Assembly: GCF_036014195.1 (NCBI RefSeq)
Contig: NZ_CP107918.1
Span: forward strand, 992,001 to 1,056,000
From: Streptomyces sp. NBC_00442
Lineage (GTDB): Bacteria > Actinomycetota > Actinomycetes > Streptomycetales > Streptomycetaceae
DNA: 64,000 nt
Reading direction: 5' to 3'
The number at the start of each line of letters is the position of its first letter. Within the stretch, counting starts at the first letter, position 1. The notes below the pieces were generated by a model that worked only from the letters and a program-made list of their open reading frames with translations, searched no databases and was not told where the DNA came from. The position numbers and the translations under genes are program-made. Below, piece after piece: positions 1 through 64,000 of the stretch.

Positions 1-1388
1 TCCCAGCCGAGGTAGGTGCCCGGCGTGTCGTACGGCGCCGGGTCGGGCAGCCCGATCATGCCGGCCAGCGAACTCTCCGAATGGCTCGTCGGCACAAGGG
101 CGTTGGTGTACGTACGGCTGCCGCGCGCCACCTTCGCGCGGTTGTCGACGAGCTTGCCGTCGCCGGAGAGGTACATCTTCTGCGTGAGCGGCGGAACCTT
201 GGCCGCCTCGCCGTAGCCGCTCTGCCAGTCGCGGTAGTACGCGAAGGCCGGCCCGGTGTCGGTGTGCCTCAGCCCTCGCAGGTAGCGGTCGAACCAGGAC
301 AGGATGCGCCGACCGGTATAGCTGCTCTCCATGTTGCCCTTGGACAGGTCGAGTTCGCCGGGCGCCTGACCGCCGCTGTGGCCCCAGGACTGCCAGATCA
401 TCTTGGTGGTGGTGCCGTTGCCCTTGAGCGTGTTGTACGTCGCCGTGGCCTCGTTGAGGTTGAACAGGCTGTCGGTCTGTCCCTGGATGAGCAGGGTGGG
501 GGCCTCGACCCGGTCGAGATAGGTCACCGGGGAGACGCTGCGGGCGTAGCGCAGCATCGCGGCGGTGGGGGCCGCGGGGTAGCTGCCCGAGTTCAGCAGG
601 CCGATCGTCTTGCAGGCGTCGGGGGCGAAGTGCACGCAGCCGAGCGTGCCCCAGCGGGACGGGTCGAGGTTGGGCAGCGTGATCGGTTGGCTCTCGCCGA
701 TGAGGTAGAACCCGTTGGTCCACTGCCACTTGAAGGCGCCCGGCACGGTACGGTCGGCGGCGTTGTTGGGGTCGAGCGCGTACGACAGGTCGTTCCAGGT
801 GATCATCGGGACCAGTGCGTCGACGCGGTGGTCGACGGCCGCCGTCGCCATCTGGATGGCGCCGCCGTAGGAGCCGCCGATCATGCCGACGCGCGGGTCG
901 CCGGGGCGGTCCCGGGTGACGAAGTCGATGCGCGTGCCGTCGTCGGCGGCGCGGGTCCCGGCGAGGAAGTCGATGAGGCGGGACGCGGCGCGGCCGTCGG
1001 TGCCGGGAGCGTCCAGGGAGATGAGGCAGCCGGACTCGCCGAAGCCGAGCCCCGAGTAGGCGAGGGTGACGTAGCCGCGGTCGGCGAACGCCTTGGCGGT
1101 TCCGGTGGTGGAGCCGTCCGACTTGCTGCCGCCGAAGCCGTTGGTGGTGAGTACGGCGGGCGCGGGGTGCCGCTTGTCGACGCCGGCCGGGCGGTAGAGA
1201 TCGGCGTCGATGGCGCAGGTCCGGTCGCCCGCGCGGACCGTGAACTTCAGGGGTGTGACCGTGACGTGGCCTGCGGTGGGAGCCTGTGCGGCGGCGGGCG
1301 CGGCCGCGAGCAGCGGTACGGCGAGCGCCGCGCCGAGAGCGGCCGCCAGCGGCTTGCGGGATCTGGGCACGGTAGGGCGACGGGTCAC
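1..1388 (-). CDS. Secreted alpha/beta-hydrolase (CocE/X-Pro dipeptidyl-peptidase-like), 3' end outside window
   Basis: The frame is open from a GTG at 1388 to the window edge (over 460 residues), so the C-terminus is missing. The GTG follows a GGAGGA ribosome site at 6 bases. The N-terminus is a typical signal peptide: two arginines, an alanine/leucine-rich core, then a likely AxA cleavage site near residue 35. The mature part has the hydrolase pattern NGFGGSK, then the nucleophile elbow GGSYGG, then LIQGQTDSLF, which should carry the acid. This matches secreted S15/CocE-like acyl hydrolases that act on peptides or esters outside the cell. The substrate cannot be read from sequence. A perfect palindrome just upstream suggests repression by a TetR-family protein. 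Confidence 0.8.
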   Translation of the reverse strand, partial: MTRRPTVPRSRKPLAAALGAALAVPLLAAAPAAAQAPTAGHVTVTPLKFTVRAGDRTCAIDADLYRPAGVDKRHPAPAVLTTNGFGGSKSDGSTTGTAKAFADRGYVTLAYSGLGFGESGCLISLDAPGTDGRAASRLIDFLAGTRAADDGTRIDFVTRDRPGDPRVGMIGGSYGGAIQMATAAVDHRVDALVPMITWNDLSYALDPNNAADRTVPGAFKWQWTNGFYLIGESQPITLPNLDPSRWGTLGCVHFAPDACKTIGLLNSGSYPAAPTAAMLRYARSVSPVTYLDRVEAPTLLIQGQTDSLFNLNEATATYNTLKGNGTTTKMIWQSWGHSGGQAPGELDLSKGNMESSYTGRRILSWFDRYLRGLRHTDTGPAFAYYRDWQSGYGEAAKVPPLTQKMYLSGDGKLVDNRAKVARGSRTYTNALVPTSHSESSLAGMIGLPDPAPYDTPGTYLGW

Positions 1389-1407
1389 GGTGTCCTCCAC
1401 GGCGAGC

Positions 1408-1429
1408 GGGCCTACCGATCGGTAGGCCC
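1408..1429. promoter_or_regulatory. Perfect 22-bp palindrome, TetR-type operator candidate
   Basis: The left arm GGGCCTACCGA is followed directly by its exact reverse complement. The core CTACCGATCGGTAG has the form of many TetR-family operators. It lies about 20 bases upstream of the GTG of the secreted hydrolase, just downstream of a predicted promoter, so a bound protein would block transcription. No TetR gene lies next to it inside the window. Confidence 0.6.
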
Positions 1430-1438
1430 GGCGCCCTC

Positions 1439-1467
1439 ATGCTGTGACACGTCATGGATCACGTCAA
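1439..1467 (-). promoter_or_regulatory. Predicted promoter of the secreted hydrolase
   Basis: On the minus strand TTGACG (1467-1462), a 17-base spacer and CAGCAT (1444-1439) form a plausible sigma-HrdB promoter. Transcription would start near 1432, directly before the palindrome at 1408-1429. Confidence 0.4.
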
Positions 1468-1557
1468 CGCCTCGGACGCACAAGGTTGTTGATGCGTGTG
1501 GGGGACACGGAGGATGGGCTCGGGGGGCGGTCCCGGCCGCACGATCGGGCTCCCCCG

Positions 1558-2493
1558 TCAGATGAGGGCGGGCGTCTCCAGGGTGAGGGTGCCCCGGTCC
1601 GCGTCCAGGACCGCGGGCGCGCCCAGCGGCATGGTCAGGGCGTTCGCGCAGTGCCCGAAGCCGAGGTTCTCCACGACGGGCACGCCCACGCGGCCGAGGC
1701 GCTCGTACAGCACCGGGCGCACCCTCTCCTCGTAGGGGCCGCACTCCTGCCAGGAGCCGAGCGCGATGCCGGTGACGCCCTCCAGGCGTCCCGCGCGCAG
1801 GAGTTGGGTCAGGGCGCGGTCCAGGCGGTAGTCCTCCTCGCCGATGTCTTCGAGCAGGAGCAGGCCGCCGGCGGACGTCGGCCGGGCGTGCGGGGTGGCG
1901 AGTTCCGCGGTGAGCAGGGAGAGGCAGCCGCCGAAGGTGACGCCGCGGGCCCGGCCGGGCACCAGGGCGCGGGCGCCCGGCCGGCCGAGGGTCATCGCGG
2001 CTTCCGGCTCGAACAGGGTGGTGCGCAGGGATTCCTGGGCGGCTGCGTCGGTGACGAAGGACTGTGCGGAGGCCATCGGGCCGTACAGGGTGGACAGGCC
2101 GAGACGGACGGCGAACGCCTCGTGCAGGACGGTCGTGTCGCTGTAACCGATGAGCACCTTGGGGCCCGCGGCCCGCATCGCCTCCCAGTCGAGGAGGTCG
2201 ACCATGCGCTGGGCCCCGTAGCCGCCGCGGGCGCACATCACCGCGTCGACGGCGGGGTCGCACCAGGCGTCCTGGAAGTCGCGCGCCCGCTTCTCGTCCT
2301 CGCCCGCCAGATATCCGAACCGTGGGTGCCGCTCGGCCACCTGAGGACCAGCGACCGCATCGAGGCCCCAGCCGCGCAGGACGTCGAGCCCGGCCCGCAG
2401 CCGGTCCTCGACGACGGGTCCGCTGGGCGCGGTGACGGCGATCACGGCGCCGGGGCGCAGCCGGGACGGGCGGGTGAGGGCCGTCACGCTCAC
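1558..2493 (-). CDS. ldcA: Muramoyltetrapeptide LD-carboxypeptidase (peptidase S66)
   Basis: A 311-residue protein of the S66 family, which removes the terminal D-alanine from cytoplasmic muropeptides during wall recycling. Visible family features are the N-terminal LRPGAVIAVTAPSGP, the segment MCARGGYGAQR, and the nucleophile motif GYSDTT with its serine. The C-terminal half carries LLLEDIGEEDYRLDR and the GHCANALTMPLG end typical of LdcA. The GTG start overlaps the S9 peptidase stop by four bases (GTGA); an in-frame GTG two codons later is an alternative. It is the last gene of a four-gene peptidase operon, which suggests a shared role in degrading D-amino-acid-containing peptides. Confidence 0.88.
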   Translation of the reverse strand: MSVTALTRPSRLRPGAVIAVTAPSGPVVEDRLRAGLDVLRGWGLDAVAGPQVAERHPRFGYLAGEDEKRARDFQDAWCDPAVDAVMCARGGYGAQRMVDLLDWEAMRAAGPKVLIGYSDTTVLHEAFAVRLGLSTLYGPMASAQSFVTDAAAQESLRTTLFEPEAAMTLGRPGARALVPGRARGVTFGGCLSLLTAELATPHARPTSAGGLLLLEDIGEEDYRLDRALTQLLRAGRLEGVTGIALGSWQECGPYEERVRPVLYERLGRVGVPVVENLGFGHCANALTMPLGAPAVLDADRGTLTLETPALI

Positions 2494-4469
2494 TTGGTGA
2501 GCTCCAGGAGCGGGATGTCGTTCCTGTCGATCGCGAACACCTGGGCGTACAGGGAGAATTCGGCTTCGAGAGCGCGGATCATGGTGTCCGCCCGGCGGAA
2601 GCCGTGGCCCTCGCCCTCGAAGGTGAGGTAGGCGTGCGGGATGCCGCGGCCGGCCATCTTCTCCAGGAATTCCTCGCACTGTGCGGGCGGACAGACCGCG
2701 TCGTCGAGGCCCTGGAGCAGCAGGAAGGGGGCGGTGACGCGGTCGGCGTGCCGGCCGGGCGAGCGTTCGCGGTAGCGGCCGGGCTGTTCGGCGTAGGGGC
2801 CGACCAGGCTCTCCAGGTACTGCGATTCGAAGTCGTGGGTGGTGGTGAGCCAGCTCGTGAGGTCGAGCACGGGAAAGCTGATGGCGCCGCAGGCGTACAC
2901 GTCGGTGGTGGCGAGGGAGGCCGCCGTGGTCCAGCCGCCCGCGCTGCCGCCGCGGATCGCGATGCGGCGCGGGTCGGCGGTGCCCTCGTCGGCCAGGGCG
3001 CGGGCGACGGCGGCGCAGTCCTCCACGTCGACGACCCCCCACTGTTCGCGCAGTCGGTTGCGGTAGGCGCGCCCGTATCCGCTGGAGCCGCCGTAGTCGA
3101 CCTTGACGACGCCGATGCCGCGCGAGGTGAAGTACGCGGTCTCCAGGTCGAGCACGAGCCGTACGTTGCTGGTGGGGCCGCCGTGCACCCAGATCACGTA
3201 GGGCGGCAGTTCGTCGGCCGGGCCGGTCCGGTCGGGGCTGTGCGGCGGGTAGACGTGCGCGTGGATGTCCCGTCCGTCGGGCCCGGTGAAGGTGCGGACC
3301 AGCGGCTCCGGGTAGTAGGCGGGGTCCACCCTGTCGGTGTGGCCGCAGCCGATCACGCGGGCCCGGCCGGTGGCGGTGTCGAGTTCGACGAGCTCGACGC
3401 CGCTGCGGGGGCTCGCGGCCACGCCGACGACACGGCTGCCGTGTGCGGCGAGCGTCGCGCCCCACTGGGTCCACGGCCCCGCGGTGTCCACGAGGTCGCC
3501 GCTCTGCGGGTCGAGTATGCCGAGCGTGGTGGCGCCCCTGCCGTGCACGACGGCGATCAGTCCGCTGCTCAGGGGCTGGAACCAGCGGCGCCCGACCTGC
3601 CACAGAGGACCGGCGAACTCCTCCTCGCGCGGACACGGCGCGGTCGCCGCCCCCGACCCGGGGTCGCCGCGGTACAGGTTCCACCAGCCGTCGCGGTCGG
3701 AGCTGAACAGGAGCTGCCCCTCGGCGTCCCACTCGGCCTGGGCGATGGATTCCTCGGGGCCTCCGGCGACGGCACGGGCCGCGTGCAGCAGGCCGTCCTC
3801 GCCGACGTCCGCGACGATCAGCTCGGTGCCGTCCCACGGCATCCGCGGGTGGTCCCAGGCGATCCAGGCGGCGCGCAGGCCGTCCGGCGAGAGCTGCGGG
3901 CCGGTGACGAAACGGTGCCGTTCCGCACTCAACTCCCTTACCGCGCCCCGGTGTTCGGCGGCCGACCCGTCCAGGGGGACGGCCGCGATCACCCGGCGCA
4001 CGTCGGTGGGGGCCGCGCCGGTGAACTCCTCCAGGACGCACCACACTTCGCCGCGCTCCAGGTCGATCCGCGGATCGACCCAGCGCAGCCCCGCGCCGGC
4101 CGGGGAGAGCGGGGTGAGCGGGCGCGGCGGCGCGGTGGTGTCCGGCTCGAAGGCGTAGAGCCGCTGGTCGGCGAAGTGCGCGAAGACGATGAGGGGGCCC
4201 CGGCCGGCACGGGTGGCGCCGTGCCAGGGTGTGCCGCCGTACTCCATGACCCGGGTGCGCACGTCCCACGGGCGGGGCAGGACCGCCTCGGCGTCGCCGT
4301 CGGGGCGGCGGCGCACCAGGGCGCTCCGGCCGCCCTCGGCGGGCCGCGCCTCGGTCCACCACAGGTCGTCGCCGACCATCCCCACATGGTCGGGGTATCC
4401 GTCGTGGGTGACCGCGACGGCCGCGTCGATCGGCGACGGCCAGCTTCCGTAAGCCCCGGTGGGCACCAT
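2490..4469 (-). CDS. S9 family prolyl oligopeptidase / acylaminoacyl peptidase
   Basis: A 659-residue serine peptidase. The N-terminal 400 or so residues look like a beta-propeller (repeated short blocks such as LSPDGLRAAWIAWD and LLFSSDRDGWWNLYRG). The C-terminal third is the alpha/beta-hydrolase domain with HGGP, the nucleophile motif GGSAGG, an acid in LQGLDDAVCPP and the histidine in EGEGHGF. The ATG at 4469 is preceded by AGGGAG. No signal peptide is seen, so it probably acts in the cytoplasm on short peptides. It starts 14 bases after the M20 gene and overlaps ldcA, which indicates one transcript. Confidence 0.9.
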   Translation of the reverse strand: MVPTGAYGSWPSPIDAAVAVTHDGYPDHVGMVGDDLWWTEARPAEGGRSALVRRRPDGDAEAVLPRPWDVRTRVMEYGGTPWHGATRAGRGPLIVFAHFADQRLYAFEPDTTAPPRPLTPLSPAGAGLRWVDPRIDLERGEVWCVLEEFTGAAPTDVRRVIAAVPLDGSAAEHRGAVRELSAERHRFVTGPQLSPDGLRAAWIAWDHPRMPWDGTELIVADVGEDGLLHAARAVAGGPEESIAQAEWDAEGQLLFSSDRDGWWNLYRGDPGSGAATAPCPREEEFAGPLWQVGRRWFQPLSSGLIAVVHGRGATTLGILDPQSGDLVDTAGPWTQWGATLAAHGSRVVGVAASPRSGVELVELDTATGRARVIGCGHTDRVDPAYYPEPLVRTFTGPDGRDIHAHVYPPHSPDRTGPADELPPYVIWVHGGPTSNVRLVLDLETAYFTSRGIGVVKVDYGGSSGYGRAYRNRLREQWGVVDVEDCAAVARALADEGTADPRRIAIRGGSAGGWTTAASLATTDVYACGAISFPVLDLTSWLTTTHDFESQYLESLVGPYAEQPGRYRERSPGRHADRVTAPFLLLQGLDDAVCPPAQCEEFLEKMAGRGIPHAYLTFEGEGHGFRRADTMIRALEAEFSLYAQVFAIDRNDIPLLELTK

Positions 4470-4483
4470 CGTGACAACTCTCC

Positions 4484-5815
4484 CTATGCGGACCGCAGAT
4501 AGTGGTCGAGGACGCGGACGCCGAAGTGCAGGGCGTCCACGGGCACGCGTTCGTCGACGCCGTGGAACAGCGCCTGGTAGTCGAGGCCGGCCGGCATCCG
4601 CAGCGGCGCGAAGCCGTAGCCGGTGATGCCGAGGCGCGAGAACTGCTTGGCGTCGGTGCCGCCCGACATGCAGTACGGCACCACGTGGCCCTCCGGCGCG
4701 AACCGCTCGATGGCGGCCCGCAGTTTGCGGTACGTGGGCGAGTCGACGGGCGCCTGGAGCGACACGCCGGAGTGGTAGAAGTCCCACTCGACGTCGGAGC
4801 CGGTCAGCTCGTCCATGGTGGTGCGGAAGGCGGCCTCACCGCCGGGTACGGTGCGCCCGTCGACGTATCCGGTCGCGAGACCGGGGATGACGTTGACCTT
4901 GTAACCGGCCTCCAGCATCGTCGGGTTGGCGCTGTTGCGGAGCACGGGCCCGACCAGGGCGGCGGCGGGTCCGAGCTTGCCGAGGAGTTCGTCGGCGTCG
5001 AAGTCGTCGGCGTCCGGGTCGGCGTCGATGCCGTGCAGGGCGGCGAGTTCGACGATGCTCGCGCGGACGGTCGGGGTGATCCGCACCGGCCATTCGTAGG
5101 CGTCGATGCGGGCGATGGCGGCGGCGAGCCTGCTCACCGCGTTGGCGCGGTTCACCTTGGAGCCGTGGCCGGCGCGGCCGTGTGCGGTGAGCCGCAGCCA
5201 GGCGGTGCCGCGCTCCCCCGCCCCGATCGGGTAGACCTCCATGCCGGGTCCGGCGTGGAAGGTGACGCCGCCCGATTCGCTGATGCCCTCGGTGCAGCCC
5301 TCAAAGAGGCCGGGGTGCTCGTCGGTGAGGAACGACGCGCCGTCGACGGCGCTGTCCTCCTCGTCGGCGGTGAAGGCGAGGACGATGTCCCGCCGGGGCC
5401 GCACCCCGTGCCGGGCCCAGGCCCGCACGACCGCGAGGACCATCGCGTCCATGTTCTTCATGTCGACCGCGCCGCGACCCCAGACCACGCCGTCGCGGAC
5501 CTCCCCCGAGAAGGGGTGCACGCTCCAGTCGGCGGCCGCGGCGGGCACCACGTCGAGATGGCCGTGGACGAGCAGCGCGTCGGCCGACGGGTCGCTGCCC
5601 TCGATCCGGGCGACCACGTTGGTGCGTCCTTTGGTGCGCTCCAGCATGCGGGGCTGAAGCCCCGCCGCGCAGAGCCGTTCGGCCACGTACTCCGCGGCCG
5701 GCCGCTCCTGGCAGTCGCCGCCGCCGCGGTTGCTGGTGTCGATCCGGATCAGCCCGGAGGTGAAGTCCACCACCTCGTCGAGCGTCACCCCGTCGACCGT
5801 CTCCACCTCAGCCAT
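4484..5815 (-). CDS. M20 family metallopeptidase (dipeptidase/deacetylase type)
   Basis: A 443-residue zinc peptidase of the ArgE/DapE/CPG2 clan. Metal and catalytic motifs are present in order: VHGHLDVVPA, GRGAVDMKNMD, FTADEEDS and, near the C-terminus, GGTDAKQFS. The ATG at 5815 follows GGAGGAG and overlaps the end of the upstream M55 gene by 8 bases, so the two are translationally coupled. A longer in-frame upstream reading is arginine-rich and not credible. The family hydrolyses dipeptides or N-acyl amino acids. The link to a DppA-type D-aminopeptidase suggests a peptide substrate, but the specificity cannot be read. Confidence 0.9.
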   Translation of the reverse strand: MAEVETVDGVTLDEVVDFTSGLIRIDTSNRGGGDCQERPAAEYVAERLCAAGLQPRMLERTKGRTNVVARIEGSDPSADALLVHGHLDVVPAAAADWSVHPFSGEVRDGVVWGRGAVDMKNMDAMVLAVVRAWARHGVRPRRDIVLAFTADEEDSAVDGASFLTDEHPGLFEGCTEGISESGGVTFHAGPGMEVYPIGAGERGTAWLRLTAHGRAGHGSKVNRANAVSRLAAAIARIDAYEWPVRITPTVRASIVELAALHGIDADPDADDFDADELLGKLGPAAALVGPVLRNSANPTMLEAGYKVNVIPGLATGYVDGRTVPGGEAAFRTTMDELTGSDVEWDFYHSGVSLQAPVDSPTYRKLRAAIERFAPEGHVVPYCMSGGTDAKQFSRLGITGYGFAPLRMPAGLDYQALFHGVDERVPVDALHFGVRVLDHYLRSA

Positions 5816-6641
5816 ACTGCTCCTCCACCGCGGACGAGACGATCGTGGTGACCGCCTTGAACGTGCGGATTCCCTCATACATCGTCAAACTGGTGTAGGA
5901 AACGCGGCGTTCACCCGTACGCGCCACGCCTGGCACCACGGTGGCCGCGTCGGAGAGGTGCTCGGCGTCGAACTCGATCTCCACGGTGAACGGCCCGCCC
6001 TCCACGGGTGCCGTGCGGCGCGCGAGCGGTACCGCGGCTCTGGCCGCGTCCCGGATGTCACCCGCGGTACGGGCGGGGGTGCGGCACACCGCCGCGTAGC
6101 GCGAGACATGGTCCTTCACGGCGACCTTGCGGGCGTCCGGCGCATAGCCCTCGGCGTCGGCGCAGGTCAGGTCGTCGCCGGTGACCAGTACGACGGGCAC
6201 CCCGTACTCGGCGGCGACCTGGGCGTTGAGCAGCCCCTCGCTCGCGCGGGTGCCGTTGAGCCACACCCCGGTGATGGAGTTGGCGAGGTAGGTGTGGGCG
6301 AGCACACCCGCCGTGCCGGCGCCCGTGTGATAGCCCACGAAAGCGATCGCGTCGACGTCGCCGTGCTGGATGCCCTCGACCATGGACAGCGACTTGTGCT
6401 TGCCGGTGAGCATCCGGGCCCGCTCGTCGAGCCGCTCCAGGAGCAGGTTGCGCATGGACCAGTGCGCCTCGTTGATGAGCACTTCGTCGGCGCCCCCGTC
6501 GAAGAACCCGAGCACCGCCGCGTTGACGTCGGAGGTGAACATCGCCCGGCAGCGCTCCCACTGGGGCGTGCCCGGCAGCACGTCGGCCGGCCAGGTGACT
6601 CCGGTGGCGCCTTCCATGTCGGCGCTGATGAGGATCTTCAC
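5808..6641 (-). CDS. dppA: M55 family D-aminopeptidase (DppA-like)
   Basis: A 277-residue protein starting at a GTG with only a weak ribosome site. It matches DppA: the opening KILISADMEGATGV supplies the first zinc ligands (Asp and Glu), NEAHWSMRN and VGYHTGAG supply histidines, and the C-terminus has VEIEFD. DppA cuts D-Ala-D-Ala and related D-peptides. It is the first gene of the dppA-M20-S9-ldcA operon. The proteolytic dpp permease genes seen in Bacillus are absent, so this is a processing operon only. Confidence 0.88.
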   Translation of the reverse strand: MKILISADMEGATGVTWPADVLPGTPQWERCRAMFTSDVNAAVLGFFDGGADEVLINEAHWSMRNLLLERLDERARMLTGKHKSLSMVEGIQHGDVDAIAFVGYHTGAGTAGVLAHTYLANSITGVWLNGTRASEGLLNAQVAAEYGVPVVLVTGDDLTCADAEGYAPDARKVAVKDHVSRYAAVCRTPARTAGDIRDAARAAVPLARRTAPVEGGPFTVEIEFDAEHLSDAATVVPGVARTGERRVSYTSLTMYEGIRTFKAVTTIVSSAVEEQYG

Positions 6642-6989
6642 GAAACGTCGTCCAATCGCAGGTCACAGGCTTGACGTTGGGTTTTCCCCAGGGGTTCTCG
6701 ACGGGTAGCACACGCTCGGCACGGAGACCATGCCACCGCGTGCGTCATCGGTGGCGGAGATCTTCCTGAGGCGTGACGTTACGCCCCGGCGGGAGAACCT
6801 GCTACGAGGGGGAGGGCGGTCCGGGCCCCGTTTCCGGCTCCGGCGGCTCCTTCCGCGCGGCACATTACAGAGGCAGATTCCGCTTCGACTGCTCCGCGAC
6901 ACGACGGCACGGCACGCGATCAAGAGGTCGTGTCCCATGGCAATCTGCGGCGAGCACGATGACTTGAATCAGTCGGAGGTACACCGCTC
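6642..6989. other. Divergent intergenic region between dppA operon and XRE regulator
   Basis: 348 bases with no convincing gene. It must hold the promoters of the leftward peptidase operon and the rightward regulator. I could not assign -35/-10 boxes with confidence. The one clear structure is the palindrome at 6770-6785. Confidence 0.5.
6770..6785. promoter_or_regulatory. Near-perfect 16-bp palindrome
   Basis: GGCGTGACGTTACGCC is symmetric except for one base pair on each side of the central ACGT. It sits in the middle of the divergent promoter region and is a plausible operator, perhaps for the adjacent XRE regulator. Confidence 0.35.
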
Positions 6990-7862
6990 GTGGCGGCGAA
7001 CACCAACCCCACCGTCAGGAGACGCCGTCTGGGGGCCGAGCTCCGCCGGCTCCGAATGGACAGGGGGCTGAAGAGCACCGAAGTGGCCAAACTGCTCATG
7101 GTCTCCCAGCCGAAGATCAGTCACCTGGAGAACGGCAACCGCGCGATCAGCCCCCGCGACGTGCGCGACCTGTGCGCGCTCTACGGAGTCACGGACCAGC
7201 AGGTCGTCGACGTGCTGATGCAGATGGCCAGGGAATCGGGTCAACAGGGCTGGTGGCACGCGTACGGCGACATTCCGCAGAGCGTCTATGTCGCCCTGGA
7301 GACGGACGCCGCCCGCCTCGACACCTTCGAGCCCATGACGGTCCCCGCGCTGCTCCAGACTCCCGCCTACGCCCACGCGGTCATCGAGGAAACGATCCCC
7401 CCGATCACTGCCGAACAGGCCGCCACGCGCCTCAAGGTGCGGCTGCGCCGTCAGCACCGGATCTACGACCCCGGCTGCCCGCTGCGGCTCGGGGCCATCC
7501 TGGACGAATCGGTACTGCACCGCGTCGTCGGCGGCCCCGACATCATGCGTGAACAACTGGAGCATCTGAACGCCCTCGGTTCCGAGCCCCACATCACGGT
7601 GCAGGTCCTCCCCCACACCGTGGGCGCACATCCGGGCCTTTCGGGCCAGTTCTCCCTCCTGCAGTTCGCCGAAAGCCCCGACGCCGGGGTGGTGTATCTG
7701 GAGCGGTTCACCAGCGACGTCCACGTGGAGAAACGATCCGACGTCCAGCACTTCAGCATGCTGTACGACCATCTCCGGGCGCGGGCGCTCGACCCGGCCG
7801 GCAGCCGCGAGCTCATCGCCGACGCCACCAAGACGTACATCGGCATGGCAAGCCGCCCCTGA
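6990..7862 (+). CDS. XRE-family helix-turn-helix regulator with DUF5753 domain
   Basis: A 290-residue protein. Residues 15-70 form an XRE helix-turn-helix (STEVAKLLMVSQPKISHLE then GNRAISPRDV). The rest matches the DUF5753 (Scr1-associated) domain with its typical YVALETDAARLDTFEP and LQTPAYAHAV. The GTG start follows GGAGG. In Streptomyces such regulators are usually followed by a small DUF397 gene. Here the next gene is on the other strand, so this one is solitary. Its target is unknown; the dppA operon across the divergent region is a reasonable guess. Confidence 0.9.
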   Translation: MAANTNPTVRRRRLGAELRRLRMDRGLKSTEVAKLLMVSQPKISHLENGNRAISPRDVRDLCALYGVTDQQVVDVLMQMARESGQQGWWHAYGDIPQSVYVALETDAARLDTFEPMTVPALLQTPAYAHAVIEETIPPITAEQAATRLKVRLRRQHRIYDPGCPLRLGAILDESVLHRVVGGPDIMREQLEHLNALGSEPHITVQVLPHTVGAHPGLSGQFSLLQFAESPDAGVVYLERFTSDVHVEKRSDVQHFSMLYDHLRARALDPAGSRELIADATKTYIGMASRP

Positions 7863-7905
7863 GCCGCGGCCTTCGCGGTCGACGAGGCGGGAGACGGGCA
7901 GTGCG

Positions 7906-9039
7906 TCAGCCGGACGGTTCGCTCTGCGCGGGTACCCGCGCACGGGGAGCCCTGTGCGCGTGCGCCGTCCTTCCGGGTTCCATCACCCGGGCAGGGCGTC
8001 GCCACAGCCGTCCCGGAGCCCGGTAGAAGCGGTCCGGCAGGAACACCGCATCGGCGATGATCATCGCGCCGGAGAAGAGGGGCAGCCCCATGAGCACCGC
8101 GATGCCCAGGTGCATGCCCAACAGCATCGTGAGTACCGGGTACTTGAGCCGCCCGAACAGGACGAACGGGAAGGCGACCTGCAACAGCACCGTCAGGTAG
8201 CAGGCGATGGCGATCGGCACCTCGTGCCCGTCCGCCATGCGGGACAGCCCTGGCCAGGGCCGGAACAGGTCGAGGTTCAGGACGTAGTGGAGGGCGGTCC
8301 CGTCGCCCCAGGAACCTCCCTGCACCTTGTACAGACCCGCGGCCCCGTAGAGGAAGCAGACCTGGGCCGCGATGACGAACATCCCGCAGTTGTGCAGCAC
8401 GGCGGTCAGGGTCCGGCCTCCGGCGCGGAGGTGATGCCGGAGCCCGCCCGCCCTCCGGCCGGCCGACGGTCGCGTCGCAGCGCCCGCACGGGCCCGGAGC
8501 CGGGCTCTGCGTGCGTCCAGGGACCAACGACGACCGCATGCGGTGGGGACGAGGTAGAGGGCCATGAGGAGGATGAGGTTGTCCCCTCCGTCGCTCATGA
8601 AGATCGCCCTGCTGTGGAACGACGCGACGACGACCGCGAACAGTACGGACACCGCCCTGGTCCGCCAGCCGAGGGCGAACAGTACCGAGACGCCCACGGC
8701 CAGTGCGTAACACGCCTCGAAGTAGGCGCGGTTGTCCGACAGGGTGAGGATGCTGCTCCATCCGGTCTGGTCGAACAGCCGCCTCGCCAGGTCCGGCGTC
8801 CACGGTGAGCCAGGACCCCAGATCTCGTCGCGGTGCGGGAACTCGCGCAGCAGGAAGACCAGGTGGAGGAGCCCGTATCCGATGCGCAGGACGGCCGCGG
8901 CGTACAGGGAGACCGGCCGGTCGGTCAGGCCGTCAAGGGCCGTACGCAGGCGGCCGGTTGCCCGGTGCGGCGCACCAGCCCCCGGACCCGGCCCCGCGCC
9001 GGTACGCGGGCGCGATGCGGGCAGTTGCTCAGTTGCCAC
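7906..9039 (-). CDS. HTTM domain membrane protein (vitamin K gamma-carboxylase-like)
   Basis: A 377-residue polytopic protein. After a proline/glycine-rich cytoplasmic leader it has several hydrophobic spans, including SVSLYAAAVLRIGYGLLHL-like and FVIAAQVCFLYGAAGLYKVQ segments, and the region around GSWGDGTALHYVL typical of HTTM (horizontally transferred transmembrane) proteins. The GTG at 9039 follows GGAGGGG and overlaps the upstream DUF5819 gene by 11 bases, so the two are coupled. HTTM proteins resemble vitamin-K-dependent carboxylases, but no catalytic activity is proven for the bacterial DUF5819-linked type. The product should lie in the cytoplasmic membrane. Confidence 0.85.
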   Translation of the reverse strand: MATEQLPASRPRTGAGPGPGAGAPHRATGRLRTALDGLTDRPVSLYAAAVLRIGYGLLHLVFLLREFPHRDEIWGPGSPWTPDLARRLFDQTGWSSILTLSDNRAYFEACYALAVGVSVLFALGWRTRAVSVLFAVVVASFHSRAIFMSDGGDNLILLMALYLVPTACGRRWSLDARRARLRARAGAATRPSAGRRAGGLRHHLRAGGRTLTAVLHNCGMFVIAAQVCFLYGAAGLYKVQGGSWGDGTALHYVLNLDLFRPWPGLSRMADGHEVPIAIACYLTVLLQVAFPFVLFGRLKYPVLTMLLGMHLGIAVLMGLPLFSGAMIIADAVFLPDRFYRAPGRLWRRPARVMEPGRTAHAHRAPRARVPAQSEPSG

Positions 9040-9928
9040 GGGATGTCCCCTCCACCTTCCACCAGGGAAGGAACCGCGTTTCCGGCGCCCTCGGCGCGAC
9101 GGCGTCCGGGCCCGCACCGCCTGCCGGGACGGGCCGGGCGATGGGCACCGTGACCACCCGCAGCTGGAGCGCCTCGAAGCTGCCGCCCCGCCGGGCCGCG
9201 ACGCGATCCGACGCGATGTTGGTCAGGTACTGCTGAGTCATCAGCGCCCGCTGCGTGCGTGGCCGGTCGTCCACCAGGTGGTTGTCGAGGTAGGAACTCC
9301 ACGCTCGCCGCAGCATGTTCTGCGCCGTATGGCTCGGGAAGGGGTCGTGGTTCACCGCGGCGTTGTCCACGGCGGTCAGGTCGAACCAGCCGCTGGTCCG
9401 CACGGTTCCGTCCGGGGCGGTGTGCAGGGTCCTCGCCGAGATCTGCCGGTTGACGGACTCCGGATCCGGAGCGAAGAGCCGCCAGTTCTGCTCGAACAGC
9501 GGGAAGACCCAGGCGTTGATCTGCCGGCTGTACCGCTGGGAGAGCGGGTTCGCGGGCGCCACGTGCAGAAAGACCAGGAGCACATGGACCAGGGCCGTCA
9601 CCAGGCAGAGGAACACGGCGCCGGTCGTTGCCGCGCGCAGAAGTGCGGGCGGGGGCTCCACCTGTTCCGCGGGTCCTGATGCGGATTGCGGTGCGGATTG
9701 CCACTCGGGCGGCGGCGTGAATTCCTGATGGAATTGCTGCGGGGGCTGCTGTACGGATTGTTGCGGGGGTGGGTACGGGGAGCGTTGCGGGCTCGTCTGC
9801 GTCGAATCGTCCGCGGATTCATGTGCGGATTCATCGGCGGATTCATCGGCGGATTTGTCCTCAACCGTCGATGCGGTGCCGTCGTCCAGCATGGCCTCAC
9901 CCGGCCTTTCGGTCCCGACTTCTGTCAC
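9029..9928 (-). CDS. DUF5819 family membrane-anchored protein
   Basis: About 299 residues. The first 110 are acidic and glutamine/proline-rich with a degenerate ADES/AHES repeat and look disordered. One membrane segment follows (VFLCLVTALVHVLLVFLHVA), then a soluble C-terminal domain with FEQNWRLFAPDP, a DUF5819 hallmark. The GTG at 9928 follows GGGAG; an ATG at 9891 is an alternative start. The domain is probably extracellular. DUF5819 and HTTM genes commonly sit together in actinomycetes, and the coupling here supports a two-protein complex of unknown function. Confidence 0.8.
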   Translation of the reverse strand: MTEVGTERPGEAMLDDGTASTVEDKSADESADESAHESADDSTQTSPQRSPYPPPQQSVQQPPQQFHQEFTPPPEWQSAPQSASGPAEQVEPPPALLRAATTGAVFLCLVTALVHVLLVFLHVAPANPLSQRYSRQINAWVFPLFEQNWRLFAPDPESVNRQISARTLHTAPDGTVRTSGWFDLTAVDNAAVNHDPFPSHTAQNMLRRAWSSYLDNHLVDDRPRTQRALMTQQYLTNIASDRVAARRGGSFEALQLRVVTVPIARPVPAGGAGPDAVAPRAPETRFLPWWKVEGTSRGN

Positions 9929-10018
9929 TGCTTCTCCCGGGCTTTCGGCGGCGGCGTGCGACGGAATCGGATCCGATCCGTCGCACGCCGCCTGTCCCCT
10001 CAAGGACGCGTGAACGAC

Positions 10019-11218
10019 TCAGTGACCGTCGCTGCCGTAGCCGCCGTTGTCCTTGCCGGTCTCGTCGCCGTACCCGCCGTGGTCGTGTCCGTTCCCGCCG
10101 GAGGAGCCGCCCGTGGACCCGCCGGTGGACCCGCCGGTGGACCCGCCCGTCGACCCGCCCGTGGTGGGGCCCGTGGTCCCGCTCGTGGTGGCGCCCGTGG
10201 TCCCGCTCGTGGTGGCGCCCGCGACGAGGCCGCCGAGGGCTCCGCCCGTGGTGCCGCCCGTCGTCAGGACCCCGCCGAGGAGACCGCCCAGGACGCCTCC
10301 GGTTCCGCCGCCCGTGGGCACGCCGCCGATGGCTCCGACCGTGGTGGCGCCCGTGGTGCCGCCGGAGGTCGCGCCGGCGATCACGCCGCCGGTGATCAGA
10401 CCACCCGTGGTCCCGCCCGGGGACCCGGTCCCGCACGGCCCCTGGAAGATCCTGTTGCTGTCCAGCGTCACGGCACCGTCACCGCGCAGGCCCGCGTCGG
10501 CCAGCAGCCTGCCGTTGACGGTCGCCCCCGTGGTGGCGGTGATCGACGTGTCGGCCAGGACGGTGCCCACGAACGTGGAGTTGGTACCGAGCGTGGCCGA
10601 GCTGCCGACCTGCCAGTACACGTTGCACGGCGAGGCCCCGTTGACGAGGCTCACCGAACTGGCGGACGCCGTCGTCAGCGTCGAACCGACCTGGAACACC
10701 CAGACCGCGCTGGAGTTGCCCTGGGCGTCCAGGGTGAGCGTGCCGGTGATCCCGGCCGAGCTGTTCGCCCTGTAGAGGCCCGGCGTCAGTGTCTGGCCGC
10801 CGAACTCGTGAGGAGCGTCGTTGTAGATCGCGTCCGTCAGCGTCTGCCCCGCGGCCTGCCTGTACGCCGTGTTCAGGTCGGTCTTGGCTTGACCCGCTAC
10901 GGCATCGGCGGAGTGCAGGACACCGGGCGGGGTGACCGCACCGGGCCCTCCGTCGGACGTCTGGAAGCCGGTGATGGCCGTCCCCGGGCTGACGCCGACA
11001 TCGAGTCCGTCGACCACCGTGGGGCCGGTGTTGGTGACCGTGGCACCGGCCAGTACTCCGAAACTGGCCGCCGTGCCCAGGGGCACGGGGCCGGCCACGG
11101 CGCTTGCGCGGGTCGGCGTCACCGCGAGGACCGCAGCGGCGATCAGCACGGCCGTTACCGCCGCGATCCACACCGACAATGTGCGCCGTGGAGGCGCGTC
11201 AGGGATGTTCAGCGTCAT
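10019..11218 (-). CDS. Secreted ice-binding-like (DUF3494) protein with Gly/Thr/Ser repeat tail
   Basis: A 399-residue protein. Residues 12-45 are a signal peptide with a long alanine/valine core. Residues 45-255 match the DUF3494 beta-solenoid of ice-binding proteins: LGTAASFGVLAGATVTNTG, then LTPGLYRANSSAGITGTLTL and the SVSLVNGASPCNVYWQVG block. The last 140 residues are low-complexity glycine, threonine and serine with TGGS repeats and a short His/Gly-rich end. No LPXTG sorting signal or membrane anchor is seen. Most family members are secreted or surface adhesins; ice binding itself is unproven here. The ATG at 11218 has GGAG 11 bases upstream. Confidence 0.85.
   Translation of the reverse strand: MTLNIPDAPPRRTLSVWIAAVTAVLIAAAVLAVTPTRASAVAGPVPLGTAASFGVLAGATVTNTGPTVVDGLDVGVSPGTAITGFQTSDGGPGAVTPPGVLHSADAVAGQAKTDLNTAYRQAAGQTLTDAIYNDAPHEFGGQTLTPGLYRANSSAGITGTLTLDAQGNSSAVWVFQVGSTLTTASASSVSLVNGASPCNVYWQVGSSATLGTNSTFVGTVLADTSITATTGATVNGRLLADAGLRGDGAVTLDSNRIFQGPCGTGSPGGTTGGLITGGVIAGATSGGTTGATTVGAIGGVPTGGGTGGVLGGLLGGVLTTGGTTGGALGGLVAGATTSGTTGATTSGTTGPTTGGSTGGSTGGSTGGSTGGSSGGNGHDHGGYGDETGKDNGGYGSDGH
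10106..10217. repeat. Tandem repeats encoding the TGGS/TTSG tail
   Basis: Four consecutive 12-bp units close to cccgccggtgga lie at 10118-10165. They are followed by two identical 24-bp units at 10170-10193 and 10194-10217. All are in frame with the ice-binding-like gene, so copy changes would lengthen or shorten the tail without a frameshift. Confidence 0.8.
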
Positions 11219-11266
11219 CGAGGGGGCAACTCCTTCAAGAGGATGATCTTGGCAATTCCCGGCCGT

Positions 11267-11296
11267 GCAGAATTCCATTCTGCGTCTGGCATATTA
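11267..11296 (-). promoter_or_regulatory. -10 box and perfect inverted repeat before the ice-binding-like gene
   Basis: GCAGAAT-TCC-ATTCTGC (11267-11283) is a perfect 7-3-7 inverted repeat. A strong -10 box, TAATAT on the minus strand, lies at 11296-11291, so transcription would begin at the edge of the repeat. It may be an operator or a hairpin at the start of the transcript. Confidence 0.45.
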
Positions 11297-11690
11297 CGCA
11301 GGAATCTGCTCCAGTAATGGCCCCGCCGTGCGGTTTCGCCGAAATGGAAGAATGCGGCCCTTGATCTGCACAAATGATTAATGACCTGAATGGCGGCGCA
11401 ATTTCTACGGCTCGGCCACGATCGAACCGCTCACGCTTCCCCGACCGCCCGCACCCGCGAAGGGGCGCCACTCACCGCGGCGCCCCTCGACCGATGGGCA
11501 CGCGTGTCCCAACGTGGCTTCGTGAGGCGCGAGTTGGGCAGGATTCGCCACCGCACGGAGGAAGCTTCCGCGCTCCGGCCAAACCTTCGGCCGCCGCTCC
11601 GGTCACGGAGGCACATCCAGGGCCCACAGGCACAAGAATGGTTGTCGTCACGGCGCCCGGGGCTCGCTCAACCGGGGCCGACAGGGCCCG

Positions 11691-11757
11691 CGTCCGGGTC
11701 CGGTCCGGGTCCGCGTCCGGGTCCGGGTCCGGGCCTGAGGGCCGCCGCAGGCGGCCC
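11691..11757. repeat. GGGTCC tandem repeat and GC-rich hairpin before flavin reductase
   Basis: Several GGGTCC/CGTCCG units run from 11691 to about 11735. They are followed by a perfect 8-bp stem GGGCCGCC-GCA-GGCGGCCC (11739-11757) that ends 15 bases before the ATG of the flavin reductase. There is no T-run on either side. Confidence 0.5.
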
Positions 11758-11772
11758 GGGGATACTGGCGGC

Positions 11773-12381
11773 ATGCGTATCGACTTCGATCCCGCCGTGG
11801 TGCCGCCCTTCGACTTCTACCGGCTGCTCACCGCGACCGTGGTGCCCCGCCCCATCGCGTGGGTGTCGACGGTGACACCCGAGGGGATCCCCAACCTCGC
11901 ACCGCACTCCTTCTTCACCATCTCCTCCGTCGCACCGCCCGTCGTCCAGTTCACCTCGGTGGGGCGCAAGGACTCACTGCGCAACGTCGAGGCGACGGGC
12001 CAGTTCGTGGTCAACCTGGCTCCCGAGCCACTGATGCACCAGGTCAACGTGACGGCGACCACCTTCCCGCCGGGTGTGAGCGAGTTCGAGCAGGCGGGCC
12101 TCGCCACCGAGCCGAGCCTGCGGGTGAAGCCGCCGCGGGTGGCTCTTTCGCCGGTCGCCCTGGAGTGCGAGCTGCACAGCACGCTCGGCATCGGCGACTC
12201 GACCGTCGTGTTCGGCCGGGTCGTGCACGCGGTGGTGTCGGACGAGGTCATGGTCGACGGCCACCCCGAGATCCGCCGCCTGCTGCCGCTGGCCCGGCTC
12301 GGCAGGGACGAGTGGGGCACGGTCGCCTCCGTACACGAGCTCGGCCGGGTGCCGTACACGGGACCCGAGGGCGGCGCCTGA
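11773..12381 (+). CDS. Flavin reductase family protein (FMN-binding split barrel)
   Basis: A 202-residue protein of the DIM6/NTAB flavoprotein family. The N-terminus has TATVVPRPIAWVSTVTPEG and the mononucleotide-binding NLAPHSFFTISSVAPP, followed by GRKDSLRNVEATGQFVVNL. It should bind FMN and could reduce flavin for a monooxygenase or act as an oxidoreductase itself. The ATG lies only a few bases after a GATACT box, which suggests a leaderless message. It stands alone, so no partner can be named. It could in principle supply reduced flavin elsewhere, but it is far from the diazo cluster. Confidence 0.88.
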   Translation: MRIDFDPAVVPPFDFYRLLTATVVPRPIAWVSTVTPEGIPNLAPHSFFTISSVAPPVVQFTSVGRKDSLRNVEATGQFVVNLAPEPLMHQVNVTATTFPPGVSEFEQAGLATEPSLRVKPPRVALSPVALECELHSTLGIGDSTVVFGRVVHAVVSDEVMVDGHPEIRRLLPLARLGRDEWGTVASVHELGRVPYTGPEGGA

Positions 12382-12453
12382 CGAGCAGGCGTTCGCGGCG
12401 GGCCGCCCGGCACTCGACGTGCGGCGGCCGCACCGGCGGACCACCCTGGAGCC

Positions 12454-12615
12454 ATGCGGAAACCAAGGACTCTGGACGCCCGCGCCTCCGTACACATCGG
12501 CGGTCGGCGGCGCCGCCGGGCGGGCTTGGCGGCCCTGTGGGCGGCCCGCCTGTGGAGGGCCGGACGGCTGGCGGGCCGCTGGGAGGAGCGCCTGCGGCGG
12601 CGGCGCCGGTCCTAG
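12454..12615 (+). CDS. Small arginine-rich hypothetical protein
   Basis: A 53-residue frame from an ATG after CTGGAG to a TAG. It is strongly basic (runs of arginine at both ends) with two aliphatic/tryptophan stretches, LAALWAARLWRAG. Third-position G/C is near 90 percent, as expected of a real gene, but so are shadow frames here. No function is recognised, and it could be non-coding. Confidence 0.35.
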   Translation: MRKPRTLDARASVHIGGRRRRRAGLAALWAARLWRAGRLAGRWEERLRRRRRS

Positions 12616-12714
12616 GGCCTCACGGCCTCACGGCCTCACGTTTGGATCGTGCCGGGCTCACGGGGTCTGTACGGCGGTCCGGTTCGCCCTGTTCCGGGTG
12701 CCGGTGGCCGCGCG

Positions 12715-14067
12715 CTATCGCCCGGCCGCCGGCACCGCCTGGAGCTGTTCGAGGCGCCGCCGTACGGCGTCGAGCGCGCCGGGCTGCCGGCCGGGCACCC
12801 GGGTACGCAGGGCGATCAGGTCCGGAGCGAGCGATCGGGCGCGCTCGGCGTCACGGAGCTGCTCCCACTGGTGGTGCGCCCGGTCGACGGCCGCCTGGAC
12901 ATCGGCGTCCTCGGTGGTCTGACCGCGGGCGAGCCGGGCCTGGGCGCAGGCCATCCACAGCTCGCAGGACCGGGCCGGCTCCCGGGCCAGCCGGGCGAGG
13001 TCGGCGCGAACCTCCAACCAGTGGAGCGCCTGCGGCGACGAGGGGCCGTGGGTCCGCATCGCCTCGCTCTCCCACACCGCCGCCATCGACGCCGCCTCGC
13101 CGTGCCGCCCGGCGCGTGCGGCGGCCAGGATCGCCGGATGCGGATCGCTCGCCGCTCCGGCGGCGGCGGGCGGCACGGAGGGCGGGAACGAGGGCGGGGC
13201 CGGCAGGAGACGGGCCGCGCTCTCCTGGGTCCGGGCCGGCGGCACGGAGGGCAGGAGGCGGGGCGGCGCCTCATGGGGACCGCCCGGTGGCACGGACGGC
13301 AGGAGGCGGGCCTCCCCCTCCTCACGGCGGGCCGCATCCTCCTCACGACGGGCCGCATCCTCCTCGCGACCGGCCGACGGCGCGGACGCACGCGCATGTG
13401 CCGGGGGCGTGGTCGACGCGGCGGGCTGGGTGTCCGCGCTCAGCAGGAGCGCGTCGCCGGGGCCCGCCCGGTCCGCCGCGTACGCGTGCAGCTCGGCGAG
13501 GGGCGGCCGGGCGCCGCCGCGCCAGACCTGCGCGTACGCCTTCACATAGTCCGGCGAGGCGATCGCGCGGCGCGGCGCGGGCGGGGCGACCCTGCCGTAG
13601 AGGCGGACGCCGGCACCGAGGGCGAGGCCGTCCTGTCCCAGCCGCTGCCAGGCCGCCGGGTCGGCGACCAGATCGACGATCACCGTGGTCGTGCCCGGCT
13701 CGCGCACCTGGAACTCGTGGGCCAGCCAGTCCCAGGGGAAGGCGGTGTAGCGCAGGCTGGCCTGCGTGGTGCGGGCCAGCGCCAGATGGATCTGGTGCCG
13801 GCGGGCATCGACGTGCAACTGCCCCGCCACATACACGGACAGCGGTCCGGGCGCGGCGGACACCGCGCGGATCCTGGTCAGCACGGTCTGCGGGTCGACC
13901 GGATCGGCGAGTTCCACGACGCTGGCCGCGTCCGTACCGGTCAGCACGCCCGGAGGCACCGCGGCCAGACCCGGCAGAGCCGATGCCGCGTCGACAAGAC
14001 GTCCCTTGTTCGCCGGGGCGGCCGCCAGCAGCAGCGCCGTACCCGGTTCCTGCCCCTTGATCAGCAC
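12715..14067 (-). CDS. Hypothetical protein, possible degenerate caspase-like N-terminal domain
   Basis: A 450-residue protein with a GTG start 6 bases after a TACGGT box, so probably leaderless. Residues 1-160 have the strand/helix rhythm of caspase-like (C14) domains: GTALLLAAAPANKGR, then LSVYVAGQLHVDARRHQIHLA, then TTTVIVDLVADPAAW. In active members the second block would have Gly-His-Gly and the third Asp-Cys-Cys. Neither the histidine nor the cysteine is in place, so if the fold is right it is inactive. Residues 215-320 are a charged, proline-rich linker with an EEDAARR repeat. The C-terminal 130 residues are helical and TPR-like. The fold assignment is my inference. Confidence 0.75.
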   Translation of the reverse strand: MLIKGQEPGTALLLAAAPANKGRLVDAASALPGLAAVPPGVLTGTDAASVVELADPVDPQTVLTRIRAVSAAPGPLSVYVAGQLHVDARRHQIHLALARTTQASLRYTAFPWDWLAHEFQVREPGTTTVIVDLVADPAAWQRLGQDGLALGAGVRLYGRVAPPAPRRAIASPDYVKAYAQVWRGGARPPLAELHAYAADRAGPGDALLLSADTQPAASTTPPAHARASAPSAGREEDAARREEDAARREEGEARLLPSVPPGGPHEAPPRLLPSVPPARTQESAARLLPAPPSFPPSVPPAAAGAASDPHPAILAAARAGRHGEAASMAAVWESEAMRTHGPSSPQALHWLEVRADLARLAREPARSCELWMACAQARLARGQTTEDADVQAAVDRAHHQWEQLRDAERARSLAPDLIALRTRVPGRQPGALDAVRRRLEQLQAVPAAGR

Positions 14068-14300
14068 ACGAGCACCGTATCCGGTCCGCCCCGCATGTTG
14101 TCCCGCCGTCGGCCCAACTCCCCTGCGGACGAAGGCAATCGAGAACTATGTGCAGCAAAGGGGCAAAGCTGATCGGTCACGGCAATTCGCCGCCCCTTCC
14201 CCGGAGTTCACCCCTCGGATCCGCGCCCCTGCACCCGGGCCGGTCGCGGCGGCCGCGTTACGGTGAAGCCCGCCACCGACCGCCGACCGCCAGGACCGTC

Positions 14301-15038
14301 ATGCCCGTCACCCCTCTCTCGACCGTCCCCTACACCGCGGAGCAGGACGGCGCGGTGCCTCAACTCCTCGATGTGCACCGCAGCGAGGCGGCCCCGGCGT
14401 CGGCCCCCTGCGTGCTCCTGTGGCACGGCTCGGCTCCGGACACGCGGTTCGAAGTCGCGGCCCTGGCACGGGAGACGGCCCGGTACGGAGTGACGGTGTT
14501 CGTGCCCGACTGGCGTCCGGACGCGCCCGACGGCGGGCGCGCGCACCTCATGGCCTCATGGCGTTACGTACGCGAGAACGCGGCCTCGTTCGGCGCCGAC
14601 CCGGGCCGCACCGTCGTGGCGGGCTGGTCGATGGGCGCCGGCGCCGCCGTGGCGATGGCGCTGCGCCCCGACCTCACGGACGGCCCGCTCCCCAAGGCGG
14701 TCGTCGGCATCGCCGGCCTGTACGGGCGCGCGGCGCGCAGCACGGGCTCCGTCCCGCTGGAGGATCTCGCCGCATCGCCCTCGACGGGGGTTCCGGTCGT
14801 CCTGGTGCACGGCGCGGCGGACACGATCGTCGAGAGCCGGCACTCCCTCGACTTCCACACCGCGCTCGTCGGGCACCGCAGGCCGGTGAGCCTGTACGAG
14901 CCGGCGACCGACCACGCCGGAGTCGTCATGAGCGCCTTCGACCCCGCGCTCGGCCACTGCGTCCCGGCCACCTCGCCGCAGGCCCTGCGAGCCGGGCGGG
15001 ACACGGCCCGGCTCGTCGCACGGGCGGCCCTCGACTGA
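14301..15038 (+). CDS. Alpha/beta hydrolase
   Basis: A 245-residue hydrolase from an ATG after AGGA. The oxyanion region is LLWHGSAPDTRFE, the nucleophile elbow is GWSMGAG, the acid lies in HGAADTIVE and the histidine in DHAGVVM. This is a complete Ser-Asp-His triad in a compact dienelactone-hydrolase-like fold. There is no signal peptide. The substrate is unknown. A longer upstream frame exists but is proline/arginine-rich and lacks a ribosome site. Confidence 0.85.
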   Translation: MPVTPLSTVPYTAEQDGAVPQLLDVHRSEAAPASAPCVLLWHGSAPDTRFEVAALARETARYGVTVFVPDWRPDAPDGGRAHLMASWRYVRENAASFGADPGRTVVAGWSMGAGAAVAMALRPDLTDGPLPKAVVGIAGLYGRAARSTGSVPLEDLAASPSTGVPVVLVHGAADTIVESRHSLDFHTALVGHRRPVSLYEPATDHAGVVMSAFDPALGHCVPATSPQALRAGRDTARLVARAALD

Positions 15039-15114
15039 GCCCCGGCGTGGGCCCCGGCGCCCGTGCGGGATCTCCCGCGTGGCTCGGACGGGCCGGTGGC
15101 GCCATGCTGGGAGC

Positions 15115-15507
15115 GTGATGACCGTGCTGCTGGTAGCCACCGACGAGGAAGCCGCGGTGCTGCGCGAGCGCATCCACCGCAACCCCCACTTCCGCGTCAT
15201 CGCGCACACCCCGAGCCCCCGGCTCGCCCTGGCGCAGGCCTACGTCCTGCTGCCCGACGTGGCCGTGCTCGACCCGAGCATGCACGGCGACAGCGACCCG
15301 ACGGCCCTGTTCACCGGTCTGCGCTCGCTGTCGCCGCCCAGCGCCGTCGTCCTGCGCACGACCCCCGCCACCGCCGGGCTCCCCGAGCTGCGCACCGTCC
15401 TGGAGGAGGGCGCGGTGCACACCGCGGCGCGGGACGACCACGACGCCCTCATGGAGGCCCTGCTCACCATCGGGCGGCGCCGCGAGAGCTGCGACCCCGA
15501 CCGCTGA
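15115..15507 (+). CDS. Stand-alone response-regulator receiver-like protein
   Basis: About 130 residues with a receiver-like alternation: VLLVATDEEAAVLRERI, then PDVAVLDPSMHG with the likely phospho-acceptor Asp, then a late lysine-poor AVVLRTTP. There is no output domain. The GTG at 15115 lies 6-7 bases after a CATGCT box and may be leaderless; an ATG at 15118 is equivalent. No histidine kinase is adjacent. The usual acidic pair at the N-terminus is present as DEE. Confidence 0.7.
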   Translation: MMTVLLVATDEEAAVLRERIHRNPHFRVIAHTPSPRLALAQAYVLLPDVAVLDPSMHGDSDPTALFTGLRSLSPPSAVVLRTTPATAGLPELRTVLEEGAVHTAARDDHDALMEALLTIGRRRESCDPDR

Positions 15508-15637
15508 GCCGTGCCGGGCCGGCGCGGCGGCTCCGCGGGCGCGGGCCTGGCCTTCCGCGTGCGCGCTCCGGACGGACGAGCGACACTGGAGGGGTCTCTG
15601 TGCCGGTATGCCGAAATTCCCGGAAGCGAGGGTTTTC

Positions 15638-16459
15638 GTGACGCCGCCGCCGAACCGCACCGACCTCACCGCGGAGCCGCCCGCCCCCGGCAGGCACCGC
15701 GGGGGCGTCGTCGGTGTGCCGTGCTGGGTGAGCCTGATGGCTCGGGATCTGGGTGCGGCGCTGGATTTCTATGGTGCGGTGTTCGGGTGGTCGTTCCGGT
15801 CGGGGGCGTTGGGTGAGGAGTTTCGTATCGCGTCGTCGGGTGGGGTGCCGGTGGCGGGGATCGGGGCGTTGGCTCCGGCGCTTCGGGTGGCGGTGGCGTG
15901 GACGCCGTATTTCGCGGTGGAGGACGCGGATGTGACGGTGGCGCGGATCAAGGAGCGGGGTGGCACGGTGGGGGTGGGTCCGGTGGCTCTGCATACGGGG
16001 CGGGGTGCGTTGGCGGCGGACCGGGACGGGGCGGTGTTCGGGTTGTGGCAGGGTCCGTTGGTGTCGCAGTGGGAGGTGTGGCGGGATACGTCGCCGGCGT
16101 GGACGCGGTTGCGGACGCGGGATGCGTTCGATGCGGCGATCTTCTACGGGGAGGTGCTGGACTGGGCGTGTGAGCGGCCGGGCTGCTGTGAGGTGCGGTA
16201 CGAGCACGACGAGGTGGTGCTGCGGCACGGCGGGCATGTGGTGGCGCGGCTGACGTCGGGTGCCGTGGAGGCGGCTCCCGATCCGAGTCTGCGTCCGCAC
16301 TGGCACACCCATTTCACCGTGAAGGATCCCGTGGCGGTGGCCGGCACCGCCCGCGCCAATGGTGCGACGGTGCTTGCCGAGGGCACTTCACCCGCAGGGC
16401 CCTGGGTCCGCGTCAGCGACCCCGACGGAGCCACCTTCACCCTCAGCACCCCCGCCTGA
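15638..16459 (+). CDS. VOC (glyoxalase/bleomycin-resistance-like) protein, two domains
   Basis: About 273 residues with two VOC modules. The first begins VGVPCWVSLMARDLGAALDFY and the second near TRDAFDAAIFYGEVLDW, each ending in a DGAVFGLWQ or DGATFTLS block. The GTG at 15638 follows GAGGG; the ATG at 15608 is the alternative. Such proteins are related to hydroxyacid-type and antibiotic-binding VOC proteins, with no specific substrate visible. Codon choice shifts sharply to G- and T-ending codons between about 15730 and 16255. The 3' end overlaps the convergent methyltransferase gene by 72 bases. Confidence 0.85.
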   Translation: MTPPPNRTDLTAEPPAPGRHRGGVVGVPCWVSLMARDLGAALDFYGAVFGWSFRSGALGEEFRIASSGGVPVAGIGALAPALRVAVAWTPYFAVEDADVTVARIKERGGTVGVGPVALHTGRGALAADRDGAVFGLWQGPLVSQWEVWRDTSPAWTRLRTRDAFDAAIFYGEVLDWACERPGCCEVRYEHDEVVLRHGGHVVARLTSGAVEAAPDPSLRPHWHTHFTVKDPVAVAGTARANGATVLAEGTSPAGPWVRVSDPDGATFTLSTPA

Positions 16460-17179
16460 ACCACGCCCCACCACCAACCACCGGGACGGGAGCTCGATGC
16501 GCCGCCCGTCCGGGGTGTACTCCGTGGTGAGGAGCGGGAGTTCACCTTCCGCGAGCACCGCAAGGCCGGCGTCGGCGAGCAGCTTCGCGAGCCCGCTGTC
16601 GGACACCTCTCCCGGCGCGATGCCGTGGGCGAGGACAGCGCGGAGCTTGGGCGGCGGCCCCTGAACATCCTGGGCGAGCCGCATGAGTACCGGCTTCGCG
16701 CCCTCCGCGAGCTCCACGACGAAGGCCCGGCCCGCGTCGCCGAGCAGGGTGGCGATGGCGTTCGCGACGGGCCGCCGGTCGGCCGGTTCGCACTGGTGCA
16801 GCACGCCCCGTACGTACACGTTGGCGTCGCCCAGCCGGTCGTGCAGCGCCTGGACGGCCTTGTCGTCGGCGGCGTCCAGCTGCTCGAACTGTGCTTCTTT
16901 GCCCGGATCCTGGCCACCGGCCTGCTCGACGGCGGCGAGGGAGAGGTCGACCCCGGTCACGTTCGAGAAGCGGCCCGCGAGGTAGCGGGTCTGGGTGCCG
17001 TTGCCGCAGCCCAGGTCGACCATCGGCAGGTCGGGGTCGTCGATGCGGCCGGCGAAGTGGGCCAGGTGGCGGGCGGCGGTCAGGGCCGGCTCCGCGTCCC
17101 AGAAGACCGCACCCTGCTCGTCCGGCGCCTCGCGCCAGAACCCCTCCCAGGCGTCCTTGTACCGTCGCGTCACGCTCAT
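16388..17179 (-). CDS. Class I SAM-dependent methyltransferase
   Basis: A 263-residue protein with motif I PMVDLGCGNGTQTRYLAGRF and acidic VTGVDLS, placing it among class I methyltransferases. The ATG follows GGGGAG. The C-terminal 25 residues are glycine/glutamate-rich and are encoded opposite the VOC gene, which suggests a recent extension past an older stop. The substrate is not recognisable. It is not part of an evident operon. Confidence 0.85.
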   Translation of the reverse strand: MSVTRRYKDAWEGFWREAPDEQGAVFWDAEPALTAARHLAHFAGRIDDPDLPMVDLGCGNGTQTRYLAGRFSNVTGVDLSLAAVEQAGGQDPGKEAQFEQLDAADDKAVQALHDRLGDANVYVRGVLHQCEPADRRPVANAIATLLGDAGRAFVVELAEGAKPVLMRLAQDVQGPPPKLRAVLAHGIAPGEVSDSGLAKLLADAGLAVLAEGELPLLTTEYTPDGRRIELPSRWLVVGRGSGGGAEGEGGSVGVADADPGPCG

Positions 17180-17295
17180 GACCGTCTCCCCGGGCAGCAT
17201 GCACAGTGTCAAGATCGGTCTACCGCGCGGGGCGCACACCGGGCAAGCCCATGGCACACACCTTCACGTGCCGTTCGAGGCCCGCGCCGGCGGCG

Positions 17296-19752
17296 TCAGC
17301 GCGCCGCGCGCGGCGTCCGCGGGAGTGCCACGTCGAACCAGACGGTTTTGCCGTTGCCGGTGCGGCTGGTGCCCCACTCGCGCGCGAGCGCGCTGACCAC
17401 CCGAAGGCCCCGGCCGGCCTCGTCGTCCGGGCCGGTGCCGAGCAGGGACGGCAGGGTGTGGTCGTCGTCGACCACCTCGCACAGCAGCGCCTCGGCCCGC
17501 ACGAGACGCAGCTCGACCTGGCGGCCGTGCGCGTGCCGGATGCCGTTGGTGACGACCTCGCTGACCAGCAGCTCGACGGTCTCCTCGACGGCCGAGAGGC
17601 CCCACCGGTCGAGCTGTTCGCGCACCAGGCGGCGGGCGCGGCCCACCTCTCGCGGGTCGACGGCGAGCCGCCACTCGGCGACGTCCTCGCGGGCGATGCC
17701 GTTGAGGCGTGCCATGAGCAGGGCGACGTCGTCCTTGCGGCCACCACAGGTGTTGAGGGAGCGGATGATCGTGTCGCAGGCGTCGTCCATGGAGGCGGCC
17801 GGGTGGGCGGCCGACTCGCAGAGCGTGGCGAGGCCGACGCCTATGTCCTCGCCCCGCACCTCGACGAGCCCGTCGGTGCACATGATGAGGCGGTCACCGG
17901 GCTCGACGCGGACGCGGGCCGTCTCGAACGGCACCCCGCCCACGCCGATCGGGGCTCCGGTGGGCAGTTCGAGGAGCTCGCTGCGTCCGTCGGCGGAGCG
18001 GACGATCACCGGCGGGACATGGCCCGCGTTGGCCATCCGCAGTTCGCCCCTGATCGGGTCGTACACGGCGTAGAGACAGGTGGCGAGGTAGTGCTCGCCC
18101 AGACGCTGCGCCAAGTCGTCGAGGTTGCGCAGGAGTTGGTCGGGCGGGAGGTCGAGGGCGGCCATGGTCTGCACGGCGGTGCGCAACTGGCCCATCATGG
18201 CCGCCGAGTTGAGACCGTGCCCCATGACGTCGCCGACGACGAGCGCGGTGCGCGACCCCGGCAGCTTGATCGAGTCGAACCAGTCGCCGCCGACCCGGCC
18301 GAGCAGGGTGCCCGGCAGATAGCGGGTCGCGGTGTCGCAGCCCGCCATGCGCGGGGTGACCTGCGGCAGCATCGAGTCCTGGAGGGTCTCGGCGACGCTC
18401 TCCTGGTAGGTGTACATGCGGGCGTTGTCGAGGACCAGACCGGCGCGCGCGGCCAGTTCGGCGCCGGTGACGCGGTCCATGTCGTTGAACTCGGCCCGCT
18501 CGGCGTGCCGCAGAAGGATCATGAAGCCGAGCACGACGTTGCGCGCCTTCAGCGGGACGACCAGCATGGAGCGTCCGTTGATCAGCGGCCGGATGTCGCG
18601 CTTTTCGAACTGTGAGGCGATGGCGGCACCCATCTCCTCGCTGATCCGCGGCACGAGCACGGGCTCGCCGGACGTCATGCACTGGAAGAACGGGGTGTGC
18701 GCGGGGAACGGCATGGACTCGCCGACCGGCACCACGTCGTCCCAGCGGCCGGGCTCCTCCACGTGTTCGAGGGCGACGCGGTGCCACAGGGTGCGCGCGT
18801 CGGGCGGCCCGTCGGGGAAGCCCTCGCCCGCGATGACCTGCTCGCGCAGATAGGTGCCCGCGACATCGGTGAAGCGGGGTACGACGGCGGCGCTCACTTC
18901 CTGGATGGTGCGGGACAGGTCGAGCGAGGAGCCGATCCGGCCGCTGACCTCGTTGAGGAATTCGAGCCGCTCGCGCACCGCGGCGTATTCGAGGTCGGCG
19001 GCGAATTCGGGGCCGGGCCGCTGGGCCCGGGTCACGGGCTCCATGGGGTGGCGGCGCGGCGCGGACCGGCGTTCGGTGCGCCGCGGCACGCCCCAGTCGG
19101 GCGTGACGGGCACCCGGTCGTGGTGGCTGAACTCCAGTACGGGGTAGCCGAGTTCGAGGACCTGGGCCACTATCCGGGAGCTTTCGCCGACGCTCATGCT
19201 CGGCAGGATCTCCGGCAGCCGCCGGGCCAGCTGGTCGGCGCCGGGGAAGTCGGTGTGCAGGGCGAAGCCGGGCGCTATCCGCTCCACCGGGCCGTCCTCG
19301 TCGTCGCTCTCCAGGTGCAGTCGCGCGGCGTCCGCGGCGAGCACCAGGAGCCGCTCGGGTCCGGGTCCGACCAGCGGGTAGGCCCACCACAGCACGTCGC
19401 TGCGGTCCCGGCCGGGCTCGCGCAGTGCCGCGCGGCCGGCGGTGGGGTAGGCGGTACGCCCGGTCAGCGGGCCGTCGAGGCCGGGGCCGAACGCGTCGCC
19501 CGCGCCGAAATCCTCGAAACCGCCCCCGTCGGCGTCCGCGTCGTCGTAGTGGTGCTCCAGCGCTCCGGACACCGGAAGCAGATCGACGGCGGGCCTGCCG
19601 ACCGCCTCTTCCCGGCCGGGACCGAACAGCCTGCGCGCACCCGAGGACCAGTGCGACACCAGGCCCTCACCGTCCACGACGATCACGGCGAGCGGAATCC
19701 GGCCGGCCACGGCGAACTTCTGCGCCAGCTGCGGCGGAGTGCCACTGTCCAT
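17296..19752 (-). CDS. PAS-GAF-PP2C (SpoIIE) phosphatase with HATPase domain
   Basis: An 818-residue multidomain signalling protein. Residues 15-60 are PAS-like (IPLAVIVVDGEGLVSHWSSG). A GAF domain spans roughly 280-450. The SpoIIE/PP2C phosphatase at about 480-670 has GRVGGDWFDS and VGDVMGHGLNSAAMM with the metal-binding aspartates. The C-terminal HATPase at 690-810 has LLVSEVVTNGIRHAHG. This architecture is common in Streptomyces, where such proteins dephosphorylate anti-anti-sigma factors and bind anti-sigma partners. No partner gene is adjacent. The ATG at 19752 has AAGGAG 10 bases upstream. Confidence 0.92.
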   Translation of the reverse strand: MDSGTPPQLAQKFAVAGRIPLAVIVVDGEGLVSHWSSGARRLFGPGREEAVGRPAVDLLPVSGALEHHYDDADADGGGFEDFGAGDAFGPGLDGPLTGRTAYPTAGRAALREPGRDRSDVLWWAYPLVGPGPERLLVLAADAARLHLESDDEDGPVERIAPGFALHTDFPGADQLARRLPEILPSMSVGESSRIVAQVLELGYPVLEFSHHDRVPVTPDWGVPRRTERRSAPRRHPMEPVTRAQRPGPEFAADLEYAAVRERLEFLNEVSGRIGSSLDLSRTIQEVSAAVVPRFTDVAGTYLREQVIAGEGFPDGPPDARTLWHRVALEHVEEPGRWDDVVPVGESMPFPAHTPFFQCMTSGEPVLVPRISEEMGAAIASQFEKRDIRPLINGRSMLVVPLKARNVVLGFMILLRHAERAEFNDMDRVTGAELAARAGLVLDNARMYTYQESVAETLQDSMLPQVTPRMAGCDTATRYLPGTLLGRVGGDWFDSIKLPGSRTALVVGDVMGHGLNSAAMMGQLRTAVQTMAALDLPPDQLLRNLDDLAQRLGEHYLATCLYAVYDPIRGELRMANAGHVPPVIVRSADGRSELLELPTGAPIGVGGVPFETARVRVEPGDRLIMCTDGLVEVRGEDIGVGLATLCESAAHPAASMDDACDTIIRSLNTCGGRKDDVALLMARLNGIAREDVAEWRLAVDPREVGRARRLVREQLDRWGLSAVEETVELLVSEVVTNGIRHAHGRQVELRLVRAEALLCEVVDDDHTLPSLLGTGPDDEAGRGLRVVSALAREWGTSRTGNGKTVWFDVALPRTPRAAR

Positions 19753-20401
19753 GGGTGGGAGGCTCCTTCCCCGCCGCGAGAATCGGCGGCTGCGCCTCCA
19801 CCGTACGGCCATCGGCGCACCGCGCGGGACCCAACTGCACAATAGGCGTACGCCCTGGCGTACATGCCGGTGACACAGACCAAGGGCCTTTTCGCTCCGC
19901 ACCGTTGGGCCCGCCCGCCCCCGGTCGCGGGTCCCGCGGTTCCCGTCCGCGGCGCTCGGGCCGCGGGCCCGTGCCGCCGTCCATCGCCCGGCGGTCCCCG
20001 CCGTGTGCGGATCTGCGCCATTTCGGCAGGAGCGGGGCCGGGCCCGTACGGGGCGCGCGACGGCCGCGGCGCGGCGGTTCCTTCATATTCCCGTCGGCAT
20101 TCCGGAGGGCGACGGTAGGCTTTTCCCACAGCGGGAAACAGCCGAATACTCCGTCACGTTCTCGGCCCGTTCATGATCCGTTGAACATTGTGGATCAAGA
20201 CCGGGTCGCAGCTCGGAGAAGAGAATGAGCAACCGGTTCTCGGATCGAAGGAGAGGTCATTTTTGGCCGCGCCTTGACAGTCGACAGTTTACAATGCAAC
20301 AATTTCCTGGTACGGGGGCGTGAGATCATGTATGCCACTTGTCCAGCCCGTCACGCTTCCGCAAAAGGAACCCTTCCGGCCGATCAAACGGGGTGTGGTA
20401 G
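19753..20401. other. Long divergent intergenic region before the SARP gene
   Basis: 649 bases with no convincing gene. The left 300 bases are GC-rich. From about 20090 rightward the region becomes AT-rich and holds an inverted repeat TGATCC-12-GGATCA (20174-20197) and the SARP promoter. A 32-codon frame at 20225-20323 spans that promoter and is probably not coding. Confidence 0.5.
20274..20303 (+). promoter_or_regulatory. Predicted promoter of the SARP gene
   Basis: A consensus -35 TTGACA (20274-20279), an 18-base spacer and AACAAT (20298-20303) would start transcription about 90 bases before the SARP gene. The -35 is part of a TTGACAG/TCGACAG direct repeat, which could be a regulator site. 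Confidence 0.45.
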
Positions 20402-21232
20402 GTGATGAAGGTAGGCATACTCGGATCACTTCGTATTTCCTGCGACGAGGAAAACGGACACAGGCACGTGGAGCTGGCTCCCAAGCCTCGTACGGTCCTG
20501 ACCGTCCTGATCGCGAACGCCGGCGGCATCGTCCCCGTGTCCGCGCTGGCGCGCGAAGTCTGGGGCGACAGCAGGCCCGTCAGCGCGTTACGTAACCTGC
20601 AGACATATATCTTTCAGTCACGCAAGGTGTTGTCCCAGTTCACAGGCCTTTCACTGCGTGGCGTAGCCAGCGAGTTCCTGATGACGAGGCCCGGCGGCTA
20701 CTCCTTCACCAACACCGCGGCCCGGTTCGACTACAGCTCCTACCGAAACCTGGTGGTGGACGGCCGGCGCATGCTGCGCAAGGGCGCGGACGACGAGGCC
20801 ATTGAATTGTTCGAGGATGCTCTGAGCATTTGGCGCGGGCCGGCCTTCGTCGACGTCATGCGCGGGCCGACGCTGGAAACCCAGCGGCGTCAGTTCGAGG
20901 AATCACGCATCGGCGTCATCGAATCCCTGTCCGACGCCAAGATCAGGGTGGGTAATTACCATGAGGCCATAGCGGACCTCGCGGCTTCCATATCGGAACA
21001 CCCCCTGCACGAGGGAATACACTACCGATACATGCGGGCCCTTCACCTCACGGGTCATCGGGCGCGGGCCCTCGACGTCTTCAACACGCTTCGTTCAAAT
21101 CTCGTCTCCGAACTCGGAATCGAGCCCGGGGCTCCGGTCCAGCGGTTGCAGCACAGCATTCTCAATTCTTCCGGGCCCGACTACACGGCCCCGTATCCGC
21201 CGTCGACGGGAAGAATCATTCCCGTCGCATAG
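20402..21232 (+). CDS. SARP family transcriptional activator
   Basis: A 276-residue Streptomyces antibiotic regulatory protein. Residues 1-100 are an OmpR-like winged helix (VLTVLIANAGGIVPVSALAREVWGD-like block, NLQTYIFQSRKVL), and 105-260 are the bacterial transcriptional activation domain (ALSIWRGPAFVDV, ALHLTGHRARALDVFNTLR). SARPs activate biosynthetic clusters, so this is the best candidate activator of the diazo cluster to its right. Codon 63 is TTA (20588-20590), so translation should depend on the bldA tRNA. GTG 20402 and ATG 20405 are both possible starts. Its 3' end overlaps the convergent SDR gene by 52 bases. Confidence 0.93.
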   Translation: MMKVGILGSLRISCDEENGHRHVELAPKPRTVLTVLIANAGGIVPVSALAREVWGDSRPVSALRNLQTYIFQSRKVLSQFTGLSLRGVASEFLMTRPGGYSFTNTAARFDYSSYRNLVVDGRRMLRKGADDEAIELFEDALSIWRGPAFVDVMRGPTLETQRRQFEESRIGVIESLSDAKIRVGNYHEAIADLAASISEHPLHEGIHYRYMRALHLTGHRARALDVFNTLRSNLVSELGIEPGAPVQRLQHSILNSSGPDYTAPYPPSTGRIIPVA

Positions 21233-21930
21233 GACGCGAGCGGCTCGGAGAAGTTCACGATCCACCAGGCGATCTCCTCGGGCCTTCCCAGACGGGCCAT
21301 CGGGAGCAGTTCCTGCAGGCGGTGCATCTCCGTCACCTCGTGGTCCGTCCACGCGTTGTTGTCGAGGATCGGGGTTTCGATCGGGCCGGGCGCCACGGAG
21401 ACGACGCGGATCCCGTGGTCGGCGAGCTCGCCGGCCCACGCGCGGGTGAAGAAGTCGAGGCCGGCCTTGGTCGCCCCGTAGAGGGAGAGGCCCGGCCAGC
21501 CGCGCTGTCCGAAGGACGCGCTGATGTTGACCACCGTGCCGCCCGCCACCGACAGCGCGGCCAGTGCCGCCTGAGTGAGCAGCAGGGGCGCCCGCAGGTT
21601 CACGGCCATGAACCGGTCGAAGTCGTCGACGGAGATCGTGCCGAGCGGCGTGCGCCGCAGCAGGCCCGCGCTGTGCACCAGGGCGTCGATGCGGCCGAAG
21701 CGCTCCAGCGCCGTGTCCACCACCTTGTCCGGGGCGTCCTTGTCCGTCACGTCCATCCGGAACGGCGAGATGCTGGGCCACTCCTGCCCGGTCCCGAGGA
21801 GTTTCTCCCAGGACCTGCCGACGGCCAGGACGTTGGCCCCGCGCTCCGCGAACGCCCGCGCGGTCGCCCGTCCGATGCCGCTGCCTGCGCCCGTCACGAC
21901 TGCGGTCTTGCCCGCCAGGGTGGGTAACAA
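21181..21930 (-). CDS. Short-chain dehydrogenase/reductase
   Basis: A 249-residue classical SDR with TGAGSGIG for cofactor binding, ALVHSAG, a catalytic serine in VVNISASFG and the YGATK pair. The end ATGMILPVDGGYGAV is the standard SDR C-terminus. I prefer the TTG at 21930 because GGGAGG sits 7 bases upstream and the length is then typical; a GTG at 21963 lacks a ribosome site. The codon after the start is TTA, so expression is likely bldA-dependent. It is between the SARP and the adenylating enzyme and may belong to the cluster. Confidence 0.9.
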   Translation of the reverse strand: MLPTLAGKTAVVTGAGSGIGRATARAFAERGANVLAVGRSWEKLLGTGQEWPSISPFRMDVTDKDAPDKVVDTALERFGRIDALVHSAGLLRRTPLGTISVDDFDRFMAVNLRAPLLLTQAALAALSVAGGTVVNISASFGQRGWPGLSLYGATKAGLDFFTRAWAGELADHGIRVVSVAPGPIETPILDNNAWTDHEVTEMHRLQELLPMARLGRPEEIAWWIVNFSEPLASYATGMILPVDGGYGAV

Positions 21931-22052
21931 CGCGGCGCCTCCCGGTGCGATGTGAACACTCACCGAGAGAACACCGCGCACGCGGCTCAGGTTGCACCCT
22001 GCGGCGCCCGCCCGTGACGAACAGTGATGGCCGCCGGGTCCGGGGCCCCCGC

Positions 22053-23282
22053 CTACGGAGCCGGCGCCCCGCTGCGCGAGACCGGTCGCATCGCCGTCCG
22101 GTCGGAGAGCAGCCGCTGGTTCACGCCGTGGGTCAGCGTGCGGCGGTCGGCGGGCGGATCGAAACGGCCGAGGATGCGCACCGCCCCCGTGAGGGGGTCG
22201 AGTTCGGCCCGGTCGCGGGTGGAGAGCCACCCCGGCCCGTCAGCCCCGTCGGGCACGAACCGGGTGGGAGGCCCCTCCTCGCCGAGGTAGGGGGTACGGG
22301 CGAGGCGGACCTGGAGTTCGCCGTCCAGGATGCGGATGCGGATGCCCGGCGCGACCATGCCCACCGCCCCGGGGGAGAACCAGCCCACGGGGTCCGCGGC
22401 CACGATGCCCGTCTCCGTCGTGCCGTACGCCTGCCCTATCCGTACCCCGTACTGGTCGGCGAACCGCGCGTACACCCGCTCGGGCAGCCGGTCGCCGCCC
22501 GAGATCGCACAGCGCAGCCGCGGCAGCCGTACCGAATGGTCGGTGAGGGTGAGCGCGGCGAAGTGGGCGGGCGCCGCGAGGACGGCTGCCGCGTTGGAAC
22601 GGATCGCGGTGCGCAGCGCGGCGCTACGCGAGGCGCGCGGCGCGAAGACGCTGACCGCGCCGACGGACATGTGGTGCAGCAGACCGCCGATGAGGTTGAA
22701 GGAGTGCGTCAACGGCCCGAGCAGCAGCACCCGCTCCCCCGGGCCCGGCATTCCGGCGAGGCGGCTGAAGGCGACGAGTTCGTCCTGCAACGACTGCGGG
22801 GTCCGGCCCACCGCCTTGGCATAGCCGGTGCTGCCCGAGGTGAACTGGACCAGGCAGTGGTCGGTGGCCGCGCGGCGGCCGCCCTTGATCCGGCGGACGT
22901 AGACCTCGCATTCGTCGTGGAAGGTCCGTGCGGGCGATCCGGAGGTGTCGAACGAGATGTAGAACTGCGGCCGGCAGCGGTCCAGGAGGAGACCGAGTTC
23001 CCCGCCTCGTATACCGGCGCCCATGAGCATGACTTGGGCGCCGAGCGACCACAGGGCGAAGACCGACCAGATCTGGGTGAAGCTCTCGGCTCCCTGAAGG
23101 GCGACGGTGCCGCCGGGGCGAATGCCATGGGCTTGGAACAGGCGCCGCAGCATGGAGACTTGGGTCCGTAACCGTTCATAGGTGACGTCGTAGCCACCCT
23201 GCGCCCATATCGCTTCCCGGGGCGGGCGTGCCAGCATCGCGGCACCCCACCAGTCGGGTTCACTACCGGATTCGTCTCGCAT
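22053..23282 (-). CDS. Acyl-AMP ligase-like adenylating enzyme with truncated C-terminus
   Basis: A 409-residue member of the adenylate-forming superfamily. The A3 motif QFTSGSTGYAKAV, the A5 QAYGTTETG and the A7-like WLSTRDRAE are clear. It stops soon after the hinge motif ILGRFDPPADRR, where a full enzyme has about 100 more residues with the catalytic A10 lysine. The lysine that normally follows the hinge is also absent. It may still form acyl-adenylate weakly, hand over to a partner, or be decaying. The ATG follows a strong GGGAGG. It lies in the SARP-flanked left edge of the cluster. Confidence 0.85.
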   Translation of the reverse strand: MRDESGSEPDWWGAAMLARPPREAIWAQGGYDVTYERLRTQVSMLRRLFQAHGIRPGGTVALQGAESFTQIWSVFALWSLGAQVMLMGAGIRGGELGLLLDRCRPQFYISFDTSGSPARTFHDECEVYVRRIKGGRRAATDHCLVQFTSGSTGYAKAVGRTPQSLQDELVAFSRLAGMPGPGERVLLLGPLTHSFNLIGGLLHHMSVGAVSVFAPRASRSAALRTAIRSNAAAVLAAPAHFAALTLTDHSVRLPRLRCAISGGDRLPERVYARFADQYGVRIGQAYGTTETGIVAADPVGWFSPGAVGMVAPGIRIRILDGELQVRLARTPYLGEEGPPTRFVPDGADGPGWLSTRDRAELDPLTGAVRILGRFDPPADRRTLTHGVNQRLLSDRTAMRPVSRSGAPAP

Positions 23283-23488
23283 GTCGGCCTCCCGCTCGTA
23301 CGTGTGTCCGGCGACGGTCTCCCTAGGCGGAACACCGGCGGGCCGGAAACGGTTGCACGCGGAAGCGGGCGCGAAGGTGAAGGATTGTCGGCCGCCCGAC
23401 CGTGCGGATCGAGCGGCCGACCAGGGACCGGTATTACGGGGGAATGGAATCCCGGCCCCAGCTCATGGGCGCGGCGCGGCCGCGTGCG

Positions 23489-24277
23489 TCAGACGGAGAG
23501 AGGACGACAACTGCGGCAGGCACGATAGCCCGCCCGGCTTGCCTCCCTCGCGCTGCGGAACGGCTTGCGGTGGGGCGGCGTGATGCGGCGCGCGTGCGCA
23601 CACGTCGGATGGCAGTAGATGTGGGTCGTATCGCTGCCCAGGTAGACGGCGCCTTCTCGTGAGAGCTCCGCGAACCGCTCCATGTCGATGCCTTCGGCCG
23701 CGCGCAGGGCGCGTCCGGTGCCCGGCAGATAGGCGGCGTCACACGGCGTGCCGTCGTCGTGGGTGACACGGTGACACGGAATGAGCAGCATCACCGGGTT
23801 GTGCGCCAGGACGTGGACGACGCGGTCGGCGTCGCTCAGGCACGCCTCCCTCGCGACCCAGCCGGCGGGGCGCAGTTGCCCCTTGGGGATGCACCGCACC
23901 GCCTGGAGGACCGCGCGGTCCTCGGCGGGCAGCCGGGCCAGATCGATCGGCAGGTTCTTGGCGCGCCCGGTCCGCAGCGCGGTGCGCAGGCCCGGCAGGG
24001 GTGTCGTCGCGCAGATGGCGGTCCTGCGGGTCCGCGCCCAGTGCAGTTCTTCGAACATGGCCGGGCTGACCACCATCGACTCCAGCATCGCGCCCGTCAC
24101 CGCACGCGGGCTGAAGGCCACGTACAGGCCGCCCGCACCGGTGTCCAGCCGGACGTACGTGTCGTAGCGCTCGGTGGAGATGTTCACCCGTTGCAGCACA
24201 CGCAACGCGAAATCCGCCGGGGCGGGAGACGTGAGATCCGCCAGTGCGTTCTCCACGTCCTGCTCGGACGGCGCCAT
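23489..24277 (-). CDS. Ogt-Ada fusion: O6-alkylguanine methyltransferase with C-terminal Ada metal-binding domain
   Basis: A 262-residue DNA alkylation repair protein. Residues 110-200 are an Ogt methyltransferase core with PCHRV (Cys168 as alkyl acceptor). Residues 205-260 are an Ada zinc domain with YCHPTC (Cys222, Cys226) and CRSC (Cys254, Cys257), so all four zinc cysteines and the phosphotriester acceptor are present. In classical Ada the zinc domain is N-terminal; here the order is reversed and the AraC part is missing. The ATG follows AGGAG; a GTG at 24298 overlaps the ECF sigma stop by four bases. Either way it is in an operon with the sigma factor. Confidence 0.88.
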   Translation of the reverse strand: MAPSEQDVENALADLTSPAPADFALRVLQRVNISTERYDTYVRLDTGAGGLYVAFSPRAVTGAMLESMVVSPAMFEELHWARTRRTAICATTPLPGLRTALRTGRAKNLPIDLARLPAEDRAVLQAVRCIPKGQLRPAGWVAREACLSDADRVVHVLAHNPVMLLIPCHRVTHDDGTPCDAAYLPGTGRALRAAEGIDMERFAELSREGAVYLGSDTTHIYCHPTCAHARRITPPHRKPFRSAREASRAGYRACRSCRPLSV

Positions 24278-24294
24278 GTCCTCACTCCTCGAGC

Positions 24295-24900
24295 TCACTT
24301 CACCACCTCCCTCATCGGCGGGTCGTCCCTGCCTTCCAGTAACAGCCGCAGGCTACCGATCCCTCGGGACACCTGGGCCTTGACCGTGCCGACCGGGCAC
24401 CCCTGCGCCTCCGCGATCTCTCCGTAGCTCATGCCGACCACATGTCTGAGCACCACCGCCACCCGGGGTTTCTCCGGGAGTTCGGCCAGGGCCGACACCA
24501 GGCATCCCCGGTCGTGGGAAGCCGATGCCCGCTCCTCGGGTCCTGGCCGCGCGTCCGCCCAGGCCCCGCACGAATCCTCGACGGGAACGGCGGACACCGG
24601 GTGCCGTACCGCGGTGCGCACCTGGTTGCGCCAGGTGTTGGCCGCGATCGTCATCAGCCAGGCCCGCGGCCGCAGGGCACGGCGCCGTTCCGGCGAGTAG
24701 CCCCGCAGAGCCGTGTAGGCGCGCAGAAAGGTGTCCTGGCCCAGGTCGTCCGCCTCCGCGGCCGATCCCGTGACCCGGAGCAGGAACGCGCGGACCACCG
24801 TGGCGTGGAGTCGGACCAGCTCCGTGAAGCCGTCGTCGAGATCCACTGCCAGGCGCTCAGTCAGCTGCTCCGCCATCTCGTCCATCACCGACCAGAACAC
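24295..24900 (-). CDS. ECF-type RNA polymerase sigma factor
   Basis: A 201-residue sigma factor with region 2 (ADDLGQDTFLRAYTAL, then RAWLMTIAANTWRN) and region 4 (MSYGEIAEAQGCPVGTVKAQVS). It lacks any C-terminal extension. No anti-sigma gene is present; the downstream partner is the Ogt-Ada fusion, within 17 bases or overlapping. This suggests that alkylation of the fusion could control the sigma factor, or that the sigma factor simply drives the repair gene. Codon 187 is TTA (24342-24340), so bldA control is expected. No strong ribosome site precedes the GTG at 24900; an ATG at 24885 is possible. Confidence 0.9.
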   Translation of the reverse strand: MFWSVMDEMAEQLTERLAVDLDDGFTELVRLHATVVRAFLLRVTGSAAEADDLGQDTFLRAYTALRGYSPERRRALRPRAWLMTIAANTWRNQVRTAVRHPVSAVPVEDSCGAWADARPGPEERASASHDRGCLVSALAELPEKPRVAVVLRHVVGMSYGEIAEAQGCPVGTVKAQVSRGIGSLRLLLEGRDDPPMREVVK

Positions 24901-25025
24901 CGAGCGGTCGGAAAGGGTTGCACGGACCTGGTCGCGTACCTGCTCTCACCAGTCGTCATCCTTCAACCCTGCGCGCACGCGAGCCGGGGCGCTGGCGGGA
25001 TACGGACACCGAGCTGCGGCGGGGC

Positions 25026-25457
25026 TCACCCCGGGGTCAGGACCTCCGAGACGGCCGCGGGGTCCCAGTAATAGGGGCGGATCTCGAAGAGAAGGCCTGA
25101 TCGCACGGTCATCATCTGCACGAGGGAGGTGTCGAGCTTGCGCCCCGACGCGCGGGCGACGAAGCGTACTTCGTTGACGACGACGATGCGCTCGTCGTCG
25201 ACCAGGTGCCGCTGCTCGAGGAACTCCACCGACTGCCACAGCTCGGTCATGACACCCATGAAGCGTTCCATGCCCTCGGCCCCGCGCCACTCGCCGGTGA
25301 AGGGCAGGCCGGGGGCCTGGTGGAGCACCACCTGCGGGTGCAGGCAGGCCGCGATCTCCGCGAAGCCGGCCCGGCCGGGACCCCCTGCCGCCACATACGC
25401 CGATTCAGCGGCGTAGAACCGCTCCAGCACCGCTCGGGCACCGTCACTCGTCATCAT
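25026..25457 (-). CDS. SnoaL/NTF2-like protein
   Basis: A 143-residue protein with the small polyketide-cyclase-like fold: RAVLERFYAAESAYV, LHPQVVLHQAPGLPFTGEW and VNEVRFVARASGR. The first of two ATGs follows AGGAGG. It lies 125 bases upstream of the ECF sigma gene on the same strand. Some ECF groups carry a fused SnoaL-like regulatory tail, and this one is separate, so a link is conceivable but unproven. It could equally be a small-molecule-binding or stress protein. Confidence 0.8.
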   Translation of the reverse strand: MMTSDGARAVLERFYAAESAYVAAGGPGRAGFAEIAACLHPQVVLHQAPGLPFTGEWRGAEGMERFMGVMTELWQSVEFLEQRHLVDDERIVVVNEVRFVARASGRKLDTSLVQMMTVRSGLLFEIRPYYWDPAAVSEVLTPG

Positions 25458-25623
25458 GGTCAAGGCCTCCTGCCGGGGTCGAGGCGGTCGCGGTCCGACC
25501 ACCAGGGACACCAACGAAGGGCGACTCGACGGGTAACTGCGCGGCGGCATCGGCAGGTCACGCGGGAGCACGACGTCCGAATACCGCCGGATCGTGGGGG
25601 CGTCGGGCGCCAGCATGGCCCGC

Positions 25624-26271
25624 ATGACCAGCACGATCGATCAGCAGGGCCGGGCGGCCGCCGGCCGGGACGCGGCGGCGGCCCGGCGCGCCGTCATCGG
25701 CGAGGACGGCGCCGGGCGCTGCCCGTGGGCCGTGACCCATCCGCTCAACCAGGGCTACCACGACACCGAGTGGGGACTGCCGGTCCACGGCGAACGGGAG
25801 CTGTTCGAGCGCATCACCCTGGAGGCGTTCCAGGCCGGACTGAGCTGGCTGACGATCCTGGCGAAGCGGCCCGCCTTCCGCGCCGCCTTCGACGGATTCG
25901 ACCCGGTGGCCGTGGCGGCGTACGGCGACGGCGACATCGAGCGGCTCCTCGACGAGCCCGGCATCGTCCGCAACCGCGCCAAGATCGTGGCGGCCCGTGG
26001 CAATGCGAGAGCCGTGCTCGCCCTGCGCGAGCAGGGCGGCCTCGACCGGCTGATCTGGTCCCACAAGCCGCGGCGGACCCCGGCGCCGTTGACGGCCGGC
26101 GACGTGCCGACCCGCACGCCCGACTCCGAGGCCCTGGCCCGCCGGCTGCGCTCGCTCGGCTTCTCCTTCGTGGGGCCCACGACGTGCTACGCCCTGATGG
26201 AGGCCATCGGTCTGGTGGACACCCATCTCATCGGATGTCACCGGCGCGGCAGTTCGGGTGAGCACGTCTGA
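25624..26271 (+). CDS. tag: DNA-3-methyladenine glycosylase I
   Basis: A protein of about 215 residues matching Tag: RCPWAVTHPLNQGYHDTEWG, the FERITLEAFQAGLSWLTIL helix, and the C-terminal SFVGPTTCYALMEAIGLVDTHLIGCHR with the zinc-site cysteine and histidines. It excises 3-methyladenine from alkylated DNA. The start is uncertain: ATG 25624 is used here, while ATG 25615 and GTG 25594 are in frame. It converges with metF, only 15 bases away. Its place between the sigma/Ogt-Ada operon and the diazo operon suggests a self-protection role. Confidence 0.92.
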   Translation: MTSTIDQQGRAAAGRDAAAARRAVIGEDGAGRCPWAVTHPLNQGYHDTEWGLPVHGERELFERITLEAFQAGLSWLTILAKRPAFRAAFDGFDPVAVAAYGDGDIERLLDEPGIVRNRAKIVAARGNARAVLALREQGGLDRLIWSHKPRRTPAPLTAGDVPTRTPDSEALARRLRSLGFSFVGPTTCYALMEAIGLVDTHLIGCHRRGSSGEHV

Positions 26272-26286
26272 GGGCCGGGGTGTTTC

Positions 26287-27201
26287 TCACGGGCCGACGC
26301 GTGACAGCCGGCCCGCCCGGGAGCCCACCACGTTCTGATGGATCTCCCGTACCGCGCTCGACCGGTTGAGGGTGATGTAGTGCAGACCGGGGGCGCCTTC
26401 GGCGAGCAGCCGTCGGGCCATGGCGGTGGCGTGCGCGACGCCGACACGGTGTGCGTCGTGCGGGGCGTCGCGTGCGGCCTCCAGACGGTGCGCGAGGTCT
26501 TCGGGGAAGGCCGCGTTGCTCAGCTCCGCGAACCGGCGGATCTGGCGGACGTCCGTGGCCGGCATGATCTCGGGGATGATCGGGATGTCGCACCCGGCGG
26601 CCGTCACCAGGTCGCGCAGTCGCAGATAGTCCTCGACGCGGAAGAACATCTGGGTGATCGCGTAGTCCGCGCCGGCCCGGCACTTGGCGACGAAGTGGCG
26701 GATGTCGCTGGCCCAGTCGGGCGAGCGGGGATGACGTTCCGGGAAGGCGGCGACTCCGATCGTGAAGTCGCCCAGTGAACGCACCAGTTCGACGAGTTCG
26801 GACGCGTGGGCCAGTCCCCCCGGGTGGGGGGTCCAGTCGCCTCTCGGGTCTCCCGGAGGGTCGCCGCGCAGCGCGAGGACGTCGCGCACGCCGGCGTCCG
26901 CGTACTGCCCGATGATGCCGCGGAGTTCGGCGACCGAGTGTCCGACGGCGGTCAGGTGCGCGACCGGCCGCAGGGTCGTCTCGGCCGCGATCCGTTTGGT
27001 CACCGCGACCGTCCGGCTGCGGGAGGAGCCGCCGGCTCCGTAGGTCACCGACACGAAGTCCGGTGCCAGCGGCTCGACTTGACGGATCGCCCGCCACAGG
27101 GACCGTTCCCCGTTCTCCGTCTTCGGCGGGAAGAACTCGAAGGAGAACGTCGGTCGCGCGGACGCCTCCCGGTGGCGCGGAGGCCGCGGCGGCGCCGTCA
27201 C
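26287..27201 (-). CDS. metF: Methylenetetrahydrofolate reductase
   Basis: A 304-residue MetF. It opens with [10 protein letters not shown] (catalytic glutamate), then [19 protein letters not shown] and VLALRGDPP, and ends with [12 protein letters not shown]. It reduces 5,10-methylene-THF to 5-methyl-THF, the methyl donor for methionine synthesis. Its GTG overlaps the upstream kinase stop by four bases, so it is translationally coupled and is the last gene of the 13-gene run. With MetK and the kinase it would feed methyl groups into SAM for the two methyltransferases. Confidence 0.93.
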
Positions 27202-28178
27202 GCGAGGTCCCCGACGAGCGGTTCGACGAGGGCCTTGGCCGGGGCGCCGTAGTGCCGCCCGATCCGCCGCAGCAGATCCACGGGCACCAGTTTGTACTCC
27301 TGGGTGCCCACCGTTTCGAGGACCAGGGTGGCGAGGGCGCAGCCGAGGTGGGCGGCGCTCTCCAGGGGGAGGCCGCGGGCTGCACCGGCGAGGAACCCGG
27401 CGCGGAACGCGTCGCCGACGCCCGTCGGGTCGAGCGCCGCGTCGGTGGGCACGGCCGCCACGCGCAGCGTGGGCCGGTCCCGGCGCGCCACGCTCACTCC
27501 ACCGGCACCCAGCGTGGTGATCCACGTGCCGGTCCTGTCCAGCACCTGGTCGTGGGTCCAGCCGGCGCGTTCCTTGAGGAGGGCGGCCTCGTACTCGTTG
27601 GTGAACAACAGGCGCGATCCCTCCACGAGGAGGCGGGTCTCGGCGCGGTCGAGCCGGGCGAGCTGCTGGGAGGGGTCGGCGGCGAAGGACAGCCCCGTCG
27701 CGCGGCAGGTTTCGGCATGGCGCAGCATCGCCCGCGGATCGTCGGGGGCGATGACGGCGAGGGTGACACCGCCGCGTTCGGCGACCGGGGCCAGGTCGAT
27801 GTGCCGCGCCTCGGCCATCGCCCCCGCGTAGAAGGTGGCGATCTGGTTCTGGTCCGCGTCCGTCGTGCACACGAAGCGGGCCGTGTGCAGCGTCTCGCTC
27901 ACGCGCACCGCCCGGGTGTCCACGCCGTTGTTCTGCAGCCAGGCGTCGTACTCCGCGAAGTCCTTGCCGGCCGCGCCGACCAGGACCGGCGCCAGGCCGA
28001 GCCTGGCCAGGCCGACGGCGATGTTGGCGGCCACTCCGCCGCGGCGCACCTCCAGGGTGTCGGCGAGGAACGACAGGGAGACGCGGTCGAGCCGGTCCGG
28101 AATCAGCTGGTCGGCGAAGCGTCCGGGGTAGACCATCAGGTGGTCGGTGGCGATCGAGCCGGTGACTGCGATGCGCAC
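27198..28178 (-). CDS. PfkB family carbohydrate kinase, adenosine kinase-like
   Basis: A 326-residue ribokinase-family enzyme starting [14 protein letters not shown], with the substrate-binding [17 protein letters not shown] and the catalytic [13 protein letters not shown]. Actinobacterial proteins with this N-terminus act as adenosine kinases. Between MetK and MetF this role fits well, since adenosine is the by-product of SAH cleavage after methyl transfer. The GTG at 28178 follows AAGGAG; an upstream in-frame GTG at 28220 is less likely. Confidence 0.88.
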
Positions 28179-28216
28179 GTCAGGGTCTCCTTGAGGTGGG
28201 GTGCCGGGTCGTGTGC

Positions 28217-29437
<1,221 letters not shown>

Positions 29438-29451
29438 GGGGAGTTCCTCAC

Positions 29452-30879
29452 TCAGGGAAGCGGATGGGGAGGCAAGGAGGCGGCCGGGCCCGCCAGGGCG
29501 CGGGTGACCAGGTCCGGTGCGGCGCCGGTGTAGCCGGCCGGGTCGAGCAGGGCCGCGAGCCTCTTCTCGTCGAGGTGTCCGGCCAGTTCGGGCAGGGTGC
29601 GCAGGACGTCGGCGAGGGGCCGCGCCTCGCGGTCCGCGGTGACCGAGGCCGCCGCCAGGAGTTCCTTGGCCCGGCGCTTGCCGAGGACGGGCGCGAGGGC
29701 CACCGCGAGGCGCTCGGTCACTATTTGACTGCCCGTCAGTTCCAGGTTCTCGCGCATCCGGCCGGGGCGGACCACGAGAGCGCGCGTCAGCTCGACGGCG
29801 GTGTGCGCGGCTCCGCCGGCCAGCCGCAGACCTTCCCGCAGCAGGAGCCATTCGGCGTGCCACGCTCCGGCCGAGCGTTCGTCCTCCGTGACGAGCGCCT
29901 GGGTCAACCCGGCGGTCAGGAGGGGGACTTGGAGCGCGGCGCTGCGGATCAGCGTGGAGAGCACCGGATTGCGTTTGTGCGGCATCGCGGAGGAGGCGCC
30001 GCGTCCCGCGACCTCCGGTTCGGCGACCTCCCCGATCTCGGTCCTGGTCAGGACCTGCACGTCGGCGGCCATCTTGCCGAGCGCCCCGGTCGTCATGGCC
30101 AGGGCCGCCGCCAGGTCGGCGATCGGCGTGCGCAGGCCGTGCCAGGGCAACGGCGGACGGCTCAGCGAGGTTTCGGCGGCGAAGGCGTCGACGAGCCGGT
30201 CCGCGTAGGAAGCGGGGTCGAAGGCCTGCGCGTCGAGGGCCGCGTACTCCAGGTAGCCGGCCAGGGTGCCCGCGGCGCCGCCGACCGAGACGGGCAGCGT
30301 CCGCTGCGTCGCGGCAAGGCGCGCCTCGGCGTCCAGGGTCAACTGCCGCCACCCCGCGGCCTTGAGGCCGAATGTGGTGGGCACCGCGTGCAGGCAGAGG
30401 GTGCGGGCCGCCATGACGGTGTCCCGGTGGCGCTCCGCCAGGCCGGCGAGGGACCGCGAAACCTCCGCGAGGTCGGCGCGGATCATGCCGATGGCCCGGT
30501 GGGCCACCAGCATGGCCCCGGTGTCCAGGACGTCCTGGCTGGTCGAACCGCGGTGGACGTACTCCGCCGCCGCGGGGCTTTCGGCGGCGACCGCGTCGGT
30601 GAGGGCGCGCACGAGCCCGACGACGGGGTTGGCCGTCTCCCGCGCCGCCAGCGCCAGCTCCCGCAGGTCGAACCGCTCGGCGCGGGCGGCGCGGGTGATG
30701 GCTCGGGCGGCGTCCGCCGGGACCGTCCCGAGCCCGGCCTGGGCGCGGGCCAGCGCCGCTTCGGCGTCGAGCATCGCCTGGAGCCACGCGCGGTCGCAGA
30801 CGGCCTCTTCGACCGGGGTTCCGGCCCTCACCGGTGACAACAGGCCCGTGTCGGGCCCTCCGTCGAACGTCTCGCTCAT
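29452..30879 (-). CDS. creD: Nitrosuccinate lyase (CreD-like; adenylosuccinate lyase/fumarase superfamily)
   Basis: A 475-residue member of the aspartase/fumarase/PurB superfamily. The signature loop [10 protein letters not shown] at about residue 290 is intact, and the region around [12 protein letters not shown] gives the family's second conserved block. Sequence alone would allow a 3-carboxymuconate cycloisomerase or PurB call. The four-base overlap with a CreE-like N-oxygenase makes nitrosuccinate lyase far more likely: CreD eliminates nitrous acid from nitrosuccinate to leave fumarate. The nitrous acid would then be used for diazotisation. Confidence 0.85.
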
Positions 30880-32861
30880 GCCGTCACCTCCAGCAGGTCC
30901 GGGCCGGGGGCGGCCGCCGCCGAAGAGGCAGGGGCCGGGGCGAGGCTCAGGCCGAGCACCGCCCGTGCGATGGCGTCGGAGTCCCCGAGCGTGACCGAGT
31001 TGACGCCCGGCCGGATCCCGGCCGCCGTCACCCAGTGCACGGATTCCGTGGGTACTCCGTAGGCGAAGCGGCGGGGGTGGGCGCGGCCCCGCCCGTCGAT
31101 GAGGCGATAGGGACGTTCCGTGACGGCCAGGCCGCCCGTCTCGTACGTGGTGCCGTGGACTCCGTCGAGCCGGTACGGCGTGATCTGACGACTCATCAAA
31201 AGCTGCCGCAGCAAGGCGTCTTTGGTCCTCCTGAGGTCGGGCTCGGGGAGCCGGGCCTCAATGAGCACCGTGGCGCTGACGGGCTCGGCGGCGACGGACT
31301 TCGACGAGGCGACGAAGGCGGGGCCCCCGTCGGCGCCGGTGGCGATCTCGATGTGCAGATCGGGGCCGAGGACGTCGACGACGCCGGCTTCGATCAGCGC
31401 CCGGAGCTCCTCGACCCGCGAGACGGGTGGCCCGATGGAGAGGAAGGCGTTGAGCGGTGTGTACCAGCCCTGCAGATCGTCACGGTAGGAGTTGCCTTCC
31501 AGGCCGCCGTGGTCGACGGCGAGACGGATCTCGTTGCGCAGGTCGCGCAGTACGTCAAGGGCCGTCTTGAGGGGTCCGCTCAGGTTCCCGGACCGGGCCT
31601 CGCGCACGTCGCGCGCCAGATGGTCGAGGAGCCAGGCGCGGAACGCGGCGCGATCGGCGAACCGTCGCCCGCCGGTGGGCCGGGCGATGGCCCCCCAGTC
31701 CCACCGGTCGGCGCTCTCGACGCCGAACTCGTCGAGCAGGCGCTGCTCCTGGGCGCCCGCGGGCGCGGTCAGATAGCGCCGGGCGAACTCCTTTGCCGCG
31801 GCGCGCCGTCCACGGCCGGCGAGGAGCGTCTCGTAGTAGACGCACTCCACTTCCTTGGCGATCAGGGGCCACAGGTCGGTGCCGAAACGGACGCGCTCGG
31901 CGCCCTCGGCCCGTCGGCGCAGGCCGGCGACGACCTCGGGGGTGAGCAGCCGCGGCAGATACCGCCCGTGCGCGCCCTTCTCGTTCTCACCGCGTGCGTG
32001 ATACGGAATGCCGCGCCGTGATCCGGCCAGGATCCTCGGTTCCTGGCCCGACGGGCGGTAGACGAGCCGGCCGTCGCGGCGCTCGAAGAAGCCGCCCCTG
32101 CCCCGGGTCAACAGGGCCATCTGGTCGAAGAAGTTCAGGCCGAGCCCGCGGATCAGCACGCTCTGGCCGGGAGTCACCCGGGACAGGTCGAGGTCGGCCG
32201 GGTTGGCCGGCGGCACGTGCGTCAGTCCGCGCGCCGCGGCGGCGCGCGCCCACTCCTCCTCCCGACTCCCCGGACGGGTCGGTACGTGCCCGAGGGCGAG
32301 CACGACGGCGTCGAGACCACGCAGCTCTGTGCCGTCCGCGAGTTCCAGGGTCTGGGGGCCCTCGCGCACGCCCGTGGTGTCGCGGAGCGCGACGGCCCGG
32401 GTGGCGTACTCCCGCAGGACGCAGTGGGCGGGGGCCCGCCGTGCCACGTGCCGGTAGGCATGGGCGAGGTAGTGGCCGTAGAAGGCGCGGGTGGGATAGG
32501 AGTCCGGGGCCAGGTCGCGGGCCTCGGCGTGGACCCGGTCGTCGTGGTCGACCCGGTCGCCGGACGCCACGACCTGCTTGGCCCACTCGTACAGGCTCGG
32601 CCCCGGCTCGACCGGCCCGTCCATGTCCACGCTGGTGTCGGTGAAGACCGTGACCTGCGAGGCGACCGTGTTCATCAGGAGGAGGCCGGACTGGTTGGTG
32701 CGCCAGACCTTGCCGGGTCCGTGCGGATAGGGGTCGACGAGGTGGATGACGACCGTGTCGTGGGTGGCGCTCTCGCGTTCGTTGGCGCAGAGCCGCTCCA
32801 GCACGGACAGTCCGCGCGGACCCGTGCCGACGATGCAGACCTCCAGACGGCTCCCGCTCAT
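30876..32861 (-). CDS. creE: FAD-dependent aspartate N-oxygenase (CreE-like)
   Basis: A 661-residue flavoprotein. It begins with a dinucleotide motif [17 protein letters not shown], followed by [13 protein letters not shown] and [13 protein letters not shown], and has an internal second nucleotide region near [17 protein letters not shown]. This is the large FAD/NAD(P)-binding type that includes CreE, which oxidises L-aspartate stepwise to nitrosuccinate. It overlaps creD by four bases, as expected for the nitrous-acid pair. It also overlaps the upstream hydroxylase by four bases. An annotation as a generic lysine/ornithine N-oxygenase-like protein would miss this role. Confidence 0.85.
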
Positions 32862-34543
32862 GTCGCCTCCCCCGGCTTCGACCGCCGGGCACCGGTCACC
32901 CGTGCCACGAGCTCTCCCGGATCGGGGGGCAACTGGTCGCCCCGCCAGGCCACGTGCTGGTCGGGCCGGATCAGTACGAGGTCGCGCTCGTACAGCTCGC
33001 GGGCGTCCTCGCCCTCGACGTCAAGCACCGTCAGCGGCATGCCCGCCGCCTGGGCGGCGGCTTCGAGCGGCTTGCCGCTGGGGGGCTCGGGCCCCAGCCG
33101 CAGCAGGGTGAACCCGGCGCCGAACCGGTCGAAGAGGGAACTTCCCTGGCCGTGCCAGTCGTCCAGCCACAGATGCGGGGCCCGGCCGCCGGGGACGCTG
33201 CTGGGCGTGTAGGTGCCCCAGGAGTCCGCGGGCGGCTCGCCGTCCGGTGCGATGACGGGCGAGCCGTCGTAGCGGGCCCCGAGCTGCACGCCGAGGGAGT
33301 GGGTGCGTTCCCCGTAGCAGCGCAGCAGCGCACCGACGCGCTCGCGGGCCGCCGCTCCCTGCCGCGTGTCCTCTTCGAGCGCCGGCGGCCGGTCTATGCC
33401 GCCGAGTCCGGAGTTGAGGTCACGGGCGGCCGTGGTGTTGCGCAGGGCGATCGGCCTGCGTTCGCCCTCGTAGGTGGCCAGGAGGCCCGGCCCGCCCCAG
33501 CCGTCGAGGACGGCGGCCAGCTTCCAGGCGAGGTTGGCCGCGTCGTCGACGCCCGTGTTCATGCCGAACCCCCCGTTCGGGGTGAACAGATGGGCCGCGT
33601 CGCCGGCCAGGAAGACCCTCCCCTTCGTGAAGCGCTCCGCGACCAGGGCGGCCCCCGGCGTCCAGGGCCGGTGGCTCAGCACCTCGACGGGCAGCGCCCT
33701 GCCCGCGGCGCGCCGCACGAGCGAGGTGATGGCTTCGGTGTCCGCGGTGTCGGGATCGAGCGAACTGGTCAGGAGGAAGAACTCGTCGTCGCCGTTGAGC
33801 GAGATGAGGTTCATGACGAGTTCGCTGTTCAGCGCCCAGTAGCTCCAGGCGCGCCGCCCCGTTAACACCTCCTGGTGGAAGGTGGGCAGCCGCAGGTGCA
33901 CGGCGGTCGCCCGGCGCCCGAGCACCTCCTGGTCGAGCGAGCCGGGTCCCTCGTAGCGGACGCCGAGGGCGCGGCGCACGAAACTGCGTCCGCCGTCGCT
34001 TCCCACCACGTAGCGCGCCGTCCAGTCCTGCGTGCTCCCCTCCGCGGGGAACTCCGCGCGCAGCGCCACCTGTTCGGCGTTCTGTTCCAGCGCCGTGACC
34101 CGCCGGCCGAACCGCAGGGAGATGTTGGGCCGGGTGCGCGCGTGGTGGTAGAGGAACTCCTCGACGTACTTCTGGTTGGCCCGGTGGACCGGCTCGGGAA
34201 GCTGGTCCGTACGGGGAGAGACGGCCGTCTGCCGCAGCCGCTGCGTCCCCGTGGGCAGGGTGAGGCGCGACAGTTCGTGGCCGCTGTAGCGGGTGAAGTA
34301 GGCGATGTCCGTGGGCTGTTCGCACGGAAGGCCGAGCCGTCGGATGGGGCCGGATATCCCGAGCCGGCGATAGTGCTCCATCGTGCGGGCGTTGTGGGTG
34401 TTGCCGCGCGGCCGGCCGTGCCAGCTCTCCTCGGCGTTGAAGACGACGCTCGGCACGCCGTACCGGTCGAGGAAGAGCGCGAGCAGCAGCCCCACCGGTC
34501 CGCCGCCCACGATCGCGACGGGCGTGTACGGGTGGTCGCTCAT
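32858..34543 (-). CDS. FAD-dependent aromatic hydroxylase (first of two)
   Basis: A 561-residue group A flavin monooxygenase. VAIVGGGPVGLLLALFL binds FAD, VVGSDGGRSFVRRALG is the DG motif, and GRVFLAGDAAHLFTPNGGFG is the GD motif. A thioredoxin-like C-terminal domain follows, as in phenol hydroxylases. It probably adds a hydroxyl to the aminohydroxybenzoate ring. Codon 227 is TTA (33865-33863), which places it under bldA control. It abuts the upstream hydroxylase stop with no gap and shares its ribosome site GGAGGAGGGG. Confidence 0.9.
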   Translation of the reverse strand: MSDHPYTPVAIVGGGPVGLLLALFLDRYGVPSVVFNAEESWHGRPRGNTHNARTMEHYRRLGISGPIRRLGLPCEQPTDIAYFTRYSGHELSRLTLPTGTQRLRQTAVSPRTDQLPEPVHRANQKYVEEFLYHHARTRPNISLRFGRRVTALEQNAEQVALRAEFPAEGSTQDWTARYVVGSDGGRSFVRRALGVRYEGPGSLDQEVLGRRATAVHLRLPTFHQEVLTGRRAWSYWALNSELVMNLISLNGDDEFFLLTSSLDPDTADTEAITSLVRRAAGRALPVEVLSHRPWTPGAALVAERFTKGRVFLAGDAAHLFTPNGGFGMNTGVDDAANLAWKLAAVLDGWGGPGLLATYEGERRPIALRNTTAARDLNSGLGGIDRPPALEEDTRQGAAARERVGALLRCYGERTHSLGVQLGARYDGSPVIAPDGEPPADSWGTYTPSSVPGGRAPHLWLDDWHGQGSSLFDRFGAGFTLLRLGPEPPSGKPLEAAAQAAGMPLTVLDVEGEDARELYERDLVLIRPDQHVAWRGDQLPPDPGELVARVTGARRSKPGEAT

Positions 34544-36382
34544 CTAACCCCTCCTCCCCGCGCCGCTGTCCCCGTCGAGGGCGAGGGACCTGCGGAGCGC
34601 CTCGGCGAGCGCCTGGGCCGGTTCGTGGACCCGCGACAGCCACCGCATGGCCACGAAGCCGTCCGGGCGCACCAGGATCGCGCCGTCGCGGTCGTGACCG
34701 CACAGCCCCGCCCACTCCCCTTCCTCGTCGACCGGGCCGCCGGCGGCGCCCACGGCGTGCGCGGCGACGGGAACGCCGTAGGACGCGGACAGGCGGGCGG
34801 CGGCCGTGAGCCAGCCCTCTCCCCTGGCCCCGGCGAGCAGGAGGAACGCCCCTGGCTGTGCCAGCAGGTGGTGGGTGGAGACGCGCTCGGTGCCGCACCG
34901 CAGCCAGGCGTGCGGCAGCCGGGCCCCCGGACTCGACGTCGGCTCGTAGACCAGGCCGAGCGGGTCGGGCTTGGGGTAGGTGGCCCGGTCGGCGCCGACG
35001 AAGCCGGCTCCCGCGTAGTCGTACCCCATTTCGAGGCCCAGGTGGGCCGTGGTGATCCGGTTGGTGTCGAAGTACTCGCGCAGCACCGCCCGCCTGGTGT
35101 CGCCGTCGGGGGTGTCGGAGAAGAGCGCCGTCATCTGGGCGCGGTTCCACTCCGGCCGCGCGCCGGGCACGACGCCCGTCCCCGCGGTGAAGGCGATCTG
35201 GTTGAAGAGCGAGAACAGCGCCCGCTCCACGACGCGCTGTGCCACCGGCTTGCGTTCCGCCTCGTAGCTGTCGAGCAGCGACTCGCCGGCCTGGCCGTTC
35301 AGGACCCGGGCGAGCTTCCAGGCGAGGTTGTGCACGTCCTGGATCCCGGTGTTCAGGCCGAGCGCGCCGGACGGCGGGTGGCGGTGGGCGGCGTCACCGA
35401 CGAGGAAGACCCGGCCCGAGCGGAACCGTTCGGCGACCAGTCCTTCCACCGGCCACTTGCTGATGCTCTCCACCTCCATGGGGTGGTCGTCGGGGAGCTT
35501 CAGCGTGCGGCGCACCATCTTCACCGTCGTCGCGTCGTCCACGTCGGCCGCGCCCGGGTCGCCCGGCGGCCGGGAGAACATCAGCGTCCACTCCTCGGAG
35601 TGCCGGCCCCAGTTGCGCGGCCCCATCGGCACCACGCCGCAGTGTTCGAGCGTCCCGTCCTCGGCGAGGCTGGAGACCCGGTTGACCACCGCGTCGTCGT
35701 ACGGGATGAACGGCGAGAAGTCCGCCCGTACATGGAGGTTGATCCATTCGAGGAATGTCGGCGTGCCGGTCATGGGGATGTCGCGCATGCGGCCCACGGT
35801 CTTGCCGCCGTCGGCCGCGATGACGTACGCGGCCCGCACCTGGAAGCTGTCGCCGCTGGTGCGGTCGCGGACGGTGGCGCTCACGCCGCTCTCGTCCTCG
35901 TCCAGGGACGTCAGCTCGTGGTGGAAGAGGAGTTCTCCCGGACCGCGTTTCTCGGCATGGCGGCGGATCAGGGGTTCGAGCCAGCGCTGCCCGAGGTTGG
36001 CGTGCCGGTAGGCGGATGCCCTGGCGTAGCGTTCCGCCTCCTCTCCGCCGCCGTAGGCGCTGGTCCGGTACAGGACCTTGCGGTCGTAGGGCTCCTCGCC
36101 GCCGAGGCTGGAGAGCCAGACCATCGCTCCGCAGTTCTCCGGCGGGGCGCCCTCGCGATAGATGTCGTCGGCCACGTCGTGGTGGCCGAATATCTCCATG
36201 GTCCGGGCGTTGAGGATGTGCGCCTTCGGCTGGATCGACGTGGTGGGGTGGCGCTCGACGAGCAGCGAGGCGATGCCCAGGTCGGACAGGATCAGGGACG
36301 CGGTGAGGCCGGATCCGCCGCCGCCCACCACGAGGACGGGGACATGACGGTCGCTCGGACCGGACCGGGGGGCTGCGTTCAT
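34544..36382 (-). CDS. FAD-dependent aromatic hydroxylase (second of two)
   Basis: A 612-residue group A flavin monooxygenase, a different subfamily from its neighbour. It has VLVVGGGGSGLTASLIL, the DG-type VIAADGGKTVGRMRDI and GRVFLVGDAAHRHPPSG, with a C-terminal thioredoxin-like domain. The closest broad relatives are the PheA/TfdB and polyketide hydroxylases. The ATG follows GAGGA and overlaps the O-methyltransferase stop (ATGA). Which of the two enzymes acts first on 3-amino-4-hydroxybenzoate cannot be told from sequence. Confidence 0.9.
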   Translation of the reverse strand: MNAAPRSGPSDRHVPVLVVGGGGSGLTASLILSDLGIASLLVERHPTTSIQPKAHILNARTMEIFGHHDVADDIYREGAPPENCGAMVWLSSLGGEEPYDRKVLYRTSAYGGGEEAERYARASAYRHANLGQRWLEPLIRRHAEKRGPGELLFHHELTSLDEDESGVSATVRDRTSGDSFQVRAAYVIAADGGKTVGRMRDIPMTGTPTFLEWINLHVRADFSPFIPYDDAVVNRVSSLAEDGTLEHCGVVPMGPRNWGRHSEEWTLMFSRPPGDPGAADVDDATTVKMVRRTLKLPDDHPMEVESISKWPVEGLVAERFRSGRVFLVGDAAHRHPPSGALGLNTGIQDVHNLAWKLARVLNGQAGESLLDSYEAERKPVAQRVVERALFSLFNQIAFTAGTGVVPGARPEWNRAQMTALFSDTPDGDTRRAVLREYFDTNRITTAHLGLEMGYDYAGAGFVGADRATYPKPDPLGLVYEPTSSPGARLPHAWLRCGTERVSTHHLLAQPGAFLLLAGARGEGWLTAAARLSASYGVPVAAHAVGAAGGPVDEEGEWAGLCGHDRDGAILVRPDGFVAMRWLSRVHEPAQALAEALRRSLALDGDSGAGRRG

Positions 36383-37410
36383 GAGAGTTCCTCGGATTCG
36401 CGTTCCCGCACGGGAGCGGCGACCAGCAGGCTGGTCTCCAGGGCCAGCGGAGTCACGGACTCCAGGCACAGCCCGGCGGCGCCGAGCAGGCCGCGGTAGC
36501 CGTCGAGGGTGCGTTCTCTGCCGCCGGCGGCCATCAGCAGATGCAGGTCCCACAGGAGCGCGAGGAGTTCGCTCCCCTCGGTGGGGATGACCCGCTCCAC
36601 GATCAGCAGCCGCGCGGTGTCGGGCATGGCCGCGCGGAGGGTGGACAGCAGGCGGCACGCCTGGTCGTCGTCCCAGTCCTGCAGGACGCGGGAGAGCAGG
36701 TAGACGTCGGCTCCGGCCGGAACGCTGTGGAACGCGTCTCCGCCCACCGCGTCGTAGCGGTCCTCCCCCACGGCCCGGTCCAGGTGCTCCCTGGCCACCG
36801 GCAGGACGTGCGGAAGGTCGAACAGCACGCCGTGCAGGGCGGGATGGGCGTCGAGGACGGTGGAGAGCAGCATGCCGCTGCCGCCGGCGACGTCGACGAC
36901 GGTGTGGCAGGCCGAGAAGTCGTAGGCCTTCACCACGTCGGAGAAGAAGACGTTGCCCGCGTTCATCGCCCGCTGGAACTTGGCGCCGGCGGCCGGATCC
37001 GCCTGGAGGTGGCCGCGCAGGTCGACGCCGAAGGCGTGCTCGAAGCCGGAGCGTCCGGTGCGCACGGCCGGTACGACGGCGCCCCAGGCCCGCTGGAACT
37101 CCTCGCCGTAGATCACGGCCATGTCCCGCATGGACCGGTCGTCGTCGGTGCGCAGGATCTGGCTGACCGGGGTCAGCCGGTAGCCCTCGTCGGCGGAGCC
37201 GGTGAAGAGCCCCATCGCCGTCAGCAGGCGCATCAGGCGTTCGACGGCGTCCTTGTCGGCCTCCACGGCCAGGGCAAGGGCCGCGGCCGTGTCATGGCCG
37301 GCGGCGATGTGGTCGGGGATGTCGAGCGCGGCGGCCGCGTACAGCGCCTGGGCCTGCCAGGCGCCGGTGAGGATGTCCACCACGCGACGTGCGGGGTGCC
37401 CGTCGGGCAT
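36379..37410 (-). CDS. O-methyltransferase, PF00891 type
   Basis: A 343-residue plant-type O-methyltransferase common in antibiotic clusters. The N-terminal dimerisation domain is followed by the SAM motif VVDVAGGSGMLLSTVL, FDLPHVLPVAREHL and VYLLSRVLQDWDDD. It should methylate a phenolic hydroxyl on the aromatic product or precursor. It lies between the AMP ligase and the hydroxylases, overlapping the latter by four bases. The start ATG has AAAGG 8 bases upstream. Confidence 0.92.
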   Translation of the reverse strand: MPDGHPARRVVDILTGAWQAQALYAAAALDIPDHIAAGHDTAAALALAVEADKDAVERLMRLLTAMGLFTGSADEGYRLTPVSQILRTDDDRSMRDMAVIYGEEFQRAWGAVVPAVRTGRSGFEHAFGVDLRGHLQADPAAGAKFQRAMNAGNVFFSDVVKAYDFSACHTVVDVAGGSGMLLSTVLDAHPALHGVLFDLPHVLPVAREHLDRAVGEDRYDAVGGDAFHSVPAGADVYLLSRVLQDWDDDQACRLLSTLRAAMPDTARLLIVERVIPTEGSELLALLWDLHLLMAAGGRERTLDGYRGLLGAAGLCLESVTPLALETSLLVAAPVRERESEELS

Positions 37411-37466
37411 GAGTCGAGCCTTTCGGTGTCGAGGAGGCCGGCGCGATGTGCCGGCGCCGGGCGGGG

Positions 37467-39206
37467 CTATTCGGCGGGTACGGAACCGATGGCGGTCCGG
37501 CTCCGTACGTGGGCCGCCCCCGCGGGCGCGGGCCCGCTGAGGATGGAGCGGTGCTGTTCGCGCAGCCGGCGCTTGAGCACCTTGCCGGTGGGGCCGACCG
37601 GGAGCGCGTCACGGTTCTCGGCGATGACCAGCGCGCTCAGCGGGGCCAGCCCGGCGGCGGTCAGTGCGGCGTTGCACCCGTCGAGCAGGTTGCGCGGGGA
37701 GCGCTCGATGCCGTCGCCGAAGAGCACGACGGCCGCGGGCCGGCAGGCGCCGGGGCGGTCGGGGTCGGCGACGGCCACGACCGCGGCGTCGAGCGCCTGG
37801 GTCCTGAGCAGGACGGTCTCTTCCAGCGGAAGGCTGTAGACCGGGCCGCCGGCCGTGTGGATCACGTCGGGCGTGCGGTCGAGGTGGTACCAGAGGCCCT
37901 GGCTGTCGCGCCGCACCACGTCCCCGGTCAGGAAGTAGCCGTTGCACAGGGAGTCGCGGCCCAGGGTCGGGTCGTCCCAGTAGCCGGGGGTGAGGCTCGG
38001 CGTGCGCACGCCGAGCCGGCCGGCTTCTCCGTCGGGCAGGACGTTTCCGTCCTCGTCCAGGACCGCGGCCTGCCGCACGGCCTTGACGGGGCGCCCGATG
38101 AGCCGGCCGAACCCGGAGCTGTCGGGGGTGAAGACCTGGCGGAAGAGGACCATCCCCATCTCGGACGAGCCGAGCCCGTCGATGTAGCGGGAGCCGGGCT
38201 TCTTCTTGCCGTCGTCGTGGCGCATGCCGAGCGCGGTCAGCGGCCGGATGTGACGTTCGTGCGAGGCGTCGCCCATGCCGTTCCAGGAGTGGATGTGCTG
38301 AGCGGCGTACGGGGTGACCTTGGATACGTCGATCTCGGCGAGCGTCAGCGGGAAGCCGAGGACGAAGGTGGGGTGGAACCGGTTGACCGCCCGGACCACG
38401 GACTCGCCCTTCGCATCGTCCAGTACGAGCGTCGGGATGCCGAGGAGCAGCGCCATCGTGAGGTAGCTGATGCCGGCGGAGTGGCTGTGCGGCAGGGCCG
38501 TCAGCATGCGGTCGCCGCGCAGCGACGGGAAGGTCCACAGGCGTTCGCGCTTGCCGTCGAAGAAGGAATCGTGCGTGAAGACGGGGGCCTTGGGCCGTCC
38601 GGTGGTCCCGGAGGAGTGCGAGATCATCACCAGGTCGTCGCCGCGGTGGCGGTGCGGGAAGCCGGGCATCGGGCCGGTGGGGCGCGGTGCGTCGCGGTCG
38701 AGGCGGGCGATGTCCTGCGTGAGGATCCTGCCGGCCTCGGGGGCCCCGGAACGGGCCCAGGCGTCGGCGCAGTTCGCGCGGAGGTCCTCGTCGGCGACGA
38801 GCACGGTGGTCCGGGTGCGCAGGAAGTACTCGGCGGCCGTGTCGCTCGCCATGTTGGGGTTGCAGTGCACGGCCACCGCTCCCAGGGCGGTGATGGCGAT
38901 GTGGTGCAGGAGCCCGAAGAGGCCGTTGCGGGTGTGGACACCGACGTGGGTGCCCGGCAGCACGCCGTGCGTGCGGTGCCAGTGGGCGTACCGGATGGCC
39001 GTGATGCGCAGGTCGTTGAGCGAGACGCCCGGGGTCTGTGTCTCGTCCCAGCCGGGCGATGTCACATCCGGGTGGAAGAGGATCGGCCGGTCGCGGTCGG
39101 TCGCGTTGCGCCATGCGTGCCAGAAGAAGTTTCCGGCGCCGAGCCTGCGGTTGGCGGTCAGGCTCAGACGCTGGGCGACGGAGCGGTGGGTCCCGAATAT
39201 ATGCAT
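37467..39206 (-). CDS. creM: AMP-forming ligase, candidate diazotising enzyme (CreM-like)
   Basis: A full-length (579-residue) adenylate-forming enzyme. A3 is ISHSSGTTGRPKA, A5 is DGLGSSEMG, A7 is GYFLTGDVV, the hinge is HLDRTPDVI, and the A10 lysine is in PTGKVLKRR. In cremeomycin biosynthesis CreM, a fatty-acid-CoA-ligase homologue, activates nitrite with ATP and forms the diazo group. The combination with creE, creD, griH and griI makes this the natural assignment here. The alternative is an ordinary aryl- or acyl-CoA ligase. The gene lies 13 bases after the Ada-like gene. Confidence 0.8.
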   Translation of the reverse strand: MHIFGTHRSVAQRLSLTANRRLGAGNFFWHAWRNATDRDRPILFHPDVTSPGWDETQTPGVSLNDLRITAIRYAHWHRTHGVLPGTHVGVHTRNGLFGLLHHIAITALGAVAVHCNPNMASDTAAEYFLRTRTTVLVADEDLRANCADAWARSGAPEAGRILTQDIARLDRDAPRPTGPMPGFPHRHRGDDLVMISHSSGTTGRPKAPVFTHDSFFDGKRERLWTFPSLRGDRMLTALPHSHSAGISYLTMALLLGIPTLVLDDAKGESVVRAVNRFHPTFVLGFPLTLAEIDVSKVTPYAAQHIHSWNGMGDASHERHIRPLTALGMRHDDGKKKPGSRYIDGLGSSEMGMVLFRQVFTPDSSGFGRLIGRPVKAVRQAAVLDEDGNVLPDGEAGRLGVRTPSLTPGYWDDPTLGRDSLCNGYFLTGDVVRRDSQGLWYHLDRTPDVIHTAGGPVYSLPLEETVLLRTQALDAAVVAVADPDRPGACRPAAVVLFGDGIERSPRNLLDGCNAALTAAGLAPLSALVIAENRDALPVGPTGKVLKRRLREQHRSILSGPAPAGAAHVRSRTAIGSVPAE

Positions 39207-39219
39207 CGGTGTGTGTCTC

Positions 39220-40191
39220 TCATCCTTCGGCAGAATGTGTCTGGTCCCATGCCTCGTTCAGTGCCGTGCGCAGCCACTCCGCGAGCGCCGTGGCCCGGAT
39301 ATCGCGCGGGACGGCGTGCGGCACGGCGAGGGGCGCGGCCCGGCCGAGGGTGGCCGTGAGGCGCTCACTCAACTCCGGTGACGCGCGGGACAGTTGGGCT
39401 TCGGTGAAGGCTTCGCGCAGCCGCCGTACGACGGTGTCCGTGTCGCGGCCGATGAGGAGGGAACAAACGCCTCTGCCGCTCGCTCCCACCAGCAGGCGCC
39501 CCAGGGGGCTGTCCGTGGTGGCGTAGTGGATGCGGACGCCGCGCCCCCGGTTCTTGAAGACGGTGGGTGTCATCCCGAGGAGGCTCTGTGCCCGTGCGTA
39601 GAAGTTGCCGTTGGTGTTGAAGCCGGCCTGGTAGATGGCGTCGGTGATGGTGCGGGTCCGCGGCAGGGCCAGCCGGAGCCGTTCCGCCCGGCAGGCGTCC
39701 GCGTACGCCTTGGGTGTCACCCCGGTGGCGGTGACGAACACCCGGTGGAAGTGGAACCGGCTGAACCCGGCCCCCGCCGCCAGCTCCGCGAGCGGCGGGG
39801 GCGTGCCGGGCGCCTCCATCGCCCGGCACGAGCGGATCACGGCGGCGGTGCGGGCCGCGTGGGCCGAACCGTCGGGGCGACAGCGCCGGCAGGGCCTGAA
39901 CCCGGCCCGCTCCGCGGCGGCCCCGTCGGGAAAGAAGACGAGGTGGCCGCGGTGCGGCGGGCGCGAGCCGCAGGAGGGTCTGCTGTACGTGCCGGTCGTC
40001 AGCACCCCGTAGCAGAAGGAACTGTCGGCCCGGCTGTCCCGGTCGAGCACCGCGCGCCATCGGGCGTCGTCCTCCACGGACCGTGGGGGCGGGCGGAGTT
40101 CGCGTCCCCGGGCCGCGCGGATCGGGGGCGGGCGCCCGGCCGGCACCGCGGGCGCCGACGCGGCGGCCGCGCGTCCCGGCATCGCGCTCAC
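39220..40191 (-). CDS. Ada-like AraC regulator lacking both methyl-acceptor cysteines
   Basis: A 323-residue Ada homologue inside the biosynthetic operon. The Ada zinc domain (45-108) reads GTYSRPSC where Ada has YCRPSC, so the phosphotriester-accepting cysteine is Ser70; Cys74, Cys101 and Cys104 remain. An AraC helix-turn-helix spans about 115-215. The C-terminal Ogt part (235-323) keeps the N-terminal subdomain but ends soon after DIRATALAEWLRTAL, before the PCHR active site. It therefore cannot repair DNA in the known way and is most likely a regulator with a changed sensor. It overlaps griH by four bases. Confidence 0.85.
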   Translation of the reverse strand: MSAMPGRAAAASAPAVPAGRPPPIRAARGRELRPPPRSVEDDARWRAVLDRDSRADSSFCYGVLTTGTYSRPSCGSRPPHRGHLVFFPDGAAAERAGFRPCRRCRPDGSAHAARTAAVIRSCRAMEAPGTPPPLAELAAGAGFSRFHFHRVFVTATGVTPKAYADACRAERLRLALPRTRTITDAIYQAGFNTNGNFYARAQSLLGMTPTVFKNRGRGVRIHYATTDSPLGRLLVGASGRGVCSLLIGRDTDTVVRRLREAFTEAQLSRASPELSERLTATLGRAAPLAVPHAVPRDIRATALAEWLRTALNEAWDQTHSAEG

Positions 40192-41291
40192 TTCTCCAGG
40201 CAGAATTCGGCTATGGGGTAGCCGACGTGCCGGTCCGCGACCGGCAGGTAGCCGAGCACCTTGTCGCCGGGCTTGAGCTCGGTGCTGTTGAGCACCACGC
40301 CGCCCGGCCCCAGCACCCGTACGTGCCAGTCGTCCTGGAGGATCAGGTTGGCGGTGCGCCCTTCCGGGCCGACCGCGTCGATGGAGATCAGCGGACGGCT
40401 CTCGATCTTCACCCGGCCGACGGTCACCAGCCGTGTCCTGCCGTGGATGTCGACGGCGGTGACCTTGCTGCCGGACTTCAACTCGCTGAGGTAATTGGTG
40501 CGTTCGTTCTCGCCGAGGGTGTACGAGTGGATGGCTCCGGCGTTGACGCGGAAGGGGCGGGTCGGCATGTAAGGCAGCGGATGCGTCTCACTGACACAGA
40601 GGATCATGCCCTTGGAGTGCGAGCCCACGAGGATGCCCTCGTCCTCGCGGAAGTAGGTCGCGGTGTCCACACACGCCCGGTCACCCATGCCGACGTGCGC
40701 GGTGGCGGTGATCTCGAGCTCCACCAGCTCGACGTCCGGCACTCCCGCCTGGGCGGCCAGCTTCAGATCGGTGGTGTCGCCGACCTTGGCCGGCGCCATG
40801 AGCACGCCGTCCGAGCCGAGTTCGAGCACACCGAAGATGATCTCGGCCTCTTCGACGTCCTTGGCCACGGTGATGAGGCTGCCGTCCGCCCTGGCCGCCG
40901 CGGCGATCACGATCTCCAGCGGGATCTTGGTGGGGTCGCGGAAGTCGAGCAGGCTCCACTTCTCCACGCGGCCCGACGTGCAGGCCTCCTCCAGGGTCTC
41001 CGCGTCGACGATCTCGACGTACCGGCCGAACTCCACGGCCGGGTGCTGAAGCGCCAGTTCCCTCGGCTCACCGTGCTTCGCCGGATCCACGATGATCACG
41101 TCGGCGCCGCCGAAGTCCTCGGGCAGGGGCTGGCCCTGGGGGAACAGCACCTTCTTCACCGTGGGCGGAAGCGTGGCGAAGTCCGCCGGGTCCGCGGCCA
41201 GGATGGCGTCGACCCGCGCGTGGACGGCCTCTTCCACGATCGCGTCCTTGGCGGACCCGACGGAACGGATGTCTATCCAGCTGAGCTTCAC
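40188..41291 (-). CDS. griH: 3-amino-4-hydroxybenzoate synthase (GriH-like, dehydroquinate synthase II family)
   Basis: A 367-residue protein of the archaeal-type dehydroquinate synthase II family, the family of GriH. Family blocks include DVIIVDPAKHGEPREL, GSDGVLMAPAKVGD and GILVGSHSKGMILCVSETHPLPYMP split over the middle of the protein. GriH closes the C7 aldol product of GriI into 3-amino-4-hydroxybenzoate. The GTG start overlaps the griI stop by four bases. The aldolase partner directly upstream distinguishes this from a shikimate-pathway role. Confidence 0.93.
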   Translation of the reverse strand: MKLSWIDIRSVGSAKDAIVEEAVHARVDAILAADPADFATLPPTVKKVLFPQGQPLPEDFGGADVIIVDPAKHGEPRELALQHPAVEFGRYVEIVDAETLEEACTSGRVEKWSLLDFRDPTKIPLEIVIAAAARADGSLITVAKDVEEAEIIFGVLELGSDGVLMAPAKVGDTTDLKLAAQAGVPDVELVELEITATAHVGMGDRACVDTATYFREDEGILVGSHSKGMILCVSETHPLPYMPTRPFRVNAGAIHSYTLGENERTNYLSELKSGSKVTAVDIHGRTRLVTVGRVKIESRPLISIDAVGPEGRTANLILQDDWHVRVLGPGGVVLNSTELKPGDKVLGYLPVADRHVGYPIAEFCLEK

Positions 41292-42103
41292 AGAGCACCT
41301 GCCATCTGAGAGGAGGGGGAAGGGACCAGAGGGATGGGGCCGCCGTGCACGATGGACGCGAGTTCACGCACCGTGGCCGCGGGGTTGGCCGAGCCGAACA
41401 CCCGCCGCCCGACGGCGAGTCCACTGCACCCGACGGCCATCGCGGTGGTGGCGAAGTCCGTGAGGCTGTCGCCGCGGTTGCCGCCGGCCACGATCACGGG
41501 GAGGGTGGAGTTCGCGACGACTTCGACCATGCTCTCGGCCGGCGAGGCGAAGACGGTCTTGACGATGTCGACGCCGAGGTCCGCGGCGATGTTCACCACG
41601 TGGGAGAGCAGGACCGGGTCGGACGGGTCGGTGACGCGGGGTCCGCGCGGATAGATCATGGCGAGCAGCGGCATGCCCCAGCGGTCGCAGGCCGCGGCCA
41701 CGGTCCCGAGGTCCGCGAGTTGCGCGGACTCGGTGTCCGACCCGATGTTGACGTGCACGCTGACCGCGTCCGCGCCGAGCCGGATGGCGTCCTCGACGTC
41801 GCCGACGAGGACCTTGGCGTCGACGTCCGGGCCGTGCACGGTGCTCGCGCTCAGATGCACCAGGAGCGCGCATTCGGTCAGCACGTCGGGGTCGACGACG
41901 CGGGCGCGCCCCTTGTGCAGGACGATGCCGTCGGCGCCTCCGGCGACCACGCCGCGGACCAGCGTGTCGAAGCCGTCGGCGCTGGTGATGGGGCCGTCCG
42001 AGACGGAGTGGTCGAGGGGGACGAACAGGTAGCGGCCGTCGTTGTGGCCGCCGGACAGGCGGGCCAGGCGCATTGATTTTCCGGTGGAGGACGTTCTCGT
42101 CAT
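41288..42103 (-). CDS. griI: Aldolase making the C7 precursor of 3-amino-4-hydroxybenzoate (GriI-like)
   Basis: A 271-residue class I aldolase of the DhnA/ADH-synthase family. FVPLDHSVSDGP carries the catalytic aspartate, VDIVKTVFASP the Schiff-base lysine, and VIVAGGNRGDS with GLAVGRRVF the phosphate-binding end. GriI condenses L-aspartate semialdehyde with dihydroxyacetone phosphate. The ATG at 42103 follows AAGGGAG; an in-frame ATG two codons upstream has no better site. The cluster draws on aspartate metabolism twice, once here and once through CreE. Confidence 0.93.
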   Translation of the reverse strand: MTRTSSTGKSMRLARLSGGHNDGRYLFVPLDHSVSDGPITSADGFDTLVRGVVAGGADGIVLHKGRARVVDPDVLTECALLVHLSASTVHGPDVDAKVLVGDVEDAIRLGADAVSVHVNIGSDTESAQLADLGTVAAACDRWGMPLLAMIYPRGPRVTDPSDPVLLSHVVNIAADLGVDIVKTVFASPAESMVEVVANSTLPVIVAGGNRGDSLTDFATTAMAVGCSGLAVGRRVFGSANPAATVRELASIVHGGPIPLVPSPSSQMAGAL

Positions 42104-42138
42104 GAGCACTCCCTTGTGCGGCAGACGCGCATCGGCTT

Positions 42139-42786
42139 CTAGGACTTCTTGCGGACGAGCGTCACTCCGTCACCGATCGACAGGATGACCGCTTCCACGC
42201 GCTGGTCGGATGCGACGTGCGCGTTGAAGGCACGCATGCTCGCGCCTTCGCCGTCGGGGTCGTCGACGACGGTCTGGAACCAGAGGACGTTGTCGACGAG
42301 GATCGCGCCGCCGGGGCGCATCCGCGGGACGAGCTCCTCGTAGTACGCGATGTAGTTGGGCTTGTCCGCGTCGATGAACGCGAGGTCCACCACGGGGTCG
42401 GCCGGCAGGGCGCGCAGGGTCTCAAGGGCCGGCCCGAGGCGGAGTTCGATCCGGTCCTCGACCTCGGCCTCCACCCAGGCCTTCTTGGCGATGTCGGTCC
42501 ACTCCTCGCTCACGTCGCAGGTGAGGAGGTGGCCGCCGGGCGCGAGTCCCTTGGCGATGCACAGGGCGGAATAGCCCGTGAAGGTGCCGATTTCGATGGC
42601 GGTTCGCGCTCCCATGAGCTGGGTGAGAAGAGTGAAGAATCCGCCCTGCGGAGCGCCGATCTGCATGCGCGCCCGGTCGCCGACGGTGGCTGTGGCCGCG
42701 ACCAGATTGCGCTGTGCCTCATCGGCTTGGAGGCTGTTTTCCACGATGTATCCGTAGAGGGCTTCAGGCACCATTTTCGGTCTCAT
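42139..42786 (-). CDS. O-methyltransferase, CCoAOMT/catechol type
   Basis: A 215-residue metal-dependent O-methyltransferase. AIEIGTFTGYSALCIAKGL is the SAM motif, DLAFIDADKPNY and ILVDNVLWFQTVVDD hold the metal-binding acids. Such enzymes prefer vicinal dihydroxy aromatics, which fits a ring hydroxylated by the operon's flavoenzymes. It is the first gene of the 13-gene run and has its own predicted promoter. There is no clear ribosome site before the ATG at 42786; the ATG at 42774 is also possible. Confidence 0.9.
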   Translation of the reverse strand: MRPKMVPEALYGYIVENSLQADEAQRNLVAATATVGDRARMQIGAPQGGFFTLLTQLMGARTAIEIGTFTGYSALCIAKGLAPGGHLLTCDVSEEWTDIAKKAWVEAEVEDRIELRLGPALETLRALPADPVVDLAFIDADKPNYIAYYEELVPRMRPGGAILVDNVLWFQTVVDDPDGEGASMRAFNAHVASDQRVEAVILSIGDGVTLVRKKS

Positions 42787-42827
42787 GGAAAGAGCTTTGC
42801 ATCGACTACTCCAGAGCTCATCCAGGA

Positions 42828-42859
42828 ATAATACAGGGGACCGGAATCAGCCATTCCGG
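42828..42859 (-). promoter_or_regulatory. Predicted promoter and operator of the 13-gene diazo operon
   Basis: On the minus strand a -10 box TATTAT lies at 42833-42828, about 42 bases before the first ATG. A perfect inverted repeat CCGGAAT-5-ATTCCGG (42841-42859) covers the -35 and spacer region. The -35 itself is poor, as expected for an activator-dependent promoter. The binding protein could be the SARP or the Ada-like regulator. Confidence 0.5.
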
Positions 42860-42865
42860 ACATAT

Positions 42866-42914
42866 GAAAAAAATAAGGGTGCCGAAGACCACCGGGATGG
42901 TCTTCAACACCCTT
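42866..42914 (-). terminator. Intrinsic terminator downstream of the cupin gene
   Basis: A two-tier hairpin (AAGGGTG/CACCCTT outer stem, GAAGACCA/TGGTCTTC inner stem, CCGGGA loop) is followed on the minus strand by a run of seven Ts. It separates the cupin transcript from the 13-gene operon. Such a T-rich terminator is uncommon in Streptomyces. Confidence 0.8.
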
Positions 42915-42977
42915 GTTCTTTACCGCTCCCGCCTTCGCTGCCCTTGTCTTCGCAGCCCCTGTCTTCCCTGCTCCGTG

Positions 42978-43604
42978 TCAGTAGTGCCAGGCCGCCACTT
43001 CGTCGGGCAGCGGTTCCAGCTCGGCCGTCTCCGACGGTTTGCGGGTCATGTATTCGGGATTGCAACCCTGATAACCGAGCATCCGCGCCACCGGCGCGAG
43101 GACGCCGAACAGCACGCGCTGGACCGGCCAGGACGGCTGGGTGAACCGCAGCACGTCCTGGAACTCCAGGGTCGTCACGGCCTGCTGAAGCAAATGGGGC
43201 ATGCCCCGCGCGTCGGTCTTGCCGTCCTGCGCGAGCCCGAAGAGCTGACGCAGCACCAGGCTCTCGAACCGGTCCGCGCGGCCGCGCAATTCACACACGT
43301 GCCGCGACTCCTCGGTGCCGGCGTTCCACCAGCGGTGCTGTGCGCCCGGCGGTATCAAAACGCTCTGCCCCGGGCTGTCGAGCACCTGCTCGTGGCCGTC
43401 GACGAGAAAGGCCACCCGGCCTCTGACCAGCGTGAAGCGCTCTTCACTCAGCGGATGCGTATGCGCACCGGAGACGGCCCCGCCCGGCTGGACGTACACG
43501 TCCATGATGGTGCGCTTCCCATCCGTCTCCGCCGCGGGCGTCCTGATGATCACGCGTTCCCTGCACCGCGGGTTGACATATACCTCTCCCTGGCTGACGG
43601 TCAT
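42978..43604 (-). CDS. Cupin domain protein
   Basis: A 208-residue protein. Residues 30-125 form a cupin barrel with HTHPLSEERFTLVRG and PGQSVLIPPGAQHRWWN, supplying a likely two-His-one-Glu plus His metal site. A helical C-terminal extension of about 80 residues follows (LLQQAVTTLEFQDVLRF). The ATG follows AAGGAG. It may be a dioxygenase, isomerase or binding protein acting on the cluster product. It is probably co-transcribed with the SDR and stops at a strong terminator. Confidence 0.85.
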   Translation of the reverse strand: MTVSQGEVYVNPRCRERVIIRTPAAETDGKRTIMDVYVQPGGAVSGAHTHPLSEERFTLVRGRVAFLVDGHEQVLDSPGQSVLIPPGAQHRWWNAGTEESRHVCELRGRADRFESLVLRQLFGLAQDGKTDARGMPHLLQQAVTTLEFQDVLRFTQPSWPVQRVLFGVLAPVARMLGYQGCNPEYMTRKPSETAELEPLPDEVAAWHY

Positions 43605-43650
43605 CTGCCGAATCTCCTTCGCCGAGACGTGTGCTGCGTCTTTTTGTGCT

Positions 43651-44418
43651 TCACAGCCGCGCACCGCCACTCACATCGATGACCCGACCGGTGATCCAAC
43701 GAGCCTGTTCGGAGGCGAGGAACGAAATGACGTCCGCGACGTCCTGCGGCTGTCCCACGCGACGCAGAGCCGCTTCTTCCGAGACCGCCTTCTGAGCCGC
43801 CTCGTTTCCCCGCAGCCAACCCGCGTTGACATCCGTGTCCAGAGTCCCTGGAGCAACCGCGTTCACCGTAATTCCACGTCCACCCAGTTCTTTCGCCAAG
43901 GTGAGCGTGAAGGTGTCGATCGCTCCCTTCGTCAGGCTGTAGGCCATGACTTCGGGAAAAGCCATCCGGGTGACAGCGGAGGACACATTAATGACCCGCG
44001 CGCCGTCGCGCAATCGTGTGAGGCCCTGCTGAATGAGAAAGAACGGCGCGCGCACGTTGACCGCGAAGATGCGCTCGAAGTCCTCCGCGCTCGTCTCCGA
44101 GAGGGTCGCCCACACCGACGTTGCCGCATTGTTCACCAGAATGTCGACTCCGGGATCGCCTGCGAACTCCGCGACCTTCTTGTCGAATTGCGCCCAGAGT
44201 TCCTCCGGCCCCCCGGGCCGCGAGAAGTCGGCCTGCACCGGGAAGGCGGAGCCGCCCGCGGCCCGGATGCCGTCGACGACCTCCTGCGCCGCGCCGGCGT
44301 TCGTGGCGAAGTGGACCGCGACCACGGCCCCCTCACCGGCCAGCCGCTCGGCCGTGGCCCGGCCGAGTCCGCGACTGGCGCCCGTCACGAGGGCCGTCTT
44401 GTCCTTGAGCGATGTCAC
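43651..44418 (-). CDS. Short-chain dehydrogenase/reductase
   Basis: A 255-residue classical SDR: TGASRGLGRATAERLAGEG, VDILVNNAATS, VINVSSAVTR with the catalytic serine and YSLTKGAID with Tyr and Lys. The basic residue after the first glycine motif and the FATN stretch suggest an NADPH-type enzyme. The GTG at 44418 has AGGCGG upstream. It lies 46 bases before the cupin gene on the same strand. Its substrate is unknown, and it may be a tailoring reductase of the diazo cluster or a flanking gene. Confidence 0.9.
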   Translation of the reverse strand: MTSLKDKTALVTGASRGLGRATAERLAGEGAVVAVHFATNAGAAQEVVDGIRAAGGSAFPVQADFSRPGGPEELWAQFDKKVAEFAGDPGVDILVNNAATSVWATLSETSAEDFERIFAVNVRAPFFLIQQGLTRLRDGARVINVSSAVTRMAFPEVMAYSLTKGAIDTFTLTLAKELGGRGITVNAVAPGTLDTDVNAGWLRGNEAAQKAVSEEAALRRVGQPQDVADVISFLASEQARWITGRVIDVSGGARL

Positions 44419-44532
44419 AGTCGCCGCCTGTCTGCTGGAACCGGAGGGGAACCGGATGAGGGGTGTCGCGGTGGGACCGGAGTGCGAGGCGTCCGGCGTG
44501 GGGCCGACTCGAGCGTCGGCCGTGGGGCCGGC

Positions 44533-45993
44533 TCAGGCGTCGGCGCGGTCGCGCACCCCGCGGCGGGCGAGGAAGAACCACACCAGCAGGGCCGAGGCGA
44601 GCAGGAAGGCGGCGTTGACGAGGACTCCCATGTGGAGCCCGCCCAGTACGGCCTCGGTCTCGGACTCGGTGGCGGCCAGCGACGAGGTGCGGGCGGAGAT
44701 GACGGCGCTGACGACCGGGATTCCCAGAGTGATGGCGATCTGCATGCTCATCGTGGTCAGACCGGTCGCGAGTCCCTGCTCCTCGTCGGGCATCCCGGAG
44801 GTGGCACTGACCATGTACGAGACCAGGCTGTAGGCGTGGCCGAAGAAGCCGACCGCGAGCGCCGCGAAGACCAGCACGACGCTGCTGTCGCTGTCACTGA
44901 GCCACAACAGCACCGCGTACGCCAGGGACTGGACCACCAGCGACGCGGCGAGAACGGCCGGCGCACCGATCCTGGCGAGCAGCCGCGGCGCGATCGTGCC
45001 GCCCACGATCGTCAGGATGCCGGGCAGACCGATGGCCACACCCGTCGTGAACGCGGAGAAGCCGAGCACCTTCTGCATGTACAAGGTCGTCGAGAAGGAG
45101 ATCGCGGTGGCCATGGCGATCGAGGCGAACCCGCCGAAGTTGCCCCACCGGACGGTCCGCCGCTTCAGGACCCGGACCGGGGCCAGCGGGTTGGGGCTCT
45201 TCAGCTCCACGAAGTAGAAGGTCACCAGGAGCGCCGCGGACGCCACCAGCCAGATGTAGACCGCGGGTTCGGCCCAGCCCTTGTGTCCGGCCGTCGTGAT
45301 GCCGAAGACCAGGGCGAGGAGCCCGCCGGTGACCGTGATCGCGCCGGGGACGTCGAGCCGGGTGTGCGTACGGGACTTGGCCTCCGGGATCACCATCAGC
45401 GTGCCGATGAGCACCAGCACGGCCACCGGAACGTTGATCAGGAAGGACCAGCGCCAGCTGAACAGTTGCGTCAGCGCGCCACCGAGCAGCGCACCCGCGC
45501 TGAACCCGCCGCCCAGGAGAGCCCCGTTCAGGCCGAGCGCCCGTTGCCGCAGCGGGCCTTCCTGGAACGTCGTGGTGAGCAGGGACAGGGCCGAGGGCAC
45601 GGAGATCGCGGTGGCCACGCCCTGGGCGACGCGGGCCGCCACCAGAACGGCGGCGCTCTGCGCGAGGCCGCCCACCAACGAGGCCGTGGCGAGCAGCGCG
45701 ACACCCAGGATGAACACCCTGCGCCGGCCGAACAGGTCGGCGATGCGTCCGAAGAGCAGCGTGAATCCGGCAGCGGGCAGGGCGAACCCCGTGGTGATCC
45801 ACTGGAGGTTGTCCAGCGAGAAGCCCAGTGAGTCTCCGATGACAGGGAGCGACACGGTCAGGATGGAAAAGTCTGCGGCGAGCATGAACTGGGCGCCGAG
45901 CAGGACCGCGAGGGCCAGCTTCTGCTGGCCCGTCATGCGGTCCGGCGCGGCGGCCGCGGCACGTGTGCCGGTCATCTCCTCCAGATCGGACAT
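44533..45993 (-). CDS. MFS efflux transporter, DHA2 type (14 segments)
   Basis: A 486-residue major facilitator protein. The first segments contain LLGAQFMLAADFSILTVSLP and GRIADLFGRRRVFILG (the motif A loop), and later WRWSFLINVPVAVL, the DHA2 signature region. It is typical of drug-efflux pumps in antibiotic clusters and is the likely exporter of the cluster product. The start ATG is set by AAAGGGAAG upstream. It is divergent from the secreted oxidase gene across 209 bases. Confidence 0.92.
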   Translation of the reverse strand: MSDLEEMTGTRAAAAAPDRMTGQQKLALAVLLGAQFMLAADFSILTVSLPVIGDSLGFSLDNLQWITTGFALPAAGFTLLFGRIADLFGRRRVFILGVALLATASLVGGLAQSAAVLVAARVAQGVATAISVPSALSLLTTTFQEGPLRQRALGLNGALLGGGFSAGALLGGALTQLFSWRWSFLINVPVAVLVLIGTLMVIPEAKSRTHTRLDVPGAITVTGGLLALVFGITTAGHKGWAEPAVYIWLVASAALLVTFYFVELKSPNPLAPVRVLKRRTVRWGNFGGFASIAMATAISFSTTLYMQKVLGFSAFTTGVAIGLPGILTIVGGTIAPRLLARIGAPAVLAASLVVQSLAYAVLLWLSDSDSSVVLVFAALAVGFFGHAYSLVSYMVSATSGMPDEEQGLATGLTTMSMQIAITLGIPVVSAVISARTSSLAATESETEAVLGGLHMGVLVNAAFLLASALLVWFFLARRGVRDRADA

Positions 45994-46202
45994 GGTCTTC
46001 CCTTTCCAGCTGCGGCGTTGTCGACATCTCCGGGCGTGAGTCCCCGCGGGGCCGGAGAACCGGCGTGAAACCGACCGGTCGATGGGAGAACACCGGCCCC
46101 GTCCGGCGGGTTGCATGGGCCGGGAAATTCGACCGCAAGATCTTGAGCGCCGTCGGCGCGGCCGGTGACTAGCGTCGCCGTGACGCAGCCTTGGGAGGCC
46201 AC

Positions 46203-47909
46203 ATGGACGAGACGACAGCCGCGGGAGCGCAGGCCGGGCCCGGCGTGCACCGGCGGGCGCTGCTGATCGCGGGCGCCACAGCCGGCGGTTCGGCCGTGCT
46301 GGGCGGCGCGGGCCCGGCGCGGGCCGCGGGGACCGGCGGCGCCGCACCCACCGCGCCGGGCGCCGCGCCGAGCGTGGTCACCCCGGGTGACGCCCGGTAT
46401 CCGGACCTCGTACGAGGGTGGAACCAGCGCTGGGTCGGCCGACCGGACGCGGTGCACGTGGTCGGCTCGGCGGAGCAGGCCAGGGACGTCGTGCAGTCGG
46501 CGGTCCGCGACGGCAAACGTCTTTCCGTGCGCGGCGGGGGCCACTGCTACGAGGACTTCGTCTTCGACCCGGACGTCCGGGTCGTCCTCGACATGTCCCG
46601 GCTCAACCAGGTCTTCTACGATCCCGCACGGCGCGCGTTCGCCGTGGAGGCCGGGGCCCAGTTGCTGGACGTGTACGAGAACCTCTACCGCTTCTGGGGC
46701 GTCACCGTGCCGGCCGGCATCTGCTTCTCCGTCGGGGCGGGCGGACACGTCAGCGGGGGCGGCTGGGGCATGCTCTGCCGCAAGCACGGACTGGTGGTGG
46801 ACCACCTCCAGGCCGTCGAGGTCATCGTCGTCGATGCCTCGGGCACGGCCCGGCTCGTCACCGCCTCGCGGGACTCCACCGGGCCGCTGCGCGAGCTGTG
46901 GTGGGCGCACACGGGCGGCGGCGGGGGCAACTTCGGTGTGGTCACGCGCTACTGGTTCCGCACCCCGGGCGCGCGCGGGAACGAGCCGTCCGAGCTCCTC
47001 CCCGCGCCCCCTCCCGAGGTCCTCCTGCACGCGACGTCCTGGTCGTGGGACGCGCTCGACCGCGCGGACCTCATCCGGCTGGCAGGCAATTACGGCGCCT
47101 GGCACGCGGCGCACCGCGACCCGGGAACCGCCTTCGACGGTCTGTGCAGCTATCTCGTGCTCGGCCACCGCTCGGGCGGCTCCGTCTCCATGGTGACCCA
47201 GGTGGACGCCTCGGACCCGGACGCGTCCGCGCTGCTCGCGCAGTACCTGGAGGCCGTCACGCAGGGCGTACGGGCCGCGGCGGCGCCGATGAGCGAACCG
47301 GCCGGGGAGCACCCGGCGTTGCCCGGGTTCGCCAGCCCTCGGCGGATCCCCTGGCTTCAGGCCACCCGGCACCTGGGCACGACCAACGCCCTGGTGAACG
47401 ATCCGACGCTGCACAGCGACTTCAAGTCCGCCTATTTCCGCGAGGGGTTCAGCGACGCGCAGCTCGCCTCCCTCTACGACCGGCTCAGCCGCACGGACTC
47501 GGGCAATGCGACGGCCGGCATCACCCTCAGCTCCTTCGGCGGCCGGATCAACTCCGTCGCCCAGGACGCGACCGCCTCCGCGCACCGCGACGCCGCCTTC
47601 AAGGCGCTGTGGGGCATCTGGTGGTCCGACCCGAGCGAGGAGTCGGCCTGCCTGGACTGGATCCGCTCGGCGTACGCGCAGGTCTTCGCGGCCACGGGCG
47701 GGGTTCCCGTCCCGAACGGGGCCACCGACGGCTGCTACGTCAACTATCCGGACGCCGACCTGAGCGACCCGCGCCACAACACGTCCTCGGTTCCGTGGCA
47801 CGCGTTGTACTACAAGGCCAACTACCCGAGGCTGCAACGCGTCAAGGATGCCTGGGATCCGCGTGATGTGTTCCGGCACCGGCAGTCGGTGCGCCCGTCC
47901 GGCGCCTGA
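46203..47909 (+). CDS. Secreted FAD-linked oxidase (berberine-bridge-enzyme type), bicovalent flavin
   Basis: A 568-residue oxidase with a Tat-like signal (HRRALLIAGATAGGS, RR at 17-18, alanine-rich cleavage region near 42). The FAD domain has VRGGGHCYEDF (His114 as histidyl-FAD) and AGICFSVGAGGH with Cys174, so both sites for bicovalent flavin are present. The C-terminal PDADLSDP and YKANYPRLQRVKDAWDPRDVF match the family end. It should fold with FAD in the cytoplasm and be exported folded. It could oxidise the exported cluster product. The ATG follows GGGAGG. Confidence 0.9.
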   Translation: MDETTAAGAQAGPGVHRRALLIAGATAGGSAVLGGAGPARAAGTGGAAPTAPGAAPSVVTPGDARYPDLVRGWNQRWVGRPDAVHVVGSAEQARDVVQSAVRDGKRLSVRGGGHCYEDFVFDPDVRVVLDMSRLNQVFYDPARRAFAVEAGAQLLDVYENLYRFWGVTVPAGICFSVGAGGHVSGGGWGMLCRKHGLVVDHLQAVEVIVVDASGTARLVTASRDSTGPLRELWWAHTGGGGGNFGVVTRYWFRTPGARGNEPSELLPAPPPEVLLHATSWSWDALDRADLIRLAGNYGAWHAAHRDPGTAFDGLCSYLVLGHRSGGSVSMVTQVDASDPDASALLAQYLEAVTQGVRAAAAPMSEPAGEHPALPGFASPRRIPWLQATRHLGTTNALVNDPTLHSDFKSAYFREGFSDAQLASLYDRLSRTDSGNATAGITLSSFGGRINSVAQDATASAHRDAAFKALWGIWWSDPSEESACLDWIRSAYAQVFAATGGVPVPNGATDGCYVNYPDADLSDPRHNTSSVPWHALYYKANYPRLQRVKDAWDPRDVFRHRQSVRPSGA

Positions 47910-47949
47910 CGTCGGACCGTGCCGGGGGCGTCCGCCCGGGGTGTGGAGG

Positions 47950-48531
47950 TCAGCGTTCCCAGGGCGGGGCCCCGGCCGGGGGACGGGTGGTGACCCAGCC
48001 GCGGCGCATCTCCCAGGTGCCCCCGTCGCGGGCCGCGCCGCGCAGGCCGTGCAGGGTCTCCGGTCCGGTGAGCGCGGGCAGGCGGGAGTCGCCGAGGCCG
48101 GCGAAGGCGTAGGTGCGGGCCGGGTCCCAGTCGGTGGAACGGCGCAGCCTGCGGGCCAGCTGGGCGAAGCCGAGGGGCGCCGCGGCGATCACCCACGCGT
48201 CGGGGGCCCCTTCGGTCAGGCGCACGGCCGGGCGCAGCCAGGACGCCGCCGTCTCCGGCCAGTCGACCACCGTGAGGACCACGCCGTCGCGGGCCGTCCA
48301 GGCCGCGCCGAAGGCTTGTGCGGCGGCGCGGCAGGGGGCGCAGCGGGCGTGGCCGATCGAGACGGTCTCGATGCGGTCCTTCCGCCGGCCCGGAGCGGTC
48401 AACAGGCCGATGAGGGCGGCGAGTTCGGGCTCGCTGTGCGGCTCCGGGTCCGGCAGGGCGCCGTACTGGGCCAGTTCCGCGGGGCCGATCAGGGGAGACC
48501 GCGCCAGGTGCCGTTCGGGGAGGGTGCTCAT
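47950..48531 (-). CDS. Hypothetical protein with a CxxC motif
   Basis: A 193-residue protein without a recognised family. It has one CAPC motif at about residue 60-65 (IGHARCAPCRAAA), resembling a thioredoxin-type active site, followed by a strand-like VVLTVVDWPE. The rest is alanine/arginine-rich. The ATG overlaps the upstream Ada-like gene by four bases, so it belongs to the ogt-Ada-like-CxxC operon. A thiol or metal role in the alkylation response is possible but speculative. Confidence 0.7.
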   Translation of the reverse strand: MSTLPERHLARSPLIGPAELAQYGALPDPEPHSEPELAALIGLLTAPGRRKDRIETVSIGHARCAPCRAAAQAFGAAWTARDGVVLTVVDWPETAASWLRPAVRLTEGAPDAWVIAAAPLGFAQLARRLRRSTDWDPARTYAFAGLGDSRLPALTGPETLHGLRGAARDGGTWEMRRGWVTTRPPAGAPPWER

Positions 48532-48839
48532 GGGGTGCGGATGCCTTCCCGGTTCGCTTTCCATCGGGCGTACTGATCGGACAGGCAGACCGCGCAGGGC
48601 CGGTATCCGGCCGCGACGGCGGTGGCCTCGTCGGCGAAGAACACCCGGTCCCGCACGTAGTGGCCGCGGGCGATGGCCCGCAGCGCGGAGGGGCAGTCGA
48701 GGCGCCCGTACAGGCGTTGGCGCCGGTGTCCGCCCAGGGTGCCCGGGGTGACGCTGGGGCGGGCCGTGCCGTCCGCGCCGATCAGTGTGTACGTGCGCTC
48801 GGCCGCGCCCGCGTCCGGCGGGGCATCCTCGATCACCAC
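48528..48839 (-). CDS. Small Ada metal-binding domain protein
   Basis: A 103-residue protein that is little more than an Ada zinc domain. RLYGRLDCPSAL has Cys49 at the position of the methyl acceptor, and YRPCAVC gives Cys82 and Cys85. The fourth zinc cysteine is replaced by a leucine at position 53, so metal binding may use His60 or differ. No helix-turn-helix or methyltransferase part is present. It sits directly after a complete ogt and before the CxxC protein. The GTG follows GAGGAGG. Confidence 0.8.
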   Translation of the reverse strand: MVIEDAPPDAGAAERTYTLIGADGTARPSVTPGTLGGHRRQRLYGRLDCPSALRAIARGHYVRDRVFFADEATAVAAGYRPCAVCLSDQYARWKANREGIRTP

Positions 48840-48858
48840 GTGACCTCCTCGGGGGGCT

Positions 48859-49362
48859 TCAGGCCAGCGTCGGTTGCAGGGCGCCCTCGTGCGTGAGGAG
48901 GCGGACCTTGGCCTCCACGCCTCCCGCGTAGCCGCGCATGGAACCGTCCGCACCGATCACGCGGTGGCAGGGGCGTACCAGCAGCAGCGGGTTCGCGCCG
49001 ATCGCCGCGCCCACGGCCTGGGCCCGGCCCCGTTCGAGACCGAGCTGTGCGGTCAGCCGGCCGTAGGTGGTCGAGGTGCCGTACGGGATGGCTTCGAGGG
49101 CGCGCCAGACCCGCCGCTGGAAGTCGGAGCCGGCCGGAGTGAACTCCACGTCGAAGGTGGTGAGTTCACCCGCGAAGTAGGCGGACAGCTGCTCCGCGAC
49201 GTGGGTGAACGCCGTGGGATCGCGGCGCCACCCGCTCTGGACGGCGGGGACGCCCCGCTGCCCCGGCAGGGACAGCGAAGTCAGGGTGGTGCGGCCGTCG
49301 GACGGCTCCCCCACCAGGAGCAGTTCGCCCAGCGGGCTGTCGATCGTCGTGTACGAGGGCAT
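48859..49362 (-). CDS. ogt: Methylated-DNA-protein-cysteine methyltransferase
   Basis: A 167-residue Ogt with the classic SPLGELLLVG beginning, FTPAGSDFQRRVWRALEAIPYG and RPCHRVIGADG, giving Cys132 as the alkyl acceptor. It directly reverses O6-methylguanine. The ATG at 49362 follows GAGGAGG. It is the first gene of a three-gene operon with the small Ada-like protein (19-base gap). It is a second, intact Ogt in the window, beside the Ogt-Ada fusion at 23.5-24.3 kb. Confidence 0.93.
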   Translation of the reverse strand: MPSYTTIDSPLGELLLVGEPSDGRTTLTSLSLPGQRGVPAVQSGWRRDPTAFTHVAEQLSAYFAGELTTFDVEFTPAGSDFQRRVWRALEAIPYGTSTTYGRLTAQLGLERGRAQAVGAAIGANPLLLVRPCHRVIGADGSMRGYAGGVEAKVRLLTHEGALQPTLA

Positions 49363-49460
49363 CGTCGCCATCCTCCTCATCACCTTTCGTCTCACCCTCC
49401 ACACTGCGGGGTGACGGCGACGGATACTGGCGGAATACGGACATCGCACTGGGGCGGGGC

Positions 49461-49485
49461 GCGGGGCCCGGATGCCGGGCCCCGC
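49461..49485 (-). terminator. GC-rich hairpin after the MFS/regulatory-domain gene
   Basis: An 11-bp perfect stem GCGGGGCCCGG-ATG-CCGGGCCCCGC lies 13 bases after the stop of the MFS gene. There is no T-run, as is usual for this genus. Confidence 0.6.
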
Positions 49486-49497
49486 GATCGTGCGGGG

Positions 49498-51909
49498 TCA
49501 GTCCTCGTGCCCGAGCTGGAGGTCGCGCTCGGTGCGGCCGCCGCCCGCCACCTGGAGGACCGTGGCCACCGGCGGATAGCCGGCCGCGATCACGGTGTAT
49601 TCGCCGGAGGACAGGTCGATGAATCTGAAGGTGCCGTCGGGGCCGGTGGTGAGGGTGTCGACGACGTTGCCCGCGGCGTCGAGCAGCGTCACCCTGGCGT
49701 CCTCGACGGGGCGGCCGCCGCCCGCGCGGACCGTGCCGCGCAGCACCGCTCCCCCGGCCAGCTCGATGTCCTGGCGGGTCTCGCGCGAGGCCTGCACGGA
49801 GACGGGCAGGGCGGCGGGGCGGAAGGCGGGGGCGCTGGCGGCCAGGGTGTACTCGCCCGCCACCAACTCCCCGATCACATACGTCCCTTCGCGTCCGCTG
49901 CGTGTCGCCGAGACGACCTCGCCGCGTACGTCGGTGAGGGTGACGGCGGCGTCCCGTACGGGGGTGCCGTCGGCGGTGACCACGGCGCCGGCGAGGCGGC
50001 CCGCGCCGCCGAGGACCACGTCGAGGTCGACGGGGCGCTCGCCGACGGTGACGGCGACCGCCTGCGGCTGGTGGCCGCCGGCCGCGGCGATCAGGACGTA
50101 GGAACCGGCGCCGGGCACGCTCAGCGCGTACCGCCCGTCCGCGCCGCTGGCGCCGCGTCCGACCTGCTGGCCGCGTACGTCGACGAGGGTGAGGGCGGCG
50201 CGCGGCACGGTGGTTCCGTCGTGGTGCTGGACGGTGCCGGTGACCGGGACGCCGCCGGCGTAACCGGAGTTGGCGGCGGTGCGGGCGTGCGGCAGGGGCG
50301 CGGTGTCGGTCACGGGCGCGGTCTCGGCGGTGGGGGCGTTGTGGGACACCAGCGGTTTCTCCTTGAGGAAGAAGGCGAGGACGAAGCCGAGCACGAGCAC
50401 CGGCACGAGGTAGAGGAAGATGCGCGGCATGGCGTCGGCGTAGGCCCGGATGTAGCCGTCGCGCAGCGCGGGCGGCATGGCGTGCACCAGTTGCGGGGTG
50501 ATCGACTCGGGATCGGGCAGGCGGGCTCCGGCCGGGAGCCGCTCGGTGAGCGCGTGGGCGAGCCGGTTGGTGAACAGGGTGCCGAAGATCGCCGCGCCGA
50601 CGCTGCCGCCGATCTGCCGGAAGTAGTTGTTGGCGCTGGTGGCGGTGCCGAGGTCGGCGGGGGCTGCGGCGTTCTGCACGGCGAGGACGAGCACCGGCAT
50701 GACCAGGCCGATGCCCGCGCCGAGCACGGCCATCCAGATGCTGTAGTCCAGCCGCGGGGTGTCGGTGCCGAGCTTGGAGAGCAGCCACATGCCGACGGCG
50801 GAGACGGCTCCGCCGACGATGGGGTAGAGCTTGTAGCGCCCGGTGCGGCTGATGAGCTGGCCGGAGACGATGGAGGCGCCGACGATGCCGCCCATCATGG
50901 GCAGCACGAGCAGCCCGGACTCGGTGGCGCTGGCCCCGTCGACCATCTGCAGGAACGTCGGCAGATAGCTCGCGGCGCCGAAGAGGGCGACGCCGATGAC
51001 CGCGCCCACCAGGCCGGAGACGTTGAAGACCGGGTCGCGGAACAGCCGCAGGGGGATGACGGGTTCGGCCGCGTAGTTCTCGACGACCAGGAACAGCAGG
51101 GTCGTTCCGGCGGCTCCGGCGGCGAGCCCCACGATGGTGCGCGAGCCCCAGGCGTACTCGGTTCCGCCCCAACTGGTCAGCAGTACCAGGCATGTTGAGG
51201 CGGTGGCCAGGAGCAGCATGCCGAGCACGTCGAGGCGGGGGCGCACCGCGGGCCTCGGGAGTTTGAGCACGGCGGTGATGACGGCGAGGGTGACCAGGCC
51301 GAAGGGCACGTTGATGTAGAAGCACCAGCGCCAGGTGGCGTGGTCGGTGAAGAAGCCGCCGAGCAGGGGGCCGGCCACCGAGGCGAGCCCGAAGACGGCT
51401 CCGATCAGCCCCATGTAGCGGCCGCGCTGCCGGGGCGGCACGATGTCCGCGATGATCGCCTGCACGCCGATCATGAGTCCGCCGCCGCCGATGCCCTGCA
51501 TGGCGCGGAAGGCGATGAGCTGGTCCATCGTGCGCGACCAGCCGGCCAGTGCCGAGCCGATGACGAATACGACGATCGCGAACTGGAAGACGGGTTTGCG
51601 GCCGAAGAGGTCGCCGAGCTTGCCGTAGATCGGGAGCCCGATCGTGGAGGCGAGGAGGTAGGCGGTGACGGCCCAGGAGACCTTGTCGAGGCCGTGCAGA
51701 TCGCCGACGATCTTCGGCAGCGCGGTCGCGACGATCATCTGGTCGAGCGCCGCGAGCAACAGCGTGAGCATCAGGCCGACGAAGACCATCCGCACCCGGC
51801 GGGGCTCCAACGGCGCCCGGGGCGCGGGCGGTTGCTCCACCGCCGGCGCCGCCGGAGCCGGAGCGGGCTCGGCGGCCCGCTCGTCCTTCACCAGAGTGAT
51901 CCCGCCCAC
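49498..51909 (-). CDS. DHA2-type MFS transporter with C-terminal carboxypeptidase-regulatory-like repeats
   Basis: An 803-residue protein. A proline/alanine-rich leader is followed by a 14-segment MFS pump ([51 protein letters not shown]). After residue 540 come three beta-sandwich repeats of the carboxypeptidase regulatory-like type, with repeating [24 protein letters not shown] and [15 protein letters not shown] blocks. DHA2 pumps normally end after the last membrane segment, so the tail is extra and would be about 270 residues on one membrane face. Such tails occur in some actinomycete pumps. The GTG follows GGGGAG. The substrate is unknown. Confidence 0.9.
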
Positions 51910-52097
51910 GAAACTCTCCCCTCGTCACGCTTGCGCCGACCATTTCTCGCATTACGCGACAACCGGGGCAAGCGGAGCGAGGGTGGGCGGGAGGCGCACG
52001 CCGGGCGCTTATGCGCTGGCGGGAGCCCCTACGGCGCACAACCGGGCGGGGACGGAAGTCCACCCGAACCGGTGACCGTGGAGAAGGTTACCGCGGG

Positions 52098-52541
52098 CTA
52101 CTTCTCCACCTCGGCGGCGAGCTTGGCGAGCATCGCGTCGTAGATGCGGCCGAGCCCCTTGGGCGCGAAGGTCCTTTCGAAGAATCCGCCGATGCCACCG
52201 GCGCCGTTCCACACGGTGGCGACGACGACCTTGGCGCGGCCCTCGCCGGCCGGCGTGACCGTCCACGTGGTGACCATGGAGGAGTTGCGGTCCTTCTCGA
52301 CGAGCTGCCCGTCGGTCGGCTCGGTGACCTCCAGGAGGCAGTCGCGCACCCGCTTGCTGGTGGCCTGGAGCTTCCAGTGGACGAGGGTGCCCTCGCCGTC
52401 GCCGCCCTCGCGGACCTCGTACTCGCTGAAGTGCTCCGTCAGGAGCTTCGGGCGGCCGACCTTGTAGTCGGCCAGCGTGTCGAACACGGTCTCCGGATCC
52501 GCCGTGACGATCCGCTCCGTCGTGGCCTCGACCTGCGCCAT
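52098..52541 (-). CDS. SRPBCC (START/Bet v1-like) family protein
   Basis: A 147-residue hydrophobic-pocket protein. ERIVTADPETVFDTLADY is the first helix-grip segment, and the end FERTFAPKGLGRIYDAMLAKLA is the long C-terminal helix. The ATG follows GGAGGAA. The family binds small hydrophobic ligands. A short sequence similar to its residues 9-17 is repeated about 100 bases upstream in the same frame. It is divergent from the radical SAM gene. Confidence 0.88.
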   Translation of the reverse strand: MAQVEATTERIVTADPETVFDTLADYKVGRPKLLTEHFSEYEVREGGDGEGTLVHWKLQATSKRVRDCLLEVTEPTDGQLVEKDRNSSMVTTWTVTPAGEGRAKVVVATVWNGAGGIGGFFERTFAPKGLGRIYDAMLAKLAAEVEK

Positions 52542-52639
52542 GGCACTTCCTCCAGCAGTTGTGTTTCGGGGGTTCCCGGGGCGGGCCAAGCCAACCACCT
52601 CGGGGTCGGCCGTCACAATCCGGGTTGCGATCAAGAAGG

Positions 52640-52651
52640 GAACATGTGTTC
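52640..52651 (+). promoter_or_regulatory. SOS (LexA) box upstream of the radical SAM gene
   Basis: GAACATGTGTTC fits the GAAC-N4-GTTC half-site pattern of Gram-positive LexA boxes. It lies 54 bases before the ATG of the SplB-like gene, adjacent to a TATTCA -10-like box. Binding of LexA there would make the gene DNA-damage inducible. Confidence 0.6.
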
Positions 52652-52704
52652 TATTCAGGGGTGGGCGTGACCGAACAGGGCCCACACGAGCAAGGGAGGC
52701 GTTC

Positions 52705-53742
52705 ATGCGCTGGGAGAATCTCGCCGACGACGACGCCTCGGCCGGCGCGGCCCGCACGGCCGCGCTGTTCGCCGCGGACACGGTGACCACCCGTACGTTC
52801 GACACCCCCGAGTTCCGCGGGATCACCTTCCACGAGATCCGGGCGCGGTCCATCGTCAACCGGGTGCCGGGCGCGTCCCGCATGCCGTTCGAGTGGACCG
52901 TCAACCCCTATCGCGGCTGCTCGCACGCATGTGTGTACTGCTTCGCCCGCAAGACGCACAGTTATCTGGACCTCGACACCGGGCTCGGCTTCGACTCGCA
53001 GATCGTGGTGAAGGTGAACGCGCCGGAGCTGCTGCGCTCGCACCTCTCCTCGCGCCGCTGGCACGGCGCGCACATCGCGATGGGCACCAATGTCGACTGC
53101 TACCAGCGCGCGGAGGGCCGCTACCGGCTGATGCCGGGCATCATCGCGGCCCTGCGCGACCACGCGAACCCGTTCTCCATCCTCACCAAGGGCACGCTCA
53201 TCCTCCGTGACCTGGAACTGCTGGAGCAGGCGGCGGCGGTGACCGAGGTCGGCATCTCGGTCTCCGTCGGCTTCCTCGACCGGGAGCTGTGGCGCACGGT
53301 CGAGCCCGGCACGCCTTCGCCGGAGCGCCGCCTGGACGTCGTGCGCACGCTGACCGAACACGGCATCGGATGCGGGGTCCTGATGGCGCCGGTGATCCCC
53401 TTCCTCGGCGACCACCCCGACCAGCTGCGCGCCACGGTCCGCGCGATCGCCGCCGCCGGCGCGACCTCGGTCACCCCGCTGACGCTCCATCTGCGGCCCG
53501 GCGCCCGGGAGTGGTTCATGGCGTGGCTCGGCGAGCACCACCCCCATCTGGTGCGGCGGTACGAGCGGCTGTACGCGGAGGGGGCGTACGCGCCGAAGTG
53601 GTACCAGCGCCGGATCACCGGTCACGTGCACGAACTGGCCAGGGAGTTCGGCATCGGTCCGGCCCACCGCGGCGCGGCCCGGCGCATCCCGGCCGCTCCG
53701 GCACCCACGGAATCCTCGCCGACGCAGCTCACCCTGCTCTGA
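52705..53742 (+). CDS. Rv2578c/SplB-like radical SAM protein
   Basis: A 345-residue radical SAM protein. The cluster motif is RGCSHACVYCFARK (Cys72, Cys76, Cys79), followed by NVDCYQRAEGRYRLMPG and ILTKGTLILRDLELL. This group is related to spore photoproduct lyase and is often called Rv2578c family. The ATG follows GGGAGG. An SOS box in the promoter fits a DNA-damage role. The reaction is not known. Confidence 0.9.
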   Translation: MRWENLADDDASAGAARTAALFAADTVTTRTFDTPEFRGITFHEIRARSIVNRVPGASRMPFEWTVNPYRGCSHACVYCFARKTHSYLDLDTGLGFDSQIVVKVNAPELLRSHLSSRRWHGAHIAMGTNVDCYQRAEGRYRLMPGIIAALRDHANPFSILTKGTLILRDLELLEQAAAVTEVGISVSVGFLDRELWRTVEPGTPSPERRLDVVRTLTEHGIGCGVLMAPVIPFLGDHPDQLRATVRAIAAAGATSVTPLTLHLRPGAREWFMAWLGEHHPHLVRRYERLYAEGAYAPKWYQRRITGHVHELAREFGIGPAHRGAARRIPAAPAPTESSPTQLTLL

Positions 53743-53755
53743 GAGGATGGCCGGC

Positions 53756-54169
53756 ATGACGACACCGACGCGCATCGGCGCACCCGAAGGCATCGCTCCC
53801 GGCAACGGCTACAGCCATGTGGTCTGGGGAACCGGCCGGTTCGTGGCCATATCCGGGCAGTGCGCCCTGGACGAGAAGGGGAACATCGTCGGAGAGGGTG
53901 ACGCGCGGGCCCAGGCCGACCAGGTCTTCGAGAACCTGCGCCGCTGCCTCGCCGCCGCGGGTGCCACCTTCGAGGACGTGGTGAAGCTGACCTACTTCGT
54001 CACGGACGTGGCCCATCTGCCCGCCGTCCGCGCGGCCCGCGACGCCGTCATCACCGCCGACCAGCTGCCCGCCAGCTCGGCGGTGCAGGTCAGCGCGTTG
54101 TTCCGGCCCGAACTGCTGGTGGAGATCGAGGCGTTCGCGGTGACCGCGCCGACGGCCGAGCACCCGTAG
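53756..54169 (+). CDS. RidA family protein
   Basis: A 137-residue RidA/YjgF protein: YSHVVWGTGRFVAISGQ, the AQADQVFENLRRCLAAAG helix, and FRPELLVEIEAFAV with the conserved arginine and glutamate. RidA deaminates reactive enamines and imines. It starts at ATG 53756 (AGAGGATGG upstream), only 13 bases after the radical SAM gene, so the two may be co-transcribed and so share the SOS control. Confidence 0.88.
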   Translation: MTTPTRIGAPEGIAPGNGYSHVVWGTGRFVAISGQCALDEKGNIVGEGDARAQADQVFENLRRCLAAAGATFEDVVKLTYFVTDVAHLPAVRAARDAVITADQLPASSAVQVSALFRPELLVEIEAFAVTAPTAEHP

Positions 54170-54228
54170 GAGCAGGCGGCGTCCGCGCACCCGTGGGGCC
54201 CCGCGTCCGGATCCGGGCGGGCCGGGCT

Positions 54229-54813
54229 CTAGATCCGGCCCCGGCCCGCCTGGATCCGGCGGAGCGCCCAGGCCGCCGGCCGGGCCACCCGCGGGTGCGC
54301 CAGGGCCTCGGTGAGGACCTCGACGGCCCGCTTGTCGCCGAGCTCGCCGAGGCCCTCGATACAGGCCTGAGCCACGCGCCAGTACGGGTTGTGCGCAGAG
54401 AGCAGCGGCCGCAGCGTCCTGATCAGGGCCGGTACGGACTCGGGGGCGCGCAGGGCCGTGAGCAGACGGACCGGGTGCAGCGCGTAGGCGGTGCGCAGTT
54501 CATTGGTCGCGAGGGCGGCCGCGGCGCGTGCGGTACGCGGGTCGCCGAGCCGCGCCAGAGCGTACGCGGCGCTCGCGCAGCGTTCCGGATCACGGTGGTT
54601 GAGCAGCAGGACGAGCGCCTCGAAGGCCCGGCGATCGCCTTCGGCGCCGAGCCGGAACGCGGCCATCTCGCGCGCCCACAGCGGGCGTTCGTGTTCCGTG
54701 AGCACAGCCGCGAGCGCGTCGTGGTCGACCGTGGCGGCCAGCTCTTCGTACGCCGCTGAGCCGCCGCTCTCGCGCCGCACTCGGTCCAGGAGGGACCGTA
54801 ACTCCTCGTCCAT
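54229..54813 (-). CDS. HEAT-repeat protein
   Basis: A 194-residue all-helical protein with HEAT-like repeats: REMAAFRLGAEGDRRAFEAL, CASAAYALARLGDPRTARAA, VAQACIEGLGELGDKRAVEV. It opens with MDEELRSLLDRVRR. The ATG lies 7 bases after a TAGGCT box, so it is probably leaderless. HEAT proteins are scaffolds, and the partner is unknown. It converges with the RidA gene. Confidence 0.85.
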   Translation of the reverse strand: MDEELRSLLDRVRRESGGSAAYEELAATVDHDALAAVLTEHERPLWAREMAAFRLGAEGDRRAFEALVLLLNHRDPERCASAAYALARLGDPRTARAAAALATNELRTAYALHPVRLLTALRAPESVPALIRTLRPLLSAHNPYWRVAQACIEGLGELGDKRAVEVLTEALAHPRVARPAAWALRRIQAGRGRI

Positions 54814-54919
54814 GTCCAAAAGCCTAGTGGCGTAAGGCCGTTGGCACCCCAAGGATGATCGGATCCCGTCGCTCGCCGGGACATGCCACCGGCAAGAAGC
54901 ACAGGCAAGGAGCGGTCCC

Positions 54920-57808
54920 ATGGAGCACAATGGCGCCCCGGCACCGGGCGACCGGCCCGCACGCCCCTGGTTACCGGGCCGCCGGGCCGAGTTGGCGGCG
55001 CTCGCGGCGAGGGTGCGCTCGGTGGGGCCCGGCGGGGGCGCGCTGGTCGTACGGGGGGCGGCCGGCTCCGGCAAGTCCGCCCTGTTGCACGCGACGCGCG
55101 GGTTCGCCTCGCGGGCGGGGTTCCTGATTCTGGCCACCTCGGGGGCGCCGGCCGGCACGGCCCTTCCGTACACGGCGCTGCACGAGCTGCTGCACCCGCT
55201 CCTCGGCTCCGCGGGAGCACTGCCGGACGCCCAGCGCGTGGCCCTGCGCACCGCGTTCGGCGAGGAGGCGGGGCCCGCTCCGGAGCCGTTCCTCGTGGCG
55301 CTCGCCGCGCTGGGTCTGCTCACCGGCGCCGCCGCGACCCGCCCGGTCCTCGCCCTCGTGGACGGCCTGCCCTGGCTCGACGAGGCGAGCGCGCAGGTGG
55401 TCGCCTTCCTCGCCCGGCGCGTCGGCGACGACCCCGTCCTGCTGTGCGCGGCGGCCCGGACCGAGCCGGGCCGACGGCCGTTCGCGGCCGGCGTGGACAG
55501 CCTGGAGCCGAGCGGTCTTGACGCGTCGGCCGCCGCCGAGGTCCTCGCCGTCACGGGCCGCGATCTGTCGCCCGCCGAGCGGGACGAGGTCATCGCCGCG
55601 GCCCGGGGCAACGCGCTCGCGCTGACCGAACTGCCCCGGATGTGGCGGGAGTTCATGCCTGCGGACGGGGGTCTGCTCGGGCCCGCACCCACCCCGGCCG
55701 GCCGCCTCGAGCGGGGATTCGCCGCGCTCTTCGGCGCCCTGCCGCGAGCCGCCCGGGACGCGGTGCTCGTCGCCGCGGTCGACCCCGGCGCCACGGTCAC
55801 CGAGATCCTTGCGGCCGCCGCCCGGATCGGCGGCTCCCCGGTCACCACCGGCGATCTGGACCGGGCGGCCGCCGCGGGTCTGCTGCGCGTCGAGGAGAAC
55901 CGGATCCGCTTCCGCCATCAACTGGTGCGCTCCGGCGTGCTGCACGCGCAGCCGCATACGCGGCACCGGGCGGCGCACACCGCGCTCGGTGCCGCGCTCG
56001 GCTCCGACCCGTACCGCGGCGCCTGGCACCGGGCGCTCGGCATGGACCGGCCCGACGACGAGGCGGCGGACGCCTTGGAGGCCACCCACCGGATCGCGCT
56101 CGCCCGCGGTTCGAGCGCCCTCGCGATCCGCGCCCTCGAGCGGTCGGCGCACCTCACCCGGGATCCGGCACGGCGCGGCCGCCGGCTGCTGCTCGCCGCC
56201 GAGCTCGGCGTACGGCTGGAGCGCTCCGACCTCGTACGCCCCCTGCTCGACGCCGCGGCGCGCACCGCCCCGGGCGCGCGGGACCGGGCCCGGACGGCGT
56301 TGCTGAGCGAGCCCTGCGGCCACGGGGCGGCGGCCCACGGCACCGGGGGCGAAGACCTGTGTGCGCTCGCCGAGGACGCGGCGCGGGCCGCGGACGCGCC
56401 GCTCGCCCTCGATCTGCTGCTCGCCGCCGCGCGATCGTGCCACCGCGCGGACCCCGGTGCGCCGACGCGTCGGCGCGTCGTCGCCACGGCGGAGCACCTG
56501 AAGGGCCCGGCGTGGGATCCGCGCCTGACCGCCGCGCTCGCGCTGGCGGAGCCGGTGCGCCAAGCCGCCGATGTCCTCGCGCAGTTGACCCGGGCGGCGA
56601 AGGAGCACGGCGTCGACAGCGACGGGCTGCGACTGCTCGGCACGGCCGCGCACGCGGTGGGCGACCCGGTGCTCGCCACGGATTTCCTCGACCGCGCGGA
56701 AGCCGGGTTGCGTGAGCGAGGCCGTCTGGCCGCGCTCAGCCAGGTCCTCGCGGTACAGACGCGGGCGCGGCTCGACCTCGGCGCCTTGCGCCGGGCGGGC
56801 GAGGCCTCGGCCGAACTGCGCCGGCTCGCCGCGGAGACGGGATGCCCGGTGGACACGGCGGGCGCCCTCGTGGCCGAGGCCGGCGCCGCGGCCCTGCGCG
56901 GCGACACCGGGGCGGCCCGGCGTCTCGCGGACCGCGCGGAGAAGACCGGCCACGGCCGGGACGCGGACCTGCCCGCCGAGGTGGCCCTGGTCCGCGGCAT
57001 CGCCGCCTGCGCGGCGGACCACCACGACGAGGCCTACGACACGCTGCGCGCCCTCTTCCCCGATGCCGGCCGCCCCGCACCCGGCTCTCCCGCGCGGGAC
57101 GACCACTCCCCGCGCCCCGGGGCCGCCCGCCCCGGCCACGACGCCCCCGAGGCCGGCGTCGACGACCCGCCCTGCCGGGCCTGCTTCGGTGCGATCGGGT
57201 TCCTCGCCGATGCGGCCGTGCACGCGGGGCGGCACGGCGAGGCGGCCCGGGTGGTCGCCCGCCTGGCGCGGCGCACCGCGGGATCCCCGGCGCCGCTGCT
57301 CCGCGCCCATCTGCGGTACGCGGCCGCGGTGCTGGCCGACGACATCGAGGCGGAGACCCTGTTCCGGCGGGCGCTCGCCGACAATCTGGCCCGCTGGCCG
57401 TGGCCGCGGGCCCGCGCCGAGCTCGCCTACGGCGGCTGGCTGCGCCGGCAGCACAGGACCGCGGAGTCGCGCCCGTTGCTGCGTTCCGCGCGGCTCACCT
57501 TCGACCGGATCGGGGCCCGGCCGTGGGCGGCGCGGGCCGGGGAGGAGCTGCGCGCCGCGGGCGAGCGCACCGCCCCGCCCGCCACATGCAGCCCGTTGCG
57601 CCAACGCGCGCTCATGGCAGGTGAGTTGGGGCCGCTGGAATCGCAGATCGCCCGGCTCGCGGGCCTCGGCCTTTCCGACCGGGAGGTGGGCGACCGGCTC
57701 TTCCTCTCCGCCCGCACCGTCGGCGCGCACGTGGGCCGCGTCCTCCACCGGCTCGGGCTCGCCTCCCGCGACGGGCTCGGCACCGCCCTCGACACCTGGG
57801 CCGGCTGA
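54920..57808 (+). CDS. LAL-type LuxR family regulator (AAA ATPase plus LuxR HTH)
   Basis: A 962-residue large ATP-binding LuxR regulator. The N-terminal ATPase has Walker A GAAGSGKS (46-53) and Walker B VLALVDGLPWLD. A long helical TPR-like middle follows, and the C-terminal LuxR helix-turn-helix is LGLSDREVGDRLFLSARTV. Codon 18 is TTA (54971), so it is bldA-dependent. LAL regulators often sit in antibiotic clusters; this one is 7 kb beyond the cluster core. The ATG follows AAGGAG. Confidence 0.92.
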   Translation: MEHNGAPAPGDRPARPWLPGRRAELAALAARVRSVGPGGGALVVRGAAGSGKSALLHATRGFASRAGFLILATSGAPAGTALPYTALHELLHPLLGSAGALPDAQRVALRTAFGEEAGPAPEPFLVALAALGLLTGAAATRPVLALVDGLPWLDEASAQVVAFLARRVGDDPVLLCAAARTEPGRRPFAAGVDSLEPSGLDASAAAEVLAVTGRDLSPAERDEVIAAARGNALALTELPRMWREFMPADGGLLGPAPTPAGRLERGFAALFGALPRAARDAVLVAAVDPGATVTEILAAAARIGGSPVTTGDLDRAAAAGLLRVEENRIRFRHQLVRSGVLHAQPHTRHRAAHTALGAALGSDPYRGAWHRALGMDRPDDEAADALEATHRIALARGSSALAIRALERSAHLTRDPARRGRRLLLAAELGVRLERSDLVRPLLDAAARTAPGARDRARTALLSEPCGHGAAAHGTGGEDLCALAEDAARAADAPLALDLLLAAARSCHRADPGAPTRRRVVATAEHLKGPAWDPRLTAALALAEPVRQAADVLAQLTRAAKEHGVDSDGLRLLGTAAHAVGDPVLATDFLDRAEAGLRERGRLAALSQVLAVQTRARLDLGALRRAGEASAELRRLAAETGCPVDTAGALVAEAGAAALRGDTGAARRLADRAEKTGHGRDADLPAEVALVRGIAACAADHHDEAYDTLRALFPDAGRPAPGSPARDDHSPRPGAARPGHDAPEAGVDDPPCRACFGAIGFLADAAVHAGRHGEAARVVARLARRTAGSPAPLLRAHLRYAAAVLADDIEAETLFRRALADNLARWPWPRARAELAYGGWLRRQHRTAESRPLLRSARLTFDRIGARPWAARAGEELRAAGERTAPPATCSPLRQRALMAGELGPLESQIARLAGLGLSDREVGDRLFLSARTVGAHVGRVLHRLGLASRDGLGTALDTWAG

Positions 57809-58171
57809 GGCCCGCGGGGCCCGCCCCCGCCCGTCTCGTCCGCCCCCCCGCCGCAGGGGCGAGCCAGATCACATGGACTCGGCAGGGAGAAGGCCTGGCG
57901 CGCTCGTTACTCGCCGGTTAATCTCAGGTGAGCGGGTAACCCCCGCGGCTCCGGTGGCCTGGTGACGCAGCCACCGCGAGTGATCGTCGGTTCGGCAGTT
58001 CTGTACGACGCGCCCCGGGACAGGGCCGTCGGCCTCTTTCAGCGAGTCGCTCCACGACTCGCGCCACGACACAACTCCCGCACGCCGTGCGCCCGTCGGC
58101 GTATTCGAGCGCCCCCTGATGCCGGTCGCGTGCGCCCTCTCTCAGTCGTCACTCATCCCTGGAGTCCCGTG
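57809..58171. other. Intergenic region with an inverted repeat before the dehydrogenase gene
   Basis: 363 bases with no gene. The left end is GC-rich. The notable element is GTTACTCGC (57906-57914) and its near-inverse GCGGGTAAC (57932-57940), spaced by 17 bases that include CCGGTTAATC. One mismatch separates the arms. It is a candidate operator for a TetR-family fatty-acid regulator. Confidence 0.45.
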
Positions 58172-59953
58172 ATGGACATCCCCCTGAACACTGTCGCCGT
58201 GGTCGGTCTCGGCACCATGGGCACCGGCATCGCCGAGGTCCTGGCCCGCGCCGGGCGCGAGGTCATCGGCATCGACATCAGTGAGCGCGCCGGCCGCCAG
58301 GCCGTGGCCTCCCTCGAAGCCGCCACGGCCCGCGCGGTGTCCCGCGAGCGGATCACCGCGCAGGAGCGGGGCGACATCCTCGCCCGGTTCCGTACCTTCA
58401 CCGACCTCCAGGCCGCGGCCGAGGCCGATCTCGTCATCGAGGTCGTGCCCGAGACCTACGAGCTCAAGCACCAGGTCTTCCACGCCCTCGACTCCATCGT
58501 CGCGCCCACCACCATCCTGGCGACCGGCACCAACGCCCTCTCGGTGACCCGGCTCGCCGCCGATTCCGCGCACCCCGAGCGCGTCATCGGCCTGCACTTC
58601 TTCAACCCGGCGCCCGCCATGAAGCTCGTCGAGATCGTCTCGTCGGTGCTGACCGCGCCGCCGGCCGTCGACGCGGTCACCGCGCTCGCCCTCGACCTCG
58701 GCAAGGAGCCCGTCGCGGTGGGCGACCGTCCCGGCTTCGTCGCCGACGGGCTGCTCTTCGGCTACCTCAACCAGGCCGCCGCGATGTACGAGTCCAAGTA
58801 CGCGTCGCGCGAGGACATCGACGCCGCGATGAAGCTGGGCTGCGGGCTTCCGATGGGCCCGCTCGAACTGCTCGACCTGATCGGCATCGACACCGCGCGG
58901 ACCGTCCTGGAGGCGATGTACGCCTCCTCCCAGGACCGGCTGCATGCGCCCGCCCCCATCCTCGGCCACCTCGCCGAGGCCGGCCTGACCGGCCGCAAGA
59001 GGGGCCGCGGCTTCTACACGTACGAGGGTGAGGGCAGCGCGGTCGTGGTGGCCGACGCCCAGACCCCGGACACGATCGCGGGCGGGGGCGGCGGCCGGGA
59101 GATCCGCTCGGTCGGCGTGGCCGGCTCGGGCACCATGGCCTCCGGCATCGCCGAGGTCTTCGCCAAGGCCGGGTACCACGTGGTGCTCGCGGCCCGCAGC
59201 CTGGAGAAGGCCGAGACCGCCAAGTCCCGTATCGGCACGTCGCTTTCGCGCTCCGTCGACAAGGGCCGGCTCACCGCCGAGGCGCGCGAGGAGACCCTGA
59301 ACCGCATCACGGCCGCGGGCGCCCTGGAGGCCTTCGCCGACGTCGACCTCGCCGTCGAGGCGGTCGCCGAGGACCTGGAGGTCAAGCAGCAGCTCTTCTC
59401 GACGCTCGACAAGATCTGCAAGCCGGGTGCGGTGCTCGCCACCACCACCTCCTCCCTGCCCGTCGTCGCCTGTGCCCGCGCCACCTCTCGTCCCCAGGAC
59501 GTCATCGGGATGCACTTCTTCAACCCGGCGCCCGCGATGAAGCTCGTCGAGGTGGTCCGCACGGTGCTCACGTCCGACGAGGTGCACGCCACCGTCCGCG
59601 AGGTCACCGCGAAGATCCGCAAGCACCCGGTGGACTGCGGCGACCGCGCCGGGTTCATCGTCAACGCGCTGCTCTTCCCGTACCTCAACAACGCGATCAA
59701 GATGGTGCAGGAGCACTACGCGACCCTGGACGACATCGACGCCGCGATGAAGCTGGGCGGCGGTTACCCGATGGGCCCCTTCGAACTGCTCGACGTGGTG
59801 GGCCTCGACGTCTCGCTCGCCATCGAGAAGGTGCTGCACGCCGAGTTCCGCGACCCGGGCCTCGCCCCGGCGCCGCTCCTCGAACACCTCGTCGCGGCCG
59901 GCTGCCTGGGCCGCAAGACGGGCCGGGGATTCCGCGAGTATGCCCGGCGCTGA
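58172..59953 (+). CDS. Duplicated 3-hydroxyacyl-CoA dehydrogenase
   Basis: A 593-residue protein made of two complete dehydrogenase modules in tandem (about 5-295 and 310-593). Each has a dinucleotide motif (GLGTMG, then GSGTMA), the segment HFFNPAPAMKLVE with the catalytic histidine and glutamate, and a C-terminal GRKRGRGFYTY or GRKTGRGFREY. The usual asparagine in GFIVN is intact in the second half but reads GFVAD in the first, so the first module may be impaired. It oxidises 3-hydroxyacyl-CoAs in beta-oxidation or the ethylmalonyl-CoA pathway. The ATG follows CTGGAG. Confidence 0.92.
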   Translation: MDIPLNTVAVVGLGTMGTGIAEVLARAGREVIGIDISERAGRQAVASLEAATARAVSRERITAQERGDILARFRTFTDLQAAAEADLVIEVVPETYELKHQVFHALDSIVAPTTILATGTNALSVTRLAADSAHPERVIGLHFFNPAPAMKLVEIVSSVLTAPPAVDAVTALALDLGKEPVAVGDRPGFVADGLLFGYLNQAAAMYESKYASREDIDAAMKLGCGLPMGPLELLDLIGIDTARTVLEAMYASSQDRLHAPAPILGHLAEAGLTGRKRGRGFYTYEGEGSAVVVADAQTPDTIAGGGGGREIRSVGVAGSGTMASGIAEVFAKAGYHVVLAARSLEKAETAKSRIGTSLSRSVDKGRLTAEAREETLNRITAAGALEAFADVDLAVEAVAEDLEVKQQLFSTLDKICKPGAVLATTTSSLPVVACARATSRPQDVIGMHFFNPAPAMKLVEVVRTVLTSDEVHATVREVTAKIRKHPVDCGDRAGFIVNALLFPYLNNAIKMVQEHYATLDDIDAAMKLGGGYPMGPFELLDVVGLDVSLAIEKVLHAEFRDPGLAPAPLLEHLVAAGCLGRKTGRGFREYARR

Positions 59954-60044
59954 TCCGGAGGCGGGGTGGGGCGGGCTGCTCGATCCTCCGGACAGCTCGC
60001 CCCCGTGGGCGCGACCTGCCGCGCCCATGCAGTACGTTCGGTCC

Positions 60045-60848
60045 ATGCCCCAGCCAGTCAGGTCCACCCGTACGAACGCCGTGCCCGATGCCCCGGAGAG
60101 CGCCGCGGGCAGCAGGGCGGCGGCCCAGCGGCTCAAGATGCGCCGTGAACTGGCGACCGCGGCGATGGACCTGTTCTCCGCGAAGGGGTACGAGGCCACC
60201 ACGGTGGACGAGATCGCCGCGCGGGCCGGAGTCGCCCGGCGGACCTTCTTCCGCCACTTCCGCTCCAAGGAAGAGGCGATCTTCCCCGACCACGACGACA
60301 CCCTGGTACGGGCCGAGGCGGTCCTGAACGCCGCGCCCCCGCACGAGCATCCGCTGGACACCGTGTGCCGGGGCATCAAAGAGGTCATGAAGATGTACGC
60401 GGGTTCCCCCACGGTGTCCGTGGCCCGCTACAAACTGACCCGTGAGGTGCCCACGCTGCGCGAGGCGGAGATCGCCTCGGTCGCCCGCTACGAGCGCCTC
60501 TTCACCCGCTATCTGCTCGGTCACTTCGACGAGCACGACCACCAGCCGGGCAATGACGACCCGCTGCTCGCGGAGGTCGCGGCCTCCGCGGTCGTCACCG
60601 CCCACAACCACGTGCTGCGCCGCTGGCTGCGGGCCGGCGGCCAGGGTGACGTGGAGAGCCAGCTCGACCACGCCTTCGCGATCGTGCGGGAGACCTTCGG
60701 CTCCGGCATAGGAGCGGGCCGCACCAGCAAGCCGAGGCCGGCCGCCACCGTTTCGGCCGGCGACGAGGTGCTGGTCGCGGTGGCCCGCACGGACGCGCCG
60801 CTCGACGAGATCATGCAGACCATCAAGCAGGCGCTCAAGACGACGTAG
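60045..60848 (+). CDS. TetR family regulator
   Basis: A 267-residue TetR protein with the helix-turn-helix AKGYEATTVDEIAARAGVAR, then RTFFRHFRSKEEAI, and a helical ligand domain. The ATG at 60045 lies 6 bases after a TACGTT box and is probably leaderless; ATG 60027 is also in frame. It sits between the dehydrogenase and ccr genes, so it is the natural candidate to control them, perhaps through the repeat at 57906-57940. A strong terminator follows. Confidence 0.9.
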   Translation: MPQPVRSTRTNAVPDAPESAAGSRAAAQRLKMRRELATAAMDLFSAKGYEATTVDEIAARAGVARRTFFRHFRSKEEAIFPDHDDTLVRAEAVLNAAPPHEHPLDTVCRGIKEVMKMYAGSPTVSVARYKLTREVPTLREAEIASVARYERLFTRYLLGHFDEHDHQPGNDDPLLAEVAASAVVTAHNHVLRRWLRAGGQGDVESQLDHAFAIVRETFGSGIGAGRTSKPRPAATVSAGDEVLVAVARTDAPLDEIMQTIKQALKTT

Positions 60849-60866
60849 GCGGCACCCAGTGCCATT

Positions 60867-60901
60867 GGTGGCCGCATCCCTCCCGGAGGGATGCGGCCAC
60901 C
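60867..60901 (+). terminator. Long perfect hairpin after the TetR gene
   Basis: A perfect 17-bp stem centred at 60884 (left arm starts GGTGGCCGCATCC) lies 18 bases after the TetR stop. There is no T-run, but the stem length makes termination likely. Confidence 0.75.
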
Positions 60902-61021
60902 GGCCTGTCCGGCGGCACCCACGCGCCCCGGCGGGCCGACCCCGCTGACCTGCAACGATCGATCATCGCTCATCTGTACCGCTCAATTCGCACATGAGAG
61001 AAACTCTTGGCACGCAGTGTC

Positions 61022-61050
61022 TTGCGGCCTGGCACGGGGTGCCATACGTT
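61022..61050 (+). promoter_or_regulatory. Predicted promoter of ccr
   Basis: TTGCGG (61022-61027), a 17-base spacer and TACGTT (61045-61050) make a plausible sigma-HrdB promoter upstream of the crotonyl-CoA carboxylase/reductase gene. Confidence 0.4.
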
Positions 61051-61277
61051 GATGTTGTCCGGGTGGCCGGCGCACGGAGAAACCTCGTACGCCGGCTGTC
61101 CCACACCCGCCGCTACCGGCGAGTGAGCCCGGACGCCTGCGTCACAGGCAACCTCCCGCGCCCACCAGGCGCTGCCGTACTTGAACGACCACACCGCCGA
61201 ACCGACGGCACACCTCCACAGCACCACCCCCGAAGACCCTCAACGCCCGCCATGGGCGCTTCGCCGGAGGCAACACC

Positions 61278-62615
61278 GTGAAGGAAATCCTGGACGCGAT
61301 CCAGTCGCCGGAGTCCACCTCCGCCGACTTCGCCGCTCTGCCGCTCCCCGACTCCTACCGCGCGATCACCGTGCACAAGGACGAGGCGGAGATGTTCGCC
61401 GGGCTCACCACCCGCGACAAGGACCCCCGCAAGTCGATCCACCTGGACGAGGTGCCGATCCCCGAGCTCGGTCCGGGTGAGGCCCTGGTGGCCGTGATGG
61501 CCTCCTCGGTCAACTACAACTCGGTCTGGACCTCGATCTTCGAGCCGGTGTCGACCTTCAGCTTCCTGGAGCGCTACGGCCGGCTCAGCGATCTCACCAA
61601 GCGCCACGACCTGCCGTACCACATCATCGGCTCCGACCTCGCGGGCGTCGTGCTGCGCACCGGCCCCGGCGTCAACGCCTGGCAGCCGGGCGACGAGGTC
61701 GTCGCGCACTGCCTGAGCGTCGAGCTGGAGAGCTCCGACGGCCACAACGACACCATGCTCGACCCGGAGCAGCGCATCTGGGGCTTCGAGACCAACTTCG
61801 GCGGCCTCGCCGAGATCGCCCTCGTCAAGTCCAACCAACTCATGCCCAAGCCACGGCACTTGAGCTGGGAGGAGGCGGCGGCGCCCGGTCTGGTCAACTC
61901 GACCGCGTACCGCCAGCTGGTCTCCCGCAACGGCGCCGGCATGAAGCAGGGCGACAACGTCCTGATCTGGGGCGCCTCCGGCGGACTCGGCTCGTACGCC
62001 ACGCAGTTCGCGCTCGCGGGCGGCGCCAACCCGATCTGTGTCGTCTCCAGCCCCGAGAAGGCCGACATCTGCCGCGCCATGGGCGCGGAGGCGGTCATCG
62101 ACCGCAACGCCGAGGGCTACAAGTTCTGGAAGGACGAGCAGACCCAGGACCCCAAGGAGTGGAAGCGCTTCGGCAAGCGCATCCGCGAGTTCACCGGCGG
62201 CGAGGACATCGACATCGTCTTCGAGCACCCCGGCCGCGAGACCTTCGGCGCCTCGGTCTACGTCACGCGCAAGGGCGGCACCATCACCACCTGCGCCTCG
62301 ACCTCGGGCTACATGCACGAGTACGACAACCGCTACCTGTGGATGTCCCTGAAGCGCATCATCGGTTCGCACTTCGCCAACTACCGCGAGGCGTGGGAGG
62401 CCAACCGGCTGGTCGCCAAGGGCAAGATCCACCCGACGCTCTCCAAGGTGTACTCCCTGGAGGACACCGGGCAGGCCGCCTACGACGTGCACCGCAACCG
62501 GCACCAGGGCAAGGTCGGCGTGCTCGCGCTCTCGCCCCGCGAGGGCCTCGGCGTCAGCGACCCCGAGCTGCGCGAGAAGCACCTCGACGCCATCAACCGC
62601 TTCCGCAACGTCTGA
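61278..62615 (+). CDS. ccrA: Crotonyl-CoA carboxylase/reductase
   Basis: A 445-residue MDR-family enzyme. It reductively carboxylates crotonyl-CoA to ethylmalonyl-CoA. The CO2-binding residues known from Kitasatospora are all in place with the same numbering: Asn81 (SVNYNSVW), Phe170 and Glu171 (WGFETNFGG) and His365 (IIGSHFANYR). The NADPH motif is GASGGLGSYA. It supplies ethylmalonyl-CoA for acetate assimilation and polyketides. The GTG follows GGAGG. Confidence 0.95.
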   Translation: MKEILDAIQSPESTSADFAALPLPDSYRAITVHKDEAEMFAGLTTRDKDPRKSIHLDEVPIPELGPGEALVAVMASSVNYNSVWTSIFEPVSTFSFLERYGRLSDLTKRHDLPYHIIGSDLAGVVLRTGPGVNAWQPGDEVVAHCLSVELESSDGHNDTMLDPEQRIWGFETNFGGLAEIALVKSNQLMPKPRHLSWEEAAAPGLVNSTAYRQLVSRNGAGMKQGDNVLIWGASGGLGSYATQFALAGGANPICVVSSPEKADICRAMGAEAVIDRNAEGYKFWKDEQTQDPKEWKRFGKRIREFTGGEDIDIVFEHPGRETFGASVYVTRKGGTITTCASTSGYMHEYDNRYLWMSLKRIIGSHFANYREAWEANRLVAKGKIHPTLSKVYSLEDTGQAAYDVHRNRHQGKVGVLALSPREGLGVSDPELREKHLDAINRFRNV

Positions 62616-62630
62616 GGTCCGGGAAGTCAC

Positions 62631-64000
62631 ATGACAGAGCGTCAGAAGGATCGGCCGTGGCTCATGCGGACGTATGCCGGTCACTCGACCGCCGAGGCGT
62701 CCAACGAGCTCTACCGCAACAACCTGGCCAAGGGTCAGACGGGTCTGTCGGTCGCGTTCGACCTTCCGACGCAGACCGGATACGACCCCGACCACATCCT
62801 CGCCCGCGGCGAGGTGGGCCGGGTCGGGGTCCCGGTCTCCCACCTCGGTGACATGAGGCGCCTGTTCCAGGACATCCCCCTGGAGCAGATGAACACCTCC
62901 ATGACGATCAACGCCACCGCGATGTGGCTGCTCGCCATGTACCAGGTGGTCGCCGAGGAGCAGGGCGCGGACATCACCAAGCTCCAGGGCACCACCCAGA
63001 ACGACATCGTGAAGGAGTACCTCTCGCGCGGGACGCACGTCTTCCCGCCGGGTCCTTCGCTGCGCCTGACGACGGACATGATCTGCTACACCGTCAACAA
63101 CATCCCCAAGTGGAACCCGATCAACATCTGCAGCTACCACCTGCAGGAGGCGGGAGCCACCCCGGTCCAGGAGATCGCGTACGCGATGTCCACCGCGATC
63201 GCCGTCCTCGACTCGGTCTTCGCGTCGGGGCAGATCCCCGAGGACCGCAAGGGCGACGTGGTGGCCCGCATCTCCTTCTTCGTGAACGCGGGCGTGCGCT
63301 TCATCGAGGAGATGTGCAAGATGCGCGCCTTCGGCCGCATCTGGGACAAGATCACGCGGGAGCGGTACGGGATCGAGGACGCCAAGCAGCGGCGCTTCCG
63401 CTACGGCGTCCAGGTCAACTCGCTGGGCCTGACCGAGGCCCAGCCGGAGAACAACGTCCAGCGGATCGTGCTCGAAATGCTGGCCGTGACCCTGTCGAAG
63501 GACGCCCGCGCCCGCGCCGTCCAACTCCCCGCCTGGAACGAGGCGTTGGGGCTTCCGCGGCCCTGGGACCAGCAGTGGTCGCTGCGCATCCAGCAGGTTC
63601 TGGCGCACGAGAGCGACCTGTTGGAGTACGAGGACATCTTCGAGGGCTCGCACGTCATCGAGGCCAAGGTGGACTCGCTGGTCCAGGAGTGTCTGGCCGA
63701 GATCGACCGGATCCAGGAGATGGGCGGGGCGCTGGCCGCCGTCGAGTCGGGCTACCTCAAGTCGCAGCTCGTCTCCTCGCACGCCGAGCGGCGGGCCCGT
63801 ATCGAGGGCGGCGAGGAGAAGATCGTCGGCGTCAACTGCTACGAGGCGACCGAGCCGAGCCCGCTCACCGCCGACCTGGACGGCGCGATCATGACGGTCG
63901 ACCCGGCCGTCGAGGCCCGCGTCGTCGCCTCGCTCAAGAACTGGCGCGACACCCGCTACCAGCCGCCCTTCAACCACCCGCGGCCCTGCAAGGCCCTGGA
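62631..64000 (+). CDS. ecm: Ethylmalonyl-CoA mutase, 3' end outside window
   Basis: The first 456 residues of a B12-dependent acyl-CoA mutase, starting TERQKDRPWLMRTYAGHST with SVAFDLPTQTGYDPDH and ITKLQGTTQNDIVKEY. This is the MeaA/Ecm type that converts ethylmalonyl-CoA to methylsuccinyl-CoA. The cobalamin-binding domain lies past the window edge. It starts 15 bases after ccrA, so the two form an operon of the ethylmalonyl-CoA pathway. Confidence 0.93.
   Translation, partial: MTERQKDRPWLMRTYAGHSTAEASNELYRNNLAKGQTGLSVAFDLPTQTGYDPDHILARGEVGRVGVPVSHLGDMRRLFQDIPLEQMNTSMTINATAMWLLAMYQVVAEEQGADITKLQGTTQNDIVKEYLSRGTHVFPPGPSLRLTTDMICYTVNNIPKWNPINICSYHLQEAGATPVQEIAYAMSTAIAVLDSVFASGQIPEDRKGDVVARISFFVNAGVRFIEEMCKMRAFGRIWDKITRERYGIEDAKQRRFRYGVQVNSLGLTEAQPENNVQRIVLEMLAVTLSKDARARAVQLPAWNEALGLPRPWDQQWSLRIQQVLAHESDLLEYEDIFEGSHVIEAKVDSLVQECLAEIDRIQEMGGALAAVESGYLKSQLVSSHAERRARIEGGEEKIVGVNCYEATEPSPLTADLDGAIMTVDPAVEARVVASLKNWRDTRYQPPFNHPRPCKAL

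What the first reader, a model, noticed from the sequence alone, without database searches (positions are those of the whole stretch)
26287..42786. Operon for an aromatic diazo compound, related to but apparently different from cremeomycin
Thirteen leftward genes with mostly 4-base overlaps or short gaps carry the GriI/GriH pair (3-amino-4-hydroxybenzoate), a CreE/CreD pair (nitrous acid from aspartate) and a CreM-like AMP ligase (diazotisation). Known families: cremeomycin needs these plus one ring hydroxylation and one O-methylation. Here there are two FAD hydroxylases and two O-methyltransferases, plus three SAM-cycle genes and an Ada regulator inside the operon. The product may be a more oxidised or methylated diazo-quinone. 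I cannot recall the exact cremeomycin gene order, so novelty is not certain.
Basis: partly seen in the sequence, partly recalled or inferred. Interest (0 to 1): 0.85.

Follow-up and report, generated by a model that had tools for sequence, protein, structure and literature searches.

The report
Nitrite-using cluster with DNA-methylation repair cassette
A Streptomyces gene cluster that joins an amino-hydroxybenzoate to nitrite-derived nitrogen is flanked by the same kind of DNA-methylation repair genes that accompany streptozotocin-type clusters, so its unknown product probably methylates DNA rather than being just another cremeomycin-like diazo compound.

Summary
The reported operon is real: thirteen leftward genes at 26287-42786 with the stated families. 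Of 392 genomes of the genus, 14 carry the Ogt fusion: all six with this CreM-like ligase, seven with streptozotocin-type SznF/SznE within about 12 kb, and one with neither. None of 20 other CreD loci has it. The repair genes thus follow methyl-nitroso chemistry, not nitrite. I infer a DNA-methylating product, most likely an N-methyl-N-nitroso aromatic made by N-methylation and ATP-dependent nitrosation. A methylated cremeomycin-like diazo compound is the main rival; CreM and CreN of Streptomyces cremeus could not be compared. Against simple readings: the in-operon Ada has lost its methyl-acceptor cysteine, three divergent relatives lack the fusion, and four of the eight fusions outside this cluster type have lost the Ogt cysteine. 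A 2025 paper noted a related region and its resemblance to streptozotocin repair genes without proposing a product.

The parts
20402..21232 (+). SARP-type activator (Trans_reg_C + BTAD)
   Evidence: Pfam; 53-59% identical SARP beside amp2 in G287, G180, G302
22053..23282 (-). amp2: second AMP-binding ligase, 409 aa
   Evidence: Pfam; beside griH in L033, L040 and G179, and 59-61% identical in SznF clusters G366/G090
23489..24298 (-). ogt: Ogt-type DNA methyltransferase fused to a C-terminal Ada_Zn domain; Ogt cysteine (PCHRV) and all four zinc-site cysteines present
   Evidence: Pfam; motif checks; 14 of 392 genomes
24295..24900 (-). sigE: ECF (SigE-family) sigma factor, 4-base overlap with ogt
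   Evidence: Pfam, NCBIfam; conserved pair
25026..25634 (-). SnoaL-like protein (start uncertain)
   Evidence: Pfam; 62-68% identical over about 70% of its length after adoK/metF in G287, G180
25594..26271 (+). tag: 3-methyladenine DNA glycosylase
   Evidence: PF03352 214 bits; one of 2 in the genome; of the four extended relatives only G179 shows a relative, 73% identical, so its membership is less sure
26287..27201 (-). metF: methylenetetrahydrofolate reductase
   Evidence: GTG start overlapping the upstream stop
27198..28220 (-). PfkB-family kinase, taken as adenosine kinase (SAM cycle; assignment inferred)
   Evidence: beside metK/metF in relatives
28217..29437 (-). metK: S-adenosylmethionine synthetase
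   Evidence: TIGR01034 537 bits
29452..30879 (-). creD: nitrosuccinate lyase
   Evidence: NF052556 764 bits, cut-off 650; PDB CreD 5xny 567 bits
30876..32861 (-). creE: aspartate N-hydroxylase (nitrosuccinate synthase) by homology
   Evidence: PDB 8cp2 661 bits
32858..34543 (-). FMO1: FAD aromatic hydroxylase
   Evidence: FAD_binding_3 + Rng_hyd_C; a relative in 28 of 29 loci, all but L037
34544..36382 (-). FMO2: second FAD aromatic hydroxylase
   Evidence: type A loci and L033
36379..37410 (-). OMT2: PhzM-like SAM methyltransferase, catalytic His replaced by Gln, SAM motif kept
   Evidence: naturally fused to the CreM-like ligase in P0087
37467..39206 (-). creM-like ATP-dependent ligase (nitrosation/diazotisation)
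   Evidence: adenylation motifs intact by eye
39220..40191 (-). ada: Ada-derived AraC-type regulator, methyl-acceptor Cys replaced by Ser, Ogt active site absent
40188..41291 (-). griH: 3,4-AHBA synthase
   Evidence: NF041224 668 bits, cut-off 750; NF002625 over cut-off
41288..42109 (-). griI: aldolase for 3,4-AHBA
   Evidence: NF041223 279 bits, cut-off 500; NF005556 over cut-off
42139..42786 (-). OMT3: catechol-type O-methyltransferase
   Evidence: PF01596 184 bits
42875..42914 (-). terminator-like hairpin upstream of the operon
   Evidence: 18 pairs then T run
42978..43670 (-). cupin
   Evidence: conserved
43651..44418 (-). short-chain dehydrogenase
   Evidence: conserved
44533..46347 (-). 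MFS exporter (ORF; real start uncertain)
   Evidence: conserved
46191..47909 (+). BBE-type FAD oxidase
   Evidence: conserved
48528..48953 (-). small Ada_Zn-type metal-binding protein (ORF; start uncertain)
   Evidence: weak PF02805 match, 24 bits; ORF
48859..49449 (-). ogt2: second Ogt/MGMT with PCHRV
   Evidence: PF01035 100 bits; sequence; Ogt-like genes mostly 38-49% identical beside ogt in many relatives

Best explanation
The cluster makes a small aromatic DNA-methylating agent. Steps read from characterised families: GriI/GriH make 3-amino-4-hydroxybenzoate; CreE/CreD make nitrite from aspartate; metK, the PfkB kinase and metF refill S-adenosylmethionine. Inferred steps: the PhzM-like OMT2 puts a methyl on the aromatic nitrogen; the CreM-like ligase activates nitrite with ATP and transfers it to that nitrogen; because the amine is now secondary the reaction stops at an N-methyl-N-nitroso group instead of going on to a diazonium; FMO1/FMO2 and OMT3 oxidise and O-methylate the ring so that the nitroso group can decompose to a methyldiazonium. 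The producer survives through the Ogt-Ada_Zn fusion made with its own sigma factor, the second Ogt and perhaps Tag, and exports the product by the MFS pump. The core claim is 'DNA-methylating product'; the N-methyl-N-nitroso structure is its most likely form. A methyl-triazene is counted apart as a rival.
For: (1) The Ogt-Ada_Zn fusion occurs in 14 of 392 genomes of the genus: all 6 with the CreM-like ligase, 7 with SznF and SznE within about 12 kb, one with neither within about 20 kb. Chance of 6 of 6 is 6e-10, ignoring shared ancestry. SznF was found in 8 of 392; 7 are cassette genomes, and none of the 6 CreM-type genomes has it. (2) In a tree of 26 Ogt fusions the SznF-linked and Cre-linked ones interleave; well supported branches force at least 2 to 3 changes of partner. 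All 30 places checked (some repeat a genome) keep the four zinc-site cysteines, and every Cre-linked one keeps the Ogt cysteine. (3) 0 of 20 other CreD loci have ogt, ogt2 or tag within 18-22 kb, so nitrite alone does not call for the cassette. (4) 26 of 29 related loci belong to genomes with the fusion (25 of 28 searched, three of these as broken pieces; L017 in its own locus); in 19 of 29 loci sigE or ogt lies in the fetched stretch. (5) Of 12 Ada_Zn/Ogt/Tag genes in the genome, 5 lie in the 27-kb cluster (binomial 4e-10; chosen after seeing them, neighbours not independent, and one of the 5 is the degenerate ada). (6) G366 and G090 carry SznE/SznF beside griI-griH-amp2. (7) OMT2 is nearest in the PDB to PhzM, an N-methyltransferase, keeps the SAM loop, and has Gln for the catalytic His in all 34 rows aligned (at most 29 distinct genomes) and in the 120 best homologues (118 by pattern, 2 by eye). 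(8) P0087 fuses ligase and OMT2. (9) AlkB and AGT homologues reverse streptozotocin alkylation (PMC9040887, passage).
Against: OMT2's missing His is not diagnostic: DnrK (O), SibL (C) and DsyB (S) also lack it (PMC10784701, passages). CreN and CreM of S. cremeus could not be examined; they may be OMT2 and this ligase, which would favour a diazo product. The in-operon Ada has Ser for the methyl-acceptor Cys in all 15 of 16 cluster rows that cover the site (about 10 different sequences), so it does not itself sense methylation by that route. L033, L037 and L040 have ligase and OMT2 but no Ogt fusion in their genomes. G340 has the cassette without either pathway, and there the Ogt cysteine is Ser; in G166, G227 and G269 (SznF-linked, 48-51% identical) it is Ala, so in these the fusion cannot act as an O6-methylguanine acceptor of the usual kind. 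For G046 ligase and fusion lie on different contigs. Tag is seen in only 1 of 4 extended relatives. The window has no AlkB (one search places the only one elsewhere) and no Oxygenase-NA gene. No metabolite is known.
Confidence: 0.55

Rival explanations
1. Cremeomycin-like: the product is an o-quinone diazide of 3,4-AHBA, more oxidised or O-methylated than cremeomycin. OMT2 is CreN, the ligase is CreM, FMO1/FMO2 include CreL. The repair genes guard against DNA damage by the diazo compound.
For: The core set matches what papers state for cremeomycin: 3,4-AHBA genes, CreD/CreE, CreM and the methyltransferase CreN (PMC11429834; PMC11705231 passages). The single letters M and N suggest neighbouring genes, as ligase and OMT2 are here (inference from names, not tested; CreL is recalled).
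Against: Repair is of methyl lesions (Ogt, Ada_Zn, Tag), a specificity that aryl or carbene damage would not predict (recalled chemistry). The cassette is absent from 20 of 20 other CreD loci, including four with a full-length CreM-family ligase 33-35% identical. It is shared with SznF clusters in which no creE/creD was found within about 20 kb.
Confidence: 0.27
2. Methyl-triazene: the ligase diazotises the primary aryl amine and the diazonium is captured by methylamine or a methylated nitrogen, giving an aryl methyl triazene that releases methyldiazonium, as dacarbazine metabolites do (recalled).
For: Fits both a diazotase and a methylating product; the repair evidence is the same.
Against: No methylamine-making or nitrogen-coupling gene was recognised among the families found in the ORFs scanned.
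Confidence: 0.08
3. Nitrite stress: the repair genes only counter DNA damage from nitrous acid made by CreE/CreD and have nothing to do with the product.
For: Nitrite can nitrosate cell amines to methylating agents (established chemistry, recalled).
Against: 0 of 20 other CreE/CreD loci have the cassette, while 7 SznF clusters, with no creE/creD match within about 20 kb, have it.
Confidence: 0.05
4. Cryptic diazotisation: the diazo or nitroso group is a transient handle that is removed, as in avenalumic acid, or lost as perhaps in the crexazone pathway; the end product carries no N-N bond.
For: avaA6/avaA7 precedent (PMC10777205 passages); crexazones lack a diazo group although crxD and crxE are needed for all three and crxM for CRX2 and CRX3 (PMC11429834).
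Against: No KS-CLF gene was recognised in the ORFs scanned; the ligase is far below the AvaA6 equivalog cut-off (343 of 975 bits); a traceless group would not explain the repair genes. AvaA7 itself was not searched for.
Confidence: 0.05

Closest known systems
Cremeomycin (cre) cluster, Streptomyces cremeus, BGC0001295
   Same: 3,4-AHBA genes, CreE/CreD nitrous acid pathway, CreM-type ligase and methyltransferase, as described in papers.
   Different: Here two FAD hydroxylases, two methyltransferases, SAM-cycle genes, a second ligase and a methylation-repair cassette. Gene order and sequences of cre could not be compared; whether cre has such extra genes is unknown to me.
Streptozotocin (szn/stz) clusters, BGC0002294 and BGC0002313
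   Same: Sigma factor plus MGMT genes: a related region's copies are 69, 55 and 65% identical to those clusters' (PMC12224297, section read); independently, 7 of 8 SznF genomes here have the cassette.
   Different: No SznF in this genome at E <= 1e-60 and no SznE in the window; nitrogen comes from CreE/CreD and the ligase; aromatic scaffold.
Unnamed region A7X85_RS43410-43525 in NZ_CP047019.1 (PMC12224297)
   Same: Aldolase, DHQ synthase II, CreE-like and CreD-like proteins, two MGMTs, sigma factor and SARP: very likely a member of this family (type B). The paper gives 52-68% identity of four proteins to cremeomycin-cluster proteins and 49-64% to diazaquinomycin ones.
   Different: Reported only as a candidate region found through its SARP; no product class proposed in the section read. 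Its sequence was not fetched here.
crx (crexazone) cluster, Streptomyces sp. CS057
   Same: 3,4-AHBA, CrxD/CrxE, CrxM, CrxN; products CRX2 and CRX3 (texazone) carry an N-methyl and need crxD/E/M (PMC11429834, sections read).
   Different: LuxR/TetR regulators and a DAO-domain oxidase; no repair genes mentioned in the sections read; sequence not compared.
Avenalumic/p-coumaric acid (ava, cma) clusters
   Same: 3,4-AHBA, ANS pathway, ATP-dependent diazotase (PMC10777205, passages).
   Different: Type II PKS and a denitrification enzyme there; no PKS gene recognised here.

Membership tests
Cremeomycin-type diazo cluster | GriI/GriH-type 3,4-AHBA synthase pair | tested here: met
   (over subfamily cut-offs; below BagB/BagC exception cut-offs)
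Cremeomycin-type diazo cluster | CreE and CreD nitrous acid enzymes | tested here: met
Cremeomycin-type diazo cluster | CreM-type ATP-dependent diazotase | tested here: inconclusive
   AMP-binding ligase with motifs intact; CreM sequence itself not available
Cremeomycin-type diazo cluster | Gene order of cre | not testable with these tools
   S. cremeus not among 80 CreD-bearing genomes searched
Cremeomycin-type diazo cluster | Aromatic diazo product | not testable with these tools
   needs chemistry
Streptozotocin (SznF) cluster | SznF N-nitrosating metalloenzyme | tested here: not met
   none in this genome at E <= 1e-60; none in window
Streptozotocin (SznF) cluster | SznE-like N-methyltransferase | tested here: not met
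   no match in window; rest of genome not searched
Methyl-nitroso self-resistance cassette | ECF sigma factor overlapping an intact Ogt fusion | tested here: met
Methyl-nitroso self-resistance cassette | Further methyl-lesion repair gene (Ogt2, Tag, AlkB or Oxygenase-NA) | tested here: met
   Tag and Ogt2; AlkB and Oxygenase-NA not in the window
Adaptive-response Ada sensor | Methyl-acceptor Cys38 (E. coli numbering, recalled) | tested here: not met
   Ser in the window and every cluster relative covering the site; Cys in the two Ada genes outside the cluster that were aligned
AvaA6-type diazotase (ava/cma) | NF058622 equivalog score | tested here: not met
   343 of 975 bits

The most novel reading that the evidence does not exclude
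The CreM-like ligase is an ATP-dependent N-nitrosating enzyme that turns an N-methylated 3-amino-4-hydroxybenzoate derivative into an aromatic N-methyl-N-nitroso compound. That would be a further biological route to a methyldiazonium warhead, using nitrite instead of SznF. It would be found in about 30 actinomycete genomes, most of which share a resistance cassette with streptozotocin-type clusters. The operon Ada would be a serine-substituted, methylation-independent regulator.
Probability: 0.35. Interest if true: 0.87.

Novelty: new variant of a known kind. Interest (0 to 1): 0.72.

Why it matters
If true, repair genes reveal the chemistry of a whole orphan cluster family: natural DNA-methylating aromatics made from nitrite, with a new role for CreM-type ligases and a defined, testable self-resistance set. 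It also gives a marker (sigma factor plus Ogt-Ada_Zn fusion) for finding methyl-nitroso natural products: in this sample 13 of 14 genomes with the marker held one of just two N-N pathways. And it offers an explanation to test for the unexplained need for nitrite genes in crexazone biosynthesis.

Tried and rejected
Considered and set aside: plain cremeomycin synteny (not testable; S. cremeus CreD had no match above 73% in 80 genomes); OMT2 as an AlpH-like non-methyltransferase (AlpH lost the glycine-rich SAM motif, PMC10477347 passages; OMT2 homologues keep it in 119 of 120); the in-operon Ada as a working damage sensor (Ser for Cys); nitrite stress as the reason for repair genes (0 of 20 controls). 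RNA families: none over cut-off in 19000-53000. A first motif script used a wrong pattern and returned no result for 120 of 120; corrected. A motif check that asked for PCHRV letter for letter read false for 10 of 26 Ogt fusions; read by position the Cre-linked ones among them have PCHRI or PCHRA, and only G340, G166, G227 and G269 have lost the cysteine. G340's neighbours gave only transposase, peptidase and regulator families, or none. Paper searches for an aromatic N-methyl-N-nitroso product of this kind listed none that I recognised; only CC-licensed PMC papers were searched and only the listed titles and abstract starts were looked at, apart from the papers named. The streptozotocin Nature 2019 paper and both Waldman/Balskus papers are not held.

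Rows dropped: one search used only OMT2 hits covering over 85% of the query, so L031 and L042 were left out; several of its rows are the same genome twice (L010/L036, L011/L016, L012/L043, L014/L025, L009/window). Searches used only Ogt hits of at least about 226 residues, so L016, L020, L031, L042 and L043, where the gene is cut or broken, are missing or out; one search also left out repeats (L036 and loci numbered L060 and above). The 20 controls were picked for a good score and long contigs, not at random, and their ligases were known only afterwards; the search used window proteins at E <= 1e-5, so very distant repair genes could be missed.


Full report
What is there. The window lies in a 7.73-Mb single-contig genome. 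Its genus is Streptomyces by inference: G287, 'same genus', holds the ligase and Ogt at the same contig places as the Streptomyces parvus record. The reported operon is confirmed gene by gene. From its 5' end, leftward: OMT3, griI, griH, ada, creM-like ligase, OMT2, FMO2, FMO1, creE, creD, metK, a PfkB kinase, metF. Seven of twelve junctions are 4-base overlaps (starts partly chosen by me). A terminator-like hairpin separates OMT3 from the next operon, cupin-SDR-MFS.

The cluster is larger than reported. I collected 29 loci with a CreM-like ligase 58-82% identical to the window's (L015-L043) and extended four such clusters. Type A loci (L015, L017, L019, L036, L043 and, with fewer flanking genes, L016, L018, L039, L042) repeat the window's operon; no creE or creD hit was seen in L017 and no creD hit in L042. 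Type B loci (for example L020-L032, G179) keep ligase-OMT2-creE-creD with metK, kinase and metF in varying number (no creD hit in L027) and put FMO1 on the other strand. G179 shows that the griI-griH-amp2-ada block can lie about 15 kb away from the rest. In both types a SARP, BBE oxidase, cupin, SDR and above all a sigma factor/Ogt pair recur.

The missed clue. Beside the operon lie a SigE-family sigma factor overlapping an Ogt-Ada_Zn fusion whose Ogt cysteine and four zinc-site cysteines are all present, a 3-methyladenine glycosylase and, past the BBE gene, a second Ogt and a small Ada_Zn protein. Genome-wide there are five Ada_Zn, six Ogt and two Tag matches. Counting the fusion once, five of twelve genes fall in the 27-kb cluster (one of them the degenerate ada), and two more, of ordinary chromosomal type, lie about 29-30 kb beyond its end, past the window.

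Where else does the cassette occur? I searched the Ogt fusion in 392 genomes of the genus: 14 have it. Six are exactly the six with the CreM-like ligase; in G046 the two lie on different contigs. For the other eight I fetched about 20 kb each way: seven hold SznE and SznF, within about 12 kb. The SznF of G366 matches the solved SznF over its full length (837 bits) and has haem-oxygenase-like and cupin domains. G340 has neither. The reverse search found SznF in 8 of 392: those seven and a distant partial match in G225. No genome of the 392 has both SznF and this ligase. In a tree of 26 Ogt fusions, SznF-linked and Cre-linked members interleave, for example G366, G090 and G187 beside G180, which is S. 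himastatinicus. So the cassette has changed partner between two N-N chemistries. G366 and G090 even place griI-griH-amp2 next to SznE/SznF.

Controls. Twenty other CreD loci, CreD 67-72% identical, searched 18-22 kb each way, contain no ogt, ogt2 or tag match; G105 shows a partial hit to ada (26% of its length) and G158 a sigma factor 28% identical. Four of them have a full-length CreM-family ligase 33-35% identical. Thus nitrite production, or such a ligase, is not enough to call for the cassette; methyl-nitroso chemistry is what most of the cassette's other carriers share. The lesions repaired by Ogt, the Ada zinc domain and Tag are methyl lesions (established knowledge).

Mechanism. Shown by homology only: 3,4-AHBA, nitrite and SAM supply, hydroxylation, methylation and an ATP-dependent ligase. 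The inferred key step is N-methylation before nitrosation. OMT2 is closest among solved structures to PhzM (2ip2, 253 bits; the O-methyltransferase LaPhzM, 6c5b, 230; roles). It keeps the SAM loop and has Gln for the catalytic His everywhere I looked. This is suggestive only, because O-, C- and S-methyltransferases without that His exist. The crexazone work gives a chemical echo: CRX2 and texazone carry an N-methyl, CrxN was suggested as the N-methylase, and the nitrite genes are required although no diazo group was found. Reading these as denitrosated relics is my speculation.

Results against. The operon Ada has Ser in place of the methyl-acceptor Cys in the window and in every cluster relative that covers the site (the L033 hit does not reach it), while the two chromosomal Ada proteins that I aligned have Cys; its Ogt part ends before an active site. 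It is therefore a regulator but not an ordinary methylation sensor. Three divergent loci, L033 (Dactylosporangium), L037 (S. iconiensis, with a cyclodipeptide synthase) and L040, have ligase and OMT2 without the Ogt fusion in the genome; L033 has an Ada-like gene. The fusion's Ogt cysteine is Ala in three SznF-linked copies and Ser in G340, though their zinc-site cysteines are kept; there the fusion may be a sensor rather than an O6-methylguanine repair protein. CreM and CreN themselves were out of reach.

In print. A 2025 study that used SARP genes as beacons described region A7X85_RS43410-43525 with the same gene types and noted its similarity to streptozotocin MGMT and sigma-factor genes (PMC12224297, section read). 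No product class was proposed in that section. That AlkB and AGT homologues reverse streptozotocin alkylation is stated in PMC9040887 (passage). I found no paper that links the CreE/CreD pathway to a methylating product in searches.

Verdict. Operon confirmed; diazo assignment possible but no longer the best reading; a DNA-methylating product is more likely (0.55, or about 0.63 with the triazene form), with ligase-made N-methyl-N-nitroso aromatic at about 0.35. Novelty: new variant of a known kind.

Noticed in passing
window 39220-40191: The operon's Ada-type regulator has Ser where Ada proteins have the methyl-acceptor Cys, in every cluster relative that covers the site: a conserved, apparently methylation-blind Ada derivative.
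   Followed up: partly
L192, L188, L190, L182 (G166, G227, G269, G340): Ogt-Ada_Zn fusions whose Ogt cysteine is Ala (three, SznF-linked) or Ser (G340) but whose zinc-site cysteines are kept: possible sensors instead of repair proteins.
   Followed up: partly
L180 (G366) and L184 (G090): SznE/SznF genes sit beside griI-griH-amidase-amp2-SDR-MFS-BBE: a hybrid of streptozotocin-type nitrosation and 3,4-AHBA genes, product unknown to me.
   Followed up: partly
L037 14113-14829: A cyclodipeptide synthase lies between the ligase/OMT2 pair and griI-creE-creD in S. iconiensis.
   Followed up: no
P0087: A natural fusion of the CreM-like ligase with the OMT2-type methyltransferase (885 aa), suggesting that the two act in sequence.
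   Followed up: no
window 47950-48564: A 204-residue protein without a Pfam match has relatives near the clusters of G180, G302 and G179 (50-66% identity over 55-98% of its length).
   Followed up: no
L022, L027, L034, L042, G180, G302: PF09859 'Oxygenase-NA' genes, related to the one in SznF clusters, occur near creM-type clusters but not in the window.
   Followed up: partly
G000:C1:1069972-1071906 (about 14-16 kb past the window end): A further Ogt and Ada pair of the ordinary chromosomal type, about 29-30 kb from the cluster's end.
   Followed up: partly
L182/L183 (G340): A sigE-ogt-ogt2 cassette with neither SznF nor CreM-type genes within about 20 kb; an IS630-type transposase lies nearby.
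   Followed up: partly
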